Assembly (NCBI RefSeq): GCF_001270965.1 | Contig: NZ_LGIA01000150.1 | Location: forward strand, 1 to 64,000 | DNA: 64,000 nucleotides | DNA from: Sunxiuqinia dokdonensis | Lineage (GTDB): Bacteria > Bacteroidota > Bacteroidia > Bacteroidales > Prolixibacteraceae | Reading direction: 5' to 3' | Shown: positions 1 through 64,000 of the stretch, in pieces | Numbering within the stretch: the first letter of the stretch is position 1 | Layout: every line of letters begins with the position of its first letter | The notes under the pieces: model-generated | Told to the model about the DNA's origin: nothing | What the model saw: only the letters and a program-made list of their open reading frames with translations | Databases searched by the model: none | Translations under genes and position numbers: made by a program

Positions 1-577
1 TGGTGAATCCGAAATAGATGATCCATAGGCTTTTTGCGGTTTGACTGATTCTCGGGCTGATCTTGTCGGGTGTCGGTCCCGGAACTTCGGCTGCAAAAAG
101 CTGCATGCCCCCAATACCAAAGATTGGTAAAATGGCCAGCGACAACACAATGATTCCCATACCTCCCAGCCATTGGGTCATGCTACGCCAAAACAGGATG
201 CCGTTTGGAAGTGATTCAATATCATTTAAAATAGACGAGCCCGTGGTTGTAAAACCAGACATGGTTTCGAAAAAGGCGTTGGTCAGCGATGGGATGGAGT
301 GACTGAGCAGGTAGGGTAAACTTCCGAAGAAGGAAAAAACCACCCAAACCAAGCTGACGATAACAAAACCTTCGTGTTTCCCAATTTTTTTGTCGGCTCC
401 CTTTGTTGCCAGCAAAGTTAAGGAACCAACCCCCAGGCATATGAGTGCCGAATTGAGCAGTGCCATGAGTCCGGCATCCTGATAAATGGCTGATACGCCC
501 ATAGCAATCAGCATGGAGACACCTTCGACAACCAACAAAAAACCCAGAACTCGAAAGATTATTTTGAAGTTGAGCAT
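1..577 (-). CDS. trkH: Trk-type potassium uptake membrane protein TrkH, 5' part only
   Basis: This is the N-terminal 192 codons of the membrane subunit of a Trk/Ktr potassium transporter; the gene runs off the left edge. The visible part is strongly hydrophobic with several membrane segments. It contains a first P-loop of the type GFTTTGSS, typical of the potassium selectivity filter of TrkH/KtrB, followed by the conserved WLGGMGI segment. The ATG at 577 lies 11 bases after the trkA stop, so the two genes are almost certainly one operon in the order trkA-trkH. In this family TrkH forms the pore and TrkA the cytoplasmic nucleotide-binding gate. The assignment is firm; only the truncation by the window limits it. 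Confidence 0.93.
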   Translation of the reverse strand, partial: MLNFKIIFRVLGFLLVVEGVSMLIAMGVSAIYQDAGLMALLNSALICLGVGSLTLLATKGADKKIGKHEGFVIVSLVWVVFSFFGSLPYLLSHSIPSLTNAFFETMSGFTTTGSSILNDIESLPNGILFWRSMTQWLGGMGIIVLSLAILPIFGIGGMQLFAAEVPGPTPDKISPRISQTAKSLWIIYFGFT

Positions 578-588
578 GGCCTGCAAGA

Positions 589-1923
589 TTACTTAAAGTA
601 TTTATCCAGTTTTTTGATGGCCGAAGGTAGCGCAAAAACAACCACTTTGTCGTTTGCCTGAATATGTGTTTCTCCCTTGGCGACGAAGCCTTTCGCATTG
701 CGGATAAATCCACCGATTTTAGCATCCTCAGGAAATTCAAGATCCTTAATGGGACATTCCGTGATTCGGGAACCTTCTTTGGCAATAAACTCAAAAACTT
801 CAGCGTCAGAAGCTGTCAGACATTTGGCCTGAGCGACTTTGGCGCCCAACGTATATTTGTAGATGTAGCTGGCAGCAATCAGCTTTTTATTGACCAGGCT
901 GCCAATATCCATGTTTTCTGCAATTCCCATGAAATCGATATTTTCCACTTCGGCAACCGTCCGTTTTACACCCAGGCTTTTGGCCAGGTGACAGGAGAGT
1001 ATGTTGGTTTCTGAATTTCCGGTAACGGCGATGAAGGCATCCATCCGTTCGATGCGTTCTTCTTTCAGCAGTTCCAGGTTTCGACCATCGCCCTGAATCA
1101 CCAGAATGTTTTCAAACCGGTCGGCCACTTGCTGGCTGCGAAGCTTATCGCTCTCAATCACTTTAATGTTGTAGCTGTCGCCAAGGCGTTCAACCGTTTT
1201 CTGGGCAATTCGGCTACCTCCGAGAATCATGACATTACGAACGGCGAAAATTTCCTTCCCCGCCAGTTCAAACACCCGGTTCTGATTGGCGCGCGTGGTA
1301 ATGAAAAAGACAATGTCGCCATCGTGTATACAGTCTTTCCCATTGGGGATTATGGTTTCGCTTTCGCGATTGATAGCTACTGCCCGGATATCGGAATTGA
1401 TGTATGTTAATTCTTCGAGCGATTTATTGAGAATGGGTGCATTTTCGCGGATTTTTACCCCCATCAGGGTTAGTTTGCCTTGCGAAAATTCGATCATTTG
1501 CCGGGTTCCCACTTGTTTGATTGACGATGCAATCTCCTTGGCGGCGAGGCTTTCCGGATAAATCAATTCATCAACGCCCAGGTTGCGAAGCTTTTCCTTG
1601 TATTTGTCGGTTAAATATTCGCTATTGTTTATTCGGGCAACGGTTCGCTGCACGCCCATATCTTTGGCTTGCACACAAGCAAAAATATTTCGCTCTTCAT
1701 AGGGTGTTACAGCAATGAACAAATCGGCTTTGGATAGTCCGGTTTCCTTTAAATCGCGAAACGAATTGGCCATGCCAGTCACCGTCAGCAAATCAACCTG
1801 ACTGGATATATGATACAGTTTGTCGGCATCTTCGTCCATCAGAACAATGTCGTGGTTCTCCTTGCTCAGCATCTTGGCAAGGTGTGTTCCAACTTCGCCG
1901 GCACCTACAATAACAACCTTCAT
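589..1923 (-). CDS. trkA: Trk system potassium uptake regulatory protein TrkA
   Basis: Cytoplasmic NAD(H)/nucleotide-binding subunit that gates TrkH. The 444-residue length matches full-length TrkA (about 450). It shows the tandem arrangement of two TrkA_N (Rossmann) plus TrkA_C units: the first dinucleotide fold opens at residue 4 with a VGAGEVGTHLA glycine motif, the second opens near residue 230 with MILGGSRIAQ. Each fold is followed by a small C-terminal lobe. It lies directly upstream of trkH. The start ATG at 1923 has a GGAGTGA-type purine stretch just upstream. Nothing in the sequence looks damaged. Confidence 0.95.
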   Translation of the reverse strand: MKVVIVGAGEVGTHLAKMLSKENHDIVLMDEDADKLYHISSQVDLLTVTGMANSFRDLKETGLSKADLFIAVTPYEERNIFACVQAKDMGVQRTVARINNSEYLTDKYKEKLRNLGVDELIYPESLAAKEIASSIKQVGTRQMIEFSQGKLTLMGVKIRENAPILNKSLEELTYINSDIRAVAINRESETIIPNGKDCIHDGDIVFFITTRANQNRVFELAGKEIFAVRNVMILGGSRIAQKTVERLGDSYNIKVIESDKLRSQQVADRFENILVIQGDGRNLELLKEERIERMDAFIAVTGNSETNILSCHLAKSLGVKRTVAEVENIDFMGIAENMDIGSLVNKKLIAASYIYKYTLGAKVAQAKCLTASDAEVFEFIAKEGSRITECPIKDLEFPEDAKIGGFIRNAKGFVAKGETHIQANDKVVVFALPSAIKKLDKYFK

Positions 1924-1969
1924 AATTCGTCACTCCTTTTTCAAAAATTCAGCCCGGTAAAGTAAAGTA

Positions 1970-2003
1970 TAAAAACAACAACTTCCATGTATTTGTAGTT
2001 GTT
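1970..2003 (-). terminator. Possible rho-independent terminator after the comEC-like gene
   Basis: Reading the minus strand, AACAACT (2003-1997) pairs with AGTTGTT (1983-1977) across a 13-base loop and is followed by a T-rich run. It lies between the ComEC-like gene and trkA, so it would separate the two transcripts. The stem is AT-rich, so confidence is moderate. Confidence 0.45.
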
Positions 2004-2051
2004 TTTCGGCTGTTTAGCCTCGGGCTTATCGTTGTGTTCCCGGATATCTGA

Positions 2052-4034
2052 TTATAAATCAGCAATAATTGTTTGTTGCGGCCGCAGGTTTGCGAGGTTT
2101 AAAATTGTGCCTTTTCTCATCACTGAATCAATCTTTGTTTCGGAAGCCGGATCGAAGCCTTCTGGTTGACTTTTATCGCTTTCGATCATTTCATTGTGCT
2201 GGGTTTTAGGATGATTCTTAGTTTCGTTGTATTGAAAAGTTTGATCTAAGAACAGGATGAATTGCTTGTCGATAATTAAGTCGTTGCTGGCAAATTGCTT
2301 GCATGAGTCCAGGTAGATGATGGTTGGCGAATCGAGTTTCAACTCGCGCACAGCATGGTTGATTGAAGCGGGAAGGGCTTGGTTCACTTCCGGACAGATG
2401 AGGTAGTTTTTCCTGCCATTGATGAGGTGGATGCTTTGTTCCCGGGCATAAATAATGTACTTTTTTTGGTTTAGCAAACTCAATTTTTGCGAGAGCCCAA
2501 ACAATAAAAATCCGAGTAGAAGGACGCTTGTTCCAAACAGGAGTCCTTTGTTTTTGAATTTGATGAAGAAAATAAAAGTGGCCCCCATCGATATCAAAAG
2601 GAATAATTCTACGGATGTAAGACTGATGTTTTCGACTAGCGAGTAGGGGAGTAGAGCTATTTTTTGTAGCAGAAAAGTGGTTGAAAAAGTAACACCAGCC
2701 AGGAGTTTGGCAATTGGGACAGCCAACCAACCCACAGGAGACAAAATGAGCAGCAGGAAGGTGCCGGCCAGAATGAGGTAAGCGGCTGGAAACACCAGGA
2801 AGTTGCTGAGCCAAAAGTAGGTTGGAAATTGATTGAAATAAAAAATAGTGAGCGCAAATGTTCCTATTTGGGCGGCCACCGACACACAAAATAGTTGCCA
2901 CATTTTATCGAGAAGTTTGTTTTTCGGTTGAATCCATTTTTTTAGTCGTGGAAAGAAAAAGACAATGCTGATGACGGCAGCGTAGGAAAGTTGAAAGCCC
3001 ACTTCGGTGAGCAGCCGCGGATTGATGAGCAAAAGAAAGAAAGCCGATGCAGCGATTGAATTGTAAATGGCTGCCGGACGCTTTAAGCTATTTCCAAACA
3101 AAATGAAGCTAAACATGAGCGTTGCCCGTTGCACAGACGGTGAAAATCCGGTTAGCAGCGCGTAGAACCACAACAAGCTGCCAATGGTAAGGAAAAAGCC
3201 AATCCGCCCCGCTGACGACCGTTTCAGAAAGCCCAAAAGGATTGTCAGAAATAAGTAAATCATGCCAACATGCAAACCCGAAACGGCCAGCACATGCATG
3301 GCTCCTGTTGATGCAAAGTATGAACGTGTTTCCGGCGATAGTTCTTTCCGGTAGCCCAAAGTCAGGGCTGATATCACTTGCAGCGATTCTTCATTTTTGA
3401 TGTGTTGGCGCAGCACCCGAATCAACGCAGCCCGGAATCGTTCGGCCCGAAACCAAATTGAAAGATGATTTTGGGTTGAAATGAAATGGTAGTTGCGGCT
3501 GGCCAGGTAGATGCTGAAATAAACCTGGCGGTTGGCCATGAACCGCTGGTAGTCGAAGGCAAACGGATCGCCTTGGGTTTGGATGCGCTGCAAGTTGCTG
3601 ACTGCTGCAAGCTGATCGCCGGGCTGCCACGTGGCAATTGAGTCTGACTTTTCGAAATAAGCCAGTATTTTTTGATTGTGAAACGATGCAGAGTCGGCCC
3701 AATTGATGTGAATAAGTGCCTGGTACGAATTTGGTTTTTCAGTAGGGTATTCCAAAAGGGTAGCAACAAAGCGTTGTTGGCTGTCTTCCCCTTCAATTTT
3801 TTGTCTCGGTACGGAAAGACAGGCCACTAATACAAAACCAAGGCACAAAAAAACAGAGAGATAGAGGTCGAATGGGTAGCTTTTGGTTTTAAGTTTGATA
3901 GCCACAAGTACGCCGAAAGCCAGGAGTAGAATGAGAAACACCAGTCCGGCCCAAGGCAAAAAGTTCCCGGCCAATATTCCAATCAACCAGAAAGACAAAA
4001 TTTTTGTAAAGGGGTTATTCGCGAAAAATGCCAC
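2052..4034 (-). CDS. ComEC/Rec2-family competence membrane protein without a metallo-beta-lactamase domain
   Basis: Integral membrane protein of 660 residues. It has an N-terminal DUF4131-like region with membrane segments and an OB-like soluble part (about residues 60-200), then the 'competence' membrane domain (about 215-490) with the hallmark HVLAVSGLHVGMIY. ComEC forms the inner-membrane channel for single-stranded DNA during natural transformation. The C-terminal metallo-beta-lactamase nuclease domain of Gram-positive ComEC is absent: after the last membrane segment there are only about 140 residues without an HxHxDH motif. This shorter architecture is common in Bacteroidota. The family call is firm; a role in DNA uptake here is an inference. 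Confidence 0.88.
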   Translation of the reverse strand: MAFFANNPFTKILSFWLIGILAGNFLPWAGLVFLILLLAFGVLVAIKLKTKSYPFDLYLSVFLCLGFVLVACLSVPRQKIEGEDSQQRFVATLLEYPTEKPNSYQALIHINWADSASFHNQKILAYFEKSDSIATWQPGDQLAAVSNLQRIQTQGDPFAFDYQRFMANRQVYFSIYLASRNYHFISTQNHLSIWFRAERFRAALIRVLRQHIKNEESLQVISALTLGYRKELSPETRSYFASTGAMHVLAVSGLHVGMIYLFLTILLGFLKRSSAGRIGFFLTIGSLLWFYALLTGFSPSVQRATLMFSFILFGNSLKRPAAIYNSIAASAFFLLLINPRLLTEVGFQLSYAAVISIVFFFPRLKKWIQPKNKLLDKMWQLFCVSVAAQIGTFALTIFYFNQFPTYFWLSNFLVFPAAYLILAGTFLLLILSPVGWLAVPIAKLLAGVTFSTTFLLQKIALLPYSLVENISLTSVELFLLISMGATFIFFIKFKNKGLLFGTSVLLLGFLLFGLSQKLSLLNQKKYIIYAREQSIHLINGRKNYLICPEVNQALPASINHAVRELKLDSPTIIYLDSCKQFASNDLIIDKQFILFLDQTFQYNETKNHPKTQHNEMIESDKSQPEGFDPASETKIDSVMRKGTILNLANLRPQQTIIADL

Positions 4035-4140
4035 TATCAGTAATTTTTCTGACAGTTTACGAATAGCGTGCTTTTGAGTTTGCGATTTTCGATTCTATTT
4101 CATGAACGATACAAAATAGGGGGGTAAAACCCCGCGAAAC

Positions 4141-4713
4141 TCAGACGAGCTTACTTTTCCCGGGTAGAACAATACGGTACGAAGTGTTCACTTTTCCTTT
4201 TGAAATGGCATTCAACTTGCTTTTTAAAATTCGTTTTCGCAGCGGGCTGAGGTAATCAATCAGCAGGACGCCGTCCAGGTGATCGTACTCATGCTGGATG
4301 ACACGGGCTGCAAAACCGCCATATTCTTCAATGTGTTCTTCCAGGTTTTCGTCGAGGTATTTTATTTTCACATGTTCCGGGCGGCTAATGTCCTCGCGGA
4401 TTTCCGGTAAACTCAGACACCCTTCGTTCATCACCCAATGATCGCCTGTGCGTTCCAGAATTTCGGGATTGATAAACGCCTTCTTAAACCCATCAAGTTC
4501 GGGTTCATCTTCATCAGCTGCTGAACTGGCGTCAACAACAAAAATTCGTAGCGATTTTCCAATTTGAGGTGCGGCCAATCCAACACCTTCTGAATGGTAC
4601 ATGGTTTCAAACATGTTGTCAATCAGTTCTTTTAAACCTTCAAAGTCATTGTCGATCGGCTGAGCCACTTTCCGTAAAAGTGGGTCGCCGTATACGGTTA
4701 CAGGGTAAATCAT
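4141..4713 (-). CDS. def: Peptide deformylase
   Basis: Removes the N-formyl group from nascent proteins; a cytoplasmic metalloenzyme. All three family motifs are visible in this 190-residue protein: GVGLAAPQIG (residues 43-52), EGCLSLPE with metal ligand Cys99, and HEYDHLDG with metal ligands His141 and His145 and catalytic Glu142. The length is slightly longer than the usual 170-185, due to an acidic insertion around residues 62-75. The start codon overlaps the end of ruvX by four bases (ATGA-type overlap), which suggests translational coupling. Confidence 0.97.
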   Translation of the reverse strand: MIYPVTVYGDPLLRKVAQPIDNDFEGLKELIDNMFETMYHSEGVGLAAPQIGKSLRIFVVDASSAADEDEPELDGFKKAFINPEILERTGDHWVMNEGCLSLPEIREDISRPEHVKIKYLDENLEEHIEEYGGFAARVIQHEYDHLDGVLLIDYLSPLRKRILKSKLNAISKGKVNTSYRIVLPGKSKLV

Positions 4714-5135
4714 GGTCTATATTTTTGTTGTTCCATATAGGACTGCAGGATAATTGTTGCGCTCACTGCATCAACCGTTCCTTTGTCTTGTCTGTCTTTT
4801 TTTTTCAGGCCCGCGTCAATCATGGTTTGAAAAGCCATTTTTGAGGTAAACCTTTCGTCAACTTGTTCAATGGGCATATCCGGATAGAGCTTTTGAAACC
4901 GCCTCAAAAACGGATTGATATACAAAACGGCTTCGGAGGCTTCATTGTTCATTTGGAGTGGATACCCAATGATCACTTTTTCCACCACTTCTTTTTGAAA
5001 ATAGGCTTTCAAAAAATCAAAGATGTCGTGACTGCGCACGGTCGTTAATTTGGTGGCAATAATTTGAAGGGGGTCCGTAACTGCCAGTCCAACCCGCTTT
5101 TTTCCATAATCTATGGCCAATATTCGCCCCATCAC
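4710..5135 (-). CDS. ruvX: Putative pre-16S rRNA nuclease / Holliday junction resolvase-like protein (RuvX/YqgF family)
   Basis: Small RNase H-fold nuclease of 141 residues, the usual family length (about 135-150). The N-terminal ILAIDYGKKRVGLAVTDP contains the first catalytic aspartate. VIGYP and the later VDERFTSKMA and KDRQDKGTVDAVSATIILQSY segments carry the remaining family motifs. The family processes the 5' end of 16S rRNA in E. coli and has also been linked to recombination. It overlaps def by four bases. A TAATTTTG (Bacteroidota -7 like) on the minus strand at 5157-5150 could be its promoter, giving a very short leader. Start could be either of two adjacent ATG codons. Confidence 0.93.
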   Translation of the reverse strand: MMGRILAIDYGKKRVGLAVTDPLQIIATKLTTVRSHDIFDFLKAYFQKEVVEKVIIGYPLQMNNEASEAVLYINPFLRRFQKLYPDMPIEQVDERFTSKMAFQTMIDAGLKKKDRQDKGTVDAVSATIILQSYMEQQKYRP

Positions 5136-5336
5136 GCTAAATTTTTGTGCAAAATTAGTAATCTATTGTCATTAAAAAAGTAGATTTTCAAAAATGTTCC
5201 TTTCATGTTTGATGTGTAAGTTGTTGTTAGCTAGGTTCGTGTGTGTTTGGCATGCGCTTTGTTTAGGAGCAAACAACTGATTACCGGTAAATACAGGCAC
5301 CAGCACATTCAATGTTAAACTTTAAAACTGGAAGCC

Positions 5337-6023
5337 ATGAAAACAAGAAAAATGAGACTGATTGCATTGATGATTACACTTGCAGCAGTGATGACGGGAG
5401 TGCATGCGGAAGCACAACGCAGGGAAACAGGTACACAGCGAAATACCTTAAAAAAAGAAGTTCGGCAGGCCAAAAAAACCAAGCGCTTCAACGACAATGC
5501 CTATCAGCAAGTTGACCGGAACAAGCAGCTTAAAAGCAGTAGCCGCGAGTACCGCAGTTCAAACAGCGCTTCTGGTTTAAATCGTAATCGCGGACAGGTT
5601 CGTTCGGATCGTGATTATCAACCCAAGGGAAAAGCGCATTGGAGCAAATCGGCTAAATCAAGCAAATACAGCAAGAAGCAGTGGAACAGCTATTACAAGC
5701 ATAACAGGAAATACGCCTATCATCATCCCCAATATGGACATGTTTACAAGCGATTTCATATCAACCCGGTAAGAATTCACCACCATGCGCACGGCGACTA
5801 TTATTTCTACGGAGGTCACTATTATCGCCATCATCATGGGATTGGCTATGTTCGAATTGAGATTCCCCGGCACATGGTTTTCAGTCATTTGCCATTTCAA
5901 TGCGAACTCGTTAGGGTGGGGCCACAGGTATATTATCGCTATGGCGACATGTATTTTGAGCGTTACGCCCACGGATATCGTTTAGCTCCGACGGTCAGCA
6001 TTCAGTTTTCGGCTCATTTCTAA
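5337..6023 (+). CDS. Secreted basic His/Tyr-rich protein of unknown function
   Basis: A 228-residue protein with a clear signal peptide (about residues 1-27, ending near VHAEAQ). No recognised domain. The first half of the mature part (about 30-120) is low-complexity and basic, rich in Lys, Arg, Ser, Gln and Asn. The second half (about 120-200) is crowded with His and Tyr, including runs such as IHHHAHGDYYFYGGHYYRHHHG, of the kind seen in metal-binding or envelope-associated proteins. It stands alone, divergent from ruvX, and is followed by a good intrinsic terminator. The gene is convincing because of signal peptide, codon use and terminator. Metal binding is only a guess from composition. 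Confidence 0.8.
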   Translation: MKTRKMRLIALMITLAAVMTGVHAEAQRRETGTQRNTLKKEVRQAKKTKRFNDNAYQQVDRNKQLKSSSREYRSSNSASGLNRNRGQVRSDRDYQPKGKAHWSKSAKSSKYSKKQWNSYYKHNRKYAYHHPQYGHVYKRFHINPVRIHHHAHGDYYFYGGHYYRHHHGIGYVRIEIPRHMVFSHLPFQCELVRVGPQVYYRYGDMYFERYAHGYRLAPTVSIQFSAHF

Positions 6024-6048
6024 GCTTTAAATAATCAATCAATTTGGG

Positions 6049-6080
6049 AGTCCTTCGTCTTTGGCGGAGGACTTTTTTTA
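6049..6080 (+). terminator. Rho-independent terminator of the His-rich protein gene
   Basis: AGTCCTTCGTC pairs with GGCGGAGGACT (with wobble pairs) around a short TTT loop and is followed by seven T. It lies 26 bases after the stop codon, between two convergent genes. Confidence 0.8.
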
Positions 6081-6102
6081 GGTGCAGGTATGCGGATGGA
6101 AA

Positions 6103-6654
6103 TTACGCGTTTTTCCTAATTTCTTCAGAATAGACAATAGAAGCTCCCGCTGACTGCATTTCCTGCCAGGCTTTTTCTTCGTCGCCTGCTTTAGCCTTCA
6201 CAGCTTCCACTGCATCGCGAAAAACGTACGTTTTGTAATTGGCATCTAATGCGTCCAATACGGTGTTTTTCACACAGTACTCGGTGGTTAGCCCGCAAAT
6301 ATAAAGTTCGTCCACTTTATTTTCCGCCAGATAGTTGTTGAGTTGCAAATTGGTCGCTTCGAAGGCCGAGTAGCCGTCATCGCTGTTTCGTGTTCCCTTC
6401 AATACCACAGTATTAATTTTCGATTGCTCCAGCCCTGCCGGGAATGCGGCTCCTTCGGAGTTGGCCAGGCAATGCAAAGGCCATTTTTCGAAATGAATGG
6501 AGTCTTCCGGGTGCCAGTCTTTGGAAGCAATCACCAGTTCAAACCGATCCAGGAGTTTGTTGACAACCGGAATGATTTGTTTTCCATCTGGTGCCGGAAG
6601 TGCACCGCCAGGTAAAAAGTCGTTTTGAAGATCAACGATTAGTAGTGCTTTCAT
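6103..6654 (-). CDS. pncA: Nicotinamidase
   Basis: Hydrolyses nicotinamide to nicotinate and ammonia in NAD salvage. Isochorismatase-fold protein of 183 residues. The catalytic triad is visible: Asp8 (LIVDLQNDF), Lys86 (VLKGT) and Cys127 (TEYCVKN). Metal ligands matching PncA spacing are Asp46, His48, His54 and His61. The stop of pncB lies 18 bases upstream of this gene's start, so the two consecutive enzymes of the Preiss-Handler entry are co-transcribed. Confidence 0.95.
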   Translation of the reverse strand: MKALLIVDLQNDFLPGGALPAPDGKQIIPVVNKLLDRFELVIASKDWHPEDSIHFEKWPLHCLANSEGAAFPAGLEQSKINTVVLKGTRNSDDGYSAFEATNLQLNNYLAENKVDELYICGLTTEYCVKNTVLDALDANYKTYVFRDAVEAVKAKAGDEEKAWQEMQSAGASIVYSEEIRKNA

Positions 6655-6672
6655 AGTCTCGTGTCTTTTTAT

Positions 6673-8094
6673 TTAGAAGGAATCTTTTTTCAGGTATTGC
6701 TTAGCCAAATCATTTCGTGTTTCCAACAATTCCTTGCTGATTCCTACCTTATAAACATGCGGGTTTAAAAATCGTTTATGTTCTTCGGGGAGTTGCTGAA
6801 GTCGTGATTTGGTAAAAGCTGCAATATCCCCTGGCGCTTGCTCTTTCTCGATGCAATTTCCGTCTCGCATCACCTGATGAATCAGGTTTTCTTTGTGGCA
6901 GCTGGTTACGTTTTTACGTTTTCCTGCTTCGGTTGGGTGAAAAATTTCGTTGTACCCAGTTTCATGACCCAACGAAATTCCATCAGCACAAAACCGATTC
7001 TCTCCGTCCACGAACCGATCGATTGTTTTGATTCCGGGCAAGGTCATTTTACTCAGGTTTTCGGATACTTTGATGGAGGGTTTGCCATCATAAAACGAGA
7101 GTTTATAAACACCGTCCAGTGCCGCGTCATCTTGGCCCGTGGCAATCGAGGTTCCAACGCCAAACACATCAATCGGTGCACCTTCCGACCGCAAACTCTG
7201 GATGATGGTTTCATCGAGCTGGTTCGAAGCCACAATTTTTACTTCCTGAAAACCAGCTTCGTCCAGCATGGCGCGGGCTTTTTTACTGAGGTAGGTGAGG
7301 TCGCCACTGTCAAGCCGGATGCCAACCAGTTGATGCCCTTTTTCCCGAAGTTCGCGGGCAATGGTTATGGCATTGGGAACTCCGCTTTTCAAGGTGTTGT
7401 AGGTGTCAACCAGCAAGGTGCACGAATCGGGGAAATGGTTGGCGTAGGCGCGAAATGCTTCCAGCTCATCGCTAAAACTCTGAATCCAGGAGTGGGCCAT
7501 GGTTCCGCTGCTTTCAAGGCCAAAGTGACGAGCGCTAAAAACATTCGATGTTTTATCGAAACCTCCAATGATTGCGGCTCGGCTGGCATTGATTCCGCCC
7601 AGTCCTTGCGCCCTTCTCAAACCGAATTCCAGCAGGACTTCGTTGCCTGCAGCCTGACGAATGCGACAGGCTTTGGTTGCAATCAGCGACTCGAAATTCA
7701 GCATGTTTAGCACCAAAGTTTCCACAAGCTGGGTTTCCAATATGCTTCCTTCAACCCGCAAGGCTGGCTCGTTCGGAAAAATTAGTTCACCTTCTTTCAC
7801 CGAATGAATGTTTCCCCGGAAGGAAAAGCTTTGCAAATACTCGACAAATCGGCTGTCGAAACCGACCGATTCTAAATAGTTGCAGTCATTTTTTGTATAG
7901 CTGAAATTTTCGATCATCTGAAGGACCGATGATAAACCGGCAAAAACGACAAAGCTACCTCCAAACGGGGCTTTTCGAAAGAAATAGTCGAAGCAGGCTT
8001 TTTTTTCGTGGCGCCCGCTTAAAAAATAGCCTTGGGCCATGGTCAATTCATAATGGTCGGTATAAAGTCCGGTGTTATTCACAAAAGGAAGCAT
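6673..8094 (-). CDS. pncB: Nicotinate phosphoribosyltransferase
   Basis: Converts nicotinate and PRPP to nicotinate mononucleotide, using ATP. The 473-residue length fits the family. Visible features include the N-terminal NTGLYTDHYELTMAQGYF, the FRKAPFGG substrate-site segment, LEFGLRRAQGLGG and the phosphate-binding region VGIRLDSGDL. It is first in a two-gene operon with pncA, so nicotinamide is channelled to NaMN by neighbouring genes. No sign of damage. Confidence 0.95.
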   Translation of the reverse strand: MLPFVNNTGLYTDHYELTMAQGYFLSGRHEKKACFDYFFRKAPFGGSFVVFAGLSSVLQMIENFSYTKNDCNYLESVGFDSRFVEYLQSFSFRGNIHSVKEGELIFPNEPALRVEGSILETQLVETLVLNMLNFESLIATKACRIRQAAGNEVLLEFGLRRAQGLGGINASRAAIIGGFDKTSNVFSARHFGLESSGTMAHSWIQSFSDELEAFRAYANHFPDSCTLLVDTYNTLKSGVPNAITIARELREKGHQLVGIRLDSGDLTYLSKKARAMLDEAGFQEVKIVASNQLDETIIQSLRSEGAPIDVFGVGTSIATGQDDAALDGVYKLSFYDGKPSIKVSENLSKMTLPGIKTIDRFVDGENRFCADGISLGHETGYNEIFHPTEAGKRKNVTSCHKENLIHQVMRDGNCIEKEQAPGDIAAFTKSRLQQLPEEHKRFLNPHVYKVGISKELLETRNDLAKQYLKKDSF

Positions 8095-8434
8095 ACGCTA
8101 TCGATTAGGTTTCTGTATGAGTGCAAGCAAGCCGTGTGCAAATTACAGCTAAATTTGCCTACAGCCAATGTTATCGCTTATAATTTTTGATTTTTGAGAA
8201 AATGCAGGGCGATCGCTTTTCGTGATCAAGTGTGGATGTTTTGCCTGGGCTGGGGCAACTTTTCAACCCTATTTGAACAGAAACTTTTTCAGCTTGTTCT
8301 TCTTAAAGTCGAACCTAAAAGGGGTATCTTAAGCACCCGGAAGGTTTGGTGCTGCCGGCTTCTATTTTTTTTCTAGTCCGGCATTTGTATTGTAATAATT
8401 AGATCGAGTATAAATCAATAAATTTTTATTAACG
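8095..8434. other. Divergent intergenic region pncB/osmC-like
   Basis: A 340-base AT-rich region that must hold the promoters of both flanking genes. I see no convincing gene in it; the 60-codon open frame at 8194-8376 has no homology-like features. I could not place either promoter with confidence. Confidence 0.6.
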
Positions 8435-8863
8435 ATGAAGATAAACAAAGCAAAAGCTTTTTGGCAAGGAAATTTGAAAGATGGAAATGGTCGGATGCAA
8501 TTCGTCAACAGCGACACAGAATTTCCATTTAGTTTTAAATCCAGATTTGAAGATGGCGTAGGTGCGAATCCTGAAATGTTGATTGGGTCGGCTCATGCTG
8601 GCTGTTTTTCAATGGCTTTTTCAAATATTTTGGATGGTGAAGGCTATGAGCCTAAAGCAGTCAATACAGTGGCCCACATTAAATTGGATCAGGTTGACGG
8701 TGGTTTTAAAATCACGGAAAGTCACTTGGAAGTAGAAGCCGATGTGCCTGGGATTGATGAAGATTCGTTTCAGAAGTTGGCTGTGAAAGCCAAAGAAGGA
8801 TGTCCGGTTTCGCAGGCGCTTGGAGCCATCAAAATTACGATGGATGCCAAACTAAAAAAATAA
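8435..8863 (+). CDS. OsmC-family peroxiredoxin
   Basis: Thiol-dependent organic hydroperoxide reductase family; cytoplasmic homodimer. The 142-residue length is typical. The two redox cysteines are at the expected places: Cys57 in SAHAGCFSMAF and Cys123 in EGCPVSQAL. The N-terminal KAFWQGNLKDGNGRM fits the beta-domain of OsmC (as opposed to Ohr). Single gene, with an RNA-stem terminator 68 bases after the stop. It likely serves peroxide defence; the exact substrate cannot be read from sequence. Confidence 0.93.
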   Translation: MKINKAKAFWQGNLKDGNGRMQFVNSDTEFPFSFKSRFEDGVGANPEMLIGSAHAGCFSMAFSNILDGEGYEPKAVNTVAHIKLDQVDGGFKITESHLEVEADVPGIDEDSFQKLAVKAKEGCPVSQALGAIKITMDAKLKK

Positions 8864-8931
8864 GTAGCTTCGGAAGCAGATCGCTTGTTCTGTTTCCTGT
8901 GCTTTTAATAGCAGACCTTTTTAACAAAAGA

Positions 8932-8963
8932 AGCCGTTTCAGGATTTCCTGAAACGGCTTTTA
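8932..8963. terminator. Bidirectional terminator between osmC-like gene and ppdK
   Basis: Perfect 12-bp stem AGCCGTTTCAGG / CCTGAAACGGCT with a four-base loop, flanked by TTTT on the plus side and by an A-rich tract that reads as T on the minus side. The flanking genes converge on it. Confidence 0.9.
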
Positions 8964-8988
8964 TGTGTGTTGTCAGTCAATGAATTGA

Positions 8989-11700
8989 CTATTTGCTGTG
9001 CTTGATATTGGCCAAAGCGGCAGCCACCCGTGCAATTGGCACGCGGTAAGGCGAACAACTCACGTAGTCTAAGTTTACACCGTCGCAGAATTCAACAGAG
9101 CTTGGTTCTCCACCATGCTCACCACAAATTCCAACTTTCAGTTTTTCTTTTACTGAACGGCCTTTTTCAACACCCATTTGCACCAATATGCCAACACCAT
9201 TTTGGTCAAGTACCTGGAATGGATCTTGTTTCAGAATACCTTTCTCCAAATAATCTGGCAGGAATTTTCCAGCATCATCGCGAGAATATCCCAAGGTCAT
9301 TTGGGTCAGGTCATTGGTTCCGAATGAGAAGAAGTCAGCTTCTGCCGCAATGTGGTCAGCGGTCAACGCTGCACGCGGAATTTCGATCATGGTACCGACC
9401 AGGTAATCAATGCGGTCGCCTTTTTCTTCAAATACCTTTTCGGCGGTTGAGCGGATGATGTCGGCCTGGTTTTTAAACTCGGCAACCGTTCCCACCAGCG
9501 GAACCATAATTTCAGGTCGGGCGTCCACGCCTTTTGCTTTCAGGTTCAGTGCAGCTTCAATGATGGCACGGGCCTGCATAGCAGTAATTTCAGGATAAGT
9601 AATTCCCAGACGGCATCCACGGTGTCCGAGCATCGGGTTGAATTCTTCCAAATCCGAAATTTTTGATTTGACGGCATCCAGAGAGATTCCCATTTCTTCG
9701 GCCAGTTCTTTCTGAGTGGCTTGCTGGTGAGGAACAAATTCGTGCAATGGCGGATCAAGTAGACGAACTGTTACGCCATAACCTTCCATGGCCTCGAAGA
9801 TCCCTTCGAAATCTTCACGCTGGTAGGGCAGTAACTTGGCCAGTGCTTTTTCGCGTCCTTCTACAGTTGAGGAAAGAATCATTTCGCGCATGGCTTTAAT
9901 TCTTGCTCCTTCAAAGAACATGTGCTCAGTGCGGCAAAGACCAATCCCTTGCGCTCCGAAATCGCGGGCTACTTTTGCATCGTTTGGAGTGTCGGCATTG
10001 GTACGTACGGTCATCCGGGCAAATTTGTCCGAAAGGTTCATGACTTTACCAAAATCGCCGCCCAAATCAGGGTTCATGGTTTTTACTTTACCATCGAAAA
10101 CTTGTCCGGTGGTTCCGTTCAATGAAATCCAGTCACCTTCCTGGTAGTCTTTGCCGTCGATGGTCATCACGCGGGTTTTGTAGTTGATCTTAACCGCGCC
10201 AGCTCCTGATACACAGCACTTACCCATTCCGCGGGCAACAACAGCAGCGTGTGAAGTCATACCACCACGGGCAGTTAAAATACCACGGGCAATGTTCATT
10301 CCTTCCAAATCTTCTGGCGAAGTTTCGATCCGCACGAGAATGGAATTCTCATATTTTGAAGCTTCATCGGCAAAAAACACGATTTGTCCGGTGGCAGCTC
10401 CCGGTGATGCAGGAAGACCTTTGGCCAAAATTTTAGCGCTTTCAAGAGCGGTAGTGTCAAATACCGGGTGGAGCAATTCGTCCAGTTTGTTTGGCTCAAT
10501 ACGCATCAAGGCCGTTTTTTCATCAATCATGCCTTGTTCGAGCATATCGACAGCGATTTTTACCATGGCAGCACCGGTCCGTTTTCCACTACGGGTTTGC
10601 AACAACCAAAGTTTGCCATCCTGGATGGTAAATTCCAGGTCTTGCATGTCTTTGTAGTGGTTTTCCAGTTTTTCCTGAATCTCCATCAGTTCCTGATACA
10701 AACGTGGCATGGTTTCTTCCAGCGAAGGGAATTCTGCTTTCCGAACTTCTTCGCTAACCTCAGCCAATTCTGCCCAACGCTTACTTCCTTCCAAAGTGAT
10801 TTGTTGTGGTGTACGTGTTCCTGCAACCACGTCTTCCCCTTGGGCATTGATCAGGTATTCGCCGTTGAAAATGTCCTCGCCAGTTGCCGCATCACGGGTG
10901 AAAGCGACACCAGTTGCTGATGTTTCTCCCATGTTTCCGTAAACCATGGCCTGAACGTTAACTGCTGTTCCCCATTCAGCCGGGAAGTTATTGAGTTTCC
11001 GGTAGTAAATGGCACGCTCGTTCATCCAGCTGTCGAATACGGCTGAAACAGCTCCCCAAAGTTGTTCCCATGGATCATCGGGGAAACTTCTTCCGGTTAC
11101 TTTTAGCACTGCTTCTTTGAAACGGATAACTAATAATTTGAGGTCTTCTGTGGTGAATTGCGTATCCAGTTCAATGCCTTTTTCTTCTTTCAGGTCTTCC
11201 ATGATGGCCTCAAACGGATCAATGTCTTCCTTACTTTCGGGTTTCATTCCCAGAACAACGTCGCCGTACATTTGTACAAATCGACGGTAAGAGTCCCAGG
11301 CAAATCGTTCGTTACCTGATTTTTTTGCGATTCCTTGAACGGCTAAATCATTTAACCCCAGGTTTAGCACCGTGTCCATCATTCCCGGCATTGAAACGCG
11401 GGCTCCGGAGCGAACAGAAACAAGACAAGGGTTGTCTTTGTCTCCAAACTTGGTATTGGTTAAATCTTCAATAAGGGCTACAGCTTCTTCTACCTCTTTT
11501 TTGATAGCTGATACTGCTGCATCGTGGCCCTGCTGCGTATAAATCGTACAAACTTCTGTCGTAATTGTGAATCCCGGTGGGACCGGAACTCCAATAAGAT
11601 TCATTTCTGCCAGGTTAGCTCCTTTTCCTCCAATGAGGTTTTTCATACTGACGTTACCTTCGGCTTTGCCATTACCAAATGTATAAACATACTTTGCCAT
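8989..11700 (-). CDS. ppdK: Pyruvate, phosphate dikinase
   Basis: Interconverts pyruvate, ATP and phosphate with phosphoenolpyruvate, AMP and pyrophosphate; cytoplasmic. The 903-residue length matches bacterial enzymes. The domains run in order: an N-terminal ATP-grasp domain (FGNGKAEGNVSMKNLIGGKGANLAEM at the start), the phosphohistidine domain with TARGGMTSHAAVVARGMG, and the C-terminal PEP/pyruvate barrel with LCRTEHMFF and the catalytic cysteine in GICGEHGGEPSS. Monocistronic between a terminator and a long divergent region. In anaerobic or facultative Bacteroidota it often replaces or supplements pyruvate kinase. Confidence 0.97.
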   Translation of the reverse strand: MAKYVYTFGNGKAEGNVSMKNLIGGKGANLAEMNLIGVPVPPGFTITTEVCTIYTQQGHDAAVSAIKKEVEEAVALIEDLTNTKFGDKDNPCLVSVRSGARVSMPGMMDTVLNLGLNDLAVQGIAKKSGNERFAWDSYRRFVQMYGDVVLGMKPESKEDIDPFEAIMEDLKEEKGIELDTQFTTEDLKLLVIRFKEAVLKVTGRSFPDDPWEQLWGAVSAVFDSWMNERAIYYRKLNNFPAEWGTAVNVQAMVYGNMGETSATGVAFTRDAATGEDIFNGEYLINAQGEDVVAGTRTPQQITLEGSKRWAELAEVSEEVRKAEFPSLEETMPRLYQELMEIQEKLENHYKDMQDLEFTIQDGKLWLLQTRSGKRTGAAMVKIAVDMLEQGMIDEKTALMRIEPNKLDELLHPVFDTTALESAKILAKGLPASPGAATGQIVFFADEASKYENSILVRIETSPEDLEGMNIARGILTARGGMTSHAAVVARGMGKCCVSGAGAVKINYKTRVMTIDGKDYQEGDWISLNGTTGQVFDGKVKTMNPDLGGDFGKVMNLSDKFARMTVRTNADTPNDAKVARDFGAQGIGLCRTEHMFFEGARIKAMREMILSSTVEGREKALAKLLPYQREDFEGIFEAMEGYGVTVRLLDPPLHEFVPHQQATQKELAEEMGISLDAVKSKISDLEEFNPMLGHRGCRLGITYPEITAMQARAIIEAALNLKAKGVDARPEIMVPLVGTVAEFKNQADIIRSTAEKVFEEKGDRIDYLVGTMIEIPRAALTADHIAAEADFFSFGTNDLTQMTLGYSRDDAGKFLPDYLEKGILKQDPFQVLDQNGVGILVQMGVEKGRSVKEKLKVGICGEHGGEPSSVEFCDGVNLDYVSCSPYRVPIARVAAALANIKHSK

Positions 11701-11944
11701 AAGCGATTTTTGTGGATTAATAAAAATTATAATATTTATTCAAAATTTATTCAATATTTTTCGTCAAGCGAAGTCGACATTTTTTAGTTCAGCAGCTCGC
11801 TCATTACGCTGATTTGCAGCTGATTTTGATCAATTTTCCAGATTTGACGACTTATGTCCGAACCGGGTGGTTGCAAATATATTAAAAACAAGAAGAATAA
11901 GGATGAGATTGACGTGTAATTAAGCGTTTTTTTCGAATCAAAAT

Positions 11945-12000
11945 CTTAACATTTCTTAACGTTGCTTGAAAGTTCTTAACTATAATTCGCCGTACATTTG
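11945..12000 (+). promoter_or_regulatory. Four CTTAAC-type boxes at 10-bp spacing followed by a -7 element
   Basis: CTTAAC occurs at 11945, 11955 and 11975, and CTTGAA at 11965, that is four hexamers in exact 10-bp register on one face of the helix. Twelve bases later is TACATTTG (11993-12000), a perfect match to the Bacteroidota -7 consensus TAnnTTTG. Direct repeats at 10-11 bp are typical of OmpR/PhoB-type response regulators. Which protein binds is not known. Confidence 0.5.
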
Positions 12001-12006
12001 TATTGT

Positions 12007-12096
12007 AAGATTTAGCAAAAAGACAAGTAATTTTTTTCATAGAGATAGGTTTGGTTAAGTTAGAAAAAAGGATGGTCCCAGCCATCCTTTTTTATT
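12007..12096 (+). ncRNA. Putative small RNA (about 90 nt)
   Basis: A transcript initiated just after the TACATTTG element would run about 90 bases and end at a strong intrinsic terminator. The terminator is a 12-bp stem, AAAAAAGGATGG (12064-12075) pairing with CCATCCTTTTTT (12082-12093). No start codon with a reasonable frame lies inside. It could instead be an attenuated leader of clpB, whose start is 160 bases further on. Prediction from sequence only. Confidence 0.4.
12064..12093 (+). terminator. Intrinsic terminator upstream of clpB
   Basis: Perfect 12-bp stem (GGATGG/CCATCC core, A-run/T-run extension) with a six-base loop and a six-T tail. It does not follow any protein gene on this strand, which is why a small transcript is proposed. 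Confidence 0.8.
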
Positions 12097-12256
12097 GAAA
12101 TAAACTGTCAAAATGAACTTGTATTTTTTCACCTTCCTGTAAAATCTTCCTTCCCAGTTGTTTTGATGCGACAAAATGTCTGTTTTTTCTTCGTCTATTT
12201 TAATTGGTTAGTTTCTTGTTCGCAGCCGTTTTAATTGTGATTAAAAGGAGGAACCT

Positions 12257-14845
12257 ATGAATTTTAACAATTTTACGATTAAAGCACAGGAGGCCGTTCA
12301 GCATGCTTTTGAGCTTGCCCAGGCCAATAATCAGCAGGCTATTGAAACCGCACATGTGTTGAAAGGTTTGCTACATGCTGCAGAAAACGTCACGGGTTTT
12401 TTGCTGAAGAAACTCGGGGTGAATACCGGTATTTTTCAACAAGCACTTAGTAAAATCATCGAATCCTATCCGAAGGTGAGCGGCGGCGAGCCCTACTTAG
12501 CCGGAAATACAAACAAAGCCTTGCAGAAGTCACTTGATATTTCTCGAAAGATGGGGGATGATTTTGTGTCGGTTGAGCACATTTTGATGGCGCTGCTTGA
12601 AACCGGCGATACGGTTTCCACCCTGTTGAAAGACAATGGTGTTGGACGTAAGGAGCTAAGTGCTGCAGTGGCCGACTTGCGTAAGGGAGCTAAGGTTGAC
12701 AGTCAGACCGCCGAAGACCAGTTCAATTCATTGAATCGGTTTGCAATCAATTTGAATGAAAAAGCACGAAGCGGAAAGCTCGATCCGGTGATTGGACGCG
12801 ATGATGAGATTCGGCGGATTTTGCAAATTTTAACCCGACGCACAAAAAATAACCCGGTGCTGATTGGAGAGCCGGGAACCGGTAAAACAGCGATTGCAGA
12901 AGGCTTGGCGCACCGTATCGTGCGAGGCGATGTCCCCGAAAACTTAAAGTCGAAGCAGCTATTCTCGCTCGATATGGGGGCGCTGATTGCCGGTGCCAAA
13001 TACAAGGGCGAGTTTGAAGAACGTTTGAAAGCAGTTGTCAATGAGGTGGTCAAGTCGGATGGTGAGGTGATTCTCTTTATCGACGAGATTCACACCTTGG
13101 TTGGCGCTGGTAAAAGTGAAGGTGCCATGGATGCCGCCAATATTTTGAAACCGGCGCTGGCTCGCGGCGAGTTACGGGCGATTGGAGCAACAACACTTGC
13201 TGAGTACCAAAAATATTTCGAGAAAGATAAGGCCCTGGAGCGCCGTTTCCAGATTGTGATGGTGAACGAGCCGGACACCTTGAGCGCGATTTCCATTCTT
13301 CGCGGATTGAAAGAACGCTACGAGGGACACCACAAAGTGCGCATAAAGGACAATGCCATTATTGCGGCGGTAGAGCTGTCGCAGCGCTATATTTCCGATC
13401 GCTTTTTGCCAGACAAGGCCATTGACCTGATGGACGAAGCCGCGGCGAAGTTGCGACTTGAGATGGACTCGGTTCCGGAAGAATTGGATGAAATTGAACG
13501 CCGGATTAAACAGTTGGAGATTGAGCGCGAGGCCATTAAGCGCGAGAAAGACGAAAGCAAGTTGGCCTTGCTGAAAGAAGAAATTGCCAATCTGAAGGAG
13601 GAGCAGTCGCGATACCGAGCCCAGTGGGAAATGGAAAAGTCGTTGATCGACAAAATTCAGCAGAACAAAACAAATATTGAAAATTTCAAATTTGAAGCAG
13701 AGCAGGCCGAGCGCTCGGGCGATTATGGCAAGGTGGCCGAAATTCGCTATGGGAAGATCAAAGAAGCCGAAGAAGCGATTGTCCACCTTCAGGATGAATT
13801 GCAAAAAATACAAGGCGATTCGCTGATTAAAGAAGAAGTGGATGCCGAAGATATTGCTGATGTGGTGGCTCGCTGGACGGGCATTCCGGTGTCGAAAATG
13901 CTGCAAAGCGAACGCGACAAGTTGCTGCACCTGGAAGAAGATTTGCACAAGCGCGTGGTTGGACAGCAGGAAGCGATTCATGCAGTGGCTGATGCCGTAC
14001 GACGAAGTCGGGCTGGTTTGCAGGATGAAAAACGTCCGATTGGTTCGTTCATTTTTTTGGGAACCACCGGAGTTGGCAAAACGGAGCTGGCGAAAGCTTT
14101 GGCTGAGTACTTGTTTGACAATGAAAACATGATCACACGCATCGACATGTCGGAGTATCAGGAAAAGTTTTCCGTCACTCGTCTCATTGGCTCGCCTCCG
14201 GGATATGTGGGTTACGATGAAGGTGGCCAGCTGAGCGAGGCCGTCCGGCGCAAACCCTATTCGGTGGTCCTGTTTGACGAAATTGAAAAAGCACACCCCG
14301 ATGTGTTTAACGTCTTACTGCAAGTGTTGGACGATGGTCGCCTGACCGACAACAAAGGCCGGGTGGTGAACTTCAAAAACACGATCATCATCATGACTTC
14401 AAACCTGGGATCGCAAATTATCCAGGAAGGTTTTGAGCGGATGAATGAGAAGAACAAAGCCGAGGTGTACGAAGAAACCCGGCAAGCCATTTTCAATTTG
14501 CTGCGAAAAACCATTCGTCCCGAGTTTTTGAACCGGATTGATGAAACCATCATGTTTACGCCTTTGTCCCGCGAAGATGTCAGGGAGATTGTCAAGATTC
14601 AATTCAACCGGATTGTGCGGCGCTTGGGTAACCAGGATTTGAAAATCGAAATTTCGGACGAAGCAGTGGCCTGGCTGGCGGCAGTTGGCTACGACCCGCA
14701 ATACGGCGCCCGGCCGGTTAACCGCTTGCTGCAAAAGCATGTCTTGAATGAATTGTCGAAAAAGATACTGGCAGGCGAGGTGAGAATCGATCAGACCATT
14801 GCTATTGAATTGGAGGACGAGGAATTGAAATTCAGAAGCAGATAA
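12257..14845 (+). CDS. clpB: ATP-dependent disaggregase chaperone ClpB
   Basis: Hexameric AAA+ protein that extracts polypeptides from aggregates together with DnaK. The 862-residue length is normal. Domain order: Clp_N repeats (about 1-145), first AAA module with Walker A GEPGTGKT (about 206), the coiled-coil M domain (about 405-525) that separates ClpB from other Clp ATPases, second AAA module with Walker A GTTGVGKT (about 605), and the C-terminal ClpB D2-small domain. The start is set by an AGGAGG site seven bases upstream. Terminator follows immediately. Confidence 0.97.
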
Positions 14846-14852
14846 CAAATAG

Positions 14853-14884
14853 AAGAGGCTGTCCTGCAAGGGACGCCTCTTTTA
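14853..14884 (+). terminator. Terminator of clpB
   Basis: AGAGGC-GTCC pairs with GGAC-GCCTCT (one bulged T) around the loop TGCAAG, followed by TTTT. It starts within ten bases of the clpB stop codon. Confidence 0.8.
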
Positions 14885-14887
14885 AAT

Positions 14888-15244
14888 TTACTTTAGCTTG
14901 TCCATTTCTTCTTGAAGTTCTCTTTCAGCATGGCTAATCACCAAATCAAATTCACTGACATAGTCTGGGTAGGAATCAATGTCTTCCAGTTTTTGCGTTT
15001 TCAGTTGCAGTTCTTTCAACTTCCAGCCCAAATCTTCCATGCCAAAAGTCATGACTGATGATTTGGCCTTGTGGGCCAGTTCACCCAACTCTTTGTATCG
15101 CTTGGCATTTAAATGCTCATGAAGCCCGTCTTTAAACTCCGGAAGCTGTTCGAAAAACATGGTGATAAATTCCTTCAGAATTTCATCTTCGCCTCCCGTT
15201 ATTTCTTTTAAATAGGTCAGGCTTGTGTATTTTTTTTCCGACAT
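14888..15244 (-). CDS. Histidine phosphotransfer (Hpt) domain protein with intact histidine
   Basis: 118-residue, all-helical-looking acidic protein consisting of a single Hpt-like domain. The motif ELAHKAKSSVMTFGM (from about residue 55) matches the Hpt helix (H-x-x-K-x-S-x-x-x-x-G), with His58 as candidate phosphoacceptor. Hpt proteins pass phosphate between response-regulator receivers and hybrid kinases in the cytoplasm. The next gene upstream on the same strand is a paralogue that lacks the histidine. No kinase or regulator lies beside it, so the partner is unknown. Family call is by motif only. Confidence 0.72.
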   Translation of the reverse strand: MSEKKYTSLTYLKEITGGEDEILKEFITMFFEQLPEFKDGLHEHLNAKRYKELGELAHKAKSSVMTFGMEDLGWKLKELQLKTQKLEDIDSYPDYVSEFDLVISHAERELQEEMDKLK

Positions 15245-15429
15245 GATTCTTGCATCAATTTTTAAGCATACAATAATAGCAAAAATTGATTTATAATGCG
15301 AACCTCAGGCAGGAGCCAAACGCAGATGCGTAGGTTTCATTAGCCCAAATCAACAAAATTACTCAAGCTGTGAGTCGTTTAATGACGCCGGCTTCTGCAA
15401 AATGTAGCTCTTAAGGCCGATAGCGTGAG

Positions 15430-15813
15430 CTATTTTGACTGTAGATGAATATGGGTGTTCGATAATTTGTGTAAAGCCTCTTTCAATTCAAGATCGGCAG
15501 CATATGTTACCGTTTCAAATTCTTCGACGTATTTCACGTACGAATCGTATCCACACTCTTTGTAGGTTTTAAAATGAAGGGTGCTGAGGTTTTTCGACAG
15601 GTTAAACATTCCAAAGGTGAGAACTGAAGATTTTGCCATTCGCGCAATGTTTCCCAACTCGCGCCATTGTTTGTTTTCTAAATATGTTCTGAGTTTTTGG
15701 CGAAAATCCGGAATCTGTTCGAAGTACATTTCAATGAATTCTTTCATAATTTCAACTTCTCCGCCAGTCGCTTTTTCCAGGTACCTTAAGTTGGTTAGTT
15801 TTTTGGTATTCAT
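15430..15813 (-). CDS. Hpt-like protein with the phosphoacceptor histidine replaced
   Basis: 127-residue paralogue of the neighbouring Hpt protein; they align without gaps over at least the first 75 residues (shared TGG-E, KEFI-M-FEQ-P, AKSSV-TFGM). At the phosphoacceptor position it has Arg58 (NIARMAKSSVLTFGM) instead of His58. It therefore probably cannot carry phosphate. It might act as a competitive or structural partner, or it may be decaying. Both genes are on the minus strand, separated by 185 bases. Confidence 0.68.
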   Translation of the reverse strand: MNTKKLTNLRYLEKATGGEVEIMKEFIEMYFEQIPDFRQKLRTYLENKQWRELGNIARMAKSSVLTFGMFNLSKNLSTLHFKTYKECGYDSYVKYVEEFETVTYAADLELKEALHKLSNTHIHLQSK

Positions 15814-15957
15814 AATCGAAATTTTCGGTTTGATGTGAAATATACGATATATTGTATGAATTTCATATAATCATTGCTATACAGCAGATTTTTTCTGATA
15901 TTCCTCATGAAAAAGCGAATACTTAAGGTCTATTTTTACAAATTCAAATAAAAACCG

Positions 15958-17049
15958 ATGAAAAAAACAGCTTTTAATCAACTCCACAAAGAAGCCGCGG
16001 GCAAAATGGTTGAATTTGCCGGTTACGAAATGCCTGTCGAGTTTAGCGGAATCAAAGATGAACACCTGACTGTTCGAAATGGGGTTGGCGTGTTTGATGT
16101 GTCGCATATGGGCGAGTTTTGGGTGAAAGGACCGAATGCTGCCGCTTTGGTGCAGAAGCTGACATCAAACGATATTTCCAGGCTCCGGATGGGACAGGCA
16201 CAATATACTTGCTTTCCGAATGGGAAAGGAGGCATTGTTGATGATTTGCTGGTTTATTATTACGAACCCAATAAATACATGCTGGTGGTCAATGCCTCGA
16301 ACATTGACAAGGACTGGAATTGGATTGTGGCGAATAATAAGGAAGGTGCAGTCTTGGAAAATGCATCCGATTCAATGAGCCAGTTGGCTGTTCAAGGGCC
16401 AAAAGCCATTGAGGTGCTGCAGAAACTCACCAAGGTTAATCTTTCAGATATTCCATATTACACCTTCGTAACCGACGAATTTGCCGGTGTTGACGATGTG
16501 ATTATTTCGGCAACTGGCTACACCGGTTCGGGCGGTTTCGAATTGTATTTTGCCAACCAGCATGCGGAGCAAATTTACAAGGCGTTATTTGAGACCGGTG
16601 AAGAATTTGGCATTAAACCCATTGGGCTGGGTGCCCGCGACACTTTGCGGCTCGAGATGGGATTTTGCCTGTATGGCAACGATATCGACGATACCACTTC
16701 GCCCATCGAAGCCGGATTGGGTTGGGTCACCAAGTTCAACGATGAAAATTCATTTATCGACAAGGAATTACTTTCGGTTCAGAAAACGGAAGGCGTTAGC
16801 CGGAAGTTGAGAGGCTTTGAAATGATTGATCGCGGCATTCCCCGGCATGGCTATGAACTGACGGACAATGACGGGCAGGTCATTGGCTATGTGACTTCGG
16901 GAACGCAGTCTCCCATGTTAAATAAGGGGATTGGCATGGGCTACGTGGCAAAAGAATATTCGGCTTTCGGAACAGAGATTTATGTGAAAGTGCGCAATAA
17001 ACTATTAAAGGCAAAGGTAGTAAAAGTACCTTTTGTGAGTCTTCAATAA
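15958..17049 (+). CDS. gcvT: Glycine cleavage system T protein (aminomethyltransferase)
   Basis: Tetrahydrofolate-dependent aminomethyltransferase of the glycine cleavage complex. The 363-residue length is typical. It opens with the family start ([21 protein letters not shown]), has [13 protein letters not shown], then [15 protein letters not shown] with the folate-site aspartate, and [13 protein letters not shown] with the C-terminal barrel (about 270-363). Start ATG at 15958 follows an AT-rich leader; no other gcv gene is in the window. A terminator follows 31 bases after the stop. Confidence 0.96.
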
Positions 17050-17080
17050 GGGGGTTGACTTACACGTTTACTAATCTTAA

Positions 17081-17107
17081 AACCCGCTGGTGCCAGCGGG
17101 TTTTTTT
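17081..17107 (+). terminator. Terminator of gcvT
   Basis: AACCCGCTGG pairs with CCAGCGGGTT around a TG loop, followed by seven T. It marks the end of the housekeeping part and the left border of the xylan locus. Confidence 0.88.
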
Positions 17108-17304
17108 CGTTCCGCTCTCAGGTTTGAATACAGCGAGTTTCTGCTTTTGTGCAGACTTCCAGGTAGTCATTGCGACTAAAAACCCATCCATCCGATTTTG
17201 TATGCAGACCAGTTTTTTGCACCTTTTTTATTTGAGAGGATTGCTATGCATGCTTCAAATCCCAATCGATTTTTCGCTTAACAGGGCTGCCATTCCTGCT
17301 CAAA

Positions 17305-17369
17305 TATCTAAACTTTGAAATCATATATCTAAAATTGATATCAGTGACTTTGTTGATGGTTTAATTTTA
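17305..17369 (+). promoter_or_regulatory. Predicted HTCS operator-promoter 1 (GH43-GH67-GH43/GH8 genes)
   Basis: Two TATCTAAA half-sites start at 17305 and 17326 (21 bp apart). A -7 element TAATTTTA starts at 17362, exactly 36 bp after the second half-site. The same geometry occurs at three other places in the locus. Leader to the GH43 start is about 250 bases. The protein presumed to bind is the HTCS encoded at 28306-32247. Confidence 0.65.
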
Positions 17370-17416
17370 CGATTGTTAAAGTTTTGAAATAACCTTAAAC
17401 CTGACTTAAATTCATT

Positions 17417-17554
17417 ATGAAAACCTATCCGGTAAAAAAAGTTCCTCCTATTTATCATGTTATTCCTGACGGTCACCACGATTTCAACGTTTGGAAAGAT
17501 AGCCAGTGCAAATTTGTACACTTGCTTTTTAAGCTAGTTGTCACTCCGGAGTAA
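17417..17554 (+). CDS. Possible 45-codon leader peptide gene
   Basis: An uninterrupted frame of 45 codons starting MKTYPVKKVPPIYHV and ending LVVTPE-stop, lying inside the leader between operator-promoter 1 and the GH43 gene. Its ATG is 47 bases after the -7 element, close to the 41 bases seen for the real GH5-GH43 gene at operator-promoter 2. Both starts are preceded by the same 11-mer AACCTGACTTA. No signal peptide and no recognised family. It may be a regulatory leader peptide, a small protein or the stub of a lost gene. Confidence 0.3.
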   Translation: MKTYPVKKVPPIYHVIPDGHHDFNVWKDSQCKFVHLLFKLVVTPE

Positions 17555-17623
17555 GTCTGTGGTCAAAAATCCATTCAAAAGATATTAAGTGTTTGATTTT
17601 GAAAATATTAAATTTAGTTAGAG

Positions 17624-19381
17624 ATGAAAAGAGTAAATTTAGGTGGACACAGGTCCTTAAAAAGAAGGCCAGTTGGTTTGTTGTTCGTTTTTATGAGTCT
17701 GGTCACCCTTGCAGGATTTAGTCAAAATAAAAATGTGCCTGTGTTTACCCAAGCTGTTTATCAAGGCGACGATCAGGTATATAAAGACAATCCATTGAAG
17801 GCCGATGAGTTTTACAACCCCATTTTGCAAGGTTGTTATCCCGATCCGGCTATCACGCGAAAAGGCGATGATTATTTTTTGGTGAGCTCGTCGTTTGCCA
17901 TGTTTCCGGGCGTACCAATCTTTCATTCTAACGATTTGGTAAACTGGAAACAAGTTGGGCATGTGCTCGAACGCACTTCACAGTTGAAAGTCCACGACAC
18001 GGGTATCAGCGCCGGGGTTTATGCGCCAGCCATCAAATACAACCCCTTAAACGACACGTTCTACATGATTACCACGCAGTTTGCCGGTGATTTTGGGAAT
18101 ATTGTGGTGAAGACCAAAGATCCTTTTCAAGGGTGGAGCGATCCGATCAAATTGAAATTCAACGGCATCGATCCGTCGATGTTTTTTGATGAAGATGGAA
18201 AAGCTTATGTGGTGCATAACGATGCGCCCGACCAGGGAAAAGAGCTGTACAACGGACACCGGGTGATTAAAATTTGGGACTATGATTTGGAAAATGACCA
18301 GGTGATTGCCGGAACCGACAAAATTATTGTCGATGGCGGAGTTGACCTGTCCAAAAAACCCATCTGGATTGAAGCTCCTCATATTTACAAGAAGAATGGC
18401 AAATACTATTTGATGTGTGCCGAAGGAGGAACCGGAGGCTGGCATAGCGAGGTGATTTTTAGTAGCGACAATCCCCGGGGACCGTATAAACCCGCGCCTA
18501 GCAATCCGATTCTGACCCAGCGCCACTTCCCCAGAGACCGCGCCAATAAAGTTGATTGGGCTGGTCATGCCGATATTGTAGAAGGTCCCGATGGAAAATA
18601 TTACGGCGTATTCCTGGCCATTCGGCCCAATGAAGACGACATGGTGAATACCGGCCGTGAAACCTTTATTCTGCCTGTCGATTGGTCGGGCGAATTTCCA
18701 GTGTTCGAAAACGGCTTGGTTCCTATGGAGCCTAAACTGAAAATGCCTGAGGGGGTGGAAAACAAAACCGGGCAAGCCGGTTTCTTTCCCAACGGCAACT
18801 TCACCTTCACCGAAAATTTCGATTCTGAAAAACTCGATTATCGCTGGATCGGCTTACGCGGGCCCCGCGAAGATTTTATGACGATAACAAAAAAAGGCTT
18901 GCAAATCAAACCTTTCCCGGTGAATATCAAAGAGGTGAAGCCGACTTCGACCTTGTTCCACCGTCAACAACATAAAATCTTTTCGTTTGAAACGACACTG
19001 GATTACAAACCAGCTTCGGAAAAGGATTTGGCCGGTATTGTGACGCTTCAAAACGAGCATTCGAACTATGTTTTTGGAATCACCAAAAAAGGGGACGAAT
19101 ACTATTTGTTGTTGGAACGTAATGAAAAGCCACGAAGAAGCCGGCAGGTGGAATCGAAAATTGTTGCCAGCACCGTGATCGACATCAAAAATCCGGTTCA
19201 TTTAAAAGTTCAGGCCAATGGCAACGACTATGAATTTAGCTATTCAACCAACGGAACCGATTTTGTAAATTTGGGTGGTACCGTTTCCGGAGATATCCTT
19301 TCAACCAATGTGGCTGGCGGTTTTACCGGTTGTTTGCTGGGCTTGTACGCAACATCGGCCAACGATGCAATTCCTGAATAA
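17624..19381 (+). CDS. Secreted GH43 beta-xylosidase/alpha-arabinofuranosidase
   Basis: Removes xylose or arabinofuranose from xylo-oligosaccharides. 585 residues: signal peptide (about 1-33), GH43 five-bladed propeller (about 60-385), C-terminal beta-xylosidase-type concanavalin-like domain (about 395-585). The GH43 triad is visible: base Asp74 (CYPDPAI), pKa-modulating Asp183 (GIDPS) and acid Glu250 (IWIEAPHIYK). A paralogue of identical length lies at 32721, but that one is a lipoprotein. First gene after operator-promoter 1; GH67 and GH43/GH8 follow on the same strand. Exact specificity (xylose against arabinose) cannot be read off. Confidence 0.9.
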   Translation: MKRVNLGGHRSLKRRPVGLLFVFMSLVTLAGFSQNKNVPVFTQAVYQGDDQVYKDNPLKADEFYNPILQGCYPDPAITRKGDDYFLVSSSFAMFPGVPIFHSNDLVNWKQVGHVLERTSQLKVHDTGISAGVYAPAIKYNPLNDTFYMITTQFAGDFGNIVVKTKDPFQGWSDPIKLKFNGIDPSMFFDEDGKAYVVHNDAPDQGKELYNGHRVIKIWDYDLENDQVIAGTDKIIVDGGVDLSKKPIWIEAPHIYKKNGKYYLMCAEGGTGGWHSEVIFSSDNPRGPYKPAPSNPILTQRHFPRDRANKVDWAGHADIVEGPDGKYYGVFLAIRPNEDDMVNTGRETFILPVDWSGEFPVFENGLVPMEPKLKMPEGVENKTGQAGFFPNGNFTFTENFDSEKLDYRWIGLRGPREDFMTITKKGLQIKPFPVNIKEVKPTSTLFHRQQHKIFSFETTLDYKPASEKDLAGIVTLQNEHSNYVFGITKKGDEYYLLLERNEKPRRSRQVESKIVASTVIDIKNPVHLKVQANGNDYEFSYSTNGTDFVNLGGTVSGDILSTNVAGGFTGCLLGLYATSANDAIPE

Positions 19382-19518
19382 GTTGTATGGCGTTGGATTC
19401 AGTATTTTTCATCATGGCGAATCCCCACAAATCCATTCATCCTGATAGCCATAGGTGGAGAACTGAATCAGATTTTATTGATTCAATTTTTTAGGAAGAC
19501 GACCAAAAACTGAAAGCT

Positions 19519-21597
19519 ATGAAAACCATTTTGAGTTTCGTTATCTTGTTTTTTCTTGCGCTTGGCTTAAATGCCGATAATGGTCACCAGCTTTGGCTTC
19601 GGTCAAAAAGCAGCGTGCCGGTACAGGTGATTTGCAAAAAAAGTTCGGAAACCCTCGCCATCGCCAAACAAGAGTTACAGCAGGCTTGGCAGGGTGAAGC
19701 CGGACAAACAGTTAGGCTGGAGCTGATTCGCGACAAACAGATTGCAGGTGACGGTTTCAGGCTTTCAGCCGAAGGCATTCAGGCCACTACCGAATCGGGA
19801 ATTTTATACGGGGTGTACGAACTGTTGCGACGCCAGCAAACCGGGAAGAAAATCGGGGAAGAGCTGGTCAATCCCACTTGGGAACACCGGCTACTGAACC
19901 ATTGGGACAATCTGGATGGAACAGTTGAGCGTGGTTATGCCGGCCTTTCCATTTTTTGGCGTGCAGGAAATGACTCGCTTGCCGTGACCGAAGAAGATCT
20001 GAAATTGTGGGAAGAATACGCACGCGCCAACGCGTCCATTGGTATCAACGGCTCTGTTTTGAATAACGTAAACGCTTCACCCAAAATATTGTCTGCGGCA
20101 TATCTGAGCCGGGTCAAAGCCATTGCCGATGTGCTGCGTCCCTATGGCATCAAAGCTTACTTATCCATCAACTTTGCGTCGTCCATGGTTATTGGGGGGC
20201 TGTCAACTGCCGATCCGCTGAATGCGGAAGTGGTTGACTGGTGGAAAGCCAAGGCGAAGGAGATTTATACATTGATTCCCGATTTTGGTGGTTTTTTGGT
20301 GAAGGCCAACAGCGAAGGACAGCCGGGGCCGCAGGATTTTGGGCGCAATCATGTTGACGGTGCCAATCTGTTGGCCGACGCACTGAAACCGCATGGCGGA
20401 TTGGTAATGTGGCGTGCATTTGTGTACAACCCATCCGACGAGGACCGCGCCAAACAAGCTTATAACGAGTTTATGCCTTTTGACGGGCAGTTTCGCGACA
20501 ACGTCATTATTCAGGTGAAAAACGGGCCGATTGATTTTCAGCCTCGTGAACCTTTCAGCCCGCTGTTTGGTGCAATGAAACAAACGTCGGTTATGGCCGA
20601 ACTTCAAGTGACACAAGAATATCTTGGGCATTCGGTTCACCTGGTTTTTCTGGCCCCCATGTGGGAGGAATTTCTGCACAGCGAAACCTGGCAGGAAGGC
20701 GAAGGAAGCACTGTTGCCCGAACGACTGACGGGAGTTTGTTTGAACAGAAACACACGGCCATCGCCGGCGTAGCCAACATTGGGCTGGATGATAACTGGT
20801 GTGGGCACGATTTTGCCCAGGCCAACTGGTATGCGTTTGGCCGGCAGGCGTGGGACAGCTCGCTATCGAGCGAACAAATTGCCGATGAATGGTTAAAGCT
20901 GACATTCAACCAGCCGGCGCCAGAAGAAATGGATGCGGAAACCGTTCTGCCCATGGAGTGGGATCTGAATTTTCTAAAGCCGGTGAAACAGATGATGCTT
21001 AACAGTCACGAAGCCGCCGTTGATTATATGATGCCATTGGGCTTGCATCATATTTTTGCGGCACACCATCATTATGGGCCGGGCCCTTGGTGGGCGCCCA
21101 AAGGTATGCGCAAAGACTGGACGCCACCTTATTATCATCAGGCCGATACTGAAGGAATTGGCTTTGACCGAACCGCGAGTGGAAGTGATGCGGTAAGCCA
21201 GTATCATGAACCGCTGAAGGCCCATTTTAGCAATCCCGAAACTTGTCCGGAAGCGCTTCTTTTATGGTTTCATCACCTTCCGTGGGATTATCAAATGAAA
21301 AACGGACGGACGCTATGGGATGAGCTTTGTTACCGCTACGATCATGGGGTTCAACAAGTGCGGCAGTTTCAGAAAATTTGGGACCAGGCGGAACGTTATG
21401 TTGATCCAGAGATTTTTGGCAGGGTTCAGCATAAACTGCGCGAGCAAAGCCTGAATGCGGTGGAGTGGAAAGACGCTTGCCTGCTCTATTTTCAGCAGTT
21501 TAGCCAGCGAGCGATTCCGTATGACCTGGAACGTCCATTGAATAATCTGGATGATTTAATTGAAAAAGACGAACGCACCATTCGTGCTTATGAGTAG
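19519..21597 (+). CDS. GH67 alpha-glucuronidase
   Basis: Releases (4-O-methyl)glucuronic acid from the non-reducing terminal xylose of short xylo-oligosaccharides. 692 residues, normal for GH67, with a signal peptide (about 1-19), so probably periplasmic. The candidate acid Glu266 lies in VKANSEGQPGPQDFGR. The paired bases are Asp339 (NGPIDFQPREP) and Glu367 (ELQVTQEYLG), with the same 28-residue spacing as in characterised GH67 enzymes. It complements GH115 in this locus, which acts on internal side chains. The 137-base gap to GH43 has no terminator, so co-transcription is likely. Confidence 0.96.
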   Translation: MKTILSFVILFFLALGLNADNGHQLWLRSKSSVPVQVICKKSSETLAIAKQELQQAWQGEAGQTVRLELIRDKQIAGDGFRLSAEGIQATTESGILYGVYELLRRQQTGKKIGEELVNPTWEHRLLNHWDNLDGTVERGYAGLSIFWRAGNDSLAVTEEDLKLWEEYARANASIGINGSVLNNVNASPKILSAAYLSRVKAIADVLRPYGIKAYLSINFASSMVIGGLSTADPLNAEVVDWWKAKAKEIYTLIPDFGGFLVKANSEGQPGPQDFGRNHVDGANLLADALKPHGGLVMWRAFVYNPSDEDRAKQAYNEFMPFDGQFRDNVIIQVKNGPIDFQPREPFSPLFGAMKQTSVMAELQVTQEYLGHSVHLVFLAPMWEEFLHSETWQEGEGSTVARTTDGSLFEQKHTAIAGVANIGLDDNWCGHDFAQANWYAFGRQAWDSSLSSEQIADEWLKLTFNQPAPEEMDAETVLPMEWDLNFLKPVKQMMLNSHEAAVDYMMPLGLHHIFAAHHHYGPGPWWAPKGMRKDWTPPYYHQADTEGIGFDRTASGSDAVSQYHEPLKAHFSNPETCPEALLLWFHHLPWDYQMKNGRTLWDELCYRYDHGVQQVRQFQKIWDQAERYVDPEIFGRVQHKLREQSLNAVEWKDACLLYFQQFSQRAIPYDLERPLNNLDDLIEKDERTIRAYE

Positions 21598-21703
21598 GAG
21601 GCAGGTCTTATTCAGTAAAAAATAAGATACGACGGCTATAAAGAATGACAGCCTTTTTGTGGAGTAGTCCTTCCATCTAAGTAAAACGATCAAACCCAAT
21701 AAA

Positions 21704-24241
21704 ATGAAACATACCTATTCACCACTGCTAACACTAATTGTCTTAATTATGATCTCGGGTGCCGCAGCTTTTGGCCAGAACCCATTTATTCGCAACCAGT
21801 TTACAGCCGATCCGTCAGCACGGGTTTTTAACGGCAAAGTGTATGTTTTTCCCTCGCACGATATTCCTGCTCCCGAGGGTAAAAATCTTCGAAAAGACTG
21901 GTTCTGTATGGAAGATTACCATGTGTTTTCGTCGGAGAATTTGACGGATTGGACTGATCATGGCATGATCGTCAGCCAGTATGATGCTCCCTGGATCGAC
22001 TCCACATCGTACAGCATGTGGGCGCCGGACTGTATTGAGCGCAACGGCAAGTATTATTTTTACTTTCCGTCCAACACCAATGAAGTGGACGAAAACGGGC
22101 GAAAAGGTTTTGGAATTGGTGTGGCGGTGGCCGACAAGCCCGAAGGGCCGTATGTCACCCAAAAGGAAAACATTAAAGGGATCAAAGGAATCGATCCGAA
22201 CGTGCTGATTGACAAAGACGGACAAGCATACATTTATTGGTCACACGGTCATATTTTTGTCGCCAAATTGAAAGAAAACATGCTGGAGCTGGATTCGGAA
22301 CCGATGATTATTCCCAATCTTCCCGAAAAAGGATTGAAAGAAGGGCCTTGGGTTTTCGAGCGAAACGGCCTGTATTATCTGACTTTTCCGCATGTTGAAA
22401 ACAAAACGGAGCGGCTGGAATATGCGATTGGCGACAATCCGATGGGGCCATTTAAAATGACCGGCGTGATTATGGACGAGTCGCCAACCGGTTGTTGGAC
22501 CAACCATCATTCTATTCTGGAATATAAAAATCAGTGGTACCTGTTTTATCATCACAATGATTACTCACCAACTTTTGATAAAAATCGTTCCGTTCGGGTC
22601 GACAGCTTGTTTTTTAATGCCGACGGCACCATTCATAAAGTTGTTCCGAGCCTGCGCGGTGTTGGACTGACAAAAGCGACAAACAACATTGAAATCGATC
22701 GTTATAGTGCCATCAGCAACGCCGGAGCAAGAATCGATTTTCTGGATGCCGCCAATCCTTTCAAGGGTTGGAAAACCATTTTCGAAAGCAAAGACGCTTG
22801 GATTCAGTACGATGCGGTTAGGTTTGGCGATAAGCCGCTGAATTCAATTCATATCAAGGCGCTGGCCAATCAAGGTGGCACGTTGCAAATTTGTCTGAAT
22901 CATGCGGGCGGACCAATTGTAGCAGAAGTGAGTATTCCTGAAAGTCCTGAATGGAAAGTCATTCGATCGCCCATTTTAAGACAATTGTCCGGAGTTCACA
23001 ACCTGGTGGTTGTCAATAAGGATGATCGCCCGGTTGAGGTCGACTGGATCCGGTTTGAAAACCAAACCGGCGCATATTACTCCGGCCAATATCCCAATCT
23101 TTTCCTGAAGGCCGGCTACAGCCAGCAGGAAGTCGATGCAAAACTGGCCAAAGCCTATCATGATCTTTTTGAAGGGCCCAACCGGGTGTATTTTGAGGTG
23201 GGCGACTCAATGGCTTACGTATCGGATTTGAAGAATCATGATGCCCGGTCCGAAGGACTTTCCTATGGCATGATGGTGGCTGTTCAGTTGGACAAGAAGG
23301 AGGTTTTTGACCGGATTTGGCGATGGACAAAACACTACACCCAGCAACAGGGAGGCCCGCGCGATAGCTATTTTGCCTGGAGCATCAACCCCGAGACAAT
23401 GGTTAAAAACTCAGAAGGTTCGGCTTCGGATGGCGAGCTGTTTTTTGTGACTACACTTTTGTTTGCTTCGAACCGCTGGAGAAATGACACGGGCATTGAT
23501 TATTATGCCGAAGCCCGTAGAATTCTGGATGCCATGTGGGCAAAAGATGGCACTGGCGGAATCCACCACGTGATCAACTTGGAACACAAACAAATCAGTT
23601 TTGTGCCCGAGGGCGGCGGATACGAGTGGACAGATCCGTCATATCATGTTCCGGCATTTTTGGAGTTTTGGGCCGACTTTGCCAACGATGGTCACGAGCA
23701 GTTTTACCGGGATTGTGCCGATACTTCGCGCGTGTTTTTACACCGAGCCTGCCACCCGGAAACCGGCTTAAATTACGATTACGCCAATTTTGACGGGACC
23801 GCGCATCCGACACGCTGGATGCCCGCCGGATTCCGTTACGATTCGTGGCGTGTTCCCTTGAATATTGCCATGGACTACGTGTGGTTTGGCAAAGACAAAG
23901 CATGGCAGGAAGATTATGCAGCGCGGTTTCAGGGATTTTTGCGTTCGCAAGGCATCAACGAATTTGTTGATCAATACAACCCCGATGGCACGACGCCCGA
24001 GTTTATTCTGCAAGCCGGAGGATTCCAAAAATTGCGGCATTCACTGGGACTGATTTCAACAGCTGCAACGGTTTCACTCATCGATGAGGTGGATCCGGAC
24101 TATGATTTTGTGCATAAACTTTGGAACGAAAAACTGGAACCATACGAAGACGGCTACTTCGATCCGTATTTTGATGGACTCATGTACCTGTTTAGTTTGA
24201 TGCAACTAAGCGGAAACTATCAGGCAATTCTTCCGGAATAG
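21704..24241 (+). CDS. GH43-CBM6-GH8 fusion enzyme
   Basis: 845 residues: signal peptide (1-24); GH43 propeller (about 26-325) with Asp36, Asp164 and Glu213 as triad; a CBM6-like beta-sandwich (about 330-452, ending in VEVDWIRFE); then a complete GH8 domain (about 460-845). The GH8 part resembles reducing-end xylose-releasing exo-oligoxylanases: GPNRVYFEVGDSMAYVSDLKN, acid Glu517 in RSEGLSYGM and base Asp713 in FRYDSWR. One chain would thus trim oligosaccharides from both ends. The GH43 part is similar in motifs to the cytoplasmic GH43 at 62499. The reading frame is continuous, so the fusion is not a frameshift artefact. Confidence 0.9.
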   Translation: MKHTYSPLLTLIVLIMISGAAAFGQNPFIRNQFTADPSARVFNGKVYVFPSHDIPAPEGKNLRKDWFCMEDYHVFSSENLTDWTDHGMIVSQYDAPWIDSTSYSMWAPDCIERNGKYYFYFPSNTNEVDENGRKGFGIGVAVADKPEGPYVTQKENIKGIKGIDPNVLIDKDGQAYIYWSHGHIFVAKLKENMLELDSEPMIIPNLPEKGLKEGPWVFERNGLYYLTFPHVENKTERLEYAIGDNPMGPFKMTGVIMDESPTGCWTNHHSILEYKNQWYLFYHHNDYSPTFDKNRSVRVDSLFFNADGTIHKVVPSLRGVGLTKATNNIEIDRYSAISNAGARIDFLDAANPFKGWKTIFESKDAWIQYDAVRFGDKPLNSIHIKALANQGGTLQICLNHAGGPIVAEVSIPESPEWKVIRSPILRQLSGVHNLVVVNKDDRPVEVDWIRFENQTGAYYSGQYPNLFLKAGYSQQEVDAKLAKAYHDLFEGPNRVYFEVGDSMAYVSDLKNHDARSEGLSYGMMVAVQLDKKEVFDRIWRWTKHYTQQQGGPRDSYFAWSINPETMVKNSEGSASDGELFFVTTLLFASNRWRNDTGIDYYAEARRILDAMWAKDGTGGIHHVINLEHKQISFVPEGGGYEWTDPSYHVPAFLEFWADFANDGHEQFYRDCADTSRVFLHRACHPETGLNYDYANFDGTAHPTRWMPAGFRYDSWRVPLNIAMDYVWFGKDKAWQEDYAARFQGFLRSQGINEFVDQYNPDGTTPEFILQAGGFQKLRHSLGLISTAATVSLIDEVDPDYDFVHKLWNEKLEPYEDGYFDPYFDGLMYLFSLMQLSGNYQAILPE

Positions 24242-24311
24242 CCAGTCTTCAAGCTGTGGTCAGTCGATTTTTGCAGGCTAACTTGCTTTTTGTGAGCGGT
24301 TAAATCTTGCG

Positions 24312-24376
24312 TGTCTAAATTTAAAACTCATTTATCCATTATCGAACAGCAGTTTAGCTTGGAGGACTTATCATTG
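24312..24376 (+). promoter_or_regulatory. Predicted HTCS operator-promoter 2 (GH5-GH43 gene)
   Basis: Half-sites TGTCTAAA at 24312 and TATCCATT at 24333 (21 bp apart), with TATCATTG (one mismatch to TAnnTTTG) starting at 24369, 36 bp after the second. It lies 41 bases before the start codon of the GH5-GH43 gene. Confidence 0.6.
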
Positions 24377-24417
24377 TTAGGTAGAATTTTGTATTGAACC
24401 TGATTTTAACCTGACTT

Positions 24418-27400
24418 ATGAAAAAACGACTACCCGGACTGTTGTTCCTGTTCACCTTCCTGTCATGTATTACGAATGTTCAAGCCTGGGAAGGCATGCC
24501 AACGCCCAAATTACATGTTGAAGGCCGCTACCTGAAAGACCCGCACGGGAATACTGTTAACTTACATGGTTTTGCACAAACCTACAGTCCATGGTTCAAT
24601 GAGCGGGGCACCAAATGGTCCAATTATGATGTGAATGGCTGTTTGGCCTACAACCAGGGATTAATTGATGATATCCTGGATGTGGGCTGGAAGATGAACT
24701 TTGTGCGCTTGCACATGGATCCGTATTGGAGCAATACCCCAGGCTGTACGCCCGATGGACACGAGCTTCCGAACTGTTTCAGTGAAACCAGGTTTAAAAA
24801 ATACCTGGATGAAGTTTTTATCCCGATGGCGGAATATGCCATATCGAAAGGGTTGTATGTTATTATGCGCCCGCCGGGGGTTTCACCCGAAGTCATTGGA
24901 GTGGAAGATGATTACAACTATGCGCAGTACCTGATGACGGTTTGGGACATTGTGTCTAAGCATCCTAAAATACGGAACAGCGATGAAATCATGCTTGAGC
25001 TGGCCAATGAGCCGGTTCGGATTCGCCTGGCCGATGGAACTGAAGGTTCTAATGCCCAGGCGCACTTTGATGTGCTGAAGGAGATTTTCCAACCCATCGT
25101 CAATAAAATACGCGAAAATGGCTTTCACAATGTGCTCTGGATTCCGGGTTCGGGCTACCAATCGCAATACAAAGGTTTTGCGCTTAATCCCATAGAAGGC
25201 GAAAATATCGGCTATGCCGTACATGTCTATCCTGGCTGGTTTGGCAGTGCCGATGGCTATGAGGTGTTTAAGCAAGAGTGGGACCAGCAAGTTAAACCTG
25301 TCGCTGATTTTGCGCCCATAGTGATTACAGAAATGGATTGGGCTGATGAAAAATACGAGAGTTCGTGGGGAAAAGGCCACACCGGAACTGCCGGGGGCGA
25401 CGGTTTTGGGGCCAATTTCAAAAAGATTATGGACGACACGGGCAATGTGAGCTGGCTTCTTTTTACAAGTCCTGATTTGCTCGCACAGTTTACAGGAGAA
25501 CCACCGGCCGAGGGCGAACCTTATACTTTCCTGAACGATCCCGAAGCTTGTCCGTGGCCCGTCTATCATTGGTATCAGGAGTATGCGAATGAGGCCTATC
25601 CGCGGCCCGATTTCGAATACCGCTCACACAGCGACAATGGCGACGGAACCTACACCAATCCCTTGATTTTTGCCGACTTTCCCGATCCCGATGTCATTCG
25701 GGTGGGCGATGTGTATTACATGGTTTCTACCACCATGCACATCTTTCCCGGGGCCACGCTCCTGAAATCGTACGACCTGGTGAACTGGGAATACTGCAGC
25801 AACCCACTGGAAAAGATTGAATCGTCGGCTTGTTTCAACCTGGATGGTTGCGACCGGTATGGCCACGGACAGTGGGCAACCAGCCTGAAATACAACGATG
25901 GTAAGTATTATCTGCTCTTTACTACTTTGGAAGAAGGTAGCTACCTGCTGACAGCCACTGACACGGAAGGGCCTTGGGAATTACAAAAGCTGGCCGGCAC
26001 CTTTTACGATCCGGGCCTGTTTTTCGACGAGGATGGTAAAACTTATGTCGCTTACGGTATCAACACGCTGAAAATTGCTGAGTTGGATGAGAATTTTTCC
26101 GTTGTACCCGGCTCCGATAAGGAAGTTTACACCTACACCGTCAAAGAAGGTTTGGAAGGCAGCCATTTGTACAAGATTAACGGCTACTACTACATTTATG
26201 CAACCTACGGTGGATGGCCGGCTTATCAGGTGGCTTTGCGTTCAACCAATATTTACGGGCCATACGAAGAAAAGCTATTGCTGGATGATGATAATATTCA
26301 CCAAGGAGCCTTGGTGGAAACCCAAACCGGTGAATGGTGGACGGTTTTGTTTTACGACAAAGGTGCTTTTGGCCGCCTGCCCAATCTTCAGCCTGTAAGC
26401 TGGGTGGATAACTGGCCGGAGATTGGTGTTGACGGGAAAGGTGTTACGACCTATACCAAGCCCAATGTTGGCCGCGAGTACCCGGTGAAAGTTCTGCCAA
26501 CCAACGACAATTTCAGGAACTTCAAACCGGGCATGCAATGGGGATGGAACCACAATCCTGATAATACAAAATGGTCGTTAACCGAGCGCCCGGATTACTT
26601 GCGGCTAAAAACCGTGAGCGTGGTCAGTGATTTAACCGAAGCCCGGAATACGCTGACCCAACGGATTTTTGGCTACCCTTCCGATTTGGACAATTCGTTT
26701 GGAACCATCAAAATGAATCTTGAAAACATGCAGGAGGGCGATGTGGCCGGGTTGGCTGTTTTTCAGGATCCGTATGCCTATATTGGGGTTAAAGTGATTG
26801 ACGGACAGAAAACCTTGGTCATGATGAATGATGGCACAATGATTACCGGAGAAACAATTGAAGAACCGGACCTCTATCTGCGTGCTGTGGCCAATTACAA
26901 CACCAGCAAGGCCGGTTTCTTTTTCAGCCTGGATAATGAAACCTTCACCAAATTCGGAACGGACCTGGATATGAAATTCGATCTTTCAGTATTTACCGGA
27001 AACAAGTTTTGCATCTTCAACTTTGCAACGGTTGAAATCGGCGGTTATGTTGATGTTGACTGGTTTTCAACCGAAGAGTTCTTTTCGGAAGACAAGTTTT
27101 ATGATGATTCTTTTGAAGGATACAGCGAAGAATCGCTGACTTTAACAGATTTGATTGTTGAAGGCGGCGATGTGGAGTTGTTGACGGGCGGAACCACCAG
27201 TTTGTCGGTTAAAGCTGTTTATGCCGATGGACGCACTGAAGATGTTGCTATTGGCGCGACCTACGATAACCCCAATCCCGAAATCATTCAAATTGTAAAC
27301 GGAAATATTATTGCTGATGCCGACGGTGAAGTCACTGTTATCGTTACGTACCAGGGCGGACTGGGGAACCCGGTTTCGCGCCAGTTTACGGTTACTTCGT

Positions 27401-27996
27401 CGACCTTCCCGCTAACGAACGGTTTGTTTAACCCTTCGATTTATGCCAGCGGTACTTTCGATGAAAACACCAAAACAATGATCACTGGACAATATGGCTT
27501 TGGCGGGTGGAAATACGATGCCGGAATTAATCTGTCAGATTACAAATACTTGGTCGTCAGACTGGCAAAAACAGCCACTTGTTCGCCTTCGTTCCGCTTG
27601 TTCGATAGCAATAGTTACTGGGATGGAGCTGCCGAGTATGATTTTGGAAACAGTACTGAAATGATTGTGCCTCTTTACAATATGCCCAAAAAAGATACCG
27701 GCATCAAACTGGATCCTTCGCATATTTATATTATAGGATTCTGGACGCTTGGTGGCTGTCCGGTTGAAATTGACGAAATATTTCTGACCAATACCATCGA
27801 CGAAGGTACCATACCGACAGATGTCACAGAAATCCCGATTCGGAACAACGATGAAACAGAGCTGGTCGATGTTTATTCTGTTTGGGGCGTGAAAGTTCGG
27901 TCCGGGGTTTTCCGACGCGATGCAACCAAAGGCTTACCAGCTGGCGTTTATGTTGTAGGACACGAAAAAGTAGTTGAAACCGGGACCGGATATTAA
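24418..27996 (+). CDS. GH5-GH43 fusion with Big-like domain and C-terminal sorting-like tail
   Basis: 1192 residues. Signal peptide (1-23). GH5 barrel (about 24-390) with acid Glu198 (LANEP) and nucleophile Glu305 (VITEMDW). GH43 (about 405-680) with Asp423 (DFPDPDV), Asp531 and Glu580 (LEGSHLYK), followed by a concanavalin-like domain (about 690-890). Then a bacterial Ig-like (Big_2) segment (about 905-993) and a beta-rich domain of unknown family (about 998-1125). The end (about 1145-1185, DVYSVWGVKVRSG then GLPAGVYVV) resembles Bacteroidota C-terminal surface/sorting domains. Probably an exported or surface endo-acting enzyme plus side-chain remover. Own predicted operator-promoter. Confidence 0.88.
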   Translation: MKKRLPGLLFLFTFLSCITNVQAWEGMPTPKLHVEGRYLKDPHGNTVNLHGFAQTYSPWFNERGTKWSNYDVNGCLAYNQGLIDDILDVGWKMNFVRLHMDPYWSNTPGCTPDGHELPNCFSETRFKKYLDEVFIPMAEYAISKGLYVIMRPPGVSPEVIGVEDDYNYAQYLMTVWDIVSKHPKIRNSDEIMLELANEPVRIRLADGTEGSNAQAHFDVLKEIFQPIVNKIRENGFHNVLWIPGSGYQSQYKGFALNPIEGENIGYAVHVYPGWFGSADGYEVFKQEWDQQVKPVADFAPIVITEMDWADEKYESSWGKGHTGTAGGDGFGANFKKIMDDTGNVSWLLFTSPDLLAQFTGEPPAEGEPYTFLNDPEACPWPVYHWYQEYANEAYPRPDFEYRSHSDNGDGTYTNPLIFADFPDPDVIRVGDVYYMVSTTMHIFPGATLLKSYDLVNWEYCSNPLEKIESSACFNLDGCDRYGHGQWATSLKYNDGKYYLLFTTLEEGSYLLTATDTEGPWELQKLAGTFYDPGLFFDEDGKTYVAYGINTLKIAELDENFSVVPGSDKEVYTYTVKEGLEGSHLYKINGYYYIYATYGGWPAYQVALRSTNIYGPYEEKLLLDDDNIHQGALVETQTGEWWTVLFYDKGAFGRLPNLQPVSWVDNWPEIGVDGKGVTTYTKPNVGREYPVKVLPTNDNFRNFKPGMQWGWNHNPDNTKWSLTERPDYLRLKTVSVVSDLTEARNTLTQRIFGYPSDLDNSFGTIKMNLENMQEGDVAGLAVFQDPYAYIGVKVIDGQKTLVMMNDGTMITGETIEEPDLYLRAVANYNTSKAGFFFSLDNETFTKFGTDLDMKFDLSVFTGNKFCIFNFATVEIGGYVDVDWFSTEEFFSEDKFYDDSFEGYSEESLTLTDLIVEGGDVELLTGGTTSLSVKAVYADGRTEDVAIGATYDNPNPEIIQIVNGNIIADADGEVTVIVTYQGGLGNPVSRQFTVTSSTFPLTNGLFNPSIYASGTFDENTKTMITGQYGFGGWKYDAGINLSDYKYLVVRLAKTATCSPSFRLFDSNSYWDGAAEYDFGNSTEMIVPLYNMPKKDTGIKLDPSHIYIIGFWTLGGCPVEIDEIFLTNTIDEGTIPTDVTEIPIRNNDETELVDVYSVWGVKVRSGVFRRDATKGLPAGVYVVGHEKVVETGTGY

Positions 27997-28305
27997 TGCA
28001 ATCCGGCACGGATTCGAGCTGTTCGTTGTCATGTAAGTTGTTTAATTATAGGTAGATGGAAATAAATATTAGATCGGGGGAATGTTTATTTTTACTCGTG
28101 TTAGTTTTTTATCGTCTTGATCTTGAAAATGATCAAACACTGGATTTTTTTCTATCTTTCCGGGCATTTTTCGATGGGAGTTTTGCGTCCGTTTTCGTTT
28201 TTTGACTGATCAGGAAACTTGCAGAACGATGACAAAAAAGGGGAAGTGCTTAAAAAGTGGGCCAAATGGAAATGCTGATGATCGCTTTTCCTTTTTGTGT
28301 GGTTT
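27997..28305. other. Intergenic region upstream of the HTCS gene
   Basis: About 310 bases with no gene. It lacks the half-site/-7 module found at the enzyme genes, which suggests that the regulator does not control itself through that site. A small inverted repeat TTGATC/GATCAA (28117-28136, 8-base gap) is the only structure I can point to. Confidence 0.5.
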
Positions 28306-31300
28306 ATGAACTTGAAATGGAAACTGAAACTGTTTATGATTCTTAAATTCAGAATAGTTCTTATTGGAATTTTCACGCTGCTGAATATTTTGCCTTTTCA
28401 TGTTTTGGGGGCGAATGATGTCCAGTTTTATAATCTGAATGACGAGTATGAAATTTCGATGCGGGAAACCAACCAGGTTTGCAGTGACGATGATGGTTTC
28501 ATTTGGATCTCATCCAAAATGGGCGTCGTTCGCTACACCCGCGATGATATTCGAATTTATCACCTGCCTTTCGAAACCAAGGATATTATTACTGTTCGGA
28601 TGGTTTATGAAAATGGCGTTTTGTATGCTTACACCAACAACGGACAGATTTTCAAATACAACGCCATTCAGGATGCTTTTGAGTTGGAGATTAACATTGC
28701 CCGGGAACTTCTGAATCCATACCTCATTGTCACCCAGCTCTTGGTTGACGGGCAAGGAAGGTTGTGGCTGTCATCGTCCTTCGGCATTTTCATGTATGAA
28801 AAAATTAACGGATTGCGGTCGCTGGCACCCAACGAAAGCATTCATTCTCTGGAGTGGTTCGATGATCACTCATTTTTTTATGCCATTGACGATGGCGTCA
28901 GACTTTACAATACGCTTAATTTCACTTCGAGTGATTACTTTGATTTTCCTAAAGGTGAGAGCTATTTCGTGTCGCGCTTCTTTTACGATCAAGGGCTAAA
29001 CACCTTGTGGGTTGGAACCCGTGCCGATGGCCTTTTGTATTTAAAGAATGACGGAGGAAGCCTGAAGCTTTTCGGCATTCCGGAAATTCCGAATCAACCC
29101 ATTTTGGCTATCGAAGCCATTTCCGATTCGACCATGCTTGTTGGAGTTGACGGGCAGGGAATTTGGGAAATCAATAAGCAGGGAACAAGAATTTTGGATG
29201 TGTTTAAGGAAGATTCCGACAACCCGAACTCCCTGAAAGGAAACGGCGTGTATGATATTTATCGCGATCAAAACGATCGTGTTTGGGTTTGCACCTACAG
29301 CGGGGGTGTGTCGTATTTCGACCAGGCCAATCCGATTGTGACCCGGATCAATCATGTAGTGAATAATCCCAATTCGTTGATTACTAATGATGTAAACAGC
29401 GTGTTGGAAGATTTGGACGGTAACTTGTGGTTTGCAACAAACAATGGCATTAGTCACTGGAATGTAAGAACAAATCGCTGGAGATCGTTCTACCACAACA
29501 AGCGCGAACAGGCGCAGGTTTTTTTATCGCTCTGCGAGGACGATCAGGGGAGAATTTGGGCCGGCTCCTATTCGTCAGGCGTTTATTTGCTCGATCGGCA
29601 AACCGGCGACCAATTGGCTCATTACAGTCCGGATGTGACGGACGGTGCATTTGGCTGTAACTTCATTTTCGATATACATAAAGATGCACGGGGAGACATT
29701 TGGATTGGCGGAGTAAACGGCGATTTAATGCGCTACCGGACACAGGAAAACAAGTTTCAGTCATTTCCCAATCTGACCGTTTACGTCATGATGGATTACG
29801 GGCTGGATAAGTTGTTGATTGGAACCACTTACGGTTTGTTAATCTTCGACAAAGCAAGCGGAGAAACCCAAACCCTGGTGGAGGGCTACCTGGTGTACGA
29901 TATTTTGTTGAAAAATGATGTCTTGTGGCTTTGCACCAGTGGCGACGGAATTATTCGGTATGATTTAAAAGATGGGAAGATTCAGCAATACTCGGCAGAT
30001 TCGGGTTTACCTTCCAATTTTACAAATGGCATCGTTTTTTCTGACGGTTACATTTGGATTGGGACAGAGCAGGGCTTGTGCCGCTTGGATGAAAAGGATA
30101 ATACCTTGTTGACTTTTACAGCTTTATCCGATTTGAGCAACGTTTCGTTTAACCAAAATTCACACCACGCGCTTCGAAACGGGCGCTTAATTTGGGGAAC
30201 CAATGCGGGTGCTTTGATTTTCGATCCTGAAGAAATTCAACCCAAACAGGACGAAGGAAGAATCTTTTTTCAGGAGTTGACGGTTTCCGGACGGTCGATT
30301 CGTGAATCACAGGACATTGAATTGGATCAGCCGCTCGATAGTTTACAGGAACTGTCGCTAAAGTACTATCAAAATACAATCAGTCTTGAGTTGATTCCGA
30401 TTGGTGTGACTTCGCCCGGCTCCAGGTTTTCGTGGAAGATGGAAGGGCTGGATGAGGAATGGAGTAAACCGGTAAACAACCGGATCTTATCTTATTCAAA
30501 CATTCCCAGCGGAAACTACACGCTTCGAATTCGGATGATCGACAGTTCTTTGAAGTCAACCATTTCGGAACGCGCCATCAAACTTCAAATGATTCCTCCG
30601 TTTTGGGAAACCGCATGGTTCAAGGTGCTGGTGCTGTTTTTTGTGGCCGGCTTAAGCATTTTCCTGTTTGCCTTCTACGTCGATCGATTGAAAAAACGGC
30701 ATTCGGAAGAGAAAATCCGATTCTTTGCCAACACAGCTCACGATATCAGAACATCGCTGACATTGATTACGGGGCCAATTGAAGAACTGCACAAAGAGCC
30801 GGGATTATCGAATAAAGGCTTGCAATATTTGCATTGGGCCACCGAACAGGCCCAGCGTTTATCGAAGGTGGTCACCCAGTTGATGGATTTTCAAAAAGTG
30901 GACATTGGAAAGGAAAAGCTCGCTTTATCGATGGCAGATATTGTTCAAATCGTCGAAAATCGGGTGATGATGTTTGAATCATACGCCAGAAACAAGAATA
31001 TCGAATTAAAATTTACAGCCAACTGCTCCAGCTTTATTACAGCCATTGACGAAACCATGATGGAGAAGGTGATTGATAACCTGATTTCCAATGCCATCAA
31101 ATATTCCTTTACCAATCGCACGGTTCATGTTGGTTTGCTTTGTTCGCCGGGCAAGTGGATTTTTGAAGTGAAAGACCAGGGGATCGGTATTAGTAAACGG
31201 GCGCAAAAGCTGTTGTTTAATGAATATTATCGAGGCGAAAATGCCGTGAACTCGAAAATTGTAGGTTCCGGAATTGGCCTGCTTCTGGTGAAAAACTACG

Positions 31301-32247
31301 TGAATTTGCATGATGGAAAAGTCAGTTGTTTCAGCCAGTTGAATGTGGGGTCAACTTTTCAGATTGTGATGCCTGTCAAAAAGATTGAAGAAGATGCCGC
31401 AGTACAAAAGAAGCCTGATGAGAAACTGGTTCAACCGGCGATGCCGAATGTGAAAGTTCATTCTTCCATGCTTGGCGAACTCGATTCGCGCAGCCAGCAT
31501 AAAATGAAAGTTCTGGTTGTTGAGGATCACGATTATTTACGCGAGTTTTTGAAATCGGCTTTGGAGTCACATTTCAATATATACCTGGCCGACGACGGCG
31601 CGCAGGCCTGGCAACTCATTCAGAAGGAAACCCCCGACTTGGTGGTTTCCGATATCATGATGCCCAATATGGATGGCTTCGAATTATGCAGCAAAATCAA
31701 ATCGACCTACGAAACGTCTCATATTCCGGTCATCTTGCTCACGGCACTAACTGGCAAGGCCCAGCATTTGCGTGGCCTGGGGCTTGGGGCCGACGACTAC
31801 TTGACCAAACCCTTCGATGTTACTTTGCTGCAGCAACGCATTAAAAGCATTATTCAAAATCGCGAAGTGATTCGCGGGAAAGCGTTGAAGATCATTAAAG
31901 TGAATGAAAATGAGTCGATTTTGGACAATGAGCTGAACGACAAATTTTTGAAGCGAATGGGGGAAGTTGTTCGCGAAAACATGGCCAACTCGCAGTTTTC
32001 GAAGAACGATTTTGCCGAAGCCATGAATGTGAGCCCATCGCTTCTGTACAAAAAAATCAAGTCGCTGACCGATCAGTCACCAACCGATTTTATCAAGTCG
32101 ATACGCTTGGATCATGCGCTGGAACTGTTGCAGACCAAACAGTATTCCATCACCGAGGTGAGTGAGTTGTGCGGATTTGCCAGTGTAGGTTATTTTAGCA
32201 CCGTCTTCCGAAAACACTACGGCAAGTCACCAACCCAGGTTGGCTAG
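28306..32247 (+). CDS. Hybrid two-component system regulator (HTCS) of the xylan locus
   Basis: Single-protein sensor and transcription activator in the inner membrane. About 1313 residues in order: signal anchor; a periplasmic sensor of repeated Reg_prop beta-propeller blades (about 35-660); a Y_Y_Y domain (about 690-765); a membrane segment (about 773-792); HisKA with phospho-His812 (FANTAHDIRTSL); HATPase (NLISNAIKYS, DQGIGIS, GSGIGLLL); a receiver with phospho-Asp1116 (VVSDIMMPNMDGF); and an AraC-type DNA-binding domain at the end. Such proteins sense oligosaccharide in the periplasm and activate their locus. A GTG at 28297 and an ATG at 28336 are alternative starts; 28336 gives the neatest signal peptide. 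Confidence 0.94.
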   Translation: MNLKWKLKLFMILKFRIVLIGIFTLLNILPFHVLGANDVQFYNLNDEYEISMRETNQVCSDDDGFIWISSKMGVVRYTRDDIRIYHLPFETKDIITVRMVYENGVLYAYTNNGQIFKYNAIQDAFELEINIARELLNPYLIVTQLLVDGQGRLWLSSSFGIFMYEKINGLRSLAPNESIHSLEWFDDHSFFYAIDDGVRLYNTLNFTSSDYFDFPKGESYFVSRFFYDQGLNTLWVGTRADGLLYLKNDGGSLKLFGIPEIPNQPILAIEAISDSTMLVGVDGQGIWEINKQGTRILDVFKEDSDNPNSLKGNGVYDIYRDQNDRVWVCTYSGGVSYFDQANPIVTRINHVVNNPNSLITNDVNSVLEDLDGNLWFATNNGISHWNVRTNRWRSFYHNKREQAQVFLSLCEDDQGRIWAGSYSSGVYLLDRQTGDQLAHYSPDVTDGAFGCNFIFDIHKDARGDIWIGGVNGDLMRYRTQENKFQSFPNLTVYVMMDYGLDKLLIGTTYGLLIFDKASGETQTLVEGYLVYDILLKNDVLWLCTSGDGIIRYDLKDGKIQQYSADSGLPSNFTNGIVFSDGYIWIGTEQGLCRLDEKDNTLLTFTALSDLSNVSFNQNSHHALRNGRLIWGTNAGALIFDPEEIQPKQDEGRIFFQELTVSGRSIRESQDIELDQPLDSLQELSLKYYQNTISLELIPIGVTSPGSRFSWKMEGLDEEWSKPVNNRILSYSNIPSGNYTLRIRMIDSSLKSTISERAIKLQMIPPFWETAWFKVLVLFFVAGLSIFLFAFYVDRLKKRHSEEKIRFFANTAHDIRTSLTLITGPIEELHKEPGLSNKGLQYLHWATEQAQRLSKVVTQLMDFQKVDIGKEKLALSMADIVQIVENRVMMFESYARNKNIELKFTANCSSFITAIDETMMEKVIDNLISNAIKYSFTNRTVHVGLLCSPGKWIFEVKDQGIGISKRAQKLLFNEYYRGENAVNSKIVGSGIGLLLVKNYVNLHDGKVSCFSQLNVGSTFQIVMPVKKIEEDAAVQKKPDEKLVQPAMPNVKVHSSMLGELDSRSQHKMKVLVVEDHDYLREFLKSALESHFNIYLADDGAQAWQLIQKETPDLVVSDIMMPNMDGFELCSKIKSTYETSHIPVILLTALTGKAQHLRGLGLGADDYLTKPFDVTLLQQRIKSIIQNREVIRGKALKIIKVNENESILDNELNDKFLKRMGEVVRENMANSQFSKNDFAEAMNVSPSLLYKKIKSLTDQSPTDFIKSIRLDHALELLQTKQYSITEVSELCGFASVGYFSTVFRKHYGKSPTQVG

Positions 32248-32720
32248 CTTTAGTCTCATCCATACGATCAGTTCAGTTTCTTCAAAAACAGTCTGTACCT
32301 GTTGGCTATGGGGCGTAGTCCTTCATTTTTTGAATTCAATTCTTTTTTTTTTTGGAGCAGAATTGCTCACCGATTCATGTATTCGAATTGGTCCTTGTTT
32401 TTGTCCTCTTTTCCTGATTTTCGATGCCTGATGGCTGTTTCATTCCATCAGAATTTCAGCCGGGCAGCCGTTTAAATGCTCACACTTCTTTTGGTGAAAA
32501 TTCTTATCCATTTTTAAAATAATGACTTTAAGTGGTTGGTAGTCAGTCTCTGTTCTGCTCCGTTCTGAAATGTATCTAAAATTGAAAATCAAATATCCAA
32601 AATCAAAAGTTTTTCGGGGCATCTCCACATACTTTTGGTTTCAACGATCGTGGAAATCTGATTCAAAATATTGGGATGGGCTTTTCACATCGATTAAACT
32701 AATTCTAACTGGTCGCCTAA
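32248..32720. other. Intergenic region between HTCS and the xus operon
   Basis: 473 bases without a gene. It holds a 7-bp hairpin CTGATGG/CCATCAG (32428-32451) with no good T-run, and operator-promoter 3 (32573-32637). The short frames here look spurious. Confidence 0.6.
32573..32637 (+). promoter_or_regulatory. Predicted HTCS operator-promoter 3 (GH43-xus-GH10 operon)
   Basis: TATCTAAA at 32573 and TATCCAAA at 32594 (21 bp apart), with TACTTTTG, a perfect TAnnTTTG, starting at 32630, 36 bp after the second half-site. It lies 83 bases before the start of the GH43 lipoprotein gene. Confidence 0.7.
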
Positions 32721-34478
32721 ATGAATATTCAAATGAGGAAGATATTCTCCATTGTGAGTCTTTGCGGAGTTGTGTTGTTGTCGGGTTTATCCATTTCCTT
32801 TATTTCCTGCACTTCGGGTGCCAAGGCCGAAATGCCAAACTTCGTTTCAGACAGTTTGGTCGCTCACTTCGACTATTTTGCCTACAAAGGCGATGACGAT
32901 TTTTATAAAGAAAACCCGCTTCCGGGTGATGATTATTATTATAACCCAATTCTGCCGGGGTGGTATTCCGATCCCAGTGTTTGTACCAATGGCACGGATT
33001 ACTTTCTGGTAACCTCTACCTTTTCCTATTTTCCTGGTGTGCCCATTTTTCACAGCACCGATATGCTCAACTGGAAGCAGGTGGGCCATGTGCTCGACCG
33101 GCCCGAGCAATTGCCACTTGACGGCCAGCGCACCAGTGAAGGTATTTTTGCGCCGGCAATCAGCTATAACCCGCACAACCAAACCTGGTACATGATCACC
33201 ACCAATATTCGGCGTGGGAATTTCTATGTAAAAACCAAAGATCCGTTTGGCTCCTGGTCCGATCCCATTTGGTTGCCCGAGGTGGGCGGCATCGATCCTT
33301 CGTTCTTTTTCGACGAGGACGGCCAGGCGTACATTGTCAACAACGATGTCCCTGATGGCGGTTCAACTTACGAAGGACACCGTGCCATTCGCGTGATTCG
33401 CTTTGATGTTGAGGCCGATAAAACCATTGGCCCAAGCATGATGTTGGTCAATGGCGGTGTGAATTTGGCTGATAAACCCATTTGGATTGAGGGACCACAC
33501 TTATACAAAATCAGCGGCAAATATTTTTTGATGTGCGCCGAAGGCGGAACCTCGGTTAACCATCGCGAGGTGATTTTTAAAGCTGATTCGCCCATGGGAG
33601 AATTTCAGCCGTGGAAGAAAAATCCGATACTAACCCAGTTGCATCTCGATCCGCAGCGTCCACGGCCGGTGACCAGCGCCGGACATGCCGATTTGATTCA
33701 AAAGACCAACGGTCAATGGTGGTCTGTTTTTTTGGCCTGCCGACCCATCGACAATGAATTTGAAAACCTGGGACGCGAAACGTTTCTGATGCCCGTGCGC
33801 TGGAGCAAGGATGGCTTTCCTTATATGACCATGGACGATGAGCTGGTGCCCCGGATTATTCAGATGGAGGGCGTGAAGCGCGCCGATTCACCGACCTTTG
33901 GAAACTTTGAGCAGCAGGATGATTTCGATACAACAAAATTGGGATTGGAGTGGATGAGCTTGCGTGGCACGGCCACCGACCTGTATTCGCTCGATGACAA
34001 TCCGGGATTTTTGACCTTGACTTGTGCCGATGTGGCATCGAACGAATTAAAAACGCCCGCTTTTGTTGGCCGACGTTTGCAGCATCACCAGTTTGAGTGT
34101 GCCACCAAACTGTATTTTAATCCCCGGTCCGAGAGTGAAATGGCGGGCATGCTGATGTATAAAGACGAGCAGCACCAGTATTTGCTGACTGTAGGGGCCG
34201 AAGGCAATCAAAAACAAATCAGCCTGAAAAAGATCAAAGGAAACGAGGTGGAAACACTGGCTGTAAAAGCCCTGCCTGACGCCGGCGGCCCGATTCATCT
34301 GAAAGTGAAATCAACAGGAACACATTTTAGTTTCCACTACGCGGTCGATAGCGAAGACTGGAATTTATTAGACGAAAATATCGATGCATTCTTTTTGTCA
34401 ACTGCTCAATCGTACGGGTTTACCGGAACTACGATTGGACTGTATGCCAGCAGTAAATCTTACGAATTCAGTAATTAA
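32721..34478 (+). CDS. GH43 lipoprotein (beta-xylosidase/arabinofuranosidase type)
   Basis: 585 residues with the same architecture as the GH43 at 17624: propeller (about 70-390) and C-terminal concanavalin-like domain. The triad is Asp84 (WYSDPSV), Asp192 (GIDPS) and Glu257 (IWIEGPHLYK). It differs at the N terminus: a hydrophobic signal followed by a lipobox-like FISC with Cys30, so it is probably lipid-anchored. An internal ATG at 32733 (residue 5) is an alternative start. First gene of the operon that continues into the xus genes; the 215-base gap to xusA shows no terminator. Confidence 0.9.
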   Translation: MNIQMRKIFSIVSLCGVVLLSGLSISFISCTSGAKAEMPNFVSDSLVAHFDYFAYKGDDDFYKENPLPGDDYYYNPILPGWYSDPSVCTNGTDYFLVTSTFSYFPGVPIFHSTDMLNWKQVGHVLDRPEQLPLDGQRTSEGIFAPAISYNPHNQTWYMITTNIRRGNFYVKTKDPFGSWSDPIWLPEVGGIDPSFFFDEDGQAYIVNNDVPDGGSTYEGHRAIRVIRFDVEADKTIGPSMMLVNGGVNLADKPIWIEGPHLYKISGKYFLMCAEGGTSVNHREVIFKADSPMGEFQPWKKNPILTQLHLDPQRPRPVTSAGHADLIQKTNGQWWSVFLACRPIDNEFENLGRETFLMPVRWSKDGFPYMTMDDELVPRIIQMEGVKRADSPTFGNFEQQDDFDTTKLGLEWMSLRGTATDLYSLDDNPGFLTLTCADVASNELKTPAFVGRRLQHHQFECATKLYFNPRSESEMAGMLMYKDEQHQYLLTVGAEGNQKQISLKKIKGNEVETLAVKALPDAGGPIHLKVKSTGTHFSFHYAVDSEDWNLLDENIDAFFLSTAQSYGFTGTTIGLYASSKSYEFSN

Positions 34479-34693
34479 CCATCTATATACAATGATCTAT
34501 GAAAAGTAATTATTAACCAAAAACTATGAACTTATGATGAAAGAATTTTTCAGTGAGATTTTATTATTTCATTCCCTCCTTTTTAGAGTTTGTATGGATT
34601 CCGGGGGAGACGGGTTCATGATTGTCGCCAGAGTTGGCAGTTGAGATCCTTCAGGAATTTTTGAACTTTTTATCAATTTAATTTGAGAACGTA

Positions 34694-37600
34694 ATGAAGC
34701 AAACATTTAATTTCTTATCTAAAAAGAGATCCTTATTGACAGACATAAGGGTAAACCTATTGAAAGGCTTTATGCTTTTGTGGGTTGTATTGATTTCTCT
34801 TTCCGGATTTGCTCAGGATACCAAACTTGTAGAAGGAAAGGTATTGGACGAGCAGGGTAATCCGGTAATTGGCGCTACCGTAACGATTAAAGGAGTTACC
34901 GGAGTGGGCACAGCCACTGATTTTGACGGTGAGTTTTCACTTCGTGTACCATCGGATAACCAAACTCTTGTGATTTCATTTATTGGAATGGAAAGACAAG
35001 AAGTTGACGTAACAACAAGAAGTAACGTGACTGTGACTTTGGCTGAAGAAAGCCAGCAACTGGGCGAAACCATTATTGTAGGTTATGGCCAGCAAAAAAA
35101 GGAAAGTGTTGTTGGAGCCATTACGCAAACCACCGGTGAGGTGCTGGAGCGTTCGGCTGGTATTTCCAATGTTGGTTCGGCGCTGACGGGTAATCTCCCC
35201 GGTGTCATCACCATATCGAGTTCCGGTATGCCCGGAGAAGAAGATCCGATGATTTTGATCCGTTCGGCCAGCTCGTGGAACAACAGTGAGCCGCTGATCC
35301 TGGTTGACGGTGTCGAACGTCCGATGAGCAGCGTGGATATCAGTTCGGTGCAGTCGGTTTCGGTGTTGAAAGACGCATCGGCAACGGCTGTTTACGGTGT
35401 GAAAGGTGCCAACGGCGTAATTTTGATCACCACCAAACGTGGTAAAGAAGGTTCGGCCCGAATTGATGTATCGGCCAATATGACGGTGAAAGTGCCTTCG
35501 AAACTGCCGAACAAATACGATTCATATGACGCGTTGATGGCCCGCAACATTGCCATTGAACATGAGTTGGGCGTGTATCCTGATTCGTGGGAATATATTC
35601 GGCCTCAGTCAATTATTGAGAGATACCGCTATCCGGCAAACCTGGAGGAATTTGAACGCTATCCCAACGTGGATTGGCAGGATGAGCTTTTCAAGGATTA
35701 CGCCATGTCATACAATGCCAACATCAATGTTTCGGGAGGTACCAAGTTCGTGAAATATTTTGCTGCGGCTGATTTTGTGCACGAAGGTGACCTTTTCCGG
35801 ATTTTTGATAACGGACGTAATTATGATTCCGGGTATGGATATAACCGTGTGAATGTGCGAAGCAACCTGGATTTTCAGTTGACAAAATCAACTTTGTTTA
35901 AGGTTAACCTGGCGGGATCAAGCGGTGCCAAACAAAGTCCGTGGGGACAAACCAATTCGTCGGATTGGGCTGTTGCCCAGCAATGGGCTGGTGCCTATAA
36001 CATTGCGCCCGATGTGTTTCGTCCGCAATACGCCGACGGTTCCTGGGGATTCTATCCCAACATTTCGAATGTGACCAACTCGGCAGCCAACCTGGCACTT
36101 GCGGGGGTAATGACTTCAACCACCACGCGTATCAATACTGACTTTATTTTGGAACAAGAACTGGATTTTGTAACCAAAGGCTTGAATTTTAGGGGAACGA
36201 TTTCCTGGGACAATGCTTTTGTGGAAACCAATCGGGGTATCAATGACCTTTACAACGATGCCCAGCAAAAATGGATTGATCCGGCAACCGGGGTGGCAAC
36301 CTTCAAAAAAGAATTCGAAAACAACAACAGGTTCGATTTCATGCAGGGGGTTTTGTGGAATATTAATGGTGGAGAGGTTCAAAACGGATCCACGCAACGT
36401 AACCTGGACTACCAGCTACAGTTAAACTGGGGCCGCGAGTTTGGCGAGCATAACTTAACAGCCATGGGATTGTTTAGCCGCAAGGAAAGAGCGATTGGCA
36501 GTATGATCCCGACTTTCCGCGAAGACTGGGCATTCCGTACAACCTATAATTATGCCTCGAAGTATTTCCTGGAATATAATGGCGCCTATAACGGGTCTGA
36601 AAAATTTAGTAAAGACTATCGTTTCGCCTTTTTTAACTCAGGTGCTGCCGGCTGGATGATTTCTGAAGAATCATTCATGCAATCGCTCCGGTTTTTGGAC
36701 ATGTTGAAAATCAGGGCATCCTACGGTGAAATTGGTGACGACTACGGAGACCGCTTCCTTTATATGACCCAGTGGGCCTATGGCGGGGCATCTTCGCTCG
36801 ATTTGAACCAGGGAACCAGCCCCTACACCTGGTATCGCGAGGCTGCTGTGGGGAACCCTGATGTACGCTGGGAAACCGTTACAAAGTTCAACCTTGGTGC
36901 CGACTATGCCATTCTGGATGGCTTGTTTGCCGGTAGTGTTGAATACTTCCGTGATGACCGCAAAGATATCCTGGTGAGAGGTGGAGACCGCGCGGTTCCT
37001 TCCTATTTTGGAGCTACGCCTCCAACAGCCAACTTGGGACGCGTACGCACTGAAGGTTATGAAATTGAGCTACGCATAAACAAGGTATTGTCGAACGGAC
37101 TGCGCCTTTGGGCTGAAATGAGCATGACCCATGCACAAAACGAAATTCTTGAACGCGACGACCCGGCATTGTTTGATGCCTACCGCAAGCAAGCAGGTTA
37201 CAGCATTGGTCAAACAAGAGCTTATGTTGATGGTGGTTTTGTTAATACCTATGATGAACTGTATGGCAGCCCACAGCACGATACCAATGACGGATACAAA
37301 GTCCCGGGCGATTATTATGTCATCGACTTCAATGCCGATGGTGTTGTCGACACGAAAGACCTCGTTCCTTACGGGTATTCCAATGCTCCGCAAAATACCT
37401 ACAACTCTACCTTTGGTGTTGAGTGGAAGGGATGGAGCGGATTTGTCCAGTTTTATGGTGTGAGCAACGTAACCCGCGAAGTTACACTGACCAGTTTTGG
37501 TAGCCAGCTCAATACCGTGTACGATATGGGAACCTGGTGGTCAATAGATCATCCCAATGCAGATGTAACCGTACCCCGTTGGTTATCACGACCAAGCTAC

Positions 37601-37852
37601 AATAACGGAACGCAATATTTGTTCGATGGTTCTTACATCCGCTTGAAGAACGCAGAGATAGCCTACACATTCGACAAAGGATGGGTAAACAGCATCGGCT
37701 TTGGTGCCTTGAAGGTATTCCTGAATGGAAACAACCTTTGGGTGAAATCGAAAATGCCCGATGACCGTGAATCGAATTTCGCCGGAGGCGGAGGACAGGG
37801 AGCATACCCCACGATGAAGCGATATAATTTTGGTGTCAGATTTACATTATAA
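34694..37852 (+). CDS. xusA: SusC-like TonB-dependent outer-membrane transporter (XusA-like)
   Basis: Outer-membrane porin that imports xylan oligosaccharides with its SusD partner. 1052 residues: signal peptide (ending near GFAQ, residue 40), an N-terminal carboxypeptidase-regulatory-like domain (about 47-125), plug (ETIIVGYGQQKKESVVGAI, then LVDGVERPM and the VLKDASATAVYGVKGANGVILITTK signature of SusC), then the 22-strand barrel ending in NFGVRFTL with a C-terminal hydrophobic residue. Immediately followed by its SusD. The tandem C-D-C-D-E-GH10 order matches the xusABCDE-xyn10 cluster described for Prevotella bryantii and Bacteroides xylan loci, hence the symbol. Confidence 0.93.
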   Translation: MKQTFNFLSKKRSLLTDIRVNLLKGFMLLWVVLISLSGFAQDTKLVEGKVLDEQGNPVIGATVTIKGVTGVGTATDFDGEFSLRVPSDNQTLVISFIGMERQEVDVTTRSNVTVTLAEESQQLGETIIVGYGQQKKESVVGAITQTTGEVLERSAGISNVGSALTGNLPGVITISSSGMPGEEDPMILIRSASSWNNSEPLILVDGVERPMSSVDISSVQSVSVLKDASATAVYGVKGANGVILITTKRGKEGSARIDVSANMTVKVPSKLPNKYDSYDALMARNIAIEHELGVYPDSWEYIRPQSIIERYRYPANLEEFERYPNVDWQDELFKDYAMSYNANINVSGGTKFVKYFAAADFVHEGDLFRIFDNGRNYDSGYGYNRVNVRSNLDFQLTKSTLFKVNLAGSSGAKQSPWGQTNSSDWAVAQQWAGAYNIAPDVFRPQYADGSWGFYPNISNVTNSAANLALAGVMTSTTTRINTDFILEQELDFVTKGLNFRGTISWDNAFVETNRGINDLYNDAQQKWIDPATGVATFKKEFENNNRFDFMQGVLWNINGGEVQNGSTQRNLDYQLQLNWGREFGEHNLTAMGLFSRKERAIGSMIPTFREDWAFRTTYNYASKYFLEYNGAYNGSEKFSKDYRFAFFNSGAAGWMISEESFMQSLRFLDMLKIRASYGEIGDDYGDRFLYMTQWAYGGASSLDLNQGTSPYTWYREAAVGNPDVRWETVTKFNLGADYAILDGLFAGSVEYFRDDRKDILVRGGDRAVPSYFGATPPTANLGRVRTEGYEIELRINKVLSNGLRLWAEMSMTHAQNEILERDDPALFDAYRKQAGYSIGQTRAYVDGGFVNTYDELYGSPQHDTNDGYKVPGDYYVIDFNADGVVDTKDLVPYGYSNAPQNTYNSTFGVEWKGWSGFVQFYGVSNVTREVTLTSFGSQLNTVYDMGTWWSIDHPNADVTVPRWLSRPSYNNGTQYLFDGSYIRLKNAEIAYTFDKGWVNSIGFGALKVFLNGNNLWVKSKMPDDRESNFAGGGGQGAYPTMKRYNFGVRFTL

Positions 37853-37863
37853 TATTGAAAACA

Positions 37864-39795
37864 ATGAGACAGATATATAAGACTCTTTTATGGGGCAGCT
37901 TGCTGTCCGTAACCTTGGGGCTTTTTTCCTGTGAAGACTATTTGGAGAAAGCGCCTGAATCGATTATCTCTGAGGAAGTTGCCTTTCAAAACTTTACGAA
38001 TTTTCAGGGATTTATAGAGGAAATCTACAATTGTATCCCCGACAAGGAGAAAAAGTATTGGACTTCTTCCTGGAACTGGGGCGATGATGAACTATTCAAC
38101 CTCGAAGGAAGCTTTCACATGACCAACCAAGTTGACCTTGGGAACTTCTGGGCCTGGCAAAATAATGCAGCGACTTGGTTTGATGATGACAATCCTTCCC
38201 CAACTTCAACCGACAAGTTCAGACATGGTTTATACGCACATGCCTGGTACGCCATTCGCAAGGCCAACATGGGGCTGGCCAACCTGGATTTACTAACGTC
38301 TGCTACGCAGGAAGAAAAGAACCTGATTGAAGGTCAGTTGTATTTCTTCCGCGCTTGGTGGCACTTCGAAATGATGCAATATCTTGGCGGACTGCCCTAT
38401 GTTGAGGAGGTTTTACCTTCGCACGAAAAACCAACCTTGCCGCGCCTGACTTACCAGGAATGTGCGGACAAAGCCGGAGCTGATTTTGCCAGAGCTGCCG
38501 AATTGTTGCCAATCAACTGGGATAACACATCGGTGGGTGCAAGTACCTTGGGAAAAAACCAATTGCGTATCAATAAAATTATGGCCTTAGGCTATTTGGG
38601 TAAAAACTACTTGTGGGCAGGAAGCCCTTTGATGGTGCATGGCGCTCAAACCGGAGGTACCCAAACCTACAATTACGACGAAGCTTACTGCCGGAAGGCT
38701 GCCGACGCTTTTGGCGAATTGCTGGACCTGGTTGAAAGTGGACAAACACAATACGCCTTGGTCGAGTTTGATTACGAAGATATCTACAATCACAAGAAAA
38801 CCAGCACGGCGGCCAACAAGTACAGCGATATCTTTTATACAACTGGTCAAAACTGGTTAATGCCGGGGTCAACAGAAGCCATTTTCCGTGGTCCTTCAAC
38901 CGATTCAAACGGAAGTAACTGGAACACAACCAAAACCTTTGGGCCAAAAGTGCAAGGGCTTGTTGAGCATGATAACATTATTCACCACCCAACAGCCAAC
39001 TACGTGAATAACTATGGTATGGCCAATGGTTTGCCTTTGAATGATCCCGATTCCGGATTTGATCCTGAGTATCCGTTCCGCGATCGCGATCCGCGTTTCT
39101 ATCACGATATCGTATTTGATGGCTTTAAGTACATCAATTCAACCATGCCAGCCAATATGGAGTACCTGCGTTACACTGGCCTGCATACCGGCGGAACCAT
39201 GAGAAACGCTGCCGATGGAAGCCGTACCGGGTATTTTATTCAGAAGTTGGTGCCGCATACGGCAAACAAGTATGATGGTGCTTACAACTGGAGTTTCAAC
39301 ATGCATACCTATTTGCCCTACATGCGCTTGGGCGATATTTACACCATGTATGCCGAAGCTTGTGCCGCTTTTGGTGGCGCCAGCGGTAAATCAAGCAAGT
39401 TCTCAAAAACGGCTGAAGAGGCCATCAATACCCTTCGCGACCGCGTAGGTGCCGGACATGTTCACGCATCCTACACGTCCGATCGTACGAAATTTATTGA
39501 TGAAGTGAGAAGAGAGCGTGCCGTGGAATTGTCTTTTGAAGGTTTCCGTTTTAACGACTTGCAACGCTGGTTGTTGCTCACCGAGTATCCTTACAATGTG
39601 AAAACCTCGCACGAGTTTGACCGTGTGGAAAGCGATGATTTCTATAAGGAAAATGATCCCCGCGATGCCAAGGTGGCCAACTTCAGAGAGGAAGTTATTT
39701 TAACACGTCAATTTGGAACAAAACACTATTGGTTCCCACTGAAGATTGATGATACCTCCATGTATCCGGAATTCGGTCAGAACCCAGGATGGTAA
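37864..39795 (+). CDS. xusB: SusD-like surface glycan-binding lipoprotein (XusB-like)
   Basis: Surface lipoprotein that caps the SusC transporter and captures oligosaccharide. The ATG at 37864 gives a normal lipoprotein signal (LGLFSC) and is 11 bases after the xusA stop; an in-frame TTG at 37855 is less likely. Typical SusD features: N-terminal SusD-like region with tetratricopeptide-like helices (LIEGQLYFFRAWWHFEMMQYLGGLPYVEEVL), and the C-terminal RagB/SusD block with EVRRERAVELSFEGFRFNDLQRW and the terminal QNPGW. 643 residues is within family range. Confidence 0.93.
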   Translation: MRQIYKTLLWGSLLSVTLGLFSCEDYLEKAPESIISEEVAFQNFTNFQGFIEEIYNCIPDKEKKYWTSSWNWGDDELFNLEGSFHMTNQVDLGNFWAWQNNAATWFDDDNPSPTSTDKFRHGLYAHAWYAIRKANMGLANLDLLTSATQEEKNLIEGQLYFFRAWWHFEMMQYLGGLPYVEEVLPSHEKPTLPRLTYQECADKAGADFARAAELLPINWDNTSVGASTLGKNQLRINKIMALGYLGKNYLWAGSPLMVHGAQTGGTQTYNYDEAYCRKAADAFGELLDLVESGQTQYALVEFDYEDIYNHKKTSTAANKYSDIFYTTGQNWLMPGSTEAIFRGPSTDSNGSNWNTTKTFGPKVQGLVEHDNIIHHPTANYVNNYGMANGLPLNDPDSGFDPEYPFRDRDPRFYHDIVFDGFKYINSTMPANMEYLRYTGLHTGGTMRNAADGSRTGYFIQKLVPHTANKYDGAYNWSFNMHTYLPYMRLGDIYTMYAEACAAFGGASGKSSKFSKTAEEAINTLRDRVGAGHVHASYTSDRTKFIDEVRRERAVELSFEGFRFNDLQRWLLLTEYPYNVKTSHEFDRVESDDFYKENDPRDAKVANFREEVILTRQFGTKHYWFPLKIDDTSMYPEFGQNPGW

Positions 39796-39839
39796 TCCAA
39801 AGTGAGTTAAAGTATTGTATAACAATAAATGAATAAACA

Positions 39840-42707
39840 ATGAAACATATACAAACAAGATTCATTTTATTTGCAATGTTTGTTCTCTTCCCCTTTCTGA
39901 TGGAAGCACAAACATTGGCAGAAAATGAAACTGATTCGCTAAATACCGATAAAGACCAGCTGGTGCAGGTATCTTATCGTAAGGTAGCACAAAGTGACCT
40001 TCTGGGAGGTGTTTCGGTCGTCAATCTTGAAGAGTTGATGAAGAAGAACTATAACACGTATAGTTTGGACAATATGCAAGGCTATATTGGCGGTTGGAAT
40101 GGAAACTCTTTGTGGGGTATGGGCGAATACCTGGTACTGGTTGATGGAATTCCACGCGATGCCAACAACGTGGTGCCAACTGAAATTGAGCAGATCACAT
40201 TTTTGAAAGGCGCTTCTGCCGTGGTGCTTTATGGTAGCCGTGCTGCCAAAGGGGTGGTTTATATTTCCACAAAGCGCGGAACAACCGGACCGCTGCAAAT
40301 TAATGTTCGGGCCAACACAGGCTATCATGTGTCAAAGAGCCATCCCAAATATTTAGGTTCAGCCGAGTATTTGACCCTGTATAACGAAGCGCTGATTAAT
40401 GATGGAACTGATCCGGATCGAGTTTGGGCCGGACAGCTTGGTGGTACAACGCAGGAAGAGATTTATAAGTTTGCTTCGGGCAACAATCCTTACCGTTTTC
40501 CGAATGTCGATTTCTATTCATCCGATTATCTGAAGGAAGCTTACAACCGTACGGATGTAACGACTGAGATTTCAGGTGGAAACGAACGCGCCCATTTCTA
40601 TACAAACATTGGTTATTACAATCAGAAAGATGTATTTGCGTTTGGCGAAGCGGAGAATAACAATACCAGCCGCCTGAATATTCGTGGAAACATCGACTTG
40701 AAGTTAAACGATGCCATCAGTGCATACATCAATGCCAATGCCACGTTTTATGATGCCAAAAGCGCCAATGCCAGCGGTGATAATTACTGGGCATCGGCTG
40801 CCAACCTGCGTCCGAACCGGGTAGCTCCCTTAATTCCATTGAGCTATATTGATCCGAATGCTTTAAGTTCGTGGAACCTGGTCAACAATAGTCGCAACAT
40901 TATTGGCGGTGAATATTTTCTGGGTGGTACGCAAACGGAGTTGAATAATATATTTGCCGACTATTATGCAGGCGGCTACAGCAAATGGACCAGTCGTCAG
41001 TTCCAGTTTGATACGGGAATCGATTTCGATTTGGCCAGTGTACTGGAAGGACTGTCTTTTCATACCCAGTTTGCGGTTGATTATGCCACTTCATACAGCA
41101 CTTCGTACAACAACAGCTATGCGGTTTTTGCGCCATCATGGTACAACTACAATGGTACCGATGTGATTGCCGGACTAACGAAGTATGGTAATGACGAAAG
41201 TTCGGGCGTGCAGAATATTGGTGGCAGTACCAGCCGGCAAACCATTGCTTTTTCTGGTTACTTCAACTACGAGACTTCCATCAACAAGGCACATCATTTC
41301 AACGCGATGTTGATTGCTGCTGGTTACCAGCAGACCATGTCGGAGGTGTATCACCGCACCAGCAATGCCAACCTGGCCCTGCAGCTGGGATACAACTATT
41401 TGGGTAAATATTATGCCGATTTCGGTTTAGCCGGAGTACATTCGGCCAAGTTGCCCGAAGGTAACCGAAGCGCCCTTTCTCCTTCACTTACCTTAGGATG
41501 GAAAATCAGCGAGGAAGACTTCCTGGCCAGCTCATCGGTAGTTGATGATTTGGTACTGAGCGTTTCAGCAAGTAGCCTGAATACCGATTTGGATATTGAA
41601 GAATATTACATGTACGAAGCAAACTTCAACCAGTCTGACGGTGCCTGGTGGGGTTGGTACGATGGTGCGGTAGAGCGTTCAACCAATTCACGGCGCGGCT
41701 CCAATCCAGAATTGTCCTTCATTAAGCGCAAAGAACTTTCGGCCAACCTGAAGGCTTCGTTGTGGAACAAAAAGGTGATTGCCAATGCGTCGGTTTTTGT
41801 CAATACCATGGAAGGTTTGATCATTGAGCCCATGACGCTGTATCCGAACTATTTCTTTACCTACTGGCCCGATGCTTCTTTCATTCCAAATGTGAACTAC
41901 AACAACGATAAGCGTACCGGATTTGATTTCAGCGTGAACTACAACAAGCAAATCGGCGAAGTTGACTTCACCCTGGGTGTTGCCGGAACTTATTATACAA
42001 CCGAAGCAACGCAGCGCGACCAAATTTATGATTACGATTACCAAAAATATGAGGGACGTCCTATTGATGGAATTTGGGGACTTCAAGCCGACGGATTTTT
42101 CCAAAGCGCGGAAGAAGTTGCGAACTCTCCGGAGCAGACCTTCGGTGGTACCGTAAAAGCAGGAGATATCAAATACATTGATCAGAATGACGACAATTTG
42201 ATCGACGAAAAAGATATCGTGTATCTGGGCCGCGGCGGTTGGAGTGGTGCGCCATTGACGACGGGTGTGAACCTGACGGCAAAATGGAAAAACTTCACCT
42301 TGTTCGCCTTGGGTACCGGTAACTTCGGCGCCTATGCCATGAAAAACAGTTCGTACTATTGGGCTTTTGGCGATCGTAAATATTCCGAAATCGTACGCGA
42401 TCGTTGGACCGAGGAAACCAAGGCAACAGCCACTTACCCAAGTTTGACAACCAAAAGCGGAAGCAACAACTTCCGGGACTCTGACTTCTGGATGTATAAA
42501 ACGGATCGTTTCAATCTGGCTAAGGTGCAGCTCACCTACGATTTACCGAAGAGCGTGTTGACGAATTTCCTGTTTCACGAAATTTCGACTTATGTCAGCG
42601 GATCCAACTTGTTGACCATCTCTGAAGAACGCGATGTTCTGGAGTTGAATACAACGAGCGCTCCTCAAACACGATTCTATAATATCGGTATCAAAGCCGT
42701 ATTTTAA
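39840..42707 (+). CDS. xusC: Second SusC-like transporter, without the carboxypeptidase-like N-terminal domain (XusC-like)
   Basis: 955-residue TonB-dependent receptor. The signal peptide (about 1-23) leads almost directly into the plug; the 80-residue carboxypeptidase-regulatory-like domain found in the first SusC is missing. A TonB-box-like region (LVQVSYRKVAQSDLLGGVSVV) and the plug signature (LVDGIPRDANNV, FLKGASAVVLYGSRAAKGVVYISTK) are present, and the barrel ends in YNIGIKAVF. It is 45 bases after xusB and followed by its own SusD, so the operon encodes two transporter pairs, probably for different oligosaccharide sizes or decorations (inference). Confidence 0.92.
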   Translation: MKHIQTRFILFAMFVLFPFLMEAQTLAENETDSLNTDKDQLVQVSYRKVAQSDLLGGVSVVNLEELMKKNYNTYSLDNMQGYIGGWNGNSLWGMGEYLVLVDGIPRDANNVVPTEIEQITFLKGASAVVLYGSRAAKGVVYISTKRGTTGPLQINVRANTGYHVSKSHPKYLGSAEYLTLYNEALINDGTDPDRVWAGQLGGTTQEEIYKFASGNNPYRFPNVDFYSSDYLKEAYNRTDVTTEISGGNERAHFYTNIGYYNQKDVFAFGEAENNNTSRLNIRGNIDLKLNDAISAYINANATFYDAKSANASGDNYWASAANLRPNRVAPLIPLSYIDPNALSSWNLVNNSRNIIGGEYFLGGTQTELNNIFADYYAGGYSKWTSRQFQFDTGIDFDLASVLEGLSFHTQFAVDYATSYSTSYNNSYAVFAPSWYNYNGTDVIAGLTKYGNDESSGVQNIGGSTSRQTIAFSGYFNYETSINKAHHFNAMLIAAGYQQTMSEVYHRTSNANLALQLGYNYLGKYYADFGLAGVHSAKLPEGNRSALSPSLTLGWKISEEDFLASSSVVDDLVLSVSASSLNTDLDIEEYYMYEANFNQSDGAWWGWYDGAVERSTNSRRGSNPELSFIKRKELSANLKASLWNKKVIANASVFVNTMEGLIIEPMTLYPNYFFTYWPDASFIPNVNYNNDKRTGFDFSVNYNKQIGEVDFTLGVAGTYYTTEATQRDQIYDYDYQKYEGRPIDGIWGLQADGFFQSAEEVANSPEQTFGGTVKAGDIKYIDQNDDNLIDEKDIVYLGRGGWSGAPLTTGVNLTAKWKNFTLFALGTGNFGAYAMKNSSYYWAFGDRKYSEIVRDRWTEETKATATYPSLTTKSGSNNFRDSDFWMYKTDRFNLAKVQLTYDLPKSVLTNFLFHEISTYVSGSNLLTISEERDVLELNTTSAPQTRFYNIGIKAVF

Positions 42708-42732
42708 TGAAAGAAAAAATAAGAATTAAGTT

Positions 42733-44508
42733 ATGAAAAATATATCAATACTTTTGGTTCTTGTACTTCTGTTTTCATCGTGCGACGATTTGTTCGAACC
42801 CGCGCTCGAGAATAACCGGGGGCTCGAAGCTATGTACAACGAACCTACTTATGCGCAGGGCATTTTAGCCAATGGTTATCTCCTGCTTCCCTACTCATCG
42901 GCACCCAATAGCGATGTGGCAACTGATGATGCGGTAACCAACGACAATGCCAATGACTATCTGGCCATGGCTACGGGCTCGTGGACTGCAAATAGTAACC
43001 CGATGTCGCAATGGCAAGCGCGTAGAAACGCCATTCAATACCTGAATTTGTTCCTGGCCAATGTCGATCAGGTGGTTTGGAGTAAAGACGAAGTGATCAA
43101 TACCATGTATTACGATCGCTTAAAAGGCGAGGCCCTTGGTTTGCGTGCATTACAAATGTATCATTTGTTGCTGACGCATGGTGGATGGACACAAGATGGC
43201 AGGCTGCTGGGTGTACCGGTACTGACTGAGCCTGAAAATGCGGCTTCAGACTTTAACTTGCCGCGGAATACCTTCCAGGAGAGTGTCGATCAGATTATGG
43301 CTGATGCCGAAGACGCCATTGAGTTGTTACCACTTGACTATGGCGACATTGCCAATGCGCAGGTTCCGCAGAAATACCAGGCTTTGGGTGTAACCAATGC
43401 CGGCGACTACAACCGCGTGAATGGAAATCACATGCGGGGACGTATTACCGCCCGGATTGTAGAAGCCGTGCGTGCACAGGTTGCCTTGTTGTCGGCCAGC
43501 CCGGCATACAGCGCAGGAACCGAAGTTACCTGGGAAGACGCTGCAAACCATGCCGCTACTGTGCTCGACCGCATAGGTGGAGTGAGTGGCCTGGCCGAAA
43601 ATGGCGGAACCTGGTATGTGAAAGAAGAAGTGGACAACCTGGCTTCAGGAGCAACGCCTGCCGAAATCATCTGGAGAGGTGATGTTGGGCAGAGCATTAC
43701 CCTCGAAGCCGACAATTTTCCTCCTTCGCTGTTTGGCCTGGGCCGCGTTAATCCAACACAAAACCTGGTCGATGCATTTCCAATGGTAAATGGGTACCCG
43801 ATTTCCGATCCGGCCAGCGGTTTTGATCCTGCGAATCCTTATGCAGATCGCGATCCACGCTTGTCAAAGTACATCGTTTTAAATGAAAGCGTGCAAGGAC
43901 CGAACAACAGCGTCATTGTAACCGGAACTTACGGAACGAACAACGACGCCCTTAACCGCGAGAGTGGACGATCTACCCGCACCGGCTACTATTTGCGTAA
44001 GTTGCTGCGTAAGGATTGTAACCCGAACCCGGAGTTTAATACCGAGCAAAAACACTACAACGCACGCATCCGTTATACCGAGATTTTCCTGGCATACGCC
44101 GAAGCAGCCAACGAAGCCTGGGGACCCACAGGAACGGGTGGAAATGCTTACTCAGCATACGATGTGATTAAGGCCATTCGCGAAAGAGCGGGCATCGGAA
44201 TCGATAATGACGATGAATACCTGGACATGGTGAACGGCGATAAAGACGCGATGAGACAATTGATCAGAAATGAGCGTCGTCTGGAACTTTGTTTCGAGAA
44301 CCATCGCTTCTGGGATCTCCGTCGTTGGAAAGTAGCCAACCTGAATGAAACCGCGCGTGGTTTGCAAATTGAAAAGCCAGGTAGTACATTGATCTATACA
44401 CCGATCAATGTCGAAGCCAGAGACTACAAAGATTATATGTATCATGGCCCAATTCCTTATGGCGAAGTTCAGAAATGGACCAACCTGGAACAAAATGCGG
44501 GCTGGTAA
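42733..44508 (+). CDS. xusD: Second SusD-like lipoprotein (XusD-like)
   Basis: 591-residue SusD homologue starting 25 bases after xusC. Lipoprotein signal with Cys17 (LLFSSCDD). The SusD core is visible: LKGEALGLRALQMYHLLLTHGG in the first half and the C-terminal block LIRNERRLELCFENHRFWDLRRWKV with the ending LEQNAGW. It shows only family-level resemblance to XusB. It should pair with XusC. Confidence 0.92.
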   Translation: MKNISILLVLVLLFSSCDDLFEPALENNRGLEAMYNEPTYAQGILANGYLLLPYSSAPNSDVATDDAVTNDNANDYLAMATGSWTANSNPMSQWQARRNAIQYLNLFLANVDQVVWSKDEVINTMYYDRLKGEALGLRALQMYHLLLTHGGWTQDGRLLGVPVLTEPENAASDFNLPRNTFQESVDQIMADAEDAIELLPLDYGDIANAQVPQKYQALGVTNAGDYNRVNGNHMRGRITARIVEAVRAQVALLSASPAYSAGTEVTWEDAANHAATVLDRIGGVSGLAENGGTWYVKEEVDNLASGATPAEIIWRGDVGQSITLEADNFPPSLFGLGRVNPTQNLVDAFPMVNGYPISDPASGFDPANPYADRDPRLSKYIVLNESVQGPNNSVIVTGTYGTNNDALNRESGRSTRTGYYLRKLLRKDCNPNPEFNTEQKHYNARIRYTEIFLAYAEAANEAWGPTGTGGNAYSAYDVIKAIRERAGIGIDNDDEYLDMVNGDKDAMRQLIRNERRLELCFENHRFWDLRRWKVANLNETARGLQIEKPGSTLIYTPINVEARDYKDYMYHGPIPYGEVQKWTNLEQNAGW

Positions 44509-44533
44509 TTGTTAATGATAAATATTGAAAAAT

Positions 44534-45640
44534 ATGAAACAGTTTAAGTTTTTATGGATATTAGCTGTCGGACTCGTGACATTAACGATGGTATCTTGCG
44601 AAAATCAGGATATTGAGTTTCCGGACTTCGACTACAGCACCGTGTATTTTGCATACCAGTATCCCGTGCGCACCGTTGTGTTGGGCGAGGATATCGTGGA
44701 CAATACACTTGACAACGAGCATAAAGTAAAGATTTATGCCACCATGGGAGGTGTTTACGAAAATACACAGCGCATTGATATTGACATTGCGGTGAACAAC
44801 GGCTTGACGAACAACTTGTTTTTCGGAGATAATACGCCGGTCCTGCCCATGCCTTCAAACTACTACACCTTGGCGGCCGACCAAATTACAATGGACGGCA
44901 CCCTCCAGGATGGTGTTGAAGTGCAGCTGACCGACGCTTTTTTTGCCGATCCGCTGGCCTTGACCAATACTTATGTGATTCCTTTGCAAATGACAAACGT
45001 GTCCAACGCCGACTCCATCCTTTCCGGAGTTGCCAAGTTCGATGGCGCTGTCAGAGGCAATATTGCAGACTGGGATGTTCAGCCCAAGGATTATGTGCTC
45101 TACTGCGTGAAATTCATCAACCCCTGGCATGCCAACTATTTACGTCGCGGCGAGGATGTGATCGTTAAGGATGGGGTGACTTCAACGGTGGAGCGGCACG
45201 CCGATTATGTAGAGAACGACGAAGTGGTTCATTTGAGCACGGTGGCATTAAACGCGCTGCAGTTTCCGATGGATTACACCAGTAAAGAAGGTCACGACTT
45301 GAATCTGAAAGTGAAATTGAATTTTTCTGAAAATCAGGAAGTGTCGGTTGCACCGTTTGAGTCATCTTATCAACTGAACGACACGGTGCGGGTCTATAAC
45401 ATCACCGCAGCCGGTAGTGGCGAGTTCGTTAAAGATGGAGAAAAGAAAAGTTGGGGAAATGAAGACCGGGACGCCTTGTATCTGGACTATGATATCAGTT
45501 ATGAAGTGGAAATCAAGTATCCGATAGCAGGTCTGCCCGACGATGTACAGCAGGTATCCTATAGCACCGTCGATACATTGGTTGTGCGTGACCGGGGTGT
45601 GGCCATGGAAACATTTTCGCCCTCGTATGTAGTTAACTAA
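44534..45640 (+). CDS. xusE: XusE-like surface lipoprotein (DUF1735 type)
   Basis: Surface glycan-binding-like lipoprotein in the position of XusE, between the second SusD and the GH10. The preferred ATG is at 44534, 25 bases after xusD; it yields a lipoprotein signal ending in MVSC. The N-terminal part (about 25-160) has the DUF1735-type beta-sandwich pattern (YPVRTVVLGED, NEHKVKIYATMGGVYENTQRIDIDIAV, YVIPLQMTNVSNADSIL). The rest, including PKDYVLYCVKFINPWHANYLRRG, fits the second domain often found with DUF1735. Its role in xylan binding is inferred from position and family. Confidence 0.82.
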   Translation: MKQFKFLWILAVGLVTLTMVSCENQDIEFPDFDYSTVYFAYQYPVRTVVLGEDIVDNTLDNEHKVKIYATMGGVYENTQRIDIDIAVNNGLTNNLFFGDNTPVLPMPSNYYTLAADQITMDGTLQDGVEVQLTDAFFADPLALTNTYVIPLQMTNVSNADSILSGVAKFDGAVRGNIADWDVQPKDYVLYCVKFINPWHANYLRRGEDVIVKDGVTSTVERHADYVENDEVVHLSTVALNALQFPMDYTSKEGHDLNLKVKLNFSENQEVSVAPFESSYQLNDTVRVYNITAAGSGEFVKDGEKKSWGNEDRDALYLDYDISYEVEIKYPIAGLPDDVQQVSYSTVDTLVVRDRGVAMETFSPSYVVN

Positions 45641-45659
45641 CCGCTTAAATTGAGATACT

Positions 45660-47810
45660 ATGAAATATTTAAATAAATTTTGGCTGGGTGCTGTTGCTGT
45701 ATCGCTGTTGGCATCTTGCGTTGAAGACAGCTTGCTTGACTACCCGGTCGAAAAGCCGGAAAGCCTTGCCAAGCTGGAATACCTGAATGATTACGATGTA
45801 TTGAAATCGTATGTTGACCGCAGCGCCAATCCCGACTTTAAGTTGGGAGCGGGCGTGTCGGTCGATGGGTTTAACAACAAGGGAGTCGTTTATAGTCACA
45901 TCGTCTCCAACTTCGACGAGGTGACAGCCGGCTGGGAAATGAAGCACGGCGGCATTGTGCAGAATGACGGAAGTCTAAACCTGGCAAGGGTTTCGAACTT
46001 CATCACGACCGCCCAGGAAGCCGGAATCACCATCTACGGACATACCCTGGCCTGGCATGCCAACCAGAATGCCGAATATCTGAACGGCATCATAGCTGAT
46101 CAGGAAATTGAAACTGATCCGGGTGATGGCAACAACGCTTTGCATGCTACCACACCAAATGCGAATGCCAATATTTGGGACTGGCAGCTTGAATACGTGC
46201 TGCCTACGCCATTAACACAGGGCGTGGAATATACCATAACCATGCGTGCAAAAGCCTCAAGCCCATTTACGGTAGCCTTTTGGCGGACTGATGGTTCGTC
46301 AACCAATTACGGCCCGGATATGGCATTTGGAGAAAGCTGGGGCGATGTTTCCGTCACATTTACTCCGACTATGAATGCGACCAAATTGCAGTTTTGTTTC
46401 GGAACATTTGCCGGTGATCTTTATTTCGATGACATGGTGCTTACCGCGAGTGGTTCCGAAGAGAATTTAATTGAAAACGGAGCTTTCGATGAAGAAACGC
46501 TGAGCGGATGGCAAAAACCAAGTTGGCATGGGTACACCTTTTTGGTTGAACCTGTTGCCGCTGGACCGGCTAAATGGTGGACAAACCTGGTAACCAACAG
46601 CGATGTCGAAGGTGATGATGTTTCCAGCTTCTTCGCTACAGAGATCGCAGTTGGTCCAGATCCAGCTACAATTGGTGCTGAAGGTACAGGAGCCGATGGT
46701 GTGGGAAGAGCAATTGTTGTTCAATCGGGAGATAACCCCGTTAATGCATGGGATACCCAGTTCTTTGTAAAAGCACCCCAGCAACTGCTAGCAGGTCAGG
46801 CTTATCGGTTCAGCATGAAGGTTAAAGCGGATAAACCAGCCACGATCGAGTCTCAAGCGCACAATAATCCCGGGGGCTATTTACACTGGTCTATGGTCGG
46901 TAGCCCGTCAGTTACTACCGAATGGCAGGAATATACCAATTCCGGAATCATTTCAGCCGAGCAGGCAGGCGCGAATGGCATGAACACCATCGCTTTTAAT
47001 CTTGCTGTTTTTTCAGAAGCCAATACGTATTATTTTGATGATATTGTATGGGAGATCGAGGAGTCGGGCAATAAAAGACCACTGACACCCGAAGAAAAGG
47101 CCGATACCCTTTCCTGGGCTTTGGAGAACTGGATCGCCGGAACGCTGGAAGTGACCAAAGAATACGTGAAAGCCTGGGATGTGGTGAACGAGCCCATGGA
47201 TGATGGCAATCCGTATGAATTGAAAACAGGTGTTGGTAAAACAGATATGGCTGCTGATGAATTCTACTGGCAGGATTACCTGGGCAAAGACTATGCGGTG
47301 ATGGCTTTCAACCTGGCCCGCCAATATGGTAGCCCGGATGATATCCACTTCATCAACGACTACAACCTGGAATACAACATCGATAAATGTAAAGGTTTGA
47401 TTCAGTATGTTGAATACATCGAAGCTGCAGGAGCACAGGTCGATGGCATTGGTACGCAAATGCACATCAACGTCAATTCCGATAAGGACAAAATCGTTGA
47501 GATGTTCGAGCTGCTGGCTGCTACCGGCAAGCTGATCAAAGTGTCGGAACTGGATATGGGTGTTGGTGTTCCAACCTCAGAAGCGACGGATGAGCACTAC
47601 ATCGCCCAGGCCGAAATGTACCAGTTTGTGGTTGAGAAATACTTTGAAATTATTCCGGCCAATCAGCGTTACGGTATCACCATTTGGAGCCCCTTGGACA
47701 GCCCAACAGGTTCCGGCTGGAGAGCTGGCGAGCCGATCGGCTTGTGGACCGAAGGTTACTACCGCAAACGGGCTTATGCCGGTTTTGCTGATGGACTTTC
47801 AGGAAATTAA
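45660..47810 (+). CDS. GH10 endo-xylanase lipoprotein with two binding modules inserted in the barrel
   Basis: Surface endo-1,4-beta-xylanase of the Xyn10C type. 716 residues: lipobox LLASC with Cys20; first part of the GH10 barrel (about 45-150, ending near AWHANQNAEYL); an insertion of about 320 residues (about 150-470) that contains two CBM4/CBM22-like beta-sandwiches, each ending in YFDDMVL or YFDDIVW; then the rest of the barrel with acid/base Glu511 (DVVNEPMD) and nucleophile Glu630 (VSELDMG). This interrupted-GH10 design is known for Bacteroidota xylan systems. It generates the oligosaccharides taken up by the Xus pairs. Terminator 29 bases downstream. Confidence 0.94.
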   Translation: MKYLNKFWLGAVAVSLLASCVEDSLLDYPVEKPESLAKLEYLNDYDVLKSYVDRSANPDFKLGAGVSVDGFNNKGVVYSHIVSNFDEVTAGWEMKHGGIVQNDGSLNLARVSNFITTAQEAGITIYGHTLAWHANQNAEYLNGIIADQEIETDPGDGNNALHATTPNANANIWDWQLEYVLPTPLTQGVEYTITMRAKASSPFTVAFWRTDGSSTNYGPDMAFGESWGDVSVTFTPTMNATKLQFCFGTFAGDLYFDDMVLTASGSEENLIENGAFDEETLSGWQKPSWHGYTFLVEPVAAGPAKWWTNLVTNSDVEGDDVSSFFATEIAVGPDPATIGAEGTGADGVGRAIVVQSGDNPVNAWDTQFFVKAPQQLLAGQAYRFSMKVKADKPATIESQAHNNPGGYLHWSMVGSPSVTTEWQEYTNSGIISAEQAGANGMNTIAFNLAVFSEANTYYFDDIVWEIEESGNKRPLTPEEKADTLSWALENWIAGTLEVTKEYVKAWDVVNEPMDDGNPYELKTGVGKTDMAADEFYWQDYLGKDYAVMAFNLARQYGSPDDIHFINDYNLEYNIDKCKGLIQYVEYIEAAGAQVDGIGTQMHINVNSDKDKIVEMFELLAATGKLIKVSELDMGVGVPTSEATDEHYIAQAEMYQFVVEKYFEIIPANQRYGITIWSPLDSPTGSGWRAGEPIGLWTEGYYRKRAYAGFADGLSGN

Positions 47811-47839
47811 CATGGCTTGATTTGAAATAGGTAATGAAA

Positions 47840-47877
47840 GGGGCAGTCTGTAGTGGATTGCCTCTTTCTTTTTTCCG
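47840..47877 (+). terminator. Terminator of the xus-GH10 operon
   Basis: GGGGCAGTC pairs with GATTGCCTC (nine pairs with wobbles) around a seven-base loop, followed by a T-rich tail (TTTCTTTTTT). Located 29 bases after the GH10 stop. Confidence 0.7.
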
Positions 47878-47892
47878 CCATGCTGCCCCCGG

Positions 47893-48146
47893 TTTTACCG
47901 AAAATTATAAGCCGCATGGTTCCGACCTGGCGTTGTTTGGTATTTCTGGCTTTGGGACTGAAAGCCGCTTGCCAGTTCCAGTCATAGACCACCGGTTTGT
48001 ACGATTTTAAAAGCCACGTGTGAGTCCGCCAAAAGTCACGTGTGACTTTTCTCAAAACCACGTGTGACTTTTTCATCACTTGCGCACCCAGTTTGACCGA
48101 ATATCATAAGCCGCATAATTCCGACAGTCATTGTTTGGTGTTTCTG
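47893..48146. repeat. Imperfect 56-bp direct repeats
   Basis: Copies at 47893-47948 and 48091-48146 share ACCGAA, ATAAGCCGCAT, TTCCGAC and TTGTTTGGT-TTTCTG in the same order and spacing. The three CACGTG repeat units lie between them. Confidence 0.75.
48013..48076. repeat. Three 22-bp units with a CACGTGTGA core
   Basis: CACGTG occurs at 48015, 48037 and 48059, exactly 22 bp apart, each followed by TGA(G/C)T. The central unit contains a perfect inverted repeat, AAAAGTCAC-GT-GTGACTTTT (48031-48050). It could be a protein-binding array or part of a dispersed repeat family. Confidence 0.75.
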
Positions 48147-48248
48147 TTCCAACCCGAATCCTGAAACTGCGACCGAAGGGAGTCCTGATAGAATCGGGAA
48201 AACCCTGAAACCTCATGCCTGACAAGCCTTTCAGCCTGCCGAACCACG

Positions 48249-48521
48249 CCAGCTAACACACGGGAATGACCTGCTAAAAGACGGAAACCACTTGCTAAAT
48301 GATGGGGATAGCCTGCTAAAGGACGGAAATCGCCTGCTAAAACCCGGAAATTGTTTGCTAAAACCCGGAAATCGTCTGCTAAAACACAGAAATCGCCTGC
48401 TAAAACCCGGAAACTGTTTGCTAAATCACGGAAATCGCCTGCTAAAACCCGGAAATTGTTTGCTAAAAGACAGAAATCACTTGCTAAAACCCGGAAATCG
48501 TCTGCTAAAGGACGGTCAAAG
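48249..48521. repeat. 13-unit tandem array of a 21-bp repeat
   Basis: Thirteen contiguous 21-bp units with consensus CCTGCTAAA-ACCCGGAAATCG. Twelve keep GCTAAA at the same phase; the first is degenerate (AGCTAACAC). There are no spacers, so it is not a CRISPR array. The period of 21 keeps two plus frames open, giving artefactual heptad-repeat proteins. Confidence 0.95.
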
Positions 48522-48653
48522 TTTGCAGAATTTACCGGATGCCTTCCTATTGGGGGCCCACAACATGCGACAAGAAGCCAGCTCCCGGCTAAGCGGGCCC
48601 ACCCTCCGGCTAATGATCGGTTTAAGCCTCACTTCAACATGGGAATGGATCAC

Positions 48654-48771
48654 ACAAAAAGTAAAATCCGGCTGATAAGCCAACGCATAATACTATTTGG
48701 AAAATCAGCCTGCTTTTTTTGTGCTTGCTCATCAATCTCAAGTTTAAGTCTACCCAATGATAAATTGATCC
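48654..48771. repeat. 118-bp direct repeat, copy 1
   Basis: Begins ACAAAAAGTAAAATCCGG and ends near AATTGATCC. About nine in ten positions match copy 2 at 49034-49150. This copy lacks the left arm of the hairpin that precedes copy 2. Confidence 0.9.
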
Positions 48772-49015
48772 GTCAAATTGGCTCTGCCGCAAGCCAACCC
48801 GCTAATATCCGACGAAAGTAGGTTTAACTCAATTAAATGAGGGAACAAGAGAACCAGATGGTGCCTATTCGGGAGCGGCCTATTTTTATCAAAAGTGGAA
48901 TCAAACGAAAAGCTTAGTGCAGACGGGAAGTTCCGACGACAGGAGGAAATCACCCGCCGAACTTAGCTTTTCGGAAGATGGAGCTTGCAGATAAAAATCA
49001 GCCTTGACTTTTTTG

Positions 49016-49150
49016 TTTACTTTTTGTGTTAAGACAAAAAGTAAAATCCGGCTGATAAGCCAACGCATTAGATCATTTGGAAAGTCAGCCTGCTTTTTTG
49101 TCCTTGCTCATCAATCTCAAGTTTAAGTCTAACCAATGATGAATTGACCC
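49016..49150. repeat. 118-bp direct repeat, copy 2, with a 12-bp hairpin at its left end
   Basis: The repeat proper runs 49034-49150. Its first 12 bases form the right arm of a perfect hairpin (TTTACTTTTTGT at 49016-49027 and ACAAAAAGTAAA at 49034-49045). Its right end touches operator-promoter 4. Confidence 0.88.
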
Positions 49151-49156
49151 CAATTG

Positions 49157-49221
49157 TATCTTAAATTGTAAATCAAATGTCTCAATTTTAAATGAATTTG
49201 GATGTTGCAACTTTACTTTTG
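49157..49221 (+). promoter_or_regulatory. Predicted HTCS operator-promoter 4 (GH30-GH2-CE15-GH115 operon)
   Basis: TATCTTAA at 49157 and TGTCTCAA at 49178 (21 bp apart), with TACTTTTG, a perfect TAnnTTTG identical to the one in module 3, starting at 49214, 36 bp after the second half-site. It lies 79 bases before the GH30 start. Confidence 0.68.
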
Positions 49222-49300
49222 ATAGTGGGGAATAGTAACCGTGTTTCCCGTATCGTAGCCATTGGCTTTTCAGACCCAATAAAATTCGAACCTAAACGAA

Positions 49301-50926
49301 ATGATTGACTCACAAAAATATTTGAAGTGGATAACCCTTGGAATCGTACTTTTCCTTGCCGCTTGCTCCAAAGATTCTGATGAACCGCTCGTTTTGCCAG
49401 CATCGCTGTCCTTTGTCGAAAACACCTTGCCAACCGATGAGTTGTCGGTGGACGAAGGTACCGTGACTTTTGACGTGGAATGGGCACACACCAAATGGAC
49501 CGTTAAAGCGGGCGAGGCCGTCGCTGGACAAAAATTTATCACGAAACTGTCGCCCGCTTTGGCCGGTTCAACCGAAGAAGCGAAAACCCGAACAACGGTG
49601 TCGCTCACGTACTGGTCAAACACCACGCACACGGTTAACCGCCAAAAACTGATTCTCAGCTCAACAACTGAAAACATAAGTGATACCATCATCATCAGCC
49701 AAGCCGCCAAACCGGTGCAGCCCATCAACGTCACCTTCGACCCAAATACCACTTATCAAACCATATCGGGCTTTGGCGGGGCCAACATGATTTGGGGAAC
49801 CGATTACCTCACTGAAACCGAGTTGGATTTGGCTTTTGGAACCGGCGACACCGACATGGGACTTTCCATTTACCGGGTGCGCTTGTCATCGAGTAAAAAC
49901 GATTGGGAAGGCTTGGTCAACTCCATCAAAGGGGCCAACCAACGCGGCGCAACCGTACTGGCCAGTCCCTGGTCGCCACCTGCCGCTTGGAAAAGCAATA
50001 ACTCCACCAGTGGCGGTGGCTACTTGCTGCCTGAGCACTATGCCGATTTCGCCAATTACATCAACGAGTTTATCCAGTTTATGGCCGATCGCGGCGCAAC
50101 AGTCGATGTGGTTTCCATTCAGAATGAACCCGACTGGCAGGTAACTTATGAAGGTTGCGAATACACCTTCACCGAGATGTTCAACTTTGTGAAAAACCAC
50201 GCCGGTACCATCCAGGGAGCCAAAGTGTTGGCGGCCGAGTCCCTGAACTCGAACCATGCTTATACCGATCTGATCATGAACGATGCGCTTGCCAATGAGA
50301 ATTTGGATATCGTTGGCGGCCATCTGTATGGATCGGGTTTGGCCACCTATCCGTTGGCCGAACAAAAAGGGAAGGAAATTTGGATGACCGAACACCTGCT
50401 CAATCTCAATAGTGGGAACAACCCGGCAAACTGGACTGAAAATACCGATGTGACGACCATTTGGAACGAAACCATGGAGATGGTCAAGGAGATTCAAACT
50501 TGCATGAGTTATAACTGGAACGCCTACATTTGGTGGTACATCCGTCGCTATTATTCCTTTTTGGGTGATGGCGAGCGTGGAACCAACCGGGGACAGATTT
50601 TGAAAAGAGGCTACGCCATGTCCCAGTTTTCCAAGTTTATCCGGCCCGGATATGTCCGGATCAAGACCCAGATTGAAAATACCACGACCGGCCTGATGAT
50701 TACCGCTTACCAAGGCGAAAATGAACTAGTTGCTGTCATTGTTAATCCAACCAGTTCGGAAGTTGCAGCGGTGAATCTGGTGGCTGCTTCAGCAGGAGCA
50801 TCGGCGGTAGCTTATACAACTTCTGAATTTGAGAACCGTAAAATGACATCGCTCACCGCGGAGGATGACCGTTTCTTGTTGAATATACCAGCCAACAGTG
50901 TAACAACGGTTGTGATCAGTAATTAG
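49301..50926 (+). CDS. GH30 (subfamily 8-like) glucuronoxylanase lipoprotein
   Basis: Endo-xylanase that needs a glucuronic acid side chain to cut. 541 residues: lipobox FLAAC with Cys22; a BACON-like beta domain (about 32-136); GH30 barrel and side beta-structure (about 142-541). Acid Glu276 (SIQNEPDW) and nucleophile Glu364 (WMTEHLL) are present. Arg415/Arg416 in WWYIRRYYSF match the arginine that recognises glucuronate in subfamily 8. First gene of the second enzyme operon, twelve bases before the GH2 gene. Its substrate matches the GH115, GH67 and CE15 genes nearby. Confidence 0.9.
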   Translation: MIDSQKYLKWITLGIVLFLAACSKDSDEPLVLPASLSFVENTLPTDELSVDEGTVTFDVEWAHTKWTVKAGEAVAGQKFITKLSPALAGSTEEAKTRTTVSLTYWSNTTHTVNRQKLILSSTTENISDTIIISQAAKPVQPINVTFDPNTTYQTISGFGGANMIWGTDYLTETELDLAFGTGDTDMGLSIYRVRLSSSKNDWEGLVNSIKGANQRGATVLASPWSPPAAWKSNNSTSGGGYLLPEHYADFANYINEFIQFMADRGATVDVVSIQNEPDWQVTYEGCEYTFTEMFNFVKNHAGTIQGAKVLAAESLNSNHAYTDLIMNDALANENLDIVGGHLYGSGLATYPLAEQKGKEIWMTEHLLNLNSGNNPANWTENTDVTTIWNETMEMVKEIQTCMSYNWNAYIWWYIRRYYSFLGDGERGTNRGQILKRGYAMSQFSKFIRPGYVRIKTQIENTTTGLMITAYQGENELVAVIVNPTSSEVAAVNLVAASAGASAVAYTTSEFENRKMTSLTAEDDRFLLNIPANSVTTVVISN

Positions 50927-50937
50927 AATTTATTCAG

Positions 50938-53700
50938 ATGAATGTTATCACAATGAAAGATCGAAATAGCATCAGATTGGCTTCGCTCGTTTTTGTCGCT
51001 TTAATTGGCTGCATCCTTCTTTTTGATAGTTGCAGCCAGCCTGATTCAACGGTGGTAACACGCGAGCGGATTTCCATCAACGATGGCTGGAGTTTTTACA
51101 AATACGACGCTGAATCTGACGCCGACTCCCTGATTTATGACGTTCGTCCGGAGATTGACAATCCGAACGAGATCAAGGATGCCGATTCGAAACCCACCGA
51201 AGCGGTTGCTGCCGAGGCCAGGCAAATGGTATTGAAACCCTGGATTTTACCTTCGGCAAATGATTTTATCAACGATCCGAAGAAAAAACACATTCGCCCC
51301 GAAGGGCACCCGGGAAGCGATTTTCCTTTTGTGCAGGCTGAGTTTGACGACAGCGGCTGGCAAAATATAAACCTGCCGCACGACTGGGCCATTGAAGGGC
51401 CTTTTCAAACCGGATGGGACTCCGAGGTTGGTGGCGGAATGGGCCGCCTGCCTGTGAATGGCGTGGGCTGGTACCGAAAAAAATTAGAGGTGTCCGCAGA
51501 TGATGCAGGGAAAGTAATCTACCTCGATGTTGATGGAGCCATGTCGTACGCCATGGTATGGCTAAACGGAAAACTAGTCGGTGGCTGGCCTTACGGCTAT
51601 AATTCATGGCGGCTTGATTTAACGCCTTATCTGAATTTTGGCGGCGAAAATCAACTGGCCATCCGGGTTGACAATCCCAACCATTCGGCGCGCTGGTATC
51701 CCGGTGCCGGCTTGTATCGCAATGTATGGCTGGTGAAAACAAACCCGCTGCACGTAGCGCAATGGGGAACCTACATCACTTCAAGCGATGTGTCGGAGCA
51801 ATCAGCTAACGTGAATATCGAAATCACCATCAAGAATAAAGCACAAATTGATGCCGAAGTAAAAGCAATAACGGAGATTTATGCTCTTGATGAAAATGAT
51901 GAGCCAATCGGTGATGTTGTTGCTGGTTTCGAAGCACTGTTTTCATCGGTGGCTGCCAACGGGAAAGCAACAGTTAAGAGTTCGGTGATTATCGAGAATC
52001 CACGGCTGTGGGGGCCGATTCCAACGCAACAGCCTAACCGATATGTTGCCGTAACGACCATAAAGCAAGGTGGCAAACTGGTTGATGTTTACGAAACGAA
52101 TTTTGGTATTCGCGTGGTGGAGTTCGATCCCAATCAGGGAGTTTTGGTCAATGGAAAACACATTCAGTTGAAAGGCGTGAACCAGCACCATGATTTAGGC
52201 GCTTTGGGTGCGGCATTCAATACCCGTGCTGCCGAACGCCAGTTGGAATTGCTTCGCGAAATGGGCTGCAATGCCATTCGCATGGCCCACAATCCGCCGC
52301 CTCCCGAATTGCTGGAGCTGACCGATAAAATGGGCTTCCTGGTAATCGATGAGATTTTTGATTCGTGGGAAACGAAAAAAACACCGCACGACTTTCATCT
52401 CATCTTCCCGGAATGGTCTGAACCGGATGCCCGTTCTTTTATCCGGCGAGACCGAAATCATCCATCCATCATTCTGTGGAGCTTTGGCAATGAAGTAGGC
52501 GAACAATACACAGGCGAAGCTGGGGCTGAAGTCGCCAAACGACTAAACGAAATTGTCAAGGAAGAAGATCCCACACGCCCAACGACATTGGCCATGAATT
52601 ATGCCAAACCGCACATGGAACTTCCGGTGGTTCCCGATGTCATTGGACTGAATTACCAGGGAGAAGGGATTCGGCAGGATCCGGAATTTGAAGGAACCGA
52701 CCGGATTCGCACCAAGCCGCAATACAACGCCTTTCGGGAGCAGTTTCCCGAGAAAGTAATTTACAGCAGCGAAACCGCTTCGGCATTCAGCAGCCGCGGA
52801 TTTTACAACTTCCCGGTAACCGAGGCCATCAGTTCCATTGCCCGCGATGGCCGTGGTGGTGATTCAAAGGCGGCGCATGTTAGTTCGTACGAATTGTATG
52901 CGGTGGATTTTGGTTCGTCGGCCGATAAGGTGTTTGGCATGATTGACCGTCATCCGTTTGTAGCCGGCGAGTTTGTGTGGACTGGCTGGGACTACCTGGG
53001 CGAACCAACACCGTACTACCAGGCACGGAGTTCGTATAACGGAATCATAGACCTGGCCGGCTTTCCCAAAGACCGCTTTTATTTGTATCAAGCACATTGG
53101 CGCCCCGATTTTCCGATGGTACATATTTTACCGCACTGGAATTGGCCTGAGCGTATTGGCGAAATCACCCCAGTGCATGTGTTTACCTCGGGCGACGAAG
53201 CTGAGCTGTTTTTGAACGGTAAATCATTGGGTAGAAAGAAAAAAGCTGATTTTGAATACCGTCTACGCTGGGATGAGGTGGTTTATGAACCGGGTGAGTT
53301 GAAAGTAATTGCTTACAAAAACGACGAAGTTTGGGCTGAAAAAGTGGTTAAAACTACTGGCCAGGCAACACAATTGCTGGCCAGAGCCGATCGAGTAACG
53401 ATTGCTGCCGACGGCAAGGACTTGTCGTTTGTCACCGTACAAGTCTCCGATGAAGAAGGGCAACTGGTGCCTCGCTCAAATAATCCGATTAAATTCCGTA
53501 TTGACGGGCCGGGTGAAATTGTGGCCACCGATAACGGCGATCAAACGGATATGACTGCCTTTCCGTCGCATGAACGAAACGCATTTAATGGATTGGCTTT
53601 GTTGATCGTACGAGCCAAGGGCGGTAAGCCGGGCAAGATTATCGTGACAGCGGAGTCAACCGGTCTGAAAGAAGCAAGCGTGGAGATTCGAAGTAAATAA
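50938..53700 (+). CDS. GH2 family glycosidase lipoprotein
   Basis: 920 residues with the GH2 order: sugar-binding jelly roll (about 95-280, LPHDWAIEGPF), Ig-like domain, TIM barrel, then a DUF4982-like and further Ig-like C-terminal domains (about 720-920). Acid Glu519 (WSFGNEVGE) and nucleophile Glu612 (YSSETAS) are visible, with LKGVNQHHDLGALG at the barrel start. Lipoprotein signal ending in FDSC; the ATG at 50953 is an equally good start. GH2 covers beta-galactosidase, beta-glucuronidase and others; a role on galactose- or arabinose-containing xylan side chains is inferred from context only. Confidence 0.9.
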   Translation: MNVITMKDRNSIRLASLVFVALIGCILLFDSCSQPDSTVVTRERISINDGWSFYKYDAESDADSLIYDVRPEIDNPNEIKDADSKPTEAVAAEARQMVLKPWILPSANDFINDPKKKHIRPEGHPGSDFPFVQAEFDDSGWQNINLPHDWAIEGPFQTGWDSEVGGGMGRLPVNGVGWYRKKLEVSADDAGKVIYLDVDGAMSYAMVWLNGKLVGGWPYGYNSWRLDLTPYLNFGGENQLAIRVDNPNHSARWYPGAGLYRNVWLVKTNPLHVAQWGTYITSSDVSEQSANVNIEITIKNKAQIDAEVKAITEIYALDENDEPIGDVVAGFEALFSSVAANGKATVKSSVIIENPRLWGPIPTQQPNRYVAVTTIKQGGKLVDVYETNFGIRVVEFDPNQGVLVNGKHIQLKGVNQHHDLGALGAAFNTRAAERQLELLREMGCNAIRMAHNPPPPELLELTDKMGFLVIDEIFDSWETKKTPHDFHLIFPEWSEPDARSFIRRDRNHPSIILWSFGNEVGEQYTGEAGAEVAKRLNEIVKEEDPTRPTTLAMNYAKPHMELPVVPDVIGLNYQGEGIRQDPEFEGTDRIRTKPQYNAFREQFPEKVIYSSETASAFSSRGFYNFPVTEAISSIARDGRGGDSKAAHVSSYELYAVDFGSSADKVFGMIDRHPFVAGEFVWTGWDYLGEPTPYYQARSSYNGIIDLAGFPKDRFYLYQAHWRPDFPMVHILPHWNWPERIGEITPVHVFTSGDEAELFLNGKSLGRKKKADFEYRLRWDEVVYEPGELKVIAYKNDEVWAEKVVKTTGQATQLLARADRVTIAADGKDLSFVTVQVSDEEGQLVPRSNNPIKFRIDGPGEIVATDNGDQTDMTAFPSHERNAFNGLALLIVRAKGGKPGKIIVTAESTGLKEASVEIRSK

Positions 53701-53760
53701 ACCTAAGAATAAGTTCTGAAATCGTTGTAAACACGAAACCTGATACAAAATCAAAAATAA

Positions 53761-55020
53761 ATGAAAGCTGGTTTGAAAATAAATCTACTGATATTCCTGA
53801 TAGCGACATTGTTTGTTGTCAATTCAATGGCTCAGGGAATTCCGCTGGTCTATGCGGTTGAAAATACGGGAGCTGATTTTCCGGCTCCGGTGTTGCCCGA
53901 CACCAGCCAGCTGCCGGCTATCGAGCCGCTGACTGATCCTTTTGCCTGGTCTGACGGAAGTGGACGGTCAACCGACTTTGCCGATTGGAGCCGCCGCCGT
54001 GCAGAGATCGGCGCTGAAATTCAGCATTATGAAATCGGCCCAAAACCCGCTCGCCCGAATCATCTGACGGCCAGCTTTTCGGCTCAGGATAGCTTGCTTA
54101 CCGTGATTATTATTGAGAATAAGGACACACTCATCCTCTCTTCGAAAGTAATTCTCCCAAAGGGCGAAGGCCCTTTCCCTGCGGTGATTGGTGTTGGCCG
54201 GCCGTCGGGCAGTCTTCCGCCGGATATTTTTTCCAGCCGCGAGATTGTCCAGATCGCTTTTAACTTCAGCCAGGTGATGGCTCACCAGCAAAAGCGGGGC
54301 AGCGAGCCAATCAACAAACTGTATCCCGATCTTTCGAACATGGGTGCCTACAGTGCCTGGTCGTGGGGCGTCAGCCGTTTGATTGATGGATTGGAACTGG
54401 TGCAGGATGAGCTTCCGGTTGACTTGAAGCATCTGGCTATTACAGGCTGTTCATTTGCCGGAAAGATGGCGCTGTATGCTGCTGCATTTGACGAGCGCAT
54501 TGTGCTGACCATTGCCCAGGAATCGGGTGGGGGCGGTGCGGCTGCCTGGCGGGTTTCGGAAACCTTGGGCAATGTCGAAACGCTTGGACGAACCAGCCAT
54601 GTGTGGTTTATGGAAAGCATGTTTCAGTTTAGCAAGGCCGTATCAAAACTTCCCTTCGATCATCACGAACTGATGGCCATGGTGGCACCACGCGCCTTGC
54701 TGGTTCTTGGAAACCCCGATTATGAATGGTTGGCCGATGAGTCGGGCTATGTTTCGTGCCAGGCAGCCAAAAGGGTTTGGGAAACCTTTGGAATAGCTGA
54801 CCGCTTTGGCTTCTCCATTGTCGGAAATCATGGGCACTGCCAGCTTCCGGATGTCCAGTATCCCGAAGTGGAAGCTTTTGTGGACAAGTTCCTGTTGGGT
54901 GACACAAACGCTGATACCGATGTTGAAGTTCACCCGTTTGATGAGGTGGATTATTCGAGATGGACCGCCTGGTGGGGAACCGGCAAACCGATTTTGAAGG
55001 AATTAGATTCGGATGAATAG
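53761..55020 (+). CDS. CE15 glucuronoyl methylesterase
   Basis: Alpha/beta hydrolase that cleaves the ester between 4-O-methylglucuronic acid of xylan and lignin alcohols. 419 residues with signal peptide (about 1-25). The family motif appears as TGCSFAGKMA with nucleophile Ser231. The acid is Glu254 in AQESGGGG, and the histidine lies in GNHGHCQLP (His357 or His359). The serine-site motif departs slightly from the usual GCSRxGK, having Phe in place of Arg. Neighbouring GH115, GH67 and GH30 all handle glucuronic acid side chains. No SusC-type export is needed if it is periplasmic. Confidence 0.88.
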   Translation: MKAGLKINLLIFLIATLFVVNSMAQGIPLVYAVENTGADFPAPVLPDTSQLPAIEPLTDPFAWSDGSGRSTDFADWSRRRAEIGAEIQHYEIGPKPARPNHLTASFSAQDSLLTVIIIENKDTLILSSKVILPKGEGPFPAVIGVGRPSGSLPPDIFSSREIVQIAFNFSQVMAHQQKRGSEPINKLYPDLSNMGAYSAWSWGVSRLIDGLELVQDELPVDLKHLAITGCSFAGKMALYAAAFDERIVLTIAQESGGGGAAAWRVSETLGNVETLGRTSHVWFMESMFQFSKAVSKLPFDHHELMAMVAPRALLVLGNPDYEWLADESGYVSCQAAKRVWETFGIADRFGFSIVGNHGHCQLPDVQYPEVEAFVDKFLLGDTNADTDVEVHPFDEVDYSRWTAWWGTGKPILKELDSDE

Positions 55021-55052
55021 TCAATTTTGTTGACGAGTCACAAAACTAAAAT

Positions 55053-57602
55053 ATGAAGACTGTGAATTACACATATGTACGAAAAATGATCATAAGCAGT
55101 GTGTTGGCACTGGCCTTTGTGTGCTTGTCAATTGCCACGATGGCCCAATATGGGCACACTTATGTTTCATTGGATGATGAGGTCGGTGGTTTCGCTATTT
55201 CGGGAGATCATCAGACAGCGCCCATTCTGATCGATGCGGACGATTACCCGGGAATAGCCGCTGTGGCCGGCTGGTTTGCCAACGATATAAAAATGGTTAC
55301 AGGGCAGTCGCCAGAGATTCTTCAGTCCGAAATGCCCGGCACCGGTCAGGTGGTTTTGGTCGGAACAATCGGCAAAAACAAGTGGATCGACCAATTGGCA
55401 GCTGAAGGAAAACTGGATGTGTCGGACCTGAAAGGCCAGTGGGAGAAAAGCCTGACCCAGGTTGTTGAACATCCGTTTTCCGGAGTTGAAAAAGCACTGG
55501 TTTTGGCCGGAAGCGATAAGCGTGGAACCATTTATGCCATGTTGAATCTATCACGCGAAATGGGTGTTTCGCCCTGGTATTGGTGGGCCGATGTTCCGGT
55601 TGATCAGCACGAAGCCGTGTATGTCAGACCGGGCCGGTTTGTCACCGAAAGCCCGAAAGTGAAATACCGTGGCATTTTTCTGAATGACGAAGAACCTGCT
55701 CTTGGAGGCTGGGTTCGCGAAACCTTTGGCGGATTTAATCACAACTTCTATGAAAAGGTGTTTGAACTGATTCTTCGGCAACGAGGAAACTTTCTGTGGC
55801 CGGCCATGTGGGGCAAAGCTTTTTACGACGATGATCCGGAGAATGGGCGCCTGGCCGATGAACTGGGCATTGTGGTGAGTACTTCGCATCATGAACCTTT
55901 GGGCAAAGCCCATGTAGAATGGGACCGCTACGGATCGGGAGCCTGGGACTACAGCAAAAACCCCAAGGTGCTGACCGATTTCTGGACCCAGGGCATGGAG
56001 CGCATGAAAGACTATGAAACGGTGGTCACCGTTGGGATGCGTGGCGATGGCGACGAGGCCATGAGCGAGGGAACCAACATTGCCTTGTTAGAGAAGATTG
56101 TTCGCGACCAGCGCAAAATTATCAGCAAAGTAACCGGAAAAAAGGCGGAAGAAACGCCGCAGGTTTGGGCTTTGTACAAGGAAGTGCAAGACTACTACGA
56201 TAAAGGTATGCGGGTGCCCGACGATGTGACTTTGCTGCTTTGCGACGATAACTGGGGCAATGTGCGCAAGTTGCCCGATTTAAATGCGCAGTCTCACCCC
56301 GGGGGATTCGGAATGTACTACCATTTCGACTATGTGGGTGGTCCGCGAAACTATAAATGGATCAACGTCAGTCAAATTCAGCGGGTTTGGGAACAAATGA
56401 ACCTGACCTACAGCCATGGTGTTGACCGGATTTGGGTGGTGAACGTGGGCGATTTGAAACCGATGGAATATCCCATCAGCTTTTTTCTGGATATGGCCTG
56501 GGAACCCACCCGGTTCAATGCGCAGAATCTGTTGCAACATACAGAAGATTGGTGTGCCGAACAGTTTGGAGAAAAATATGCCAAGGAGGCAGCGCGCATC
56601 ATTAATCTTTATACAAAATACAACCACCGGGTAACGCCCGAATTGCTGAACGCTAAAACCTACAGCCTGGAAAATTATAATGAGTTTGAGCGGGTACGCA
56701 ACGACTATCGCGATCTGACCTTAGATGCTTTGCGCCTGTACAATTTCATTCCAAATAAATACAAAGATGCCTTCGACCAGTTGGTCCTTTTCCCGGCCAA
56801 TGCCTGCTCAAACCTGTATGAAATGTATTATGCCGTGGCCAAAAACCATCAGCTGGCAGCTGAAAATAACCCAAAAGCAAACCATTGGGCTGATGTGGTG
56901 AAGGCGTGTTACGACCGTGATTCATTGCTCACTGTTCATTACAACCAGCAAATTGCTGATGGCAAGTGGAACCACACAATGGATCAGATCCGCATCGGTT
57001 ATACTTACTGGCAGGAACCCCGGCAGCGAAAAATGCCCCAAGTAAAAAGAGTGGATGTGCCGGTTGTGCCCAATGAAGAACTGGTGTTCAAAGAAGCGGA
57101 AGGTTATGTGTCCATCGAAGCCGAAAACTTCCAGCTTTCACAAGGAACCGAAAAAATACGCTGGGAAGTGATTCCCGGTTTGGGCAAAACTGCTTCCGGT
57201 GTAACCACCTTTCCGCAAAACGAATATCCGCTAGAAAATGACCCGGTTTATCTGGAATATGCCATTAATTTTGAATCAACCGGAGAGTTTGACGTGCAGG
57301 TGCTGGTTTCAACCACACTGAATTTCAACGCCAACAAAGGCTTACGGTACGCCATTTCGTTTGATGGCGGCGAAGAACAAATTATCAATATCAACGGCGC
57401 GTATCGGGGCGAGTTGGGCGAATGGCAGGCTACCCGCATTAACCAAACATCAACCAAACATCCGATTGAAAAAGCCGGTTTGCACCGTTTGCGTATTCGT
57501 GTGCTGGAGCCCGGCATCGTGCTGCAAAAAATACTGATTGACACCGGAGGTTTGAAGCCCAGCTATTTGGGAGCACCTCAGAGTAAACGAATAAAACAAT
57601 AA
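55053..57602 (+). CDS. GH115 alpha-glucuronidase
   Basis: Removes (4-O-methyl)glucuronic acid from internal xylose units of xylan. 849 residues, signal peptide ending near ATMAQ (residue 31). Family features: N-terminal domain (PILIDADDYPGI, VLVGTIG), the long catalytic barrel with RGIFLNDEEPALGGWVRE, GNFLWPAMWGKAF, STSHHEPLGKAHVEW, TVGMRGDGDEAM and LCDDNWGN, and the C-terminal beta-sandwich (about 690-840). Together with GH67 it gives the cell both internal and terminal glucuronate removal. It ends three bases before the next gene. Confidence 0.95.
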   Translation: MKTVNYTYVRKMIISSVLALAFVCLSIATMAQYGHTYVSLDDEVGGFAISGDHQTAPILIDADDYPGIAAVAGWFANDIKMVTGQSPEILQSEMPGTGQVVLVGTIGKNKWIDQLAAEGKLDVSDLKGQWEKSLTQVVEHPFSGVEKALVLAGSDKRGTIYAMLNLSREMGVSPWYWWADVPVDQHEAVYVRPGRFVTESPKVKYRGIFLNDEEPALGGWVRETFGGFNHNFYEKVFELILRQRGNFLWPAMWGKAFYDDDPENGRLADELGIVVSTSHHEPLGKAHVEWDRYGSGAWDYSKNPKVLTDFWTQGMERMKDYETVVTVGMRGDGDEAMSEGTNIALLEKIVRDQRKIISKVTGKKAEETPQVWALYKEVQDYYDKGMRVPDDVTLLLCDDNWGNVRKLPDLNAQSHPGGFGMYYHFDYVGGPRNYKWINVSQIQRVWEQMNLTYSHGVDRIWVVNVGDLKPMEYPISFFLDMAWEPTRFNAQNLLQHTEDWCAEQFGEKYAKEAARIINLYTKYNHRVTPELLNAKTYSLENYNEFERVRNDYRDLTLDALRLYNFIPNKYKDAFDQLVLFPANACSNLYEMYYAVAKNHQLAAENNPKANHWADVVKACYDRDSLLTVHYNQQIADGKWNHTMDQIRIGYTYWQEPRQRKMPQVKRVDVPVVPNEELVFKEAEGYVSIEAENFQLSQGTEKIRWEVIPGLGKTASGVTTFPQNEYPLENDPVYLEYAINFESTGEFDVQVLVSTTLNFNANKGLRYAISFDGGEEQIININGAYRGELGEWQATRINQTSTKHPIEKAGLHRLRIRVLEPGIVLQKILIDTGGLKPSYLGAPQSKRIKQ

Positions 57603-57605
57603 ACA

Positions 57606-59528
57606 ATGAATCAAAACAAGTTAGCTTTTAGCCTAATCGTACTCCTTCTGGTTGCCCTGATTCCATTTCAGTCGGAGGCAGCGGTAAAATTGCCCCGGCT
57701 GGTAAGTGATGGCATGGTTCTTCAGCGCGACCAGCCGCTGAAAATCTGGGGTTGGGCCGATCCTTCGGAAAAAATCAAAGTCGAATTCGTTGGGGAGAAC
57801 TACCAAACCAAAGCAGATAAAAAAGGAAACTGGCAGGTGGAACTTCCGGCGATGAAAGCCGGCGGGCCTTATACGATGAAGATAAATGACATTGAAGTCA
57901 GCAATATTATGCTTGGCGACGTTTGGCTGGCTTCGGGTCAGTCGAACATGGAACTGCAAATTCGCCGGGTAATGGATTTGTACGCTGACGAAATCAGGCA
58001 GATTGACAATCCAAACATCCGGCTGTTCCGCTCGTCCACACGCAAGGAGCCAGATACGGCGCAGGCCGATTATCCCGATGGCTCGTGGTTGCCAGCAACG
58101 CCCGAAAATATCATGGACTTTTCGGCTGTCGCTTATTTCTTTGCCAATGAATTGTACCAAAAATATCAGGTGCCAATTGGCATGATCAGCACAGCCATTG
58201 GCGGCTCTCCTGCCGAAGCCTGGTTAAGCGAAGAGCCGGTAACGGAATACTTGGATCGATGGCTGGCCAATCAGGCCCGGGTTGATTCTATTCGAGCCAA
58301 ACGCATAGCCGAAGAAGGCGAAACGCCTCCGTTTAACTGGGGATTGGAAGTCAATAAAAACGATCCGGGTGTTGGCCGTTGGTCAAAAGCGGACGTGGAT
58401 GTTTCCGGCTGGCCCACCATTTCATTGCCGGGCTATTGGTCAGATAAAGGCGTGGAATTGCGCAACGGATCCATCTGGTTTTATAAGGAGTTTGAAGTGG
58501 CCGATTCGCTGGCTGCAAAGGAAGCCATTCTTCGCCTGGGACGCATCATCGACAGCGACTCGGCCTTTGTGAACGGCACTTTTGTGGGCACCATTTCCTA
58601 CCAATATCCTCCGCGAATTTACTCGGTACCGGAGGGCGTATTGAAGTCCGGAAAAAATAAGTTGATGGTTCGCGTGTTTAGCCAGGGTGGACGCGGTGGT
58701 TTTGTGGAAGAAAAACCTTACGAATTGCGCATCGGTTCGCAAACCATTGATCTGACCGGCGATTGGAACTATCATGTCGGTGCGGTGCTGAACCCGCCTC
58801 GTGGACTGGGCGGCGGCGGATTTAAGCCTGGTGGTTTGTACAACAGCCTGATTCATCCGGCGCTGGCTTACAGCCTGAAGGGCGTGATTTGGTACCAAGG
58901 TGAAACCAATGCCGGACGCGGAATGGAATACCGGCAGCTTTTCAAGGATTTGATTACCGACTGGCGCGAGCAATTCGAACAGCCCGAGCTGCCGTTTTTG
59001 TTTGTGCAACTGGCCAATCTCGGAATCCCAAATAAACAGCCGGTTGAAAGTGGCTGGGCCACCCTGCGCGATGCCCAACGCCGGGCGCTGGAGTTGCCAA
59101 ACACGGGCATGGCCGTGGCGTTCGACCTGGGCGAGTGGAATGACATTCATCCGCTAAACAAGAAAGAAGTTGGGCGCAGGCTGGCTTTGGAAGCGCAACG
59201 CGTGGCCTATGGCGATGACGAGGTGGTGAGTGCCGGTCCGCTTTTTCAGTCGATGAAGGTGGAGGACGGAAGCATTGTGCTCACCTTTTCGTCGGTTGGC
59301 TCCGGTTTGTTTAGCAACAGCTATTTGCAGGGATTTCAAATTGCGGGAGAAGATGGCCGTTTCGTGTGGGCCAATGCGGTGGTACTTTCAAAAAATACAG
59401 TGAAGGTTTGGAGCCGGGAGATTAGCGAGCCAGTTGCGGTGCGCTATGCCTGGGATGATAATCCCGCAGAAGCCAATCTGAAAAACAAGGAAGGGCTGCC
59501 TGCGTCACCATTTACAACTGAAGATTAA
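57606..59528 (+). CDS. SGNH/SASA-family acetylesterase with inserted jelly roll (probable acetylxylan esterase)
   Basis: 640-residue secreted esterase of the sialate O-acetylesterase-like group. Signal peptide (about 1-25); N-terminal beta domain (about 26-105); SGNH fold starting with nucleophile Ser113 in WLASGQSNMEL. The fold is interrupted by a GH2-like jelly-roll insert (about 235-385), then resumes with GVIWYQGETNA and the catalytic dyad Asp513-His515 in NDIHPLNK. This layout resembles CE20-type acetylesterases. In a xylan operon the natural substrate is acetylated xylo-oligosaccharide (inference). Starts three bases after GH115, so clearly co-transcribed. Confidence 0.85.
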   Translation: MNQNKLAFSLIVLLLVALIPFQSEAAVKLPRLVSDGMVLQRDQPLKIWGWADPSEKIKVEFVGENYQTKADKKGNWQVELPAMKAGGPYTMKINDIEVSNIMLGDVWLASGQSNMELQIRRVMDLYADEIRQIDNPNIRLFRSSTRKEPDTAQADYPDGSWLPATPENIMDFSAVAYFFANELYQKYQVPIGMISTAIGGSPAEAWLSEEPVTEYLDRWLANQARVDSIRAKRIAEEGETPPFNWGLEVNKNDPGVGRWSKADVDVSGWPTISLPGYWSDKGVELRNGSIWFYKEFEVADSLAAKEAILRLGRIIDSDSAFVNGTFVGTISYQYPPRIYSVPEGVLKSGKNKLMVRVFSQGGRGGFVEEKPYELRIGSQTIDLTGDWNYHVGAVLNPPRGLGGGGFKPGGLYNSLIHPALAYSLKGVIWYQGETNAGRGMEYRQLFKDLITDWREQFEQPELPFLFVQLANLGIPNKQPVESGWATLRDAQRRALELPNTGMAVAFDLGEWNDIHPLNKKEVGRRLALEAQRVAYGDDEVVSAGPLFQSMKVEDGSIVLTFSSVGSGLFSNSYLQGFQIAGEDGRFVWANAVVLSKNTVKVWSREISEPVAVRYAWDDNPAEANLKNKEGLPASPFTTED

Positions 59529-59553
59529 AAACCAATAATTAATAACTACTTAA

Positions 59554-61029
59554 ATGAAAACAACTTCTCAGAAAGTTTCGGTTCTTGAAAAAATAGGTTA
59601 CAGCTTGGGCGACCTGGCTGCCAACTTGATTTTTCAAACCTTGATGACCTTTTTAGCCTTCTTTTACACCGATGTTTATCGGATTCCACCGGCAACGGCT
59701 TCGGCCATTATTTTTGCCGGTGGAATGCTTGGCGCCTTTTTTAATCCGGTGATGGGAATTATTGCTGATCGGACCAATACCCGATGGGGCAAATTTAGAC
59801 CCTGGATTTTATGGACGGCCGTTCCTTTTGGGGTGATTGCCATTCTGGCGTTTAGCACGCCCAATTTTAGTCCGGGTGGAAAAGTGGCCTACGCGCTGAT
59901 CACCTATATTTTGCTGGTGATTGTGTACTCGGCCAACAACCTGCCTTATGCTTCGCTCAGCGGCGTTTTAACCGGCGATATGGCCGAGCGTAACAGCATT
60001 TCGAGCTTTCGTTTTGTGGCGGTCATGGTTGCCCAGTTTATTGTGCAGGGCCTGTTGCTGCCGTTGGTGCTTATTTTGGGCGATGGCGACAAAATCAAAG
60101 GTTTCGAAAACACCATGACCTTGTTTGCGGTTACGGGCGTCATCTTTTTTATCATTACCTTCCTGACCACCAGGGAACGTGTCATTCCCAATCCGCAGCA
60201 GAAATCGAGCATTAAGGAGGATTTGGGCGATTTGTTTAAAAATAAACCCTGGATTGCCATGCTCATCATCACGATTTTCATTTTCATTACCCTGTCACTT
60301 AAAGGGGGGATGTACGTGTATTATTTCGAAAATTACCTGAGTGAGCAACATTTGGCCGATTTCCTGGAAAACATTGGATTTAACGGATTTATTGATGGGC
60401 TGAATGGCGTATTGGTCAGCATGGGACTGCACGGTTTTACCTGGCCCGAAGATGCGCCAACATCCGGTTTTAGCTTGTTCAACGCCGGCGGAATCATCAT
60501 GATGATCGTGGGCATTACGGTGTCCAAAACACTGGCCGACCGATTTGGCAAGCGCGATGTGTTTGGTGTGAGCTTGTTTTTGTCGGCTTTGTGTTTGCTG
60601 GTGTTCTATTTCTATGCTCCACATTCCATTGCGCTGGTGTTCATTTCGCAATTGGCACACGGATTCTTCTATGGAATTGGAACACCCCTGCTGTGGGCCA
60701 TGATTGCCGATGTGGCCGACTATTCGGAATGGAAGAACAACCGAAGAGCGACAGCCATTATTTTTTCGGCCATGATTTTTGGGCTGAAAGCTGGCCTGAG
60801 CATCGGTGGAGCACTGGTTGCCGGAATTCTGGCACTTTATGGATACAGCGAAGAGTTGGCCACCCAGTCGCCCGAGGCAATCAATGGCATCAAACTGTCG
60901 CTGAGCGTGTATCCGACCCTGACGTTTTTCATCGCGGTAGCCTGTCTGTTCTTCTACGAAATCAACAAAAAGAAAGAAGTTGAAATTCAGGAAGCACTAA
61001 TGTTCCGCCGTACGGAAAACCTGCAATAG
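59554..61029 (+). CDS. GPH-family sugar:cation symporter
   Basis: Inner-membrane importer of the glycoside-pentoside-hexuronide family. 491 residues with about 12 membrane segments. Diagnostic stretches include EKIGYSLGDLAANLIFQTLMTFLAFFYTDV at the start, GIIADRTNTRWGKFRPWILW (conserved loop 2-3) and LLWAMIADVADYSEWKNNRRATAIIFSAM. It likely brings xylo-oligosaccharides or glucuronate-containing products from the periplasm to the cytoplasm, where the GH43 without signal peptide (62499) can act. A central soluble-looking loop (about residues 285-310) is longer than I expect for the family. Confidence 0.92.
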   Translation: MKTTSQKVSVLEKIGYSLGDLAANLIFQTLMTFLAFFYTDVYRIPPATASAIIFAGGMLGAFFNPVMGIIADRTNTRWGKFRPWILWTAVPFGVIAILAFSTPNFSPGGKVAYALITYILLVIVYSANNLPYASLSGVLTGDMAERNSISSFRFVAVMVAQFIVQGLLLPLVLILGDGDKIKGFENTMTLFAVTGVIFFIITFLTTRERVIPNPQQKSSIKEDLGDLFKNKPWIAMLIITIFIFITLSLKGGMYVYYFENYLSEQHLADFLENIGFNGFIDGLNGVLVSMGLHGFTWPEDAPTSGFSLFNAGGIIMMIVGITVSKTLADRFGKRDVFGVSLFLSALCLLVFYFYAPHSIALVFISQLAHGFFYGIGTPLLWAMIADVADYSEWKNNRRATAIIFSAMIFGLKAGLSIGGALVAGILALYGYSEELATQSPEAINGIKLSLSVYPTLTFFIAVACLFFYEINKKKEVEIQEALMFRRTENLQ

Positions 61030-61091
61030 GTTAACAACAAGAAGAAATTAATTACAAATTGAAATAACACTATTACTTAAATTGGATTATT

Positions 61092-62228
61092 ATGAAAAAA
61101 ATAGAATTAGTCGCGTTATTCCTGCTGACAGCGGTTTTGTTTGTCGGGTGCACTGCTCAACAAAGTGCCAAAAAAGAGCCAAGCTTGAAAGACGCTTTGG
61201 CTGGTAAATTCCATATTGGCACTGCTTTGAATGCCAACCAAATTACCGGAAGAGACTCAGCCGGCGTTCGGGTTGTTAAAGAACAATTCAACGCGATAGT
61301 CGCTGAAAACTGCATGAAGAGTGGCGAAATCCAGCCCAGGGAAGGTGAGTTTGACTTCTCGTTGGCCGACCAGTTTGTTGACTTTGGCGTTGAAAACGAC
61401 CTGTTTATCACCGGTCACTGTTTGATCTGGCACTCACAGGCTCCACGTTGGTTTTTCACCGATGCTGAAGGGAACGATGTGTCGCGTGAGGTGATGATCG
61501 AGCGAATGAAAACGCATATTTATACGGTAGTCGGCCGTTACAAGGGGAAAATTAAAGGCTGGGACGTGGTGAACGAAGCCATTATGGAAGACGGCAGTAT
61601 GCGTAACAGCAAGTTTTATCAAATTGTAGGTGATGATTTCATCAAGCTGGCTTTTCAGTTTGCCCATGAAGCTGATCCTGATGCGGAATTGTACTACAAC
61701 GATTACAACGAGTGGTACCCCGGAAAACGTGATGCGATTGTGCAAATGGTTCGCAGCTTGAAAGCCGATGGCGTCCGCATTGACGGAATCGGCATGCAAG
61801 GGCATGTGGGCATGGACAGCCCGTCGTTGGAAGACTACGAAGCGGCCATGGTGGCCTATGCCAACGAAGGCATGAAAGTGATGGTGACCGAGTTGGATAT
61901 GTCTATTCTGCCAAATCGCAGACGCGATGTGGGAGCAGATATCTCAACAAATATTGAATATCAACAGGAATTGAACCCTTATACCGACGGCGTGGTTCCT
62001 CAGGAAAAACAAGACGAGTGGGACGCTCGCATGCTGGACTTCTTCAATTTGTTTTTGAAGCACTCGGACGATGTGACCCGGGTAACTTTGTGGGGTGTGG
62101 CAGATGGCGATTCGTGGAAAAACAATTTCCCGGTTCGCGGACGTACCGACTACCCGCTGCTATTTGACCGGAACCATGAGCCAAAAACGGCCGTGGCAAA
62201 AATTATTGAAGCAGCAACCAAACAGTAG
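61092..62228 (+). CDS. GH10 endo-xylanase lipoprotein (single-domain)
   Basis: 378-residue compact GH10: lipobox LFVGC with Cys20, then an uninterrupted barrel (about 30-375). Acid/base Glu162 (WDVVNEAIME) and nucleophile Glu267 (VTELDMS) are present, with the substrate-binding HCLIWHSQAPRW. In contrast to the GH10 at 45660 there is no binding-module insert, so it probably works on oligosaccharides in the periplasm or at the inner leaflet. Follows the symporter by 62 bases; a long hairpin lies just after the stop. Confidence 0.95.
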   Translation: MKKIELVALFLLTAVLFVGCTAQQSAKKEPSLKDALAGKFHIGTALNANQITGRDSAGVRVVKEQFNAIVAENCMKSGEIQPREGEFDFSLADQFVDFGVENDLFITGHCLIWHSQAPRWFFTDAEGNDVSREVMIERMKTHIYTVVGRYKGKIKGWDVVNEAIMEDGSMRNSKFYQIVGDDFIKLAFQFAHEADPDAELYYNDYNEWYPGKRDAIVQMVRSLKADGVRIDGIGMQGHVGMDSPSLEDYEAAMVAYANEGMKVMVTELDMSILPNRRRDVGADISTNIEYQQELNPYTDGVVPQEKQDEWDARMLDFFNLFLKHSDDVTRVTLWGVADGDSWKNNFPVRGRTDYPLLFDRNHEPKTAVAKIIEAATKQ

Positions 62229-62237
62229 GGTCATCCC

Positions 62238-62288
62238 GAACTTGTTTCGGGATCTCTTGCCACGAAAGGGAGATCCTGGAACAAGTTC
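62238..62288. repeat. Long imperfect hairpin (REP-like) after the GH10 gene
   Basis: Arms 62238-62256 and 62270-62288 (19 bases, 17 matching; GAACTTGTT/AACAAGTTC and GGATCTC/GAGATCC ends) with a 13-base loop. A nested alternative ATCCCGAA/TTCGGGAT forms at 62233-62253. It could act as a transcription or RNA-stability boundary between GH10 and GH43. Confidence 0.8.
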
Positions 62289-62324
62289 AACCTGATCAAT
62301 GAAAAATAGAGAAGATTGCGAGAC

Positions 62325-62476
62325 CCGTGGGGTAGCACCCACGGTTATTCAAAATGAAACCCATTCGGGATTTTTAGTAAGTACAAGTCCGAAGGACTTC
62401 AAGATGATAAGCCTCCGGTGAAACCGGAGGTACATAAACAACATGCTTGAGAACTTGAGAACCCCAAAGTGGGTTC
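62325..62476. repeat. Four more short hairpins in tandem
   Basis: Perfect stems: CCGTGGG/CCCACGG (62325-62344), AAGTCC/GGACTT (62385-62399), CCTCCGGT/ACCGGAGG (62412-62430) and GAACCC/GGGTTC (62459-62476). Together with the preceding long hairpin they fill nearly the whole 270-base gap. Confidence 0.8.
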
Positions 62477-62498
62477 AATAAATTGAAAAAACAAACGT

Positions 62499-63467
62499 AT
62501 GAAAAAAGCAAGATACCTGGTGCCGGACTTGTACACTGCCGATCCGGCCGTACATGTTTTCAACGGCAAACTATATATTTACCCGTCGCACGATGTGGAG
62601 TCGGGCATTCCGGAGAACGATAACGGCGATCATTTCGATATGCGCGATTATCATATTTTCTCGATGGATGATGTAGAAGGCGAAGTGACCGACCATGGGG
62701 TGGCTCTTGATGTGAAGAACATTCCCTGGGCAGGACGCCAGTTGTGGGATTGCGATTGCGCCTGCAAAGACGACAAGTATTATTTGTACTTTCCGCTGAA
62801 AGACCAGACCGACATTTTCCGCATCGGCGTGGCCATCAGCGACAAGCCCGAAGGACCATTCGTTCCACAGGAAGCGCCTATGAAAGGCAGCTACTCCATT
62901 GATCCGTGCGTGTTTGAAGAAGACGGTTCGCACTACATGTACTTTGGCGGTCTGTGGGGCGGACAGCTGCAGCGCTACCGCAACAACAAAGCCATTGAGT
63001 GCGGGCACGAACCCAAGGACGACGAGGCGGCCTTGCCGGCCAGAATCGTGAAGCTGAGTGACGATATGCTCGAATTTGCTGAAGAACCGCGCGAAATTGT
63101 CATCCTCGACGAAAATGGCGACGTGTTGAAAGCCGGCGATCACGACCGTCGTTTTTTCGAAGCTTCGTGGATGCACAAATACCAAGGCAAATACTACTTT
63201 TCCTACTCCACCGGCAATACGCACCAGCTGTGCTACGCCGTGGGCGACAATCCTTACGGACCTTTTACCTACAAAGGGGTTATCCTGACACCGGTTGTGG
63301 GCTGGACAACCCATCATTCGATTGTTGAATTCAAAGGCAAATGGTATTTATTCCATCACGACAGTGTGCCTTCGGGTGGTAAAACCTGGCTGCGCAGCAT
63401 GAAGGTGGTGGAGCTGGAATACAACGAAGACGGCAGCATCAAAACCATTGACGGCGGCGGGGAATAG
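62499..63467 (+). CDS. Cytoplasmic GH43 beta-xylosidase-like enzyme
   Basis: 322-residue single-domain GH43 without signal peptide, so intracellular. Triad: Asp15 (YTADPAV), Asp135 (SIDPC) and Glu221 (FFEASWMHKY). It lacks the C-terminal concanavalin-like domain of the two 585-residue GH43 enzymes. Several motifs (VFNGKLYIYPSHD, DYHIFS, GWTTHHSIVEFKGKWYLFHHD) are shared with the GH43 part of the GH43-GH8 fusion. It probably splits xylobiose-sized sugars delivered by the GPH symporter. Separated from the upstream GH10 gene by a series of hairpins. Confidence 0.9.
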   Translation: MKKARYLVPDLYTADPAVHVFNGKLYIYPSHDVESGIPENDNGDHFDMRDYHIFSMDDVEGEVTDHGVALDVKNIPWAGRQLWDCDCACKDDKYYLYFPLKDQTDIFRIGVAISDKPEGPFVPQEAPMKGSYSIDPCVFEEDGSHYMYFGGLWGGQLQRYRNNKAIECGHEPKDDEAALPARIVKLSDDMLEFAEEPREIVILDENGDVLKAGDHDRRFFEASWMHKYQGKYYFSYSTGNTHQLCYAVGDNPYGPFTYKGVILTPVVGWTTHHSIVEFKGKWYLFHHDSVPSGGKTWLRSMKVVELEYNEDGSIKTIDGGGE

Positions 63468-63507
63468 GATCATACGTATTTGTTGGCGTGTGAGAGAATA
63501 GAAATCA

Positions 63508-63585
63508 AACAAGAAATAAGAAACAAGAAATAAGGAAGCCAAACAGCATGGAGCCTTGGTATTTGGCTGTTTCTTATTTCTTGTT
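63508..63585. terminator. Large inverted repeat between convergent genes (likely bidirectional terminator)
   Basis: A 17-base arm AACAAGAAATAAGAAAC (63508-63524) has a perfect complement at 63569-63585. A second copy of AACAAGAAATAAG (63522-63534), 14 bases on, can pair instead and is extended by AGCCAAA/TTTGGCT. It lies between the convergent GH43 gene and the partial gene at the right edge. Confidence 0.6.
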
Positions 63586-63649
63586 CGTTATTCGATATTT
63601 CAAAGTTAGAACTGAATGGCGCTGGCAGTTAACGTTTTTAGGTTTTGGA

Positions 63650-64000
63650 CTATTCGTTACAATATTGAATCAGCTGAACCAGGCCTTCTTCCTTTTTAAG
63701 TTTCAGCTTTTGTTCTTTGGCATAATTTTCAATAGCGGGTTTGTGCACTTTCAGTTTTTCGAGCAAATCTTTGTGGTTGCGCACCGTTTCCGGAGTTTGT
63801 TCTCCCACCGCAAGCAAGTATTGATCATCCTGCCGGGTAAAGCGGTTCGGTTGCGCTTCCTGAAAGCCAATGGTCTTGGTGGCCGGCTTAAAATCGACCT
63901 GGTACCTTTTGTAAAGCCGGAAATCGCCGTCAACGACCAGCTGCAGAACGCCATGTTCGGTGTTCCCCCGATCGATGTAGTTTTCGATGGAGAATAATTC
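63650..64000 (-). CDS. Hypothetical protein, C-terminal part
   Basis: An open minus-strand frame enters from the right edge and ends with TAG at 63652-63650, giving 116 residues. The visible start reads ELFSIENYIDRG and the end reads EEGLVQLIQYCNE. The first two thirds look beta-rich; the last third is a Lys/Glu-rich helical tail (VRNHKDLLEKLKVHKPAIEN). I do not recognise a named family; the tail resembles a pattern common in uncharacterised secreted Bacteroidota proteins. The overlapping plus-strand frame is a shadow. Confidence 0.72.
   Translation of the reverse strand, partial: ELFSIENYIDRGNTEHGVLQLVVDGDFRLYKRYQVDFKPATKTIGFQEAQPNRFTRQDDQYLLAVGEQTPETVRNHKDLLEKLKVHKPAIENYAKEQKLKLKKEEGLVQLIQYCNE

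Follow-up and report, generated by a model that had tools for sequence, protein, structure and literature searches.

Genes and modules at the locus

The 64,000-nt stretch of DNA analysed here (the window) carries genes for glycoside hydrolases (GH), esterases and SusC/SusD proteins together with a hybrid two-component system (HTCS) regulator, all on the forward strand (Table 1). The preliminary description reported four 65-bp modules at 17305, 24312, 32573 and 49157, and the letters at those coordinates bear it out. In 4/4 modules the 21-bp distance between half-sites, the 36-bp distance from the start of half-site 2 to the -7 element and the quoted -7 octamer are exact, and half-site 1 has TCA at its positions 17-19. 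The half-site pattern T(A/G)TCT-AA had to be relaxed for the second half-sites, which read T(A/G)TC(T/C), with TATCC in two of the four.

GH or esterase genes were found by Pfam downstream of all four modules, in line with the claim that each stands before a xylan gene group. It also holds that none stands before the HTCS gene, yet the gene that follows site 2 is the immediate upstream neighbour of the HTCS gene on the same strand. Since a terminator scan of 27900-28400 (gene 2 to HTCS) found none, read-through from operator 2 into the HTCS, and hence feedback, is possible.

The interval 32200-50000 contained 26 terminator-like sites (20.5 expected by chance), the hairpin after group 3 having the longest stem among those listed. 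A generic sigma-70 scan of the same interval gave 32 promoter-like sites versus 24.1 (sd 4.2) expected and was not used. Two separated pieces of the esterase remnant match an intact esterase of genome G028 (locus L142), and the longer piece also matches that of G003 (L237). A LacI-type gene lies at about 71.9-72.9 kb of the window's contig (C150), 8 kb beyond the window.

Table 1. Features of the locus and predicted regulon members outside the window (E values: own genome, relatives-only model)
Feature	Coordinates	Strand	Details
Predicted operator-promoter 1	17305..17369	+	half-site 1 17305-17325 TATCTAAACTTTGAAATCATA; half-site 2 17326-17346 TATCTAAAATTGATATCAGTG; 15 nt; -7 element 17362-17369 TAATTTTA; downstream: esterase remnant, GH43, GH67, GH43-CBM6-GH8; E=5.8e-8
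Esterase remnant, 45 aa	17417..17554	+	Pfam Esterase type; between operator 1 and GH43 gene
Gene group 1	17624..24241	+	GH43, GH67, GH43-CBM6-GH8 (Pfam)
Predicted operator-promoter 2	24312..24376	+	half-sites 24312-24332 TGTCTAAATTTAAAACTCATT, 24333-24353 TATCCATTATCGAACAGCAGT; 15 nt; -7 element 24369-24376 TATCATTG; downstream: GH5-GH43; E=3.4e-8
Gene 2	24418..27996	+	GH5-GH43 (Pfam)
HTCS, 1316 aa	28297..32247	+	Pfam; PDB 4a2l, 12aw, 3v9f by sequence
HTCS receiver domain	31510..31845	+	residues 1072-1183; SHIP motif at 1141-1144
HTCS AraC-type DNA-binding domain	31999..32244	+	HTH_18, 1240-1315; proposed half-site binder
Predicted operator-promoter 3	32573..32637	+	half-sites 32573-32593 TATCTAAAATTGAAAATCAAA, 32594-32614 TATCCAAAATCAAAAGTTTTT; 15 nt; -7 element 32630-32637 TACTTTTG; downstream: GH43, SusC/SusD x2, DUF5627 protein, GH10-CBM4; E=3.7e-12
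Gene group 3	32721..47810	+	GH43, SusC, SusD, SusC, SusD, BT_3987-like/DUF5627, GH10-CBM4 (Pfam)
Terminator-like hairpin	47836..47868	+	15 pairs then TTTTTT; after group 3
Predicted operator-promoter 4	49157..49221	+	half-sites 49157-49177 TATCTTAAATTGTAAATCAAA, 49178-49198 TGTCTCAATTTTAAATGAATT; 15 nt; -7 element 49214-49221 TACTTTTG; downstream: GH30, GH2, glucuronyl esterase, GH115, SASA esterase, MFS, GH10, GH43; E=4.6e-7
Gene group 4	49301..63467	+	GH30, GH2, GCE_fung glucuronyl esterase, GH115, SASA esterase, MFS transporter, GH10, GH43 (Pfam)
Possible further member	C150:64386		
Further predicted member	C150:76745		before GH97-GH3-esterases
Further predicted member, other contig	C160:17173-17236		before esterase, GH43

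The HTCS regulator

The HTCS has the domain composition of its class in one chain: Reg_prop propeller, Y_Y_Y, HisKA, HATPase_c, receiver and AraC-type helix-turn-helix. Its receiver carries SHIP, a form of the S/CHIP motif of HTCS receivers (PMC11253607, cited here and below from partial text). NCBIfam returned only kinases and response regulators among the best 25 of 182 matches to the HTCS, and no match for five other proteins, a 712-aa one included. The nearest named orthologues come from a Paludibacter MAG (63%) and from Prolixibacteraceae, Bacteroidia, Tannerella and Dysgonomonas records (51-52%).

Compared with the orthologues of loci L112-L124, the DNA-binding domain (identity 0.68-0.96) is better conserved than the sensor (0.44-0.92) in 13/13 cases, and 15 paralogues carry different helices there. 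This conservation is no specific evidence, because the receiver shows high identity as well (0.63-0.96 in L112-L124) and surpasses the DNA-binding domain in L003 and L008.

Two fixed distances

We compared the four sites using leave-one-out weight matrices built from three sites at a time. The held-out site ranked first in 4/4 rounds among about 127,850-127,900 window positions on both strands, for the 42-bp repeat and the 65-bp module alike. Two observations speak against the claim that the agreement of distances is hard to explain by chance. The 23 bp that follow the repeat (spacer and -7 element), scored alone, are not distinctive among window positions (ranks 144, 3292, 8729 and 8840), and at offsets 21 to 59 two further stretches match TAnnTTTG at 5 of 6 bases in site 1, as do two in site 2. 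The four window sites by themselves are weak evidence for the 36-bp rule, which is supported because relatives show the -7 element at the same offset.

A matrix built on the 42-bp repeat, with the -7 element left out, was run over 49 loci, nearly all fetched around HTCS orthologues. It found another 38 matches, spread over 25 loci; the remaining 24 loci had nothing scoring above 20 bits. In 35 of the 38 the -7 element sits at exactly +36, any other offset occurring at most twice and the rate at other offsets being 10/1444. The two-distance layout recurs in dozens of related species, whose xylan loci the preliminary description had proposed to compare. The three misfits are a site in L006 with the element at +37, L177:6709 with 4 of 6 bases at +36, and L158:5129, which lies inside an ORF and has no -7 element; these (L006:13967 for the first) were left out of the alignments. 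Column-permuted matrices gave a mean of 0.38 matches (maximum 2) versus 32 observed (score >20, 40 loci, 725 kb).

The half-sites of the 39 aligned sites are identical at 8-15 of 18 bases, forming a same-orientation repeat of about 21 bp, and the spacer (columns 40-57) holds 0.03-0.32 bit per column; these sites were aligned because they fit the spacing, as 35/38 did. Before the homologue of gene 2, TATCATTG recurs at the same place in G003, G020 and G005 (gene cut short there), and TATTATTG takes its position in G028. Near-identical modules, spacer included, occur twice in L177 and also in L142 and L178. A module can outlast the decay of the next gene, as at window site 1 and in G005.

In G130 and G133 the operator is altered (TAGC in the second half-site, TAGA-type core), and what we take to be the second recognition helix of the HTCS changes from GYFSTVF to TYFGIVF, with YFG found also in L117 and L122. 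This joint change of operator core and helix is a weak lead, possibly a handle on the recognition code.

The -7 elements of all four window sites match TAnnTTTG, the sigma-ABfr -7 sequence, at 5 or 6 of 6 bases, as do those at +36 in 35 of the 38 further matches. At columns 30-40, about where promoter spacing would put a -33 box, TTTG starts in 4/39 aligned sites and in 0/4 window sites. The Bacteroides housekeeping promoter has TAnnTTTG at -7 and TTTG at -33, with a spacing called variable (PMC7366714, partial text).

Predicted regulon and its regulator

In the 4.96-Mb own genome, a relatives-only model (34 of the 39 sites, the five own-genome sites excluded) gave seven matches at E<0.01, with unrelated matches beginning at E=0.05. 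The seven are the four window modules, two more on the same contig and one on another contig; the six strongest lie upstream of glycoside hydrolase or esterase genes. The genome-wide matrix scan, set beforehand as a refutation test, thus found no crowd of equal matches away from xylan genes. The four promoters proposed earlier are supported but do not make up the whole predicted regulon: C150:76745 and C160:17173-17236 are also predicted members and C150:64386 is possibly one. Recovery of the window sites is partly circular, the relatives' training sites having been found with the window matrix; the scarcity of other matches is not. A strict IUPAC pattern with the full TAnnTTTG recovered only sites 3 and 4 genome-wide and was rejected; its reversed control had no match in the whole genome.

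Across 140 genomes of the family, 51 have both the operator and an HTCS orthologue, 79 neither, six the orthologue only and four the operator only (Fisher P about 2e-26, uncorrected for relatedness; G084, at 34% identity, was struck from 58 listed genomes before orthologues were counted). The operator-only cases comprise partial matches ending before the -7 element (G079, G084, G088) and a full match in G152, an 88% complete genome in which no orthologue was detected. In a set of 61 genomes, all 52 matches at E<=1e-4 fall in the 14 with an orthologue of at least 46% identity, three of which (G000, G007, G030) contributed no training sequence. Within the window's genus, G003 and G005 have orthologue and operator; in G001, G002, G004 and G006 neither an orthologue reaching 46% identity nor an operator match at E<=1e-4 was found.

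Nineteen matches at E<=1.2e-4 lie away from the HTCS neighbourhoods retrieved initially, and for 16 of them the next downstream gene encodes a hydrolase, an esterase or a SusC-like protein. Five more, at E 2.6e-4 to 1e-3 and kept out of the 19, precede genes for GH97, a BD-FAE esterase, a SusC-like, a fasciclin-domain and a laminin-G-like protein. One match (G027:C150) stands before an LRR protein and has no -7 element. As expected of an HTCS operator, the repeat lies before genes of the regulator's own polysaccharide locus and is conserved with the regulator's orthologues.

Proposed mechanism and alternatives

Beyond the geometry, conservation, genome-wide specificity and co-occurrence with the HTCS observed above, we infer binding, activation, inducer and start sites from sequence: each module is very probably an activator-dependent promoter of one xylan regulon run by the HTCS, as the preliminary description predicted. 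Judging from the gene neighbours, xylo-oligosaccharides would bind the periplasmic propeller, upon which the kinase would phosphorylate the fused receiver and free the AraC-type domain. Two such domains would then bind head-to-tail on one DNA face, at half-sites two helix turns apart with the predicted consensus TATCtAAAaTTnAAAATCA. Because half-site 2 covers the expected -33 place, with its end 18 bp ahead of the -7 element, the bound dimer could stand in for the missing -33 contact and recruit the housekeeping sigma factor to TAnnTTT(G/A).

Another regulator travelling with xylan loci, such as the LacI-type protein encoded 8 kb past the window, might bind the modules instead and leave the HTCS a mere neighbour, and co-occurrence cannot separate two proteins that always travel together. 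We hold this to be very improbable: among the 33 window ORFs scanned with Pfam, the HTCS alone matches a helix-turn-helix family, and LacI proteins bind palindromes, whereas the repeat here is head-to-tail; the joint change of operator and second recognition helix in G130 and G133 points, weakly, the same way. A head-to-tail 21-bp repeat is, moreover, the site type predicted for HTCSs (PMC3878776, cited here and below from partial text). It is extremely improbable that the sites are simply copies of one ancestral promoter, with an inherited and functionally uninformative spacing. Near-identical modules such as those of L177, L142 and L178 would fit such copying, but the spacer is almost free while both distances are fixed, and modules outlive a decayed neighbouring gene.

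That the HTCS acts at the modules as a repressor, or as repressor and activator, has a precedent in BT2391, an HTCS with the variant motif FHIP that represses its genes (PMC11253607). We consider it very improbable here, given that the motif is the consensus SHIP, tied in that work to inhibition relieved by phosphorylation; that the sites leave the -7 element uncovered, being upstream of it; and that most have no TTTG near -33, as expected of promoters needing an activator.

Generality and comparison with known systems

The 21 + 36 spacing could be a grammar shared by HTCS activators across Bacteroidota, independent of the half-site sequence, a proposal that could go either way. Under it the second copy would begin some 36 bp ahead of the -7 element and take the place of the -33 box. 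In 59 loci around other HTCS-like proteins, 21-22-bp tandem repeats before genes had a -7 element at 35-38 in 10/40 cases versus 6/175 for other periods (P=6e-5), and at a looser cut-off in 16/120 versus 25/661 (P=1.3e-4); both P values are optimistic, since the period and offset ranges were chosen after an earlier look at the repeats. Fixed cells of period and offset were smeared, the repeat register being unknown ((21,36) held 4 and (21,43) held 9), and were dropped. A segment search for repeats gave too few, and best-window repeats were used instead. If the general grammar is true, a single genome would be enough to read the regulon of nearly every HTCS.

HTCS operators have been described as direct repeats with a mean length of 21 bp in the 2013 reconstruction, where motifs were predicted for 16/36 HTCSs of the model species (PMC3878776). 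The 21-bp direct repeat as an HTCS site is thus not new. Neither section 8 of that paper nor the other passages covered gave a distance to the -7 element, and full-text literature searches covering partial texts returned no statement of a fixed distance from HTCS repeats to it. Set against those texts, the additions made here are the regulon itself, its members beyond the window, and the constant distance to the -7 element at the place of the -33 box, which may apply to HTCSs at large.

HTCSs are a main class of switch for polysaccharide use in Bacteroidota. Searching with two fixed distances and a promoter anchor is more selective than searching with the repeat by itself, and here it singles out six or seven promoters, one on another contig, in a 5-Mb genome. 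Genes probably under HTCS control could thereby be read straight from DNA. The layout also makes a definite prediction of how a membrane-bound activator would contact RNA polymerase where promoters lack a -33 box.

The modules share the -7 element with the Bacteroides housekeeping promoter, whereas half-site 2 occupies the -33 place here (PMC7366714). They resemble the B. thetaiotaomicron HTCS regulons of Ravcheev et al. 2013 (PMC3878776) in direct repeats of about 21 bp with a dimer proposed on one DNA face, in an HTCS beside SusC/SusD genes and in members outside the locus; the worked examples there concern heparin, alpha-mannan and rhamnogalacturonan, xylan being the predicted substrate here. 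The Bacteroides xylanisolvens xylan HTCS BXY_29350 is needed for expression of a multi-operon xylan locus and a second gene group (PMC4855328, partial text), as shown by mutation and, in the passages covered, with no operator sequence given; the approach here is the reverse and starts from a predicted operator. The SHIP motif and domain order are like those in the study of receiver control over HTCS DNA binding (PMC11253607; PDB 12aw by sequence); control of binding is the concern of that work, and operator geometry the topic here.

Operator-promoter modules of the window and their relatives

Read directly, all four modules have the layout claimed in the preliminary description, with a second half-site 21 bp on, a -7 element 36 bp after its start and TCA at positions 17-19 of the first half-site; only the half-site formula T(A/G)TCT-AA has to be corrected, as it fails for two second half-sites (TATCC). 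When a matrix was built from any three sites, the left-out fourth ranked first of about 127,850-127,900 window positions on both strands, for the 42-bp repeat and the 65-bp module alike. Scored alone, the -7 part was inconspicuous among the window positions (ranks 144 to 8840), and the 36-bp claim thus required outside evidence.

This came from the comparison with related loci that had been proposed, using a matrix of the 42-bp repeat only, without -7 information. In 40 stretches (39 around orthologues of the hybrid two-component system (HTCS) and one from the contig that carries the window; 725 kb), we obtained 32 matches at score >20, against a mean of 0.38 and a maximum of 2 for 50 column-permuted matrices. 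With nine named loci added, 25 of the 49 loci yielded 38 distinct matches outside the window, and 35 of these carry TAnnTTTG with at least five of six bases exactly 36 bp from the second half-site start (+36). The other three have a -7 element at +37, four of six bases at +36, or, inside an ORF, none. No other offset occurred in more than two matches, and the background rate of the element at other offsets was 10/1444. Version TATCATTG is common to the GH5-GH43 promoters of the window, G003 and G020 and also precedes a truncated GH5 gene of G005, while the G028 counterpart reads TATTATTG; spacer letters vary among the homologous GH5-GH43 promoters though each keeps its own -7 version.

Columns 40-57 of the aligned sites hold 0.03-0.32 bit each. 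TTTG occurs near the expected place of a -33 box in only 4 of 39 sites, and that place, set by the promoter spacing we assume, is covered by the second half-site. The layout is that of an activator which would replace the -33 contact; for this mechanism we infer the inducer, phosphorylation-dependent HTCS binding and the start points.

Co-occurrence of operator and HTCS

Among 61 genomes (our own and 60 relatives), 52 operator matches at E<=1e-4 were confined to 14, exactly those that encode an HTCS orthologue with 46% identity or more (the orthologue cut-off); the remaining matches listed in the HTCS search had 27-36% identity. Training sites came from 11 of the 14 (none from G000, G007 and G030). 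Operator and orthologue occur together in G003 and G005 of the window's genus and are both absent, at these cut-offs, from G001, G002, G004 and G006. The 140 family genomes, which overlap with this survey, comprise 51 with both, 79 with neither, six with the orthologue only and four with the operator only. Four orthologue-only genomes (G074, G130, G133, G144) reach 24-44 bits over the 65-bp module with the matrix of all 39 sites, compared with a best score of 10.1 bits across 744 kb at other HTCS loci; if only the repeat is scored, G133 is borderline (16.4 versus 15.2). In G159 the repeat scores 30.6 bits and its -7 element is at +37, and G141 gave no operator match, its contig ending inside the gene.

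The DNA-binding domain is 0.68-0.96 identical to the window's among orthologues L112-L124, versus 0.44-0.92 for the sensor; the receiver is likewise conserved (0.63-0.96). G130 and G133 have TYFGIVF instead of GYFSTVF in the helix that we take to be the second recognition helix, and their operators (L296:3373-4206 and L297:16679-16743) are altered alongside. Operator and protein may covary here, a lead from two genomes of one genus.

Predicted target genes and the own genome

The genome was scanned with a sequence-only model of 34 sites of relatives and none of its own. Because these training sites had originally been located with the window's matrix, it is to some degree circular that the model recovers the window sites; this does not apply to the near-absence of other matches. 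Many equally good matches elsewhere had been named as speaking against a regulon; the whole genome holds seven at E<0.01, and the next ones start from E=0.05.

Sites, genes and regions (bare numbers, window positions; C, contig; L, fetched locus; G, genome)
Location	Feature	Remarks
17305	Operator 1, E<0.01	
24312	Operator 2, E<0.01	
32573	Operator 3, E<0.01	
49157	Operator 4, E<0.01	
C160:17173-17236	Match, E<0.01	3': esterase, 712-aa protein, GH43
C150:76745	Match, E<0.01	3': GH97, GH3, two esterases
C150:64386-64437	Weak partial match, E<0.01	Precedes minus-strand ORF at window's end
L234:8085-10223	712-aa protein	Own genome, C160
L144:7199	Weak matrix match	G028
17417-17554	45-aa ORF	Directly after operator 1
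27997-28296	300 bp between GH5-GH43 and HTCS	
L147:15768-16470	Operator 2, truncated GH5 gene	G005
L150:1713	Operator upstream of HTCS	G012
L179:666-7740	ECF sigma factor, FecR-type anti-sigma, SusC-like gene	Own contig past window
L241:8287-8681	Two tandem operators	G030
L296:3373-4206	Altered operators	TAGC in half-site 2, TAGA-type core
L297:16679-16743	Altered operator	TAGC in half-site 2, TAGA-type core
G009:C3:16596	Distant match	No ORF near
G035:2406662	Distant match	245 aa, no Pfam
G027:C150	Distant match	LRR protein, no -7 element

The 712-aa protein has no Pfam or NCBIfam match and may be a new enzyme or binding protein for xylan. Comparable partial matches in G003 and G020, together with the weak one in G028, suggest that the partial C150 match may mark a conserved regulon member. 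The sigma factor, anti-sigma and SusC-like genes past the window suggest that another locus, under different control, adjoins the HTCS regulon.

Near the HTCS, the first genes after sites are mostly GH43, GH5-GH43, GH30, GH97, SusC-like and esterase genes, more rarely GH115, GH10, arabinofuranosidase, an MFS transporter or the HTCS itself (G005, G012). Nineteen matches at E<=1.2e-4 lie beyond the HTCS neighbourhoods retrieved initially. Taking for each the longest ORF to begin no more than 800 bp away, we found a hydrolase, esterase or SusC-like gene in 16 cases, although several G003 contigs are short and some matches may share one locus; the three exceptions are the distant matches of G009, G035 and G027 in the table. 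In G030, the tandem operators precede one GH43 gene; a weaker third operator (E=0.001), which is divergent, lies before a fasciclin-domain protein, all within 400 bp.

The ORF after operator 1 is an esterase gene remnant, two separated pieces of which match the intact esterase of G028 (L142), itself behind the same operator kind. Operator 1 has outlived the esterase gene, and its next gene is now GH43. In G005, operator 2 precedes a GH5 gene that a stop codon truncates at about 130 residues. The two lie directly before the HTCS, and the operator may now drive the HTCS itself; the G012 operator lies about 0.5 kb upstream of it, a gap similar to that in G005. Since a terminator scan found no terminator-like site between GH5-GH43 and the HTCS of the window, read-through from operator 2 could provide positive feedback.

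Generality and relation to known operators

We also examined 1.13 Mb in 59 loci that surround other HTCS-like proteins; two of these loci, L030 and L031, matched through kinase and receiver only. Here 21 was the commonest repeat period, with 23 repeats at 12/16 matches and 1-17 at other periods. A -7 element at 35-38 accompanied 10/40 repeats of periods 21-22 (one in L030) versus 6/175 at other periods, both ranges having been picked after the first results of the repeat search were seen. Offsets 24-27 and 45-48 served as controls, and there repeats of periods 21-22 had no excess (2/40 and 1/40 versus 14/175 and 14/175). We regard this as moderate evidence for what would be a class-wide HTCS spacing rule.

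The operator kind is already known: section 8 of a 2013 paper (PMC3878776) proposes an HTCS dimer on one DNA face, spanning two helix turns. Within the literature searched, our additions are the regulon and its target on another contig, together with a complete half-site logo and the fixed distance to the promoter.
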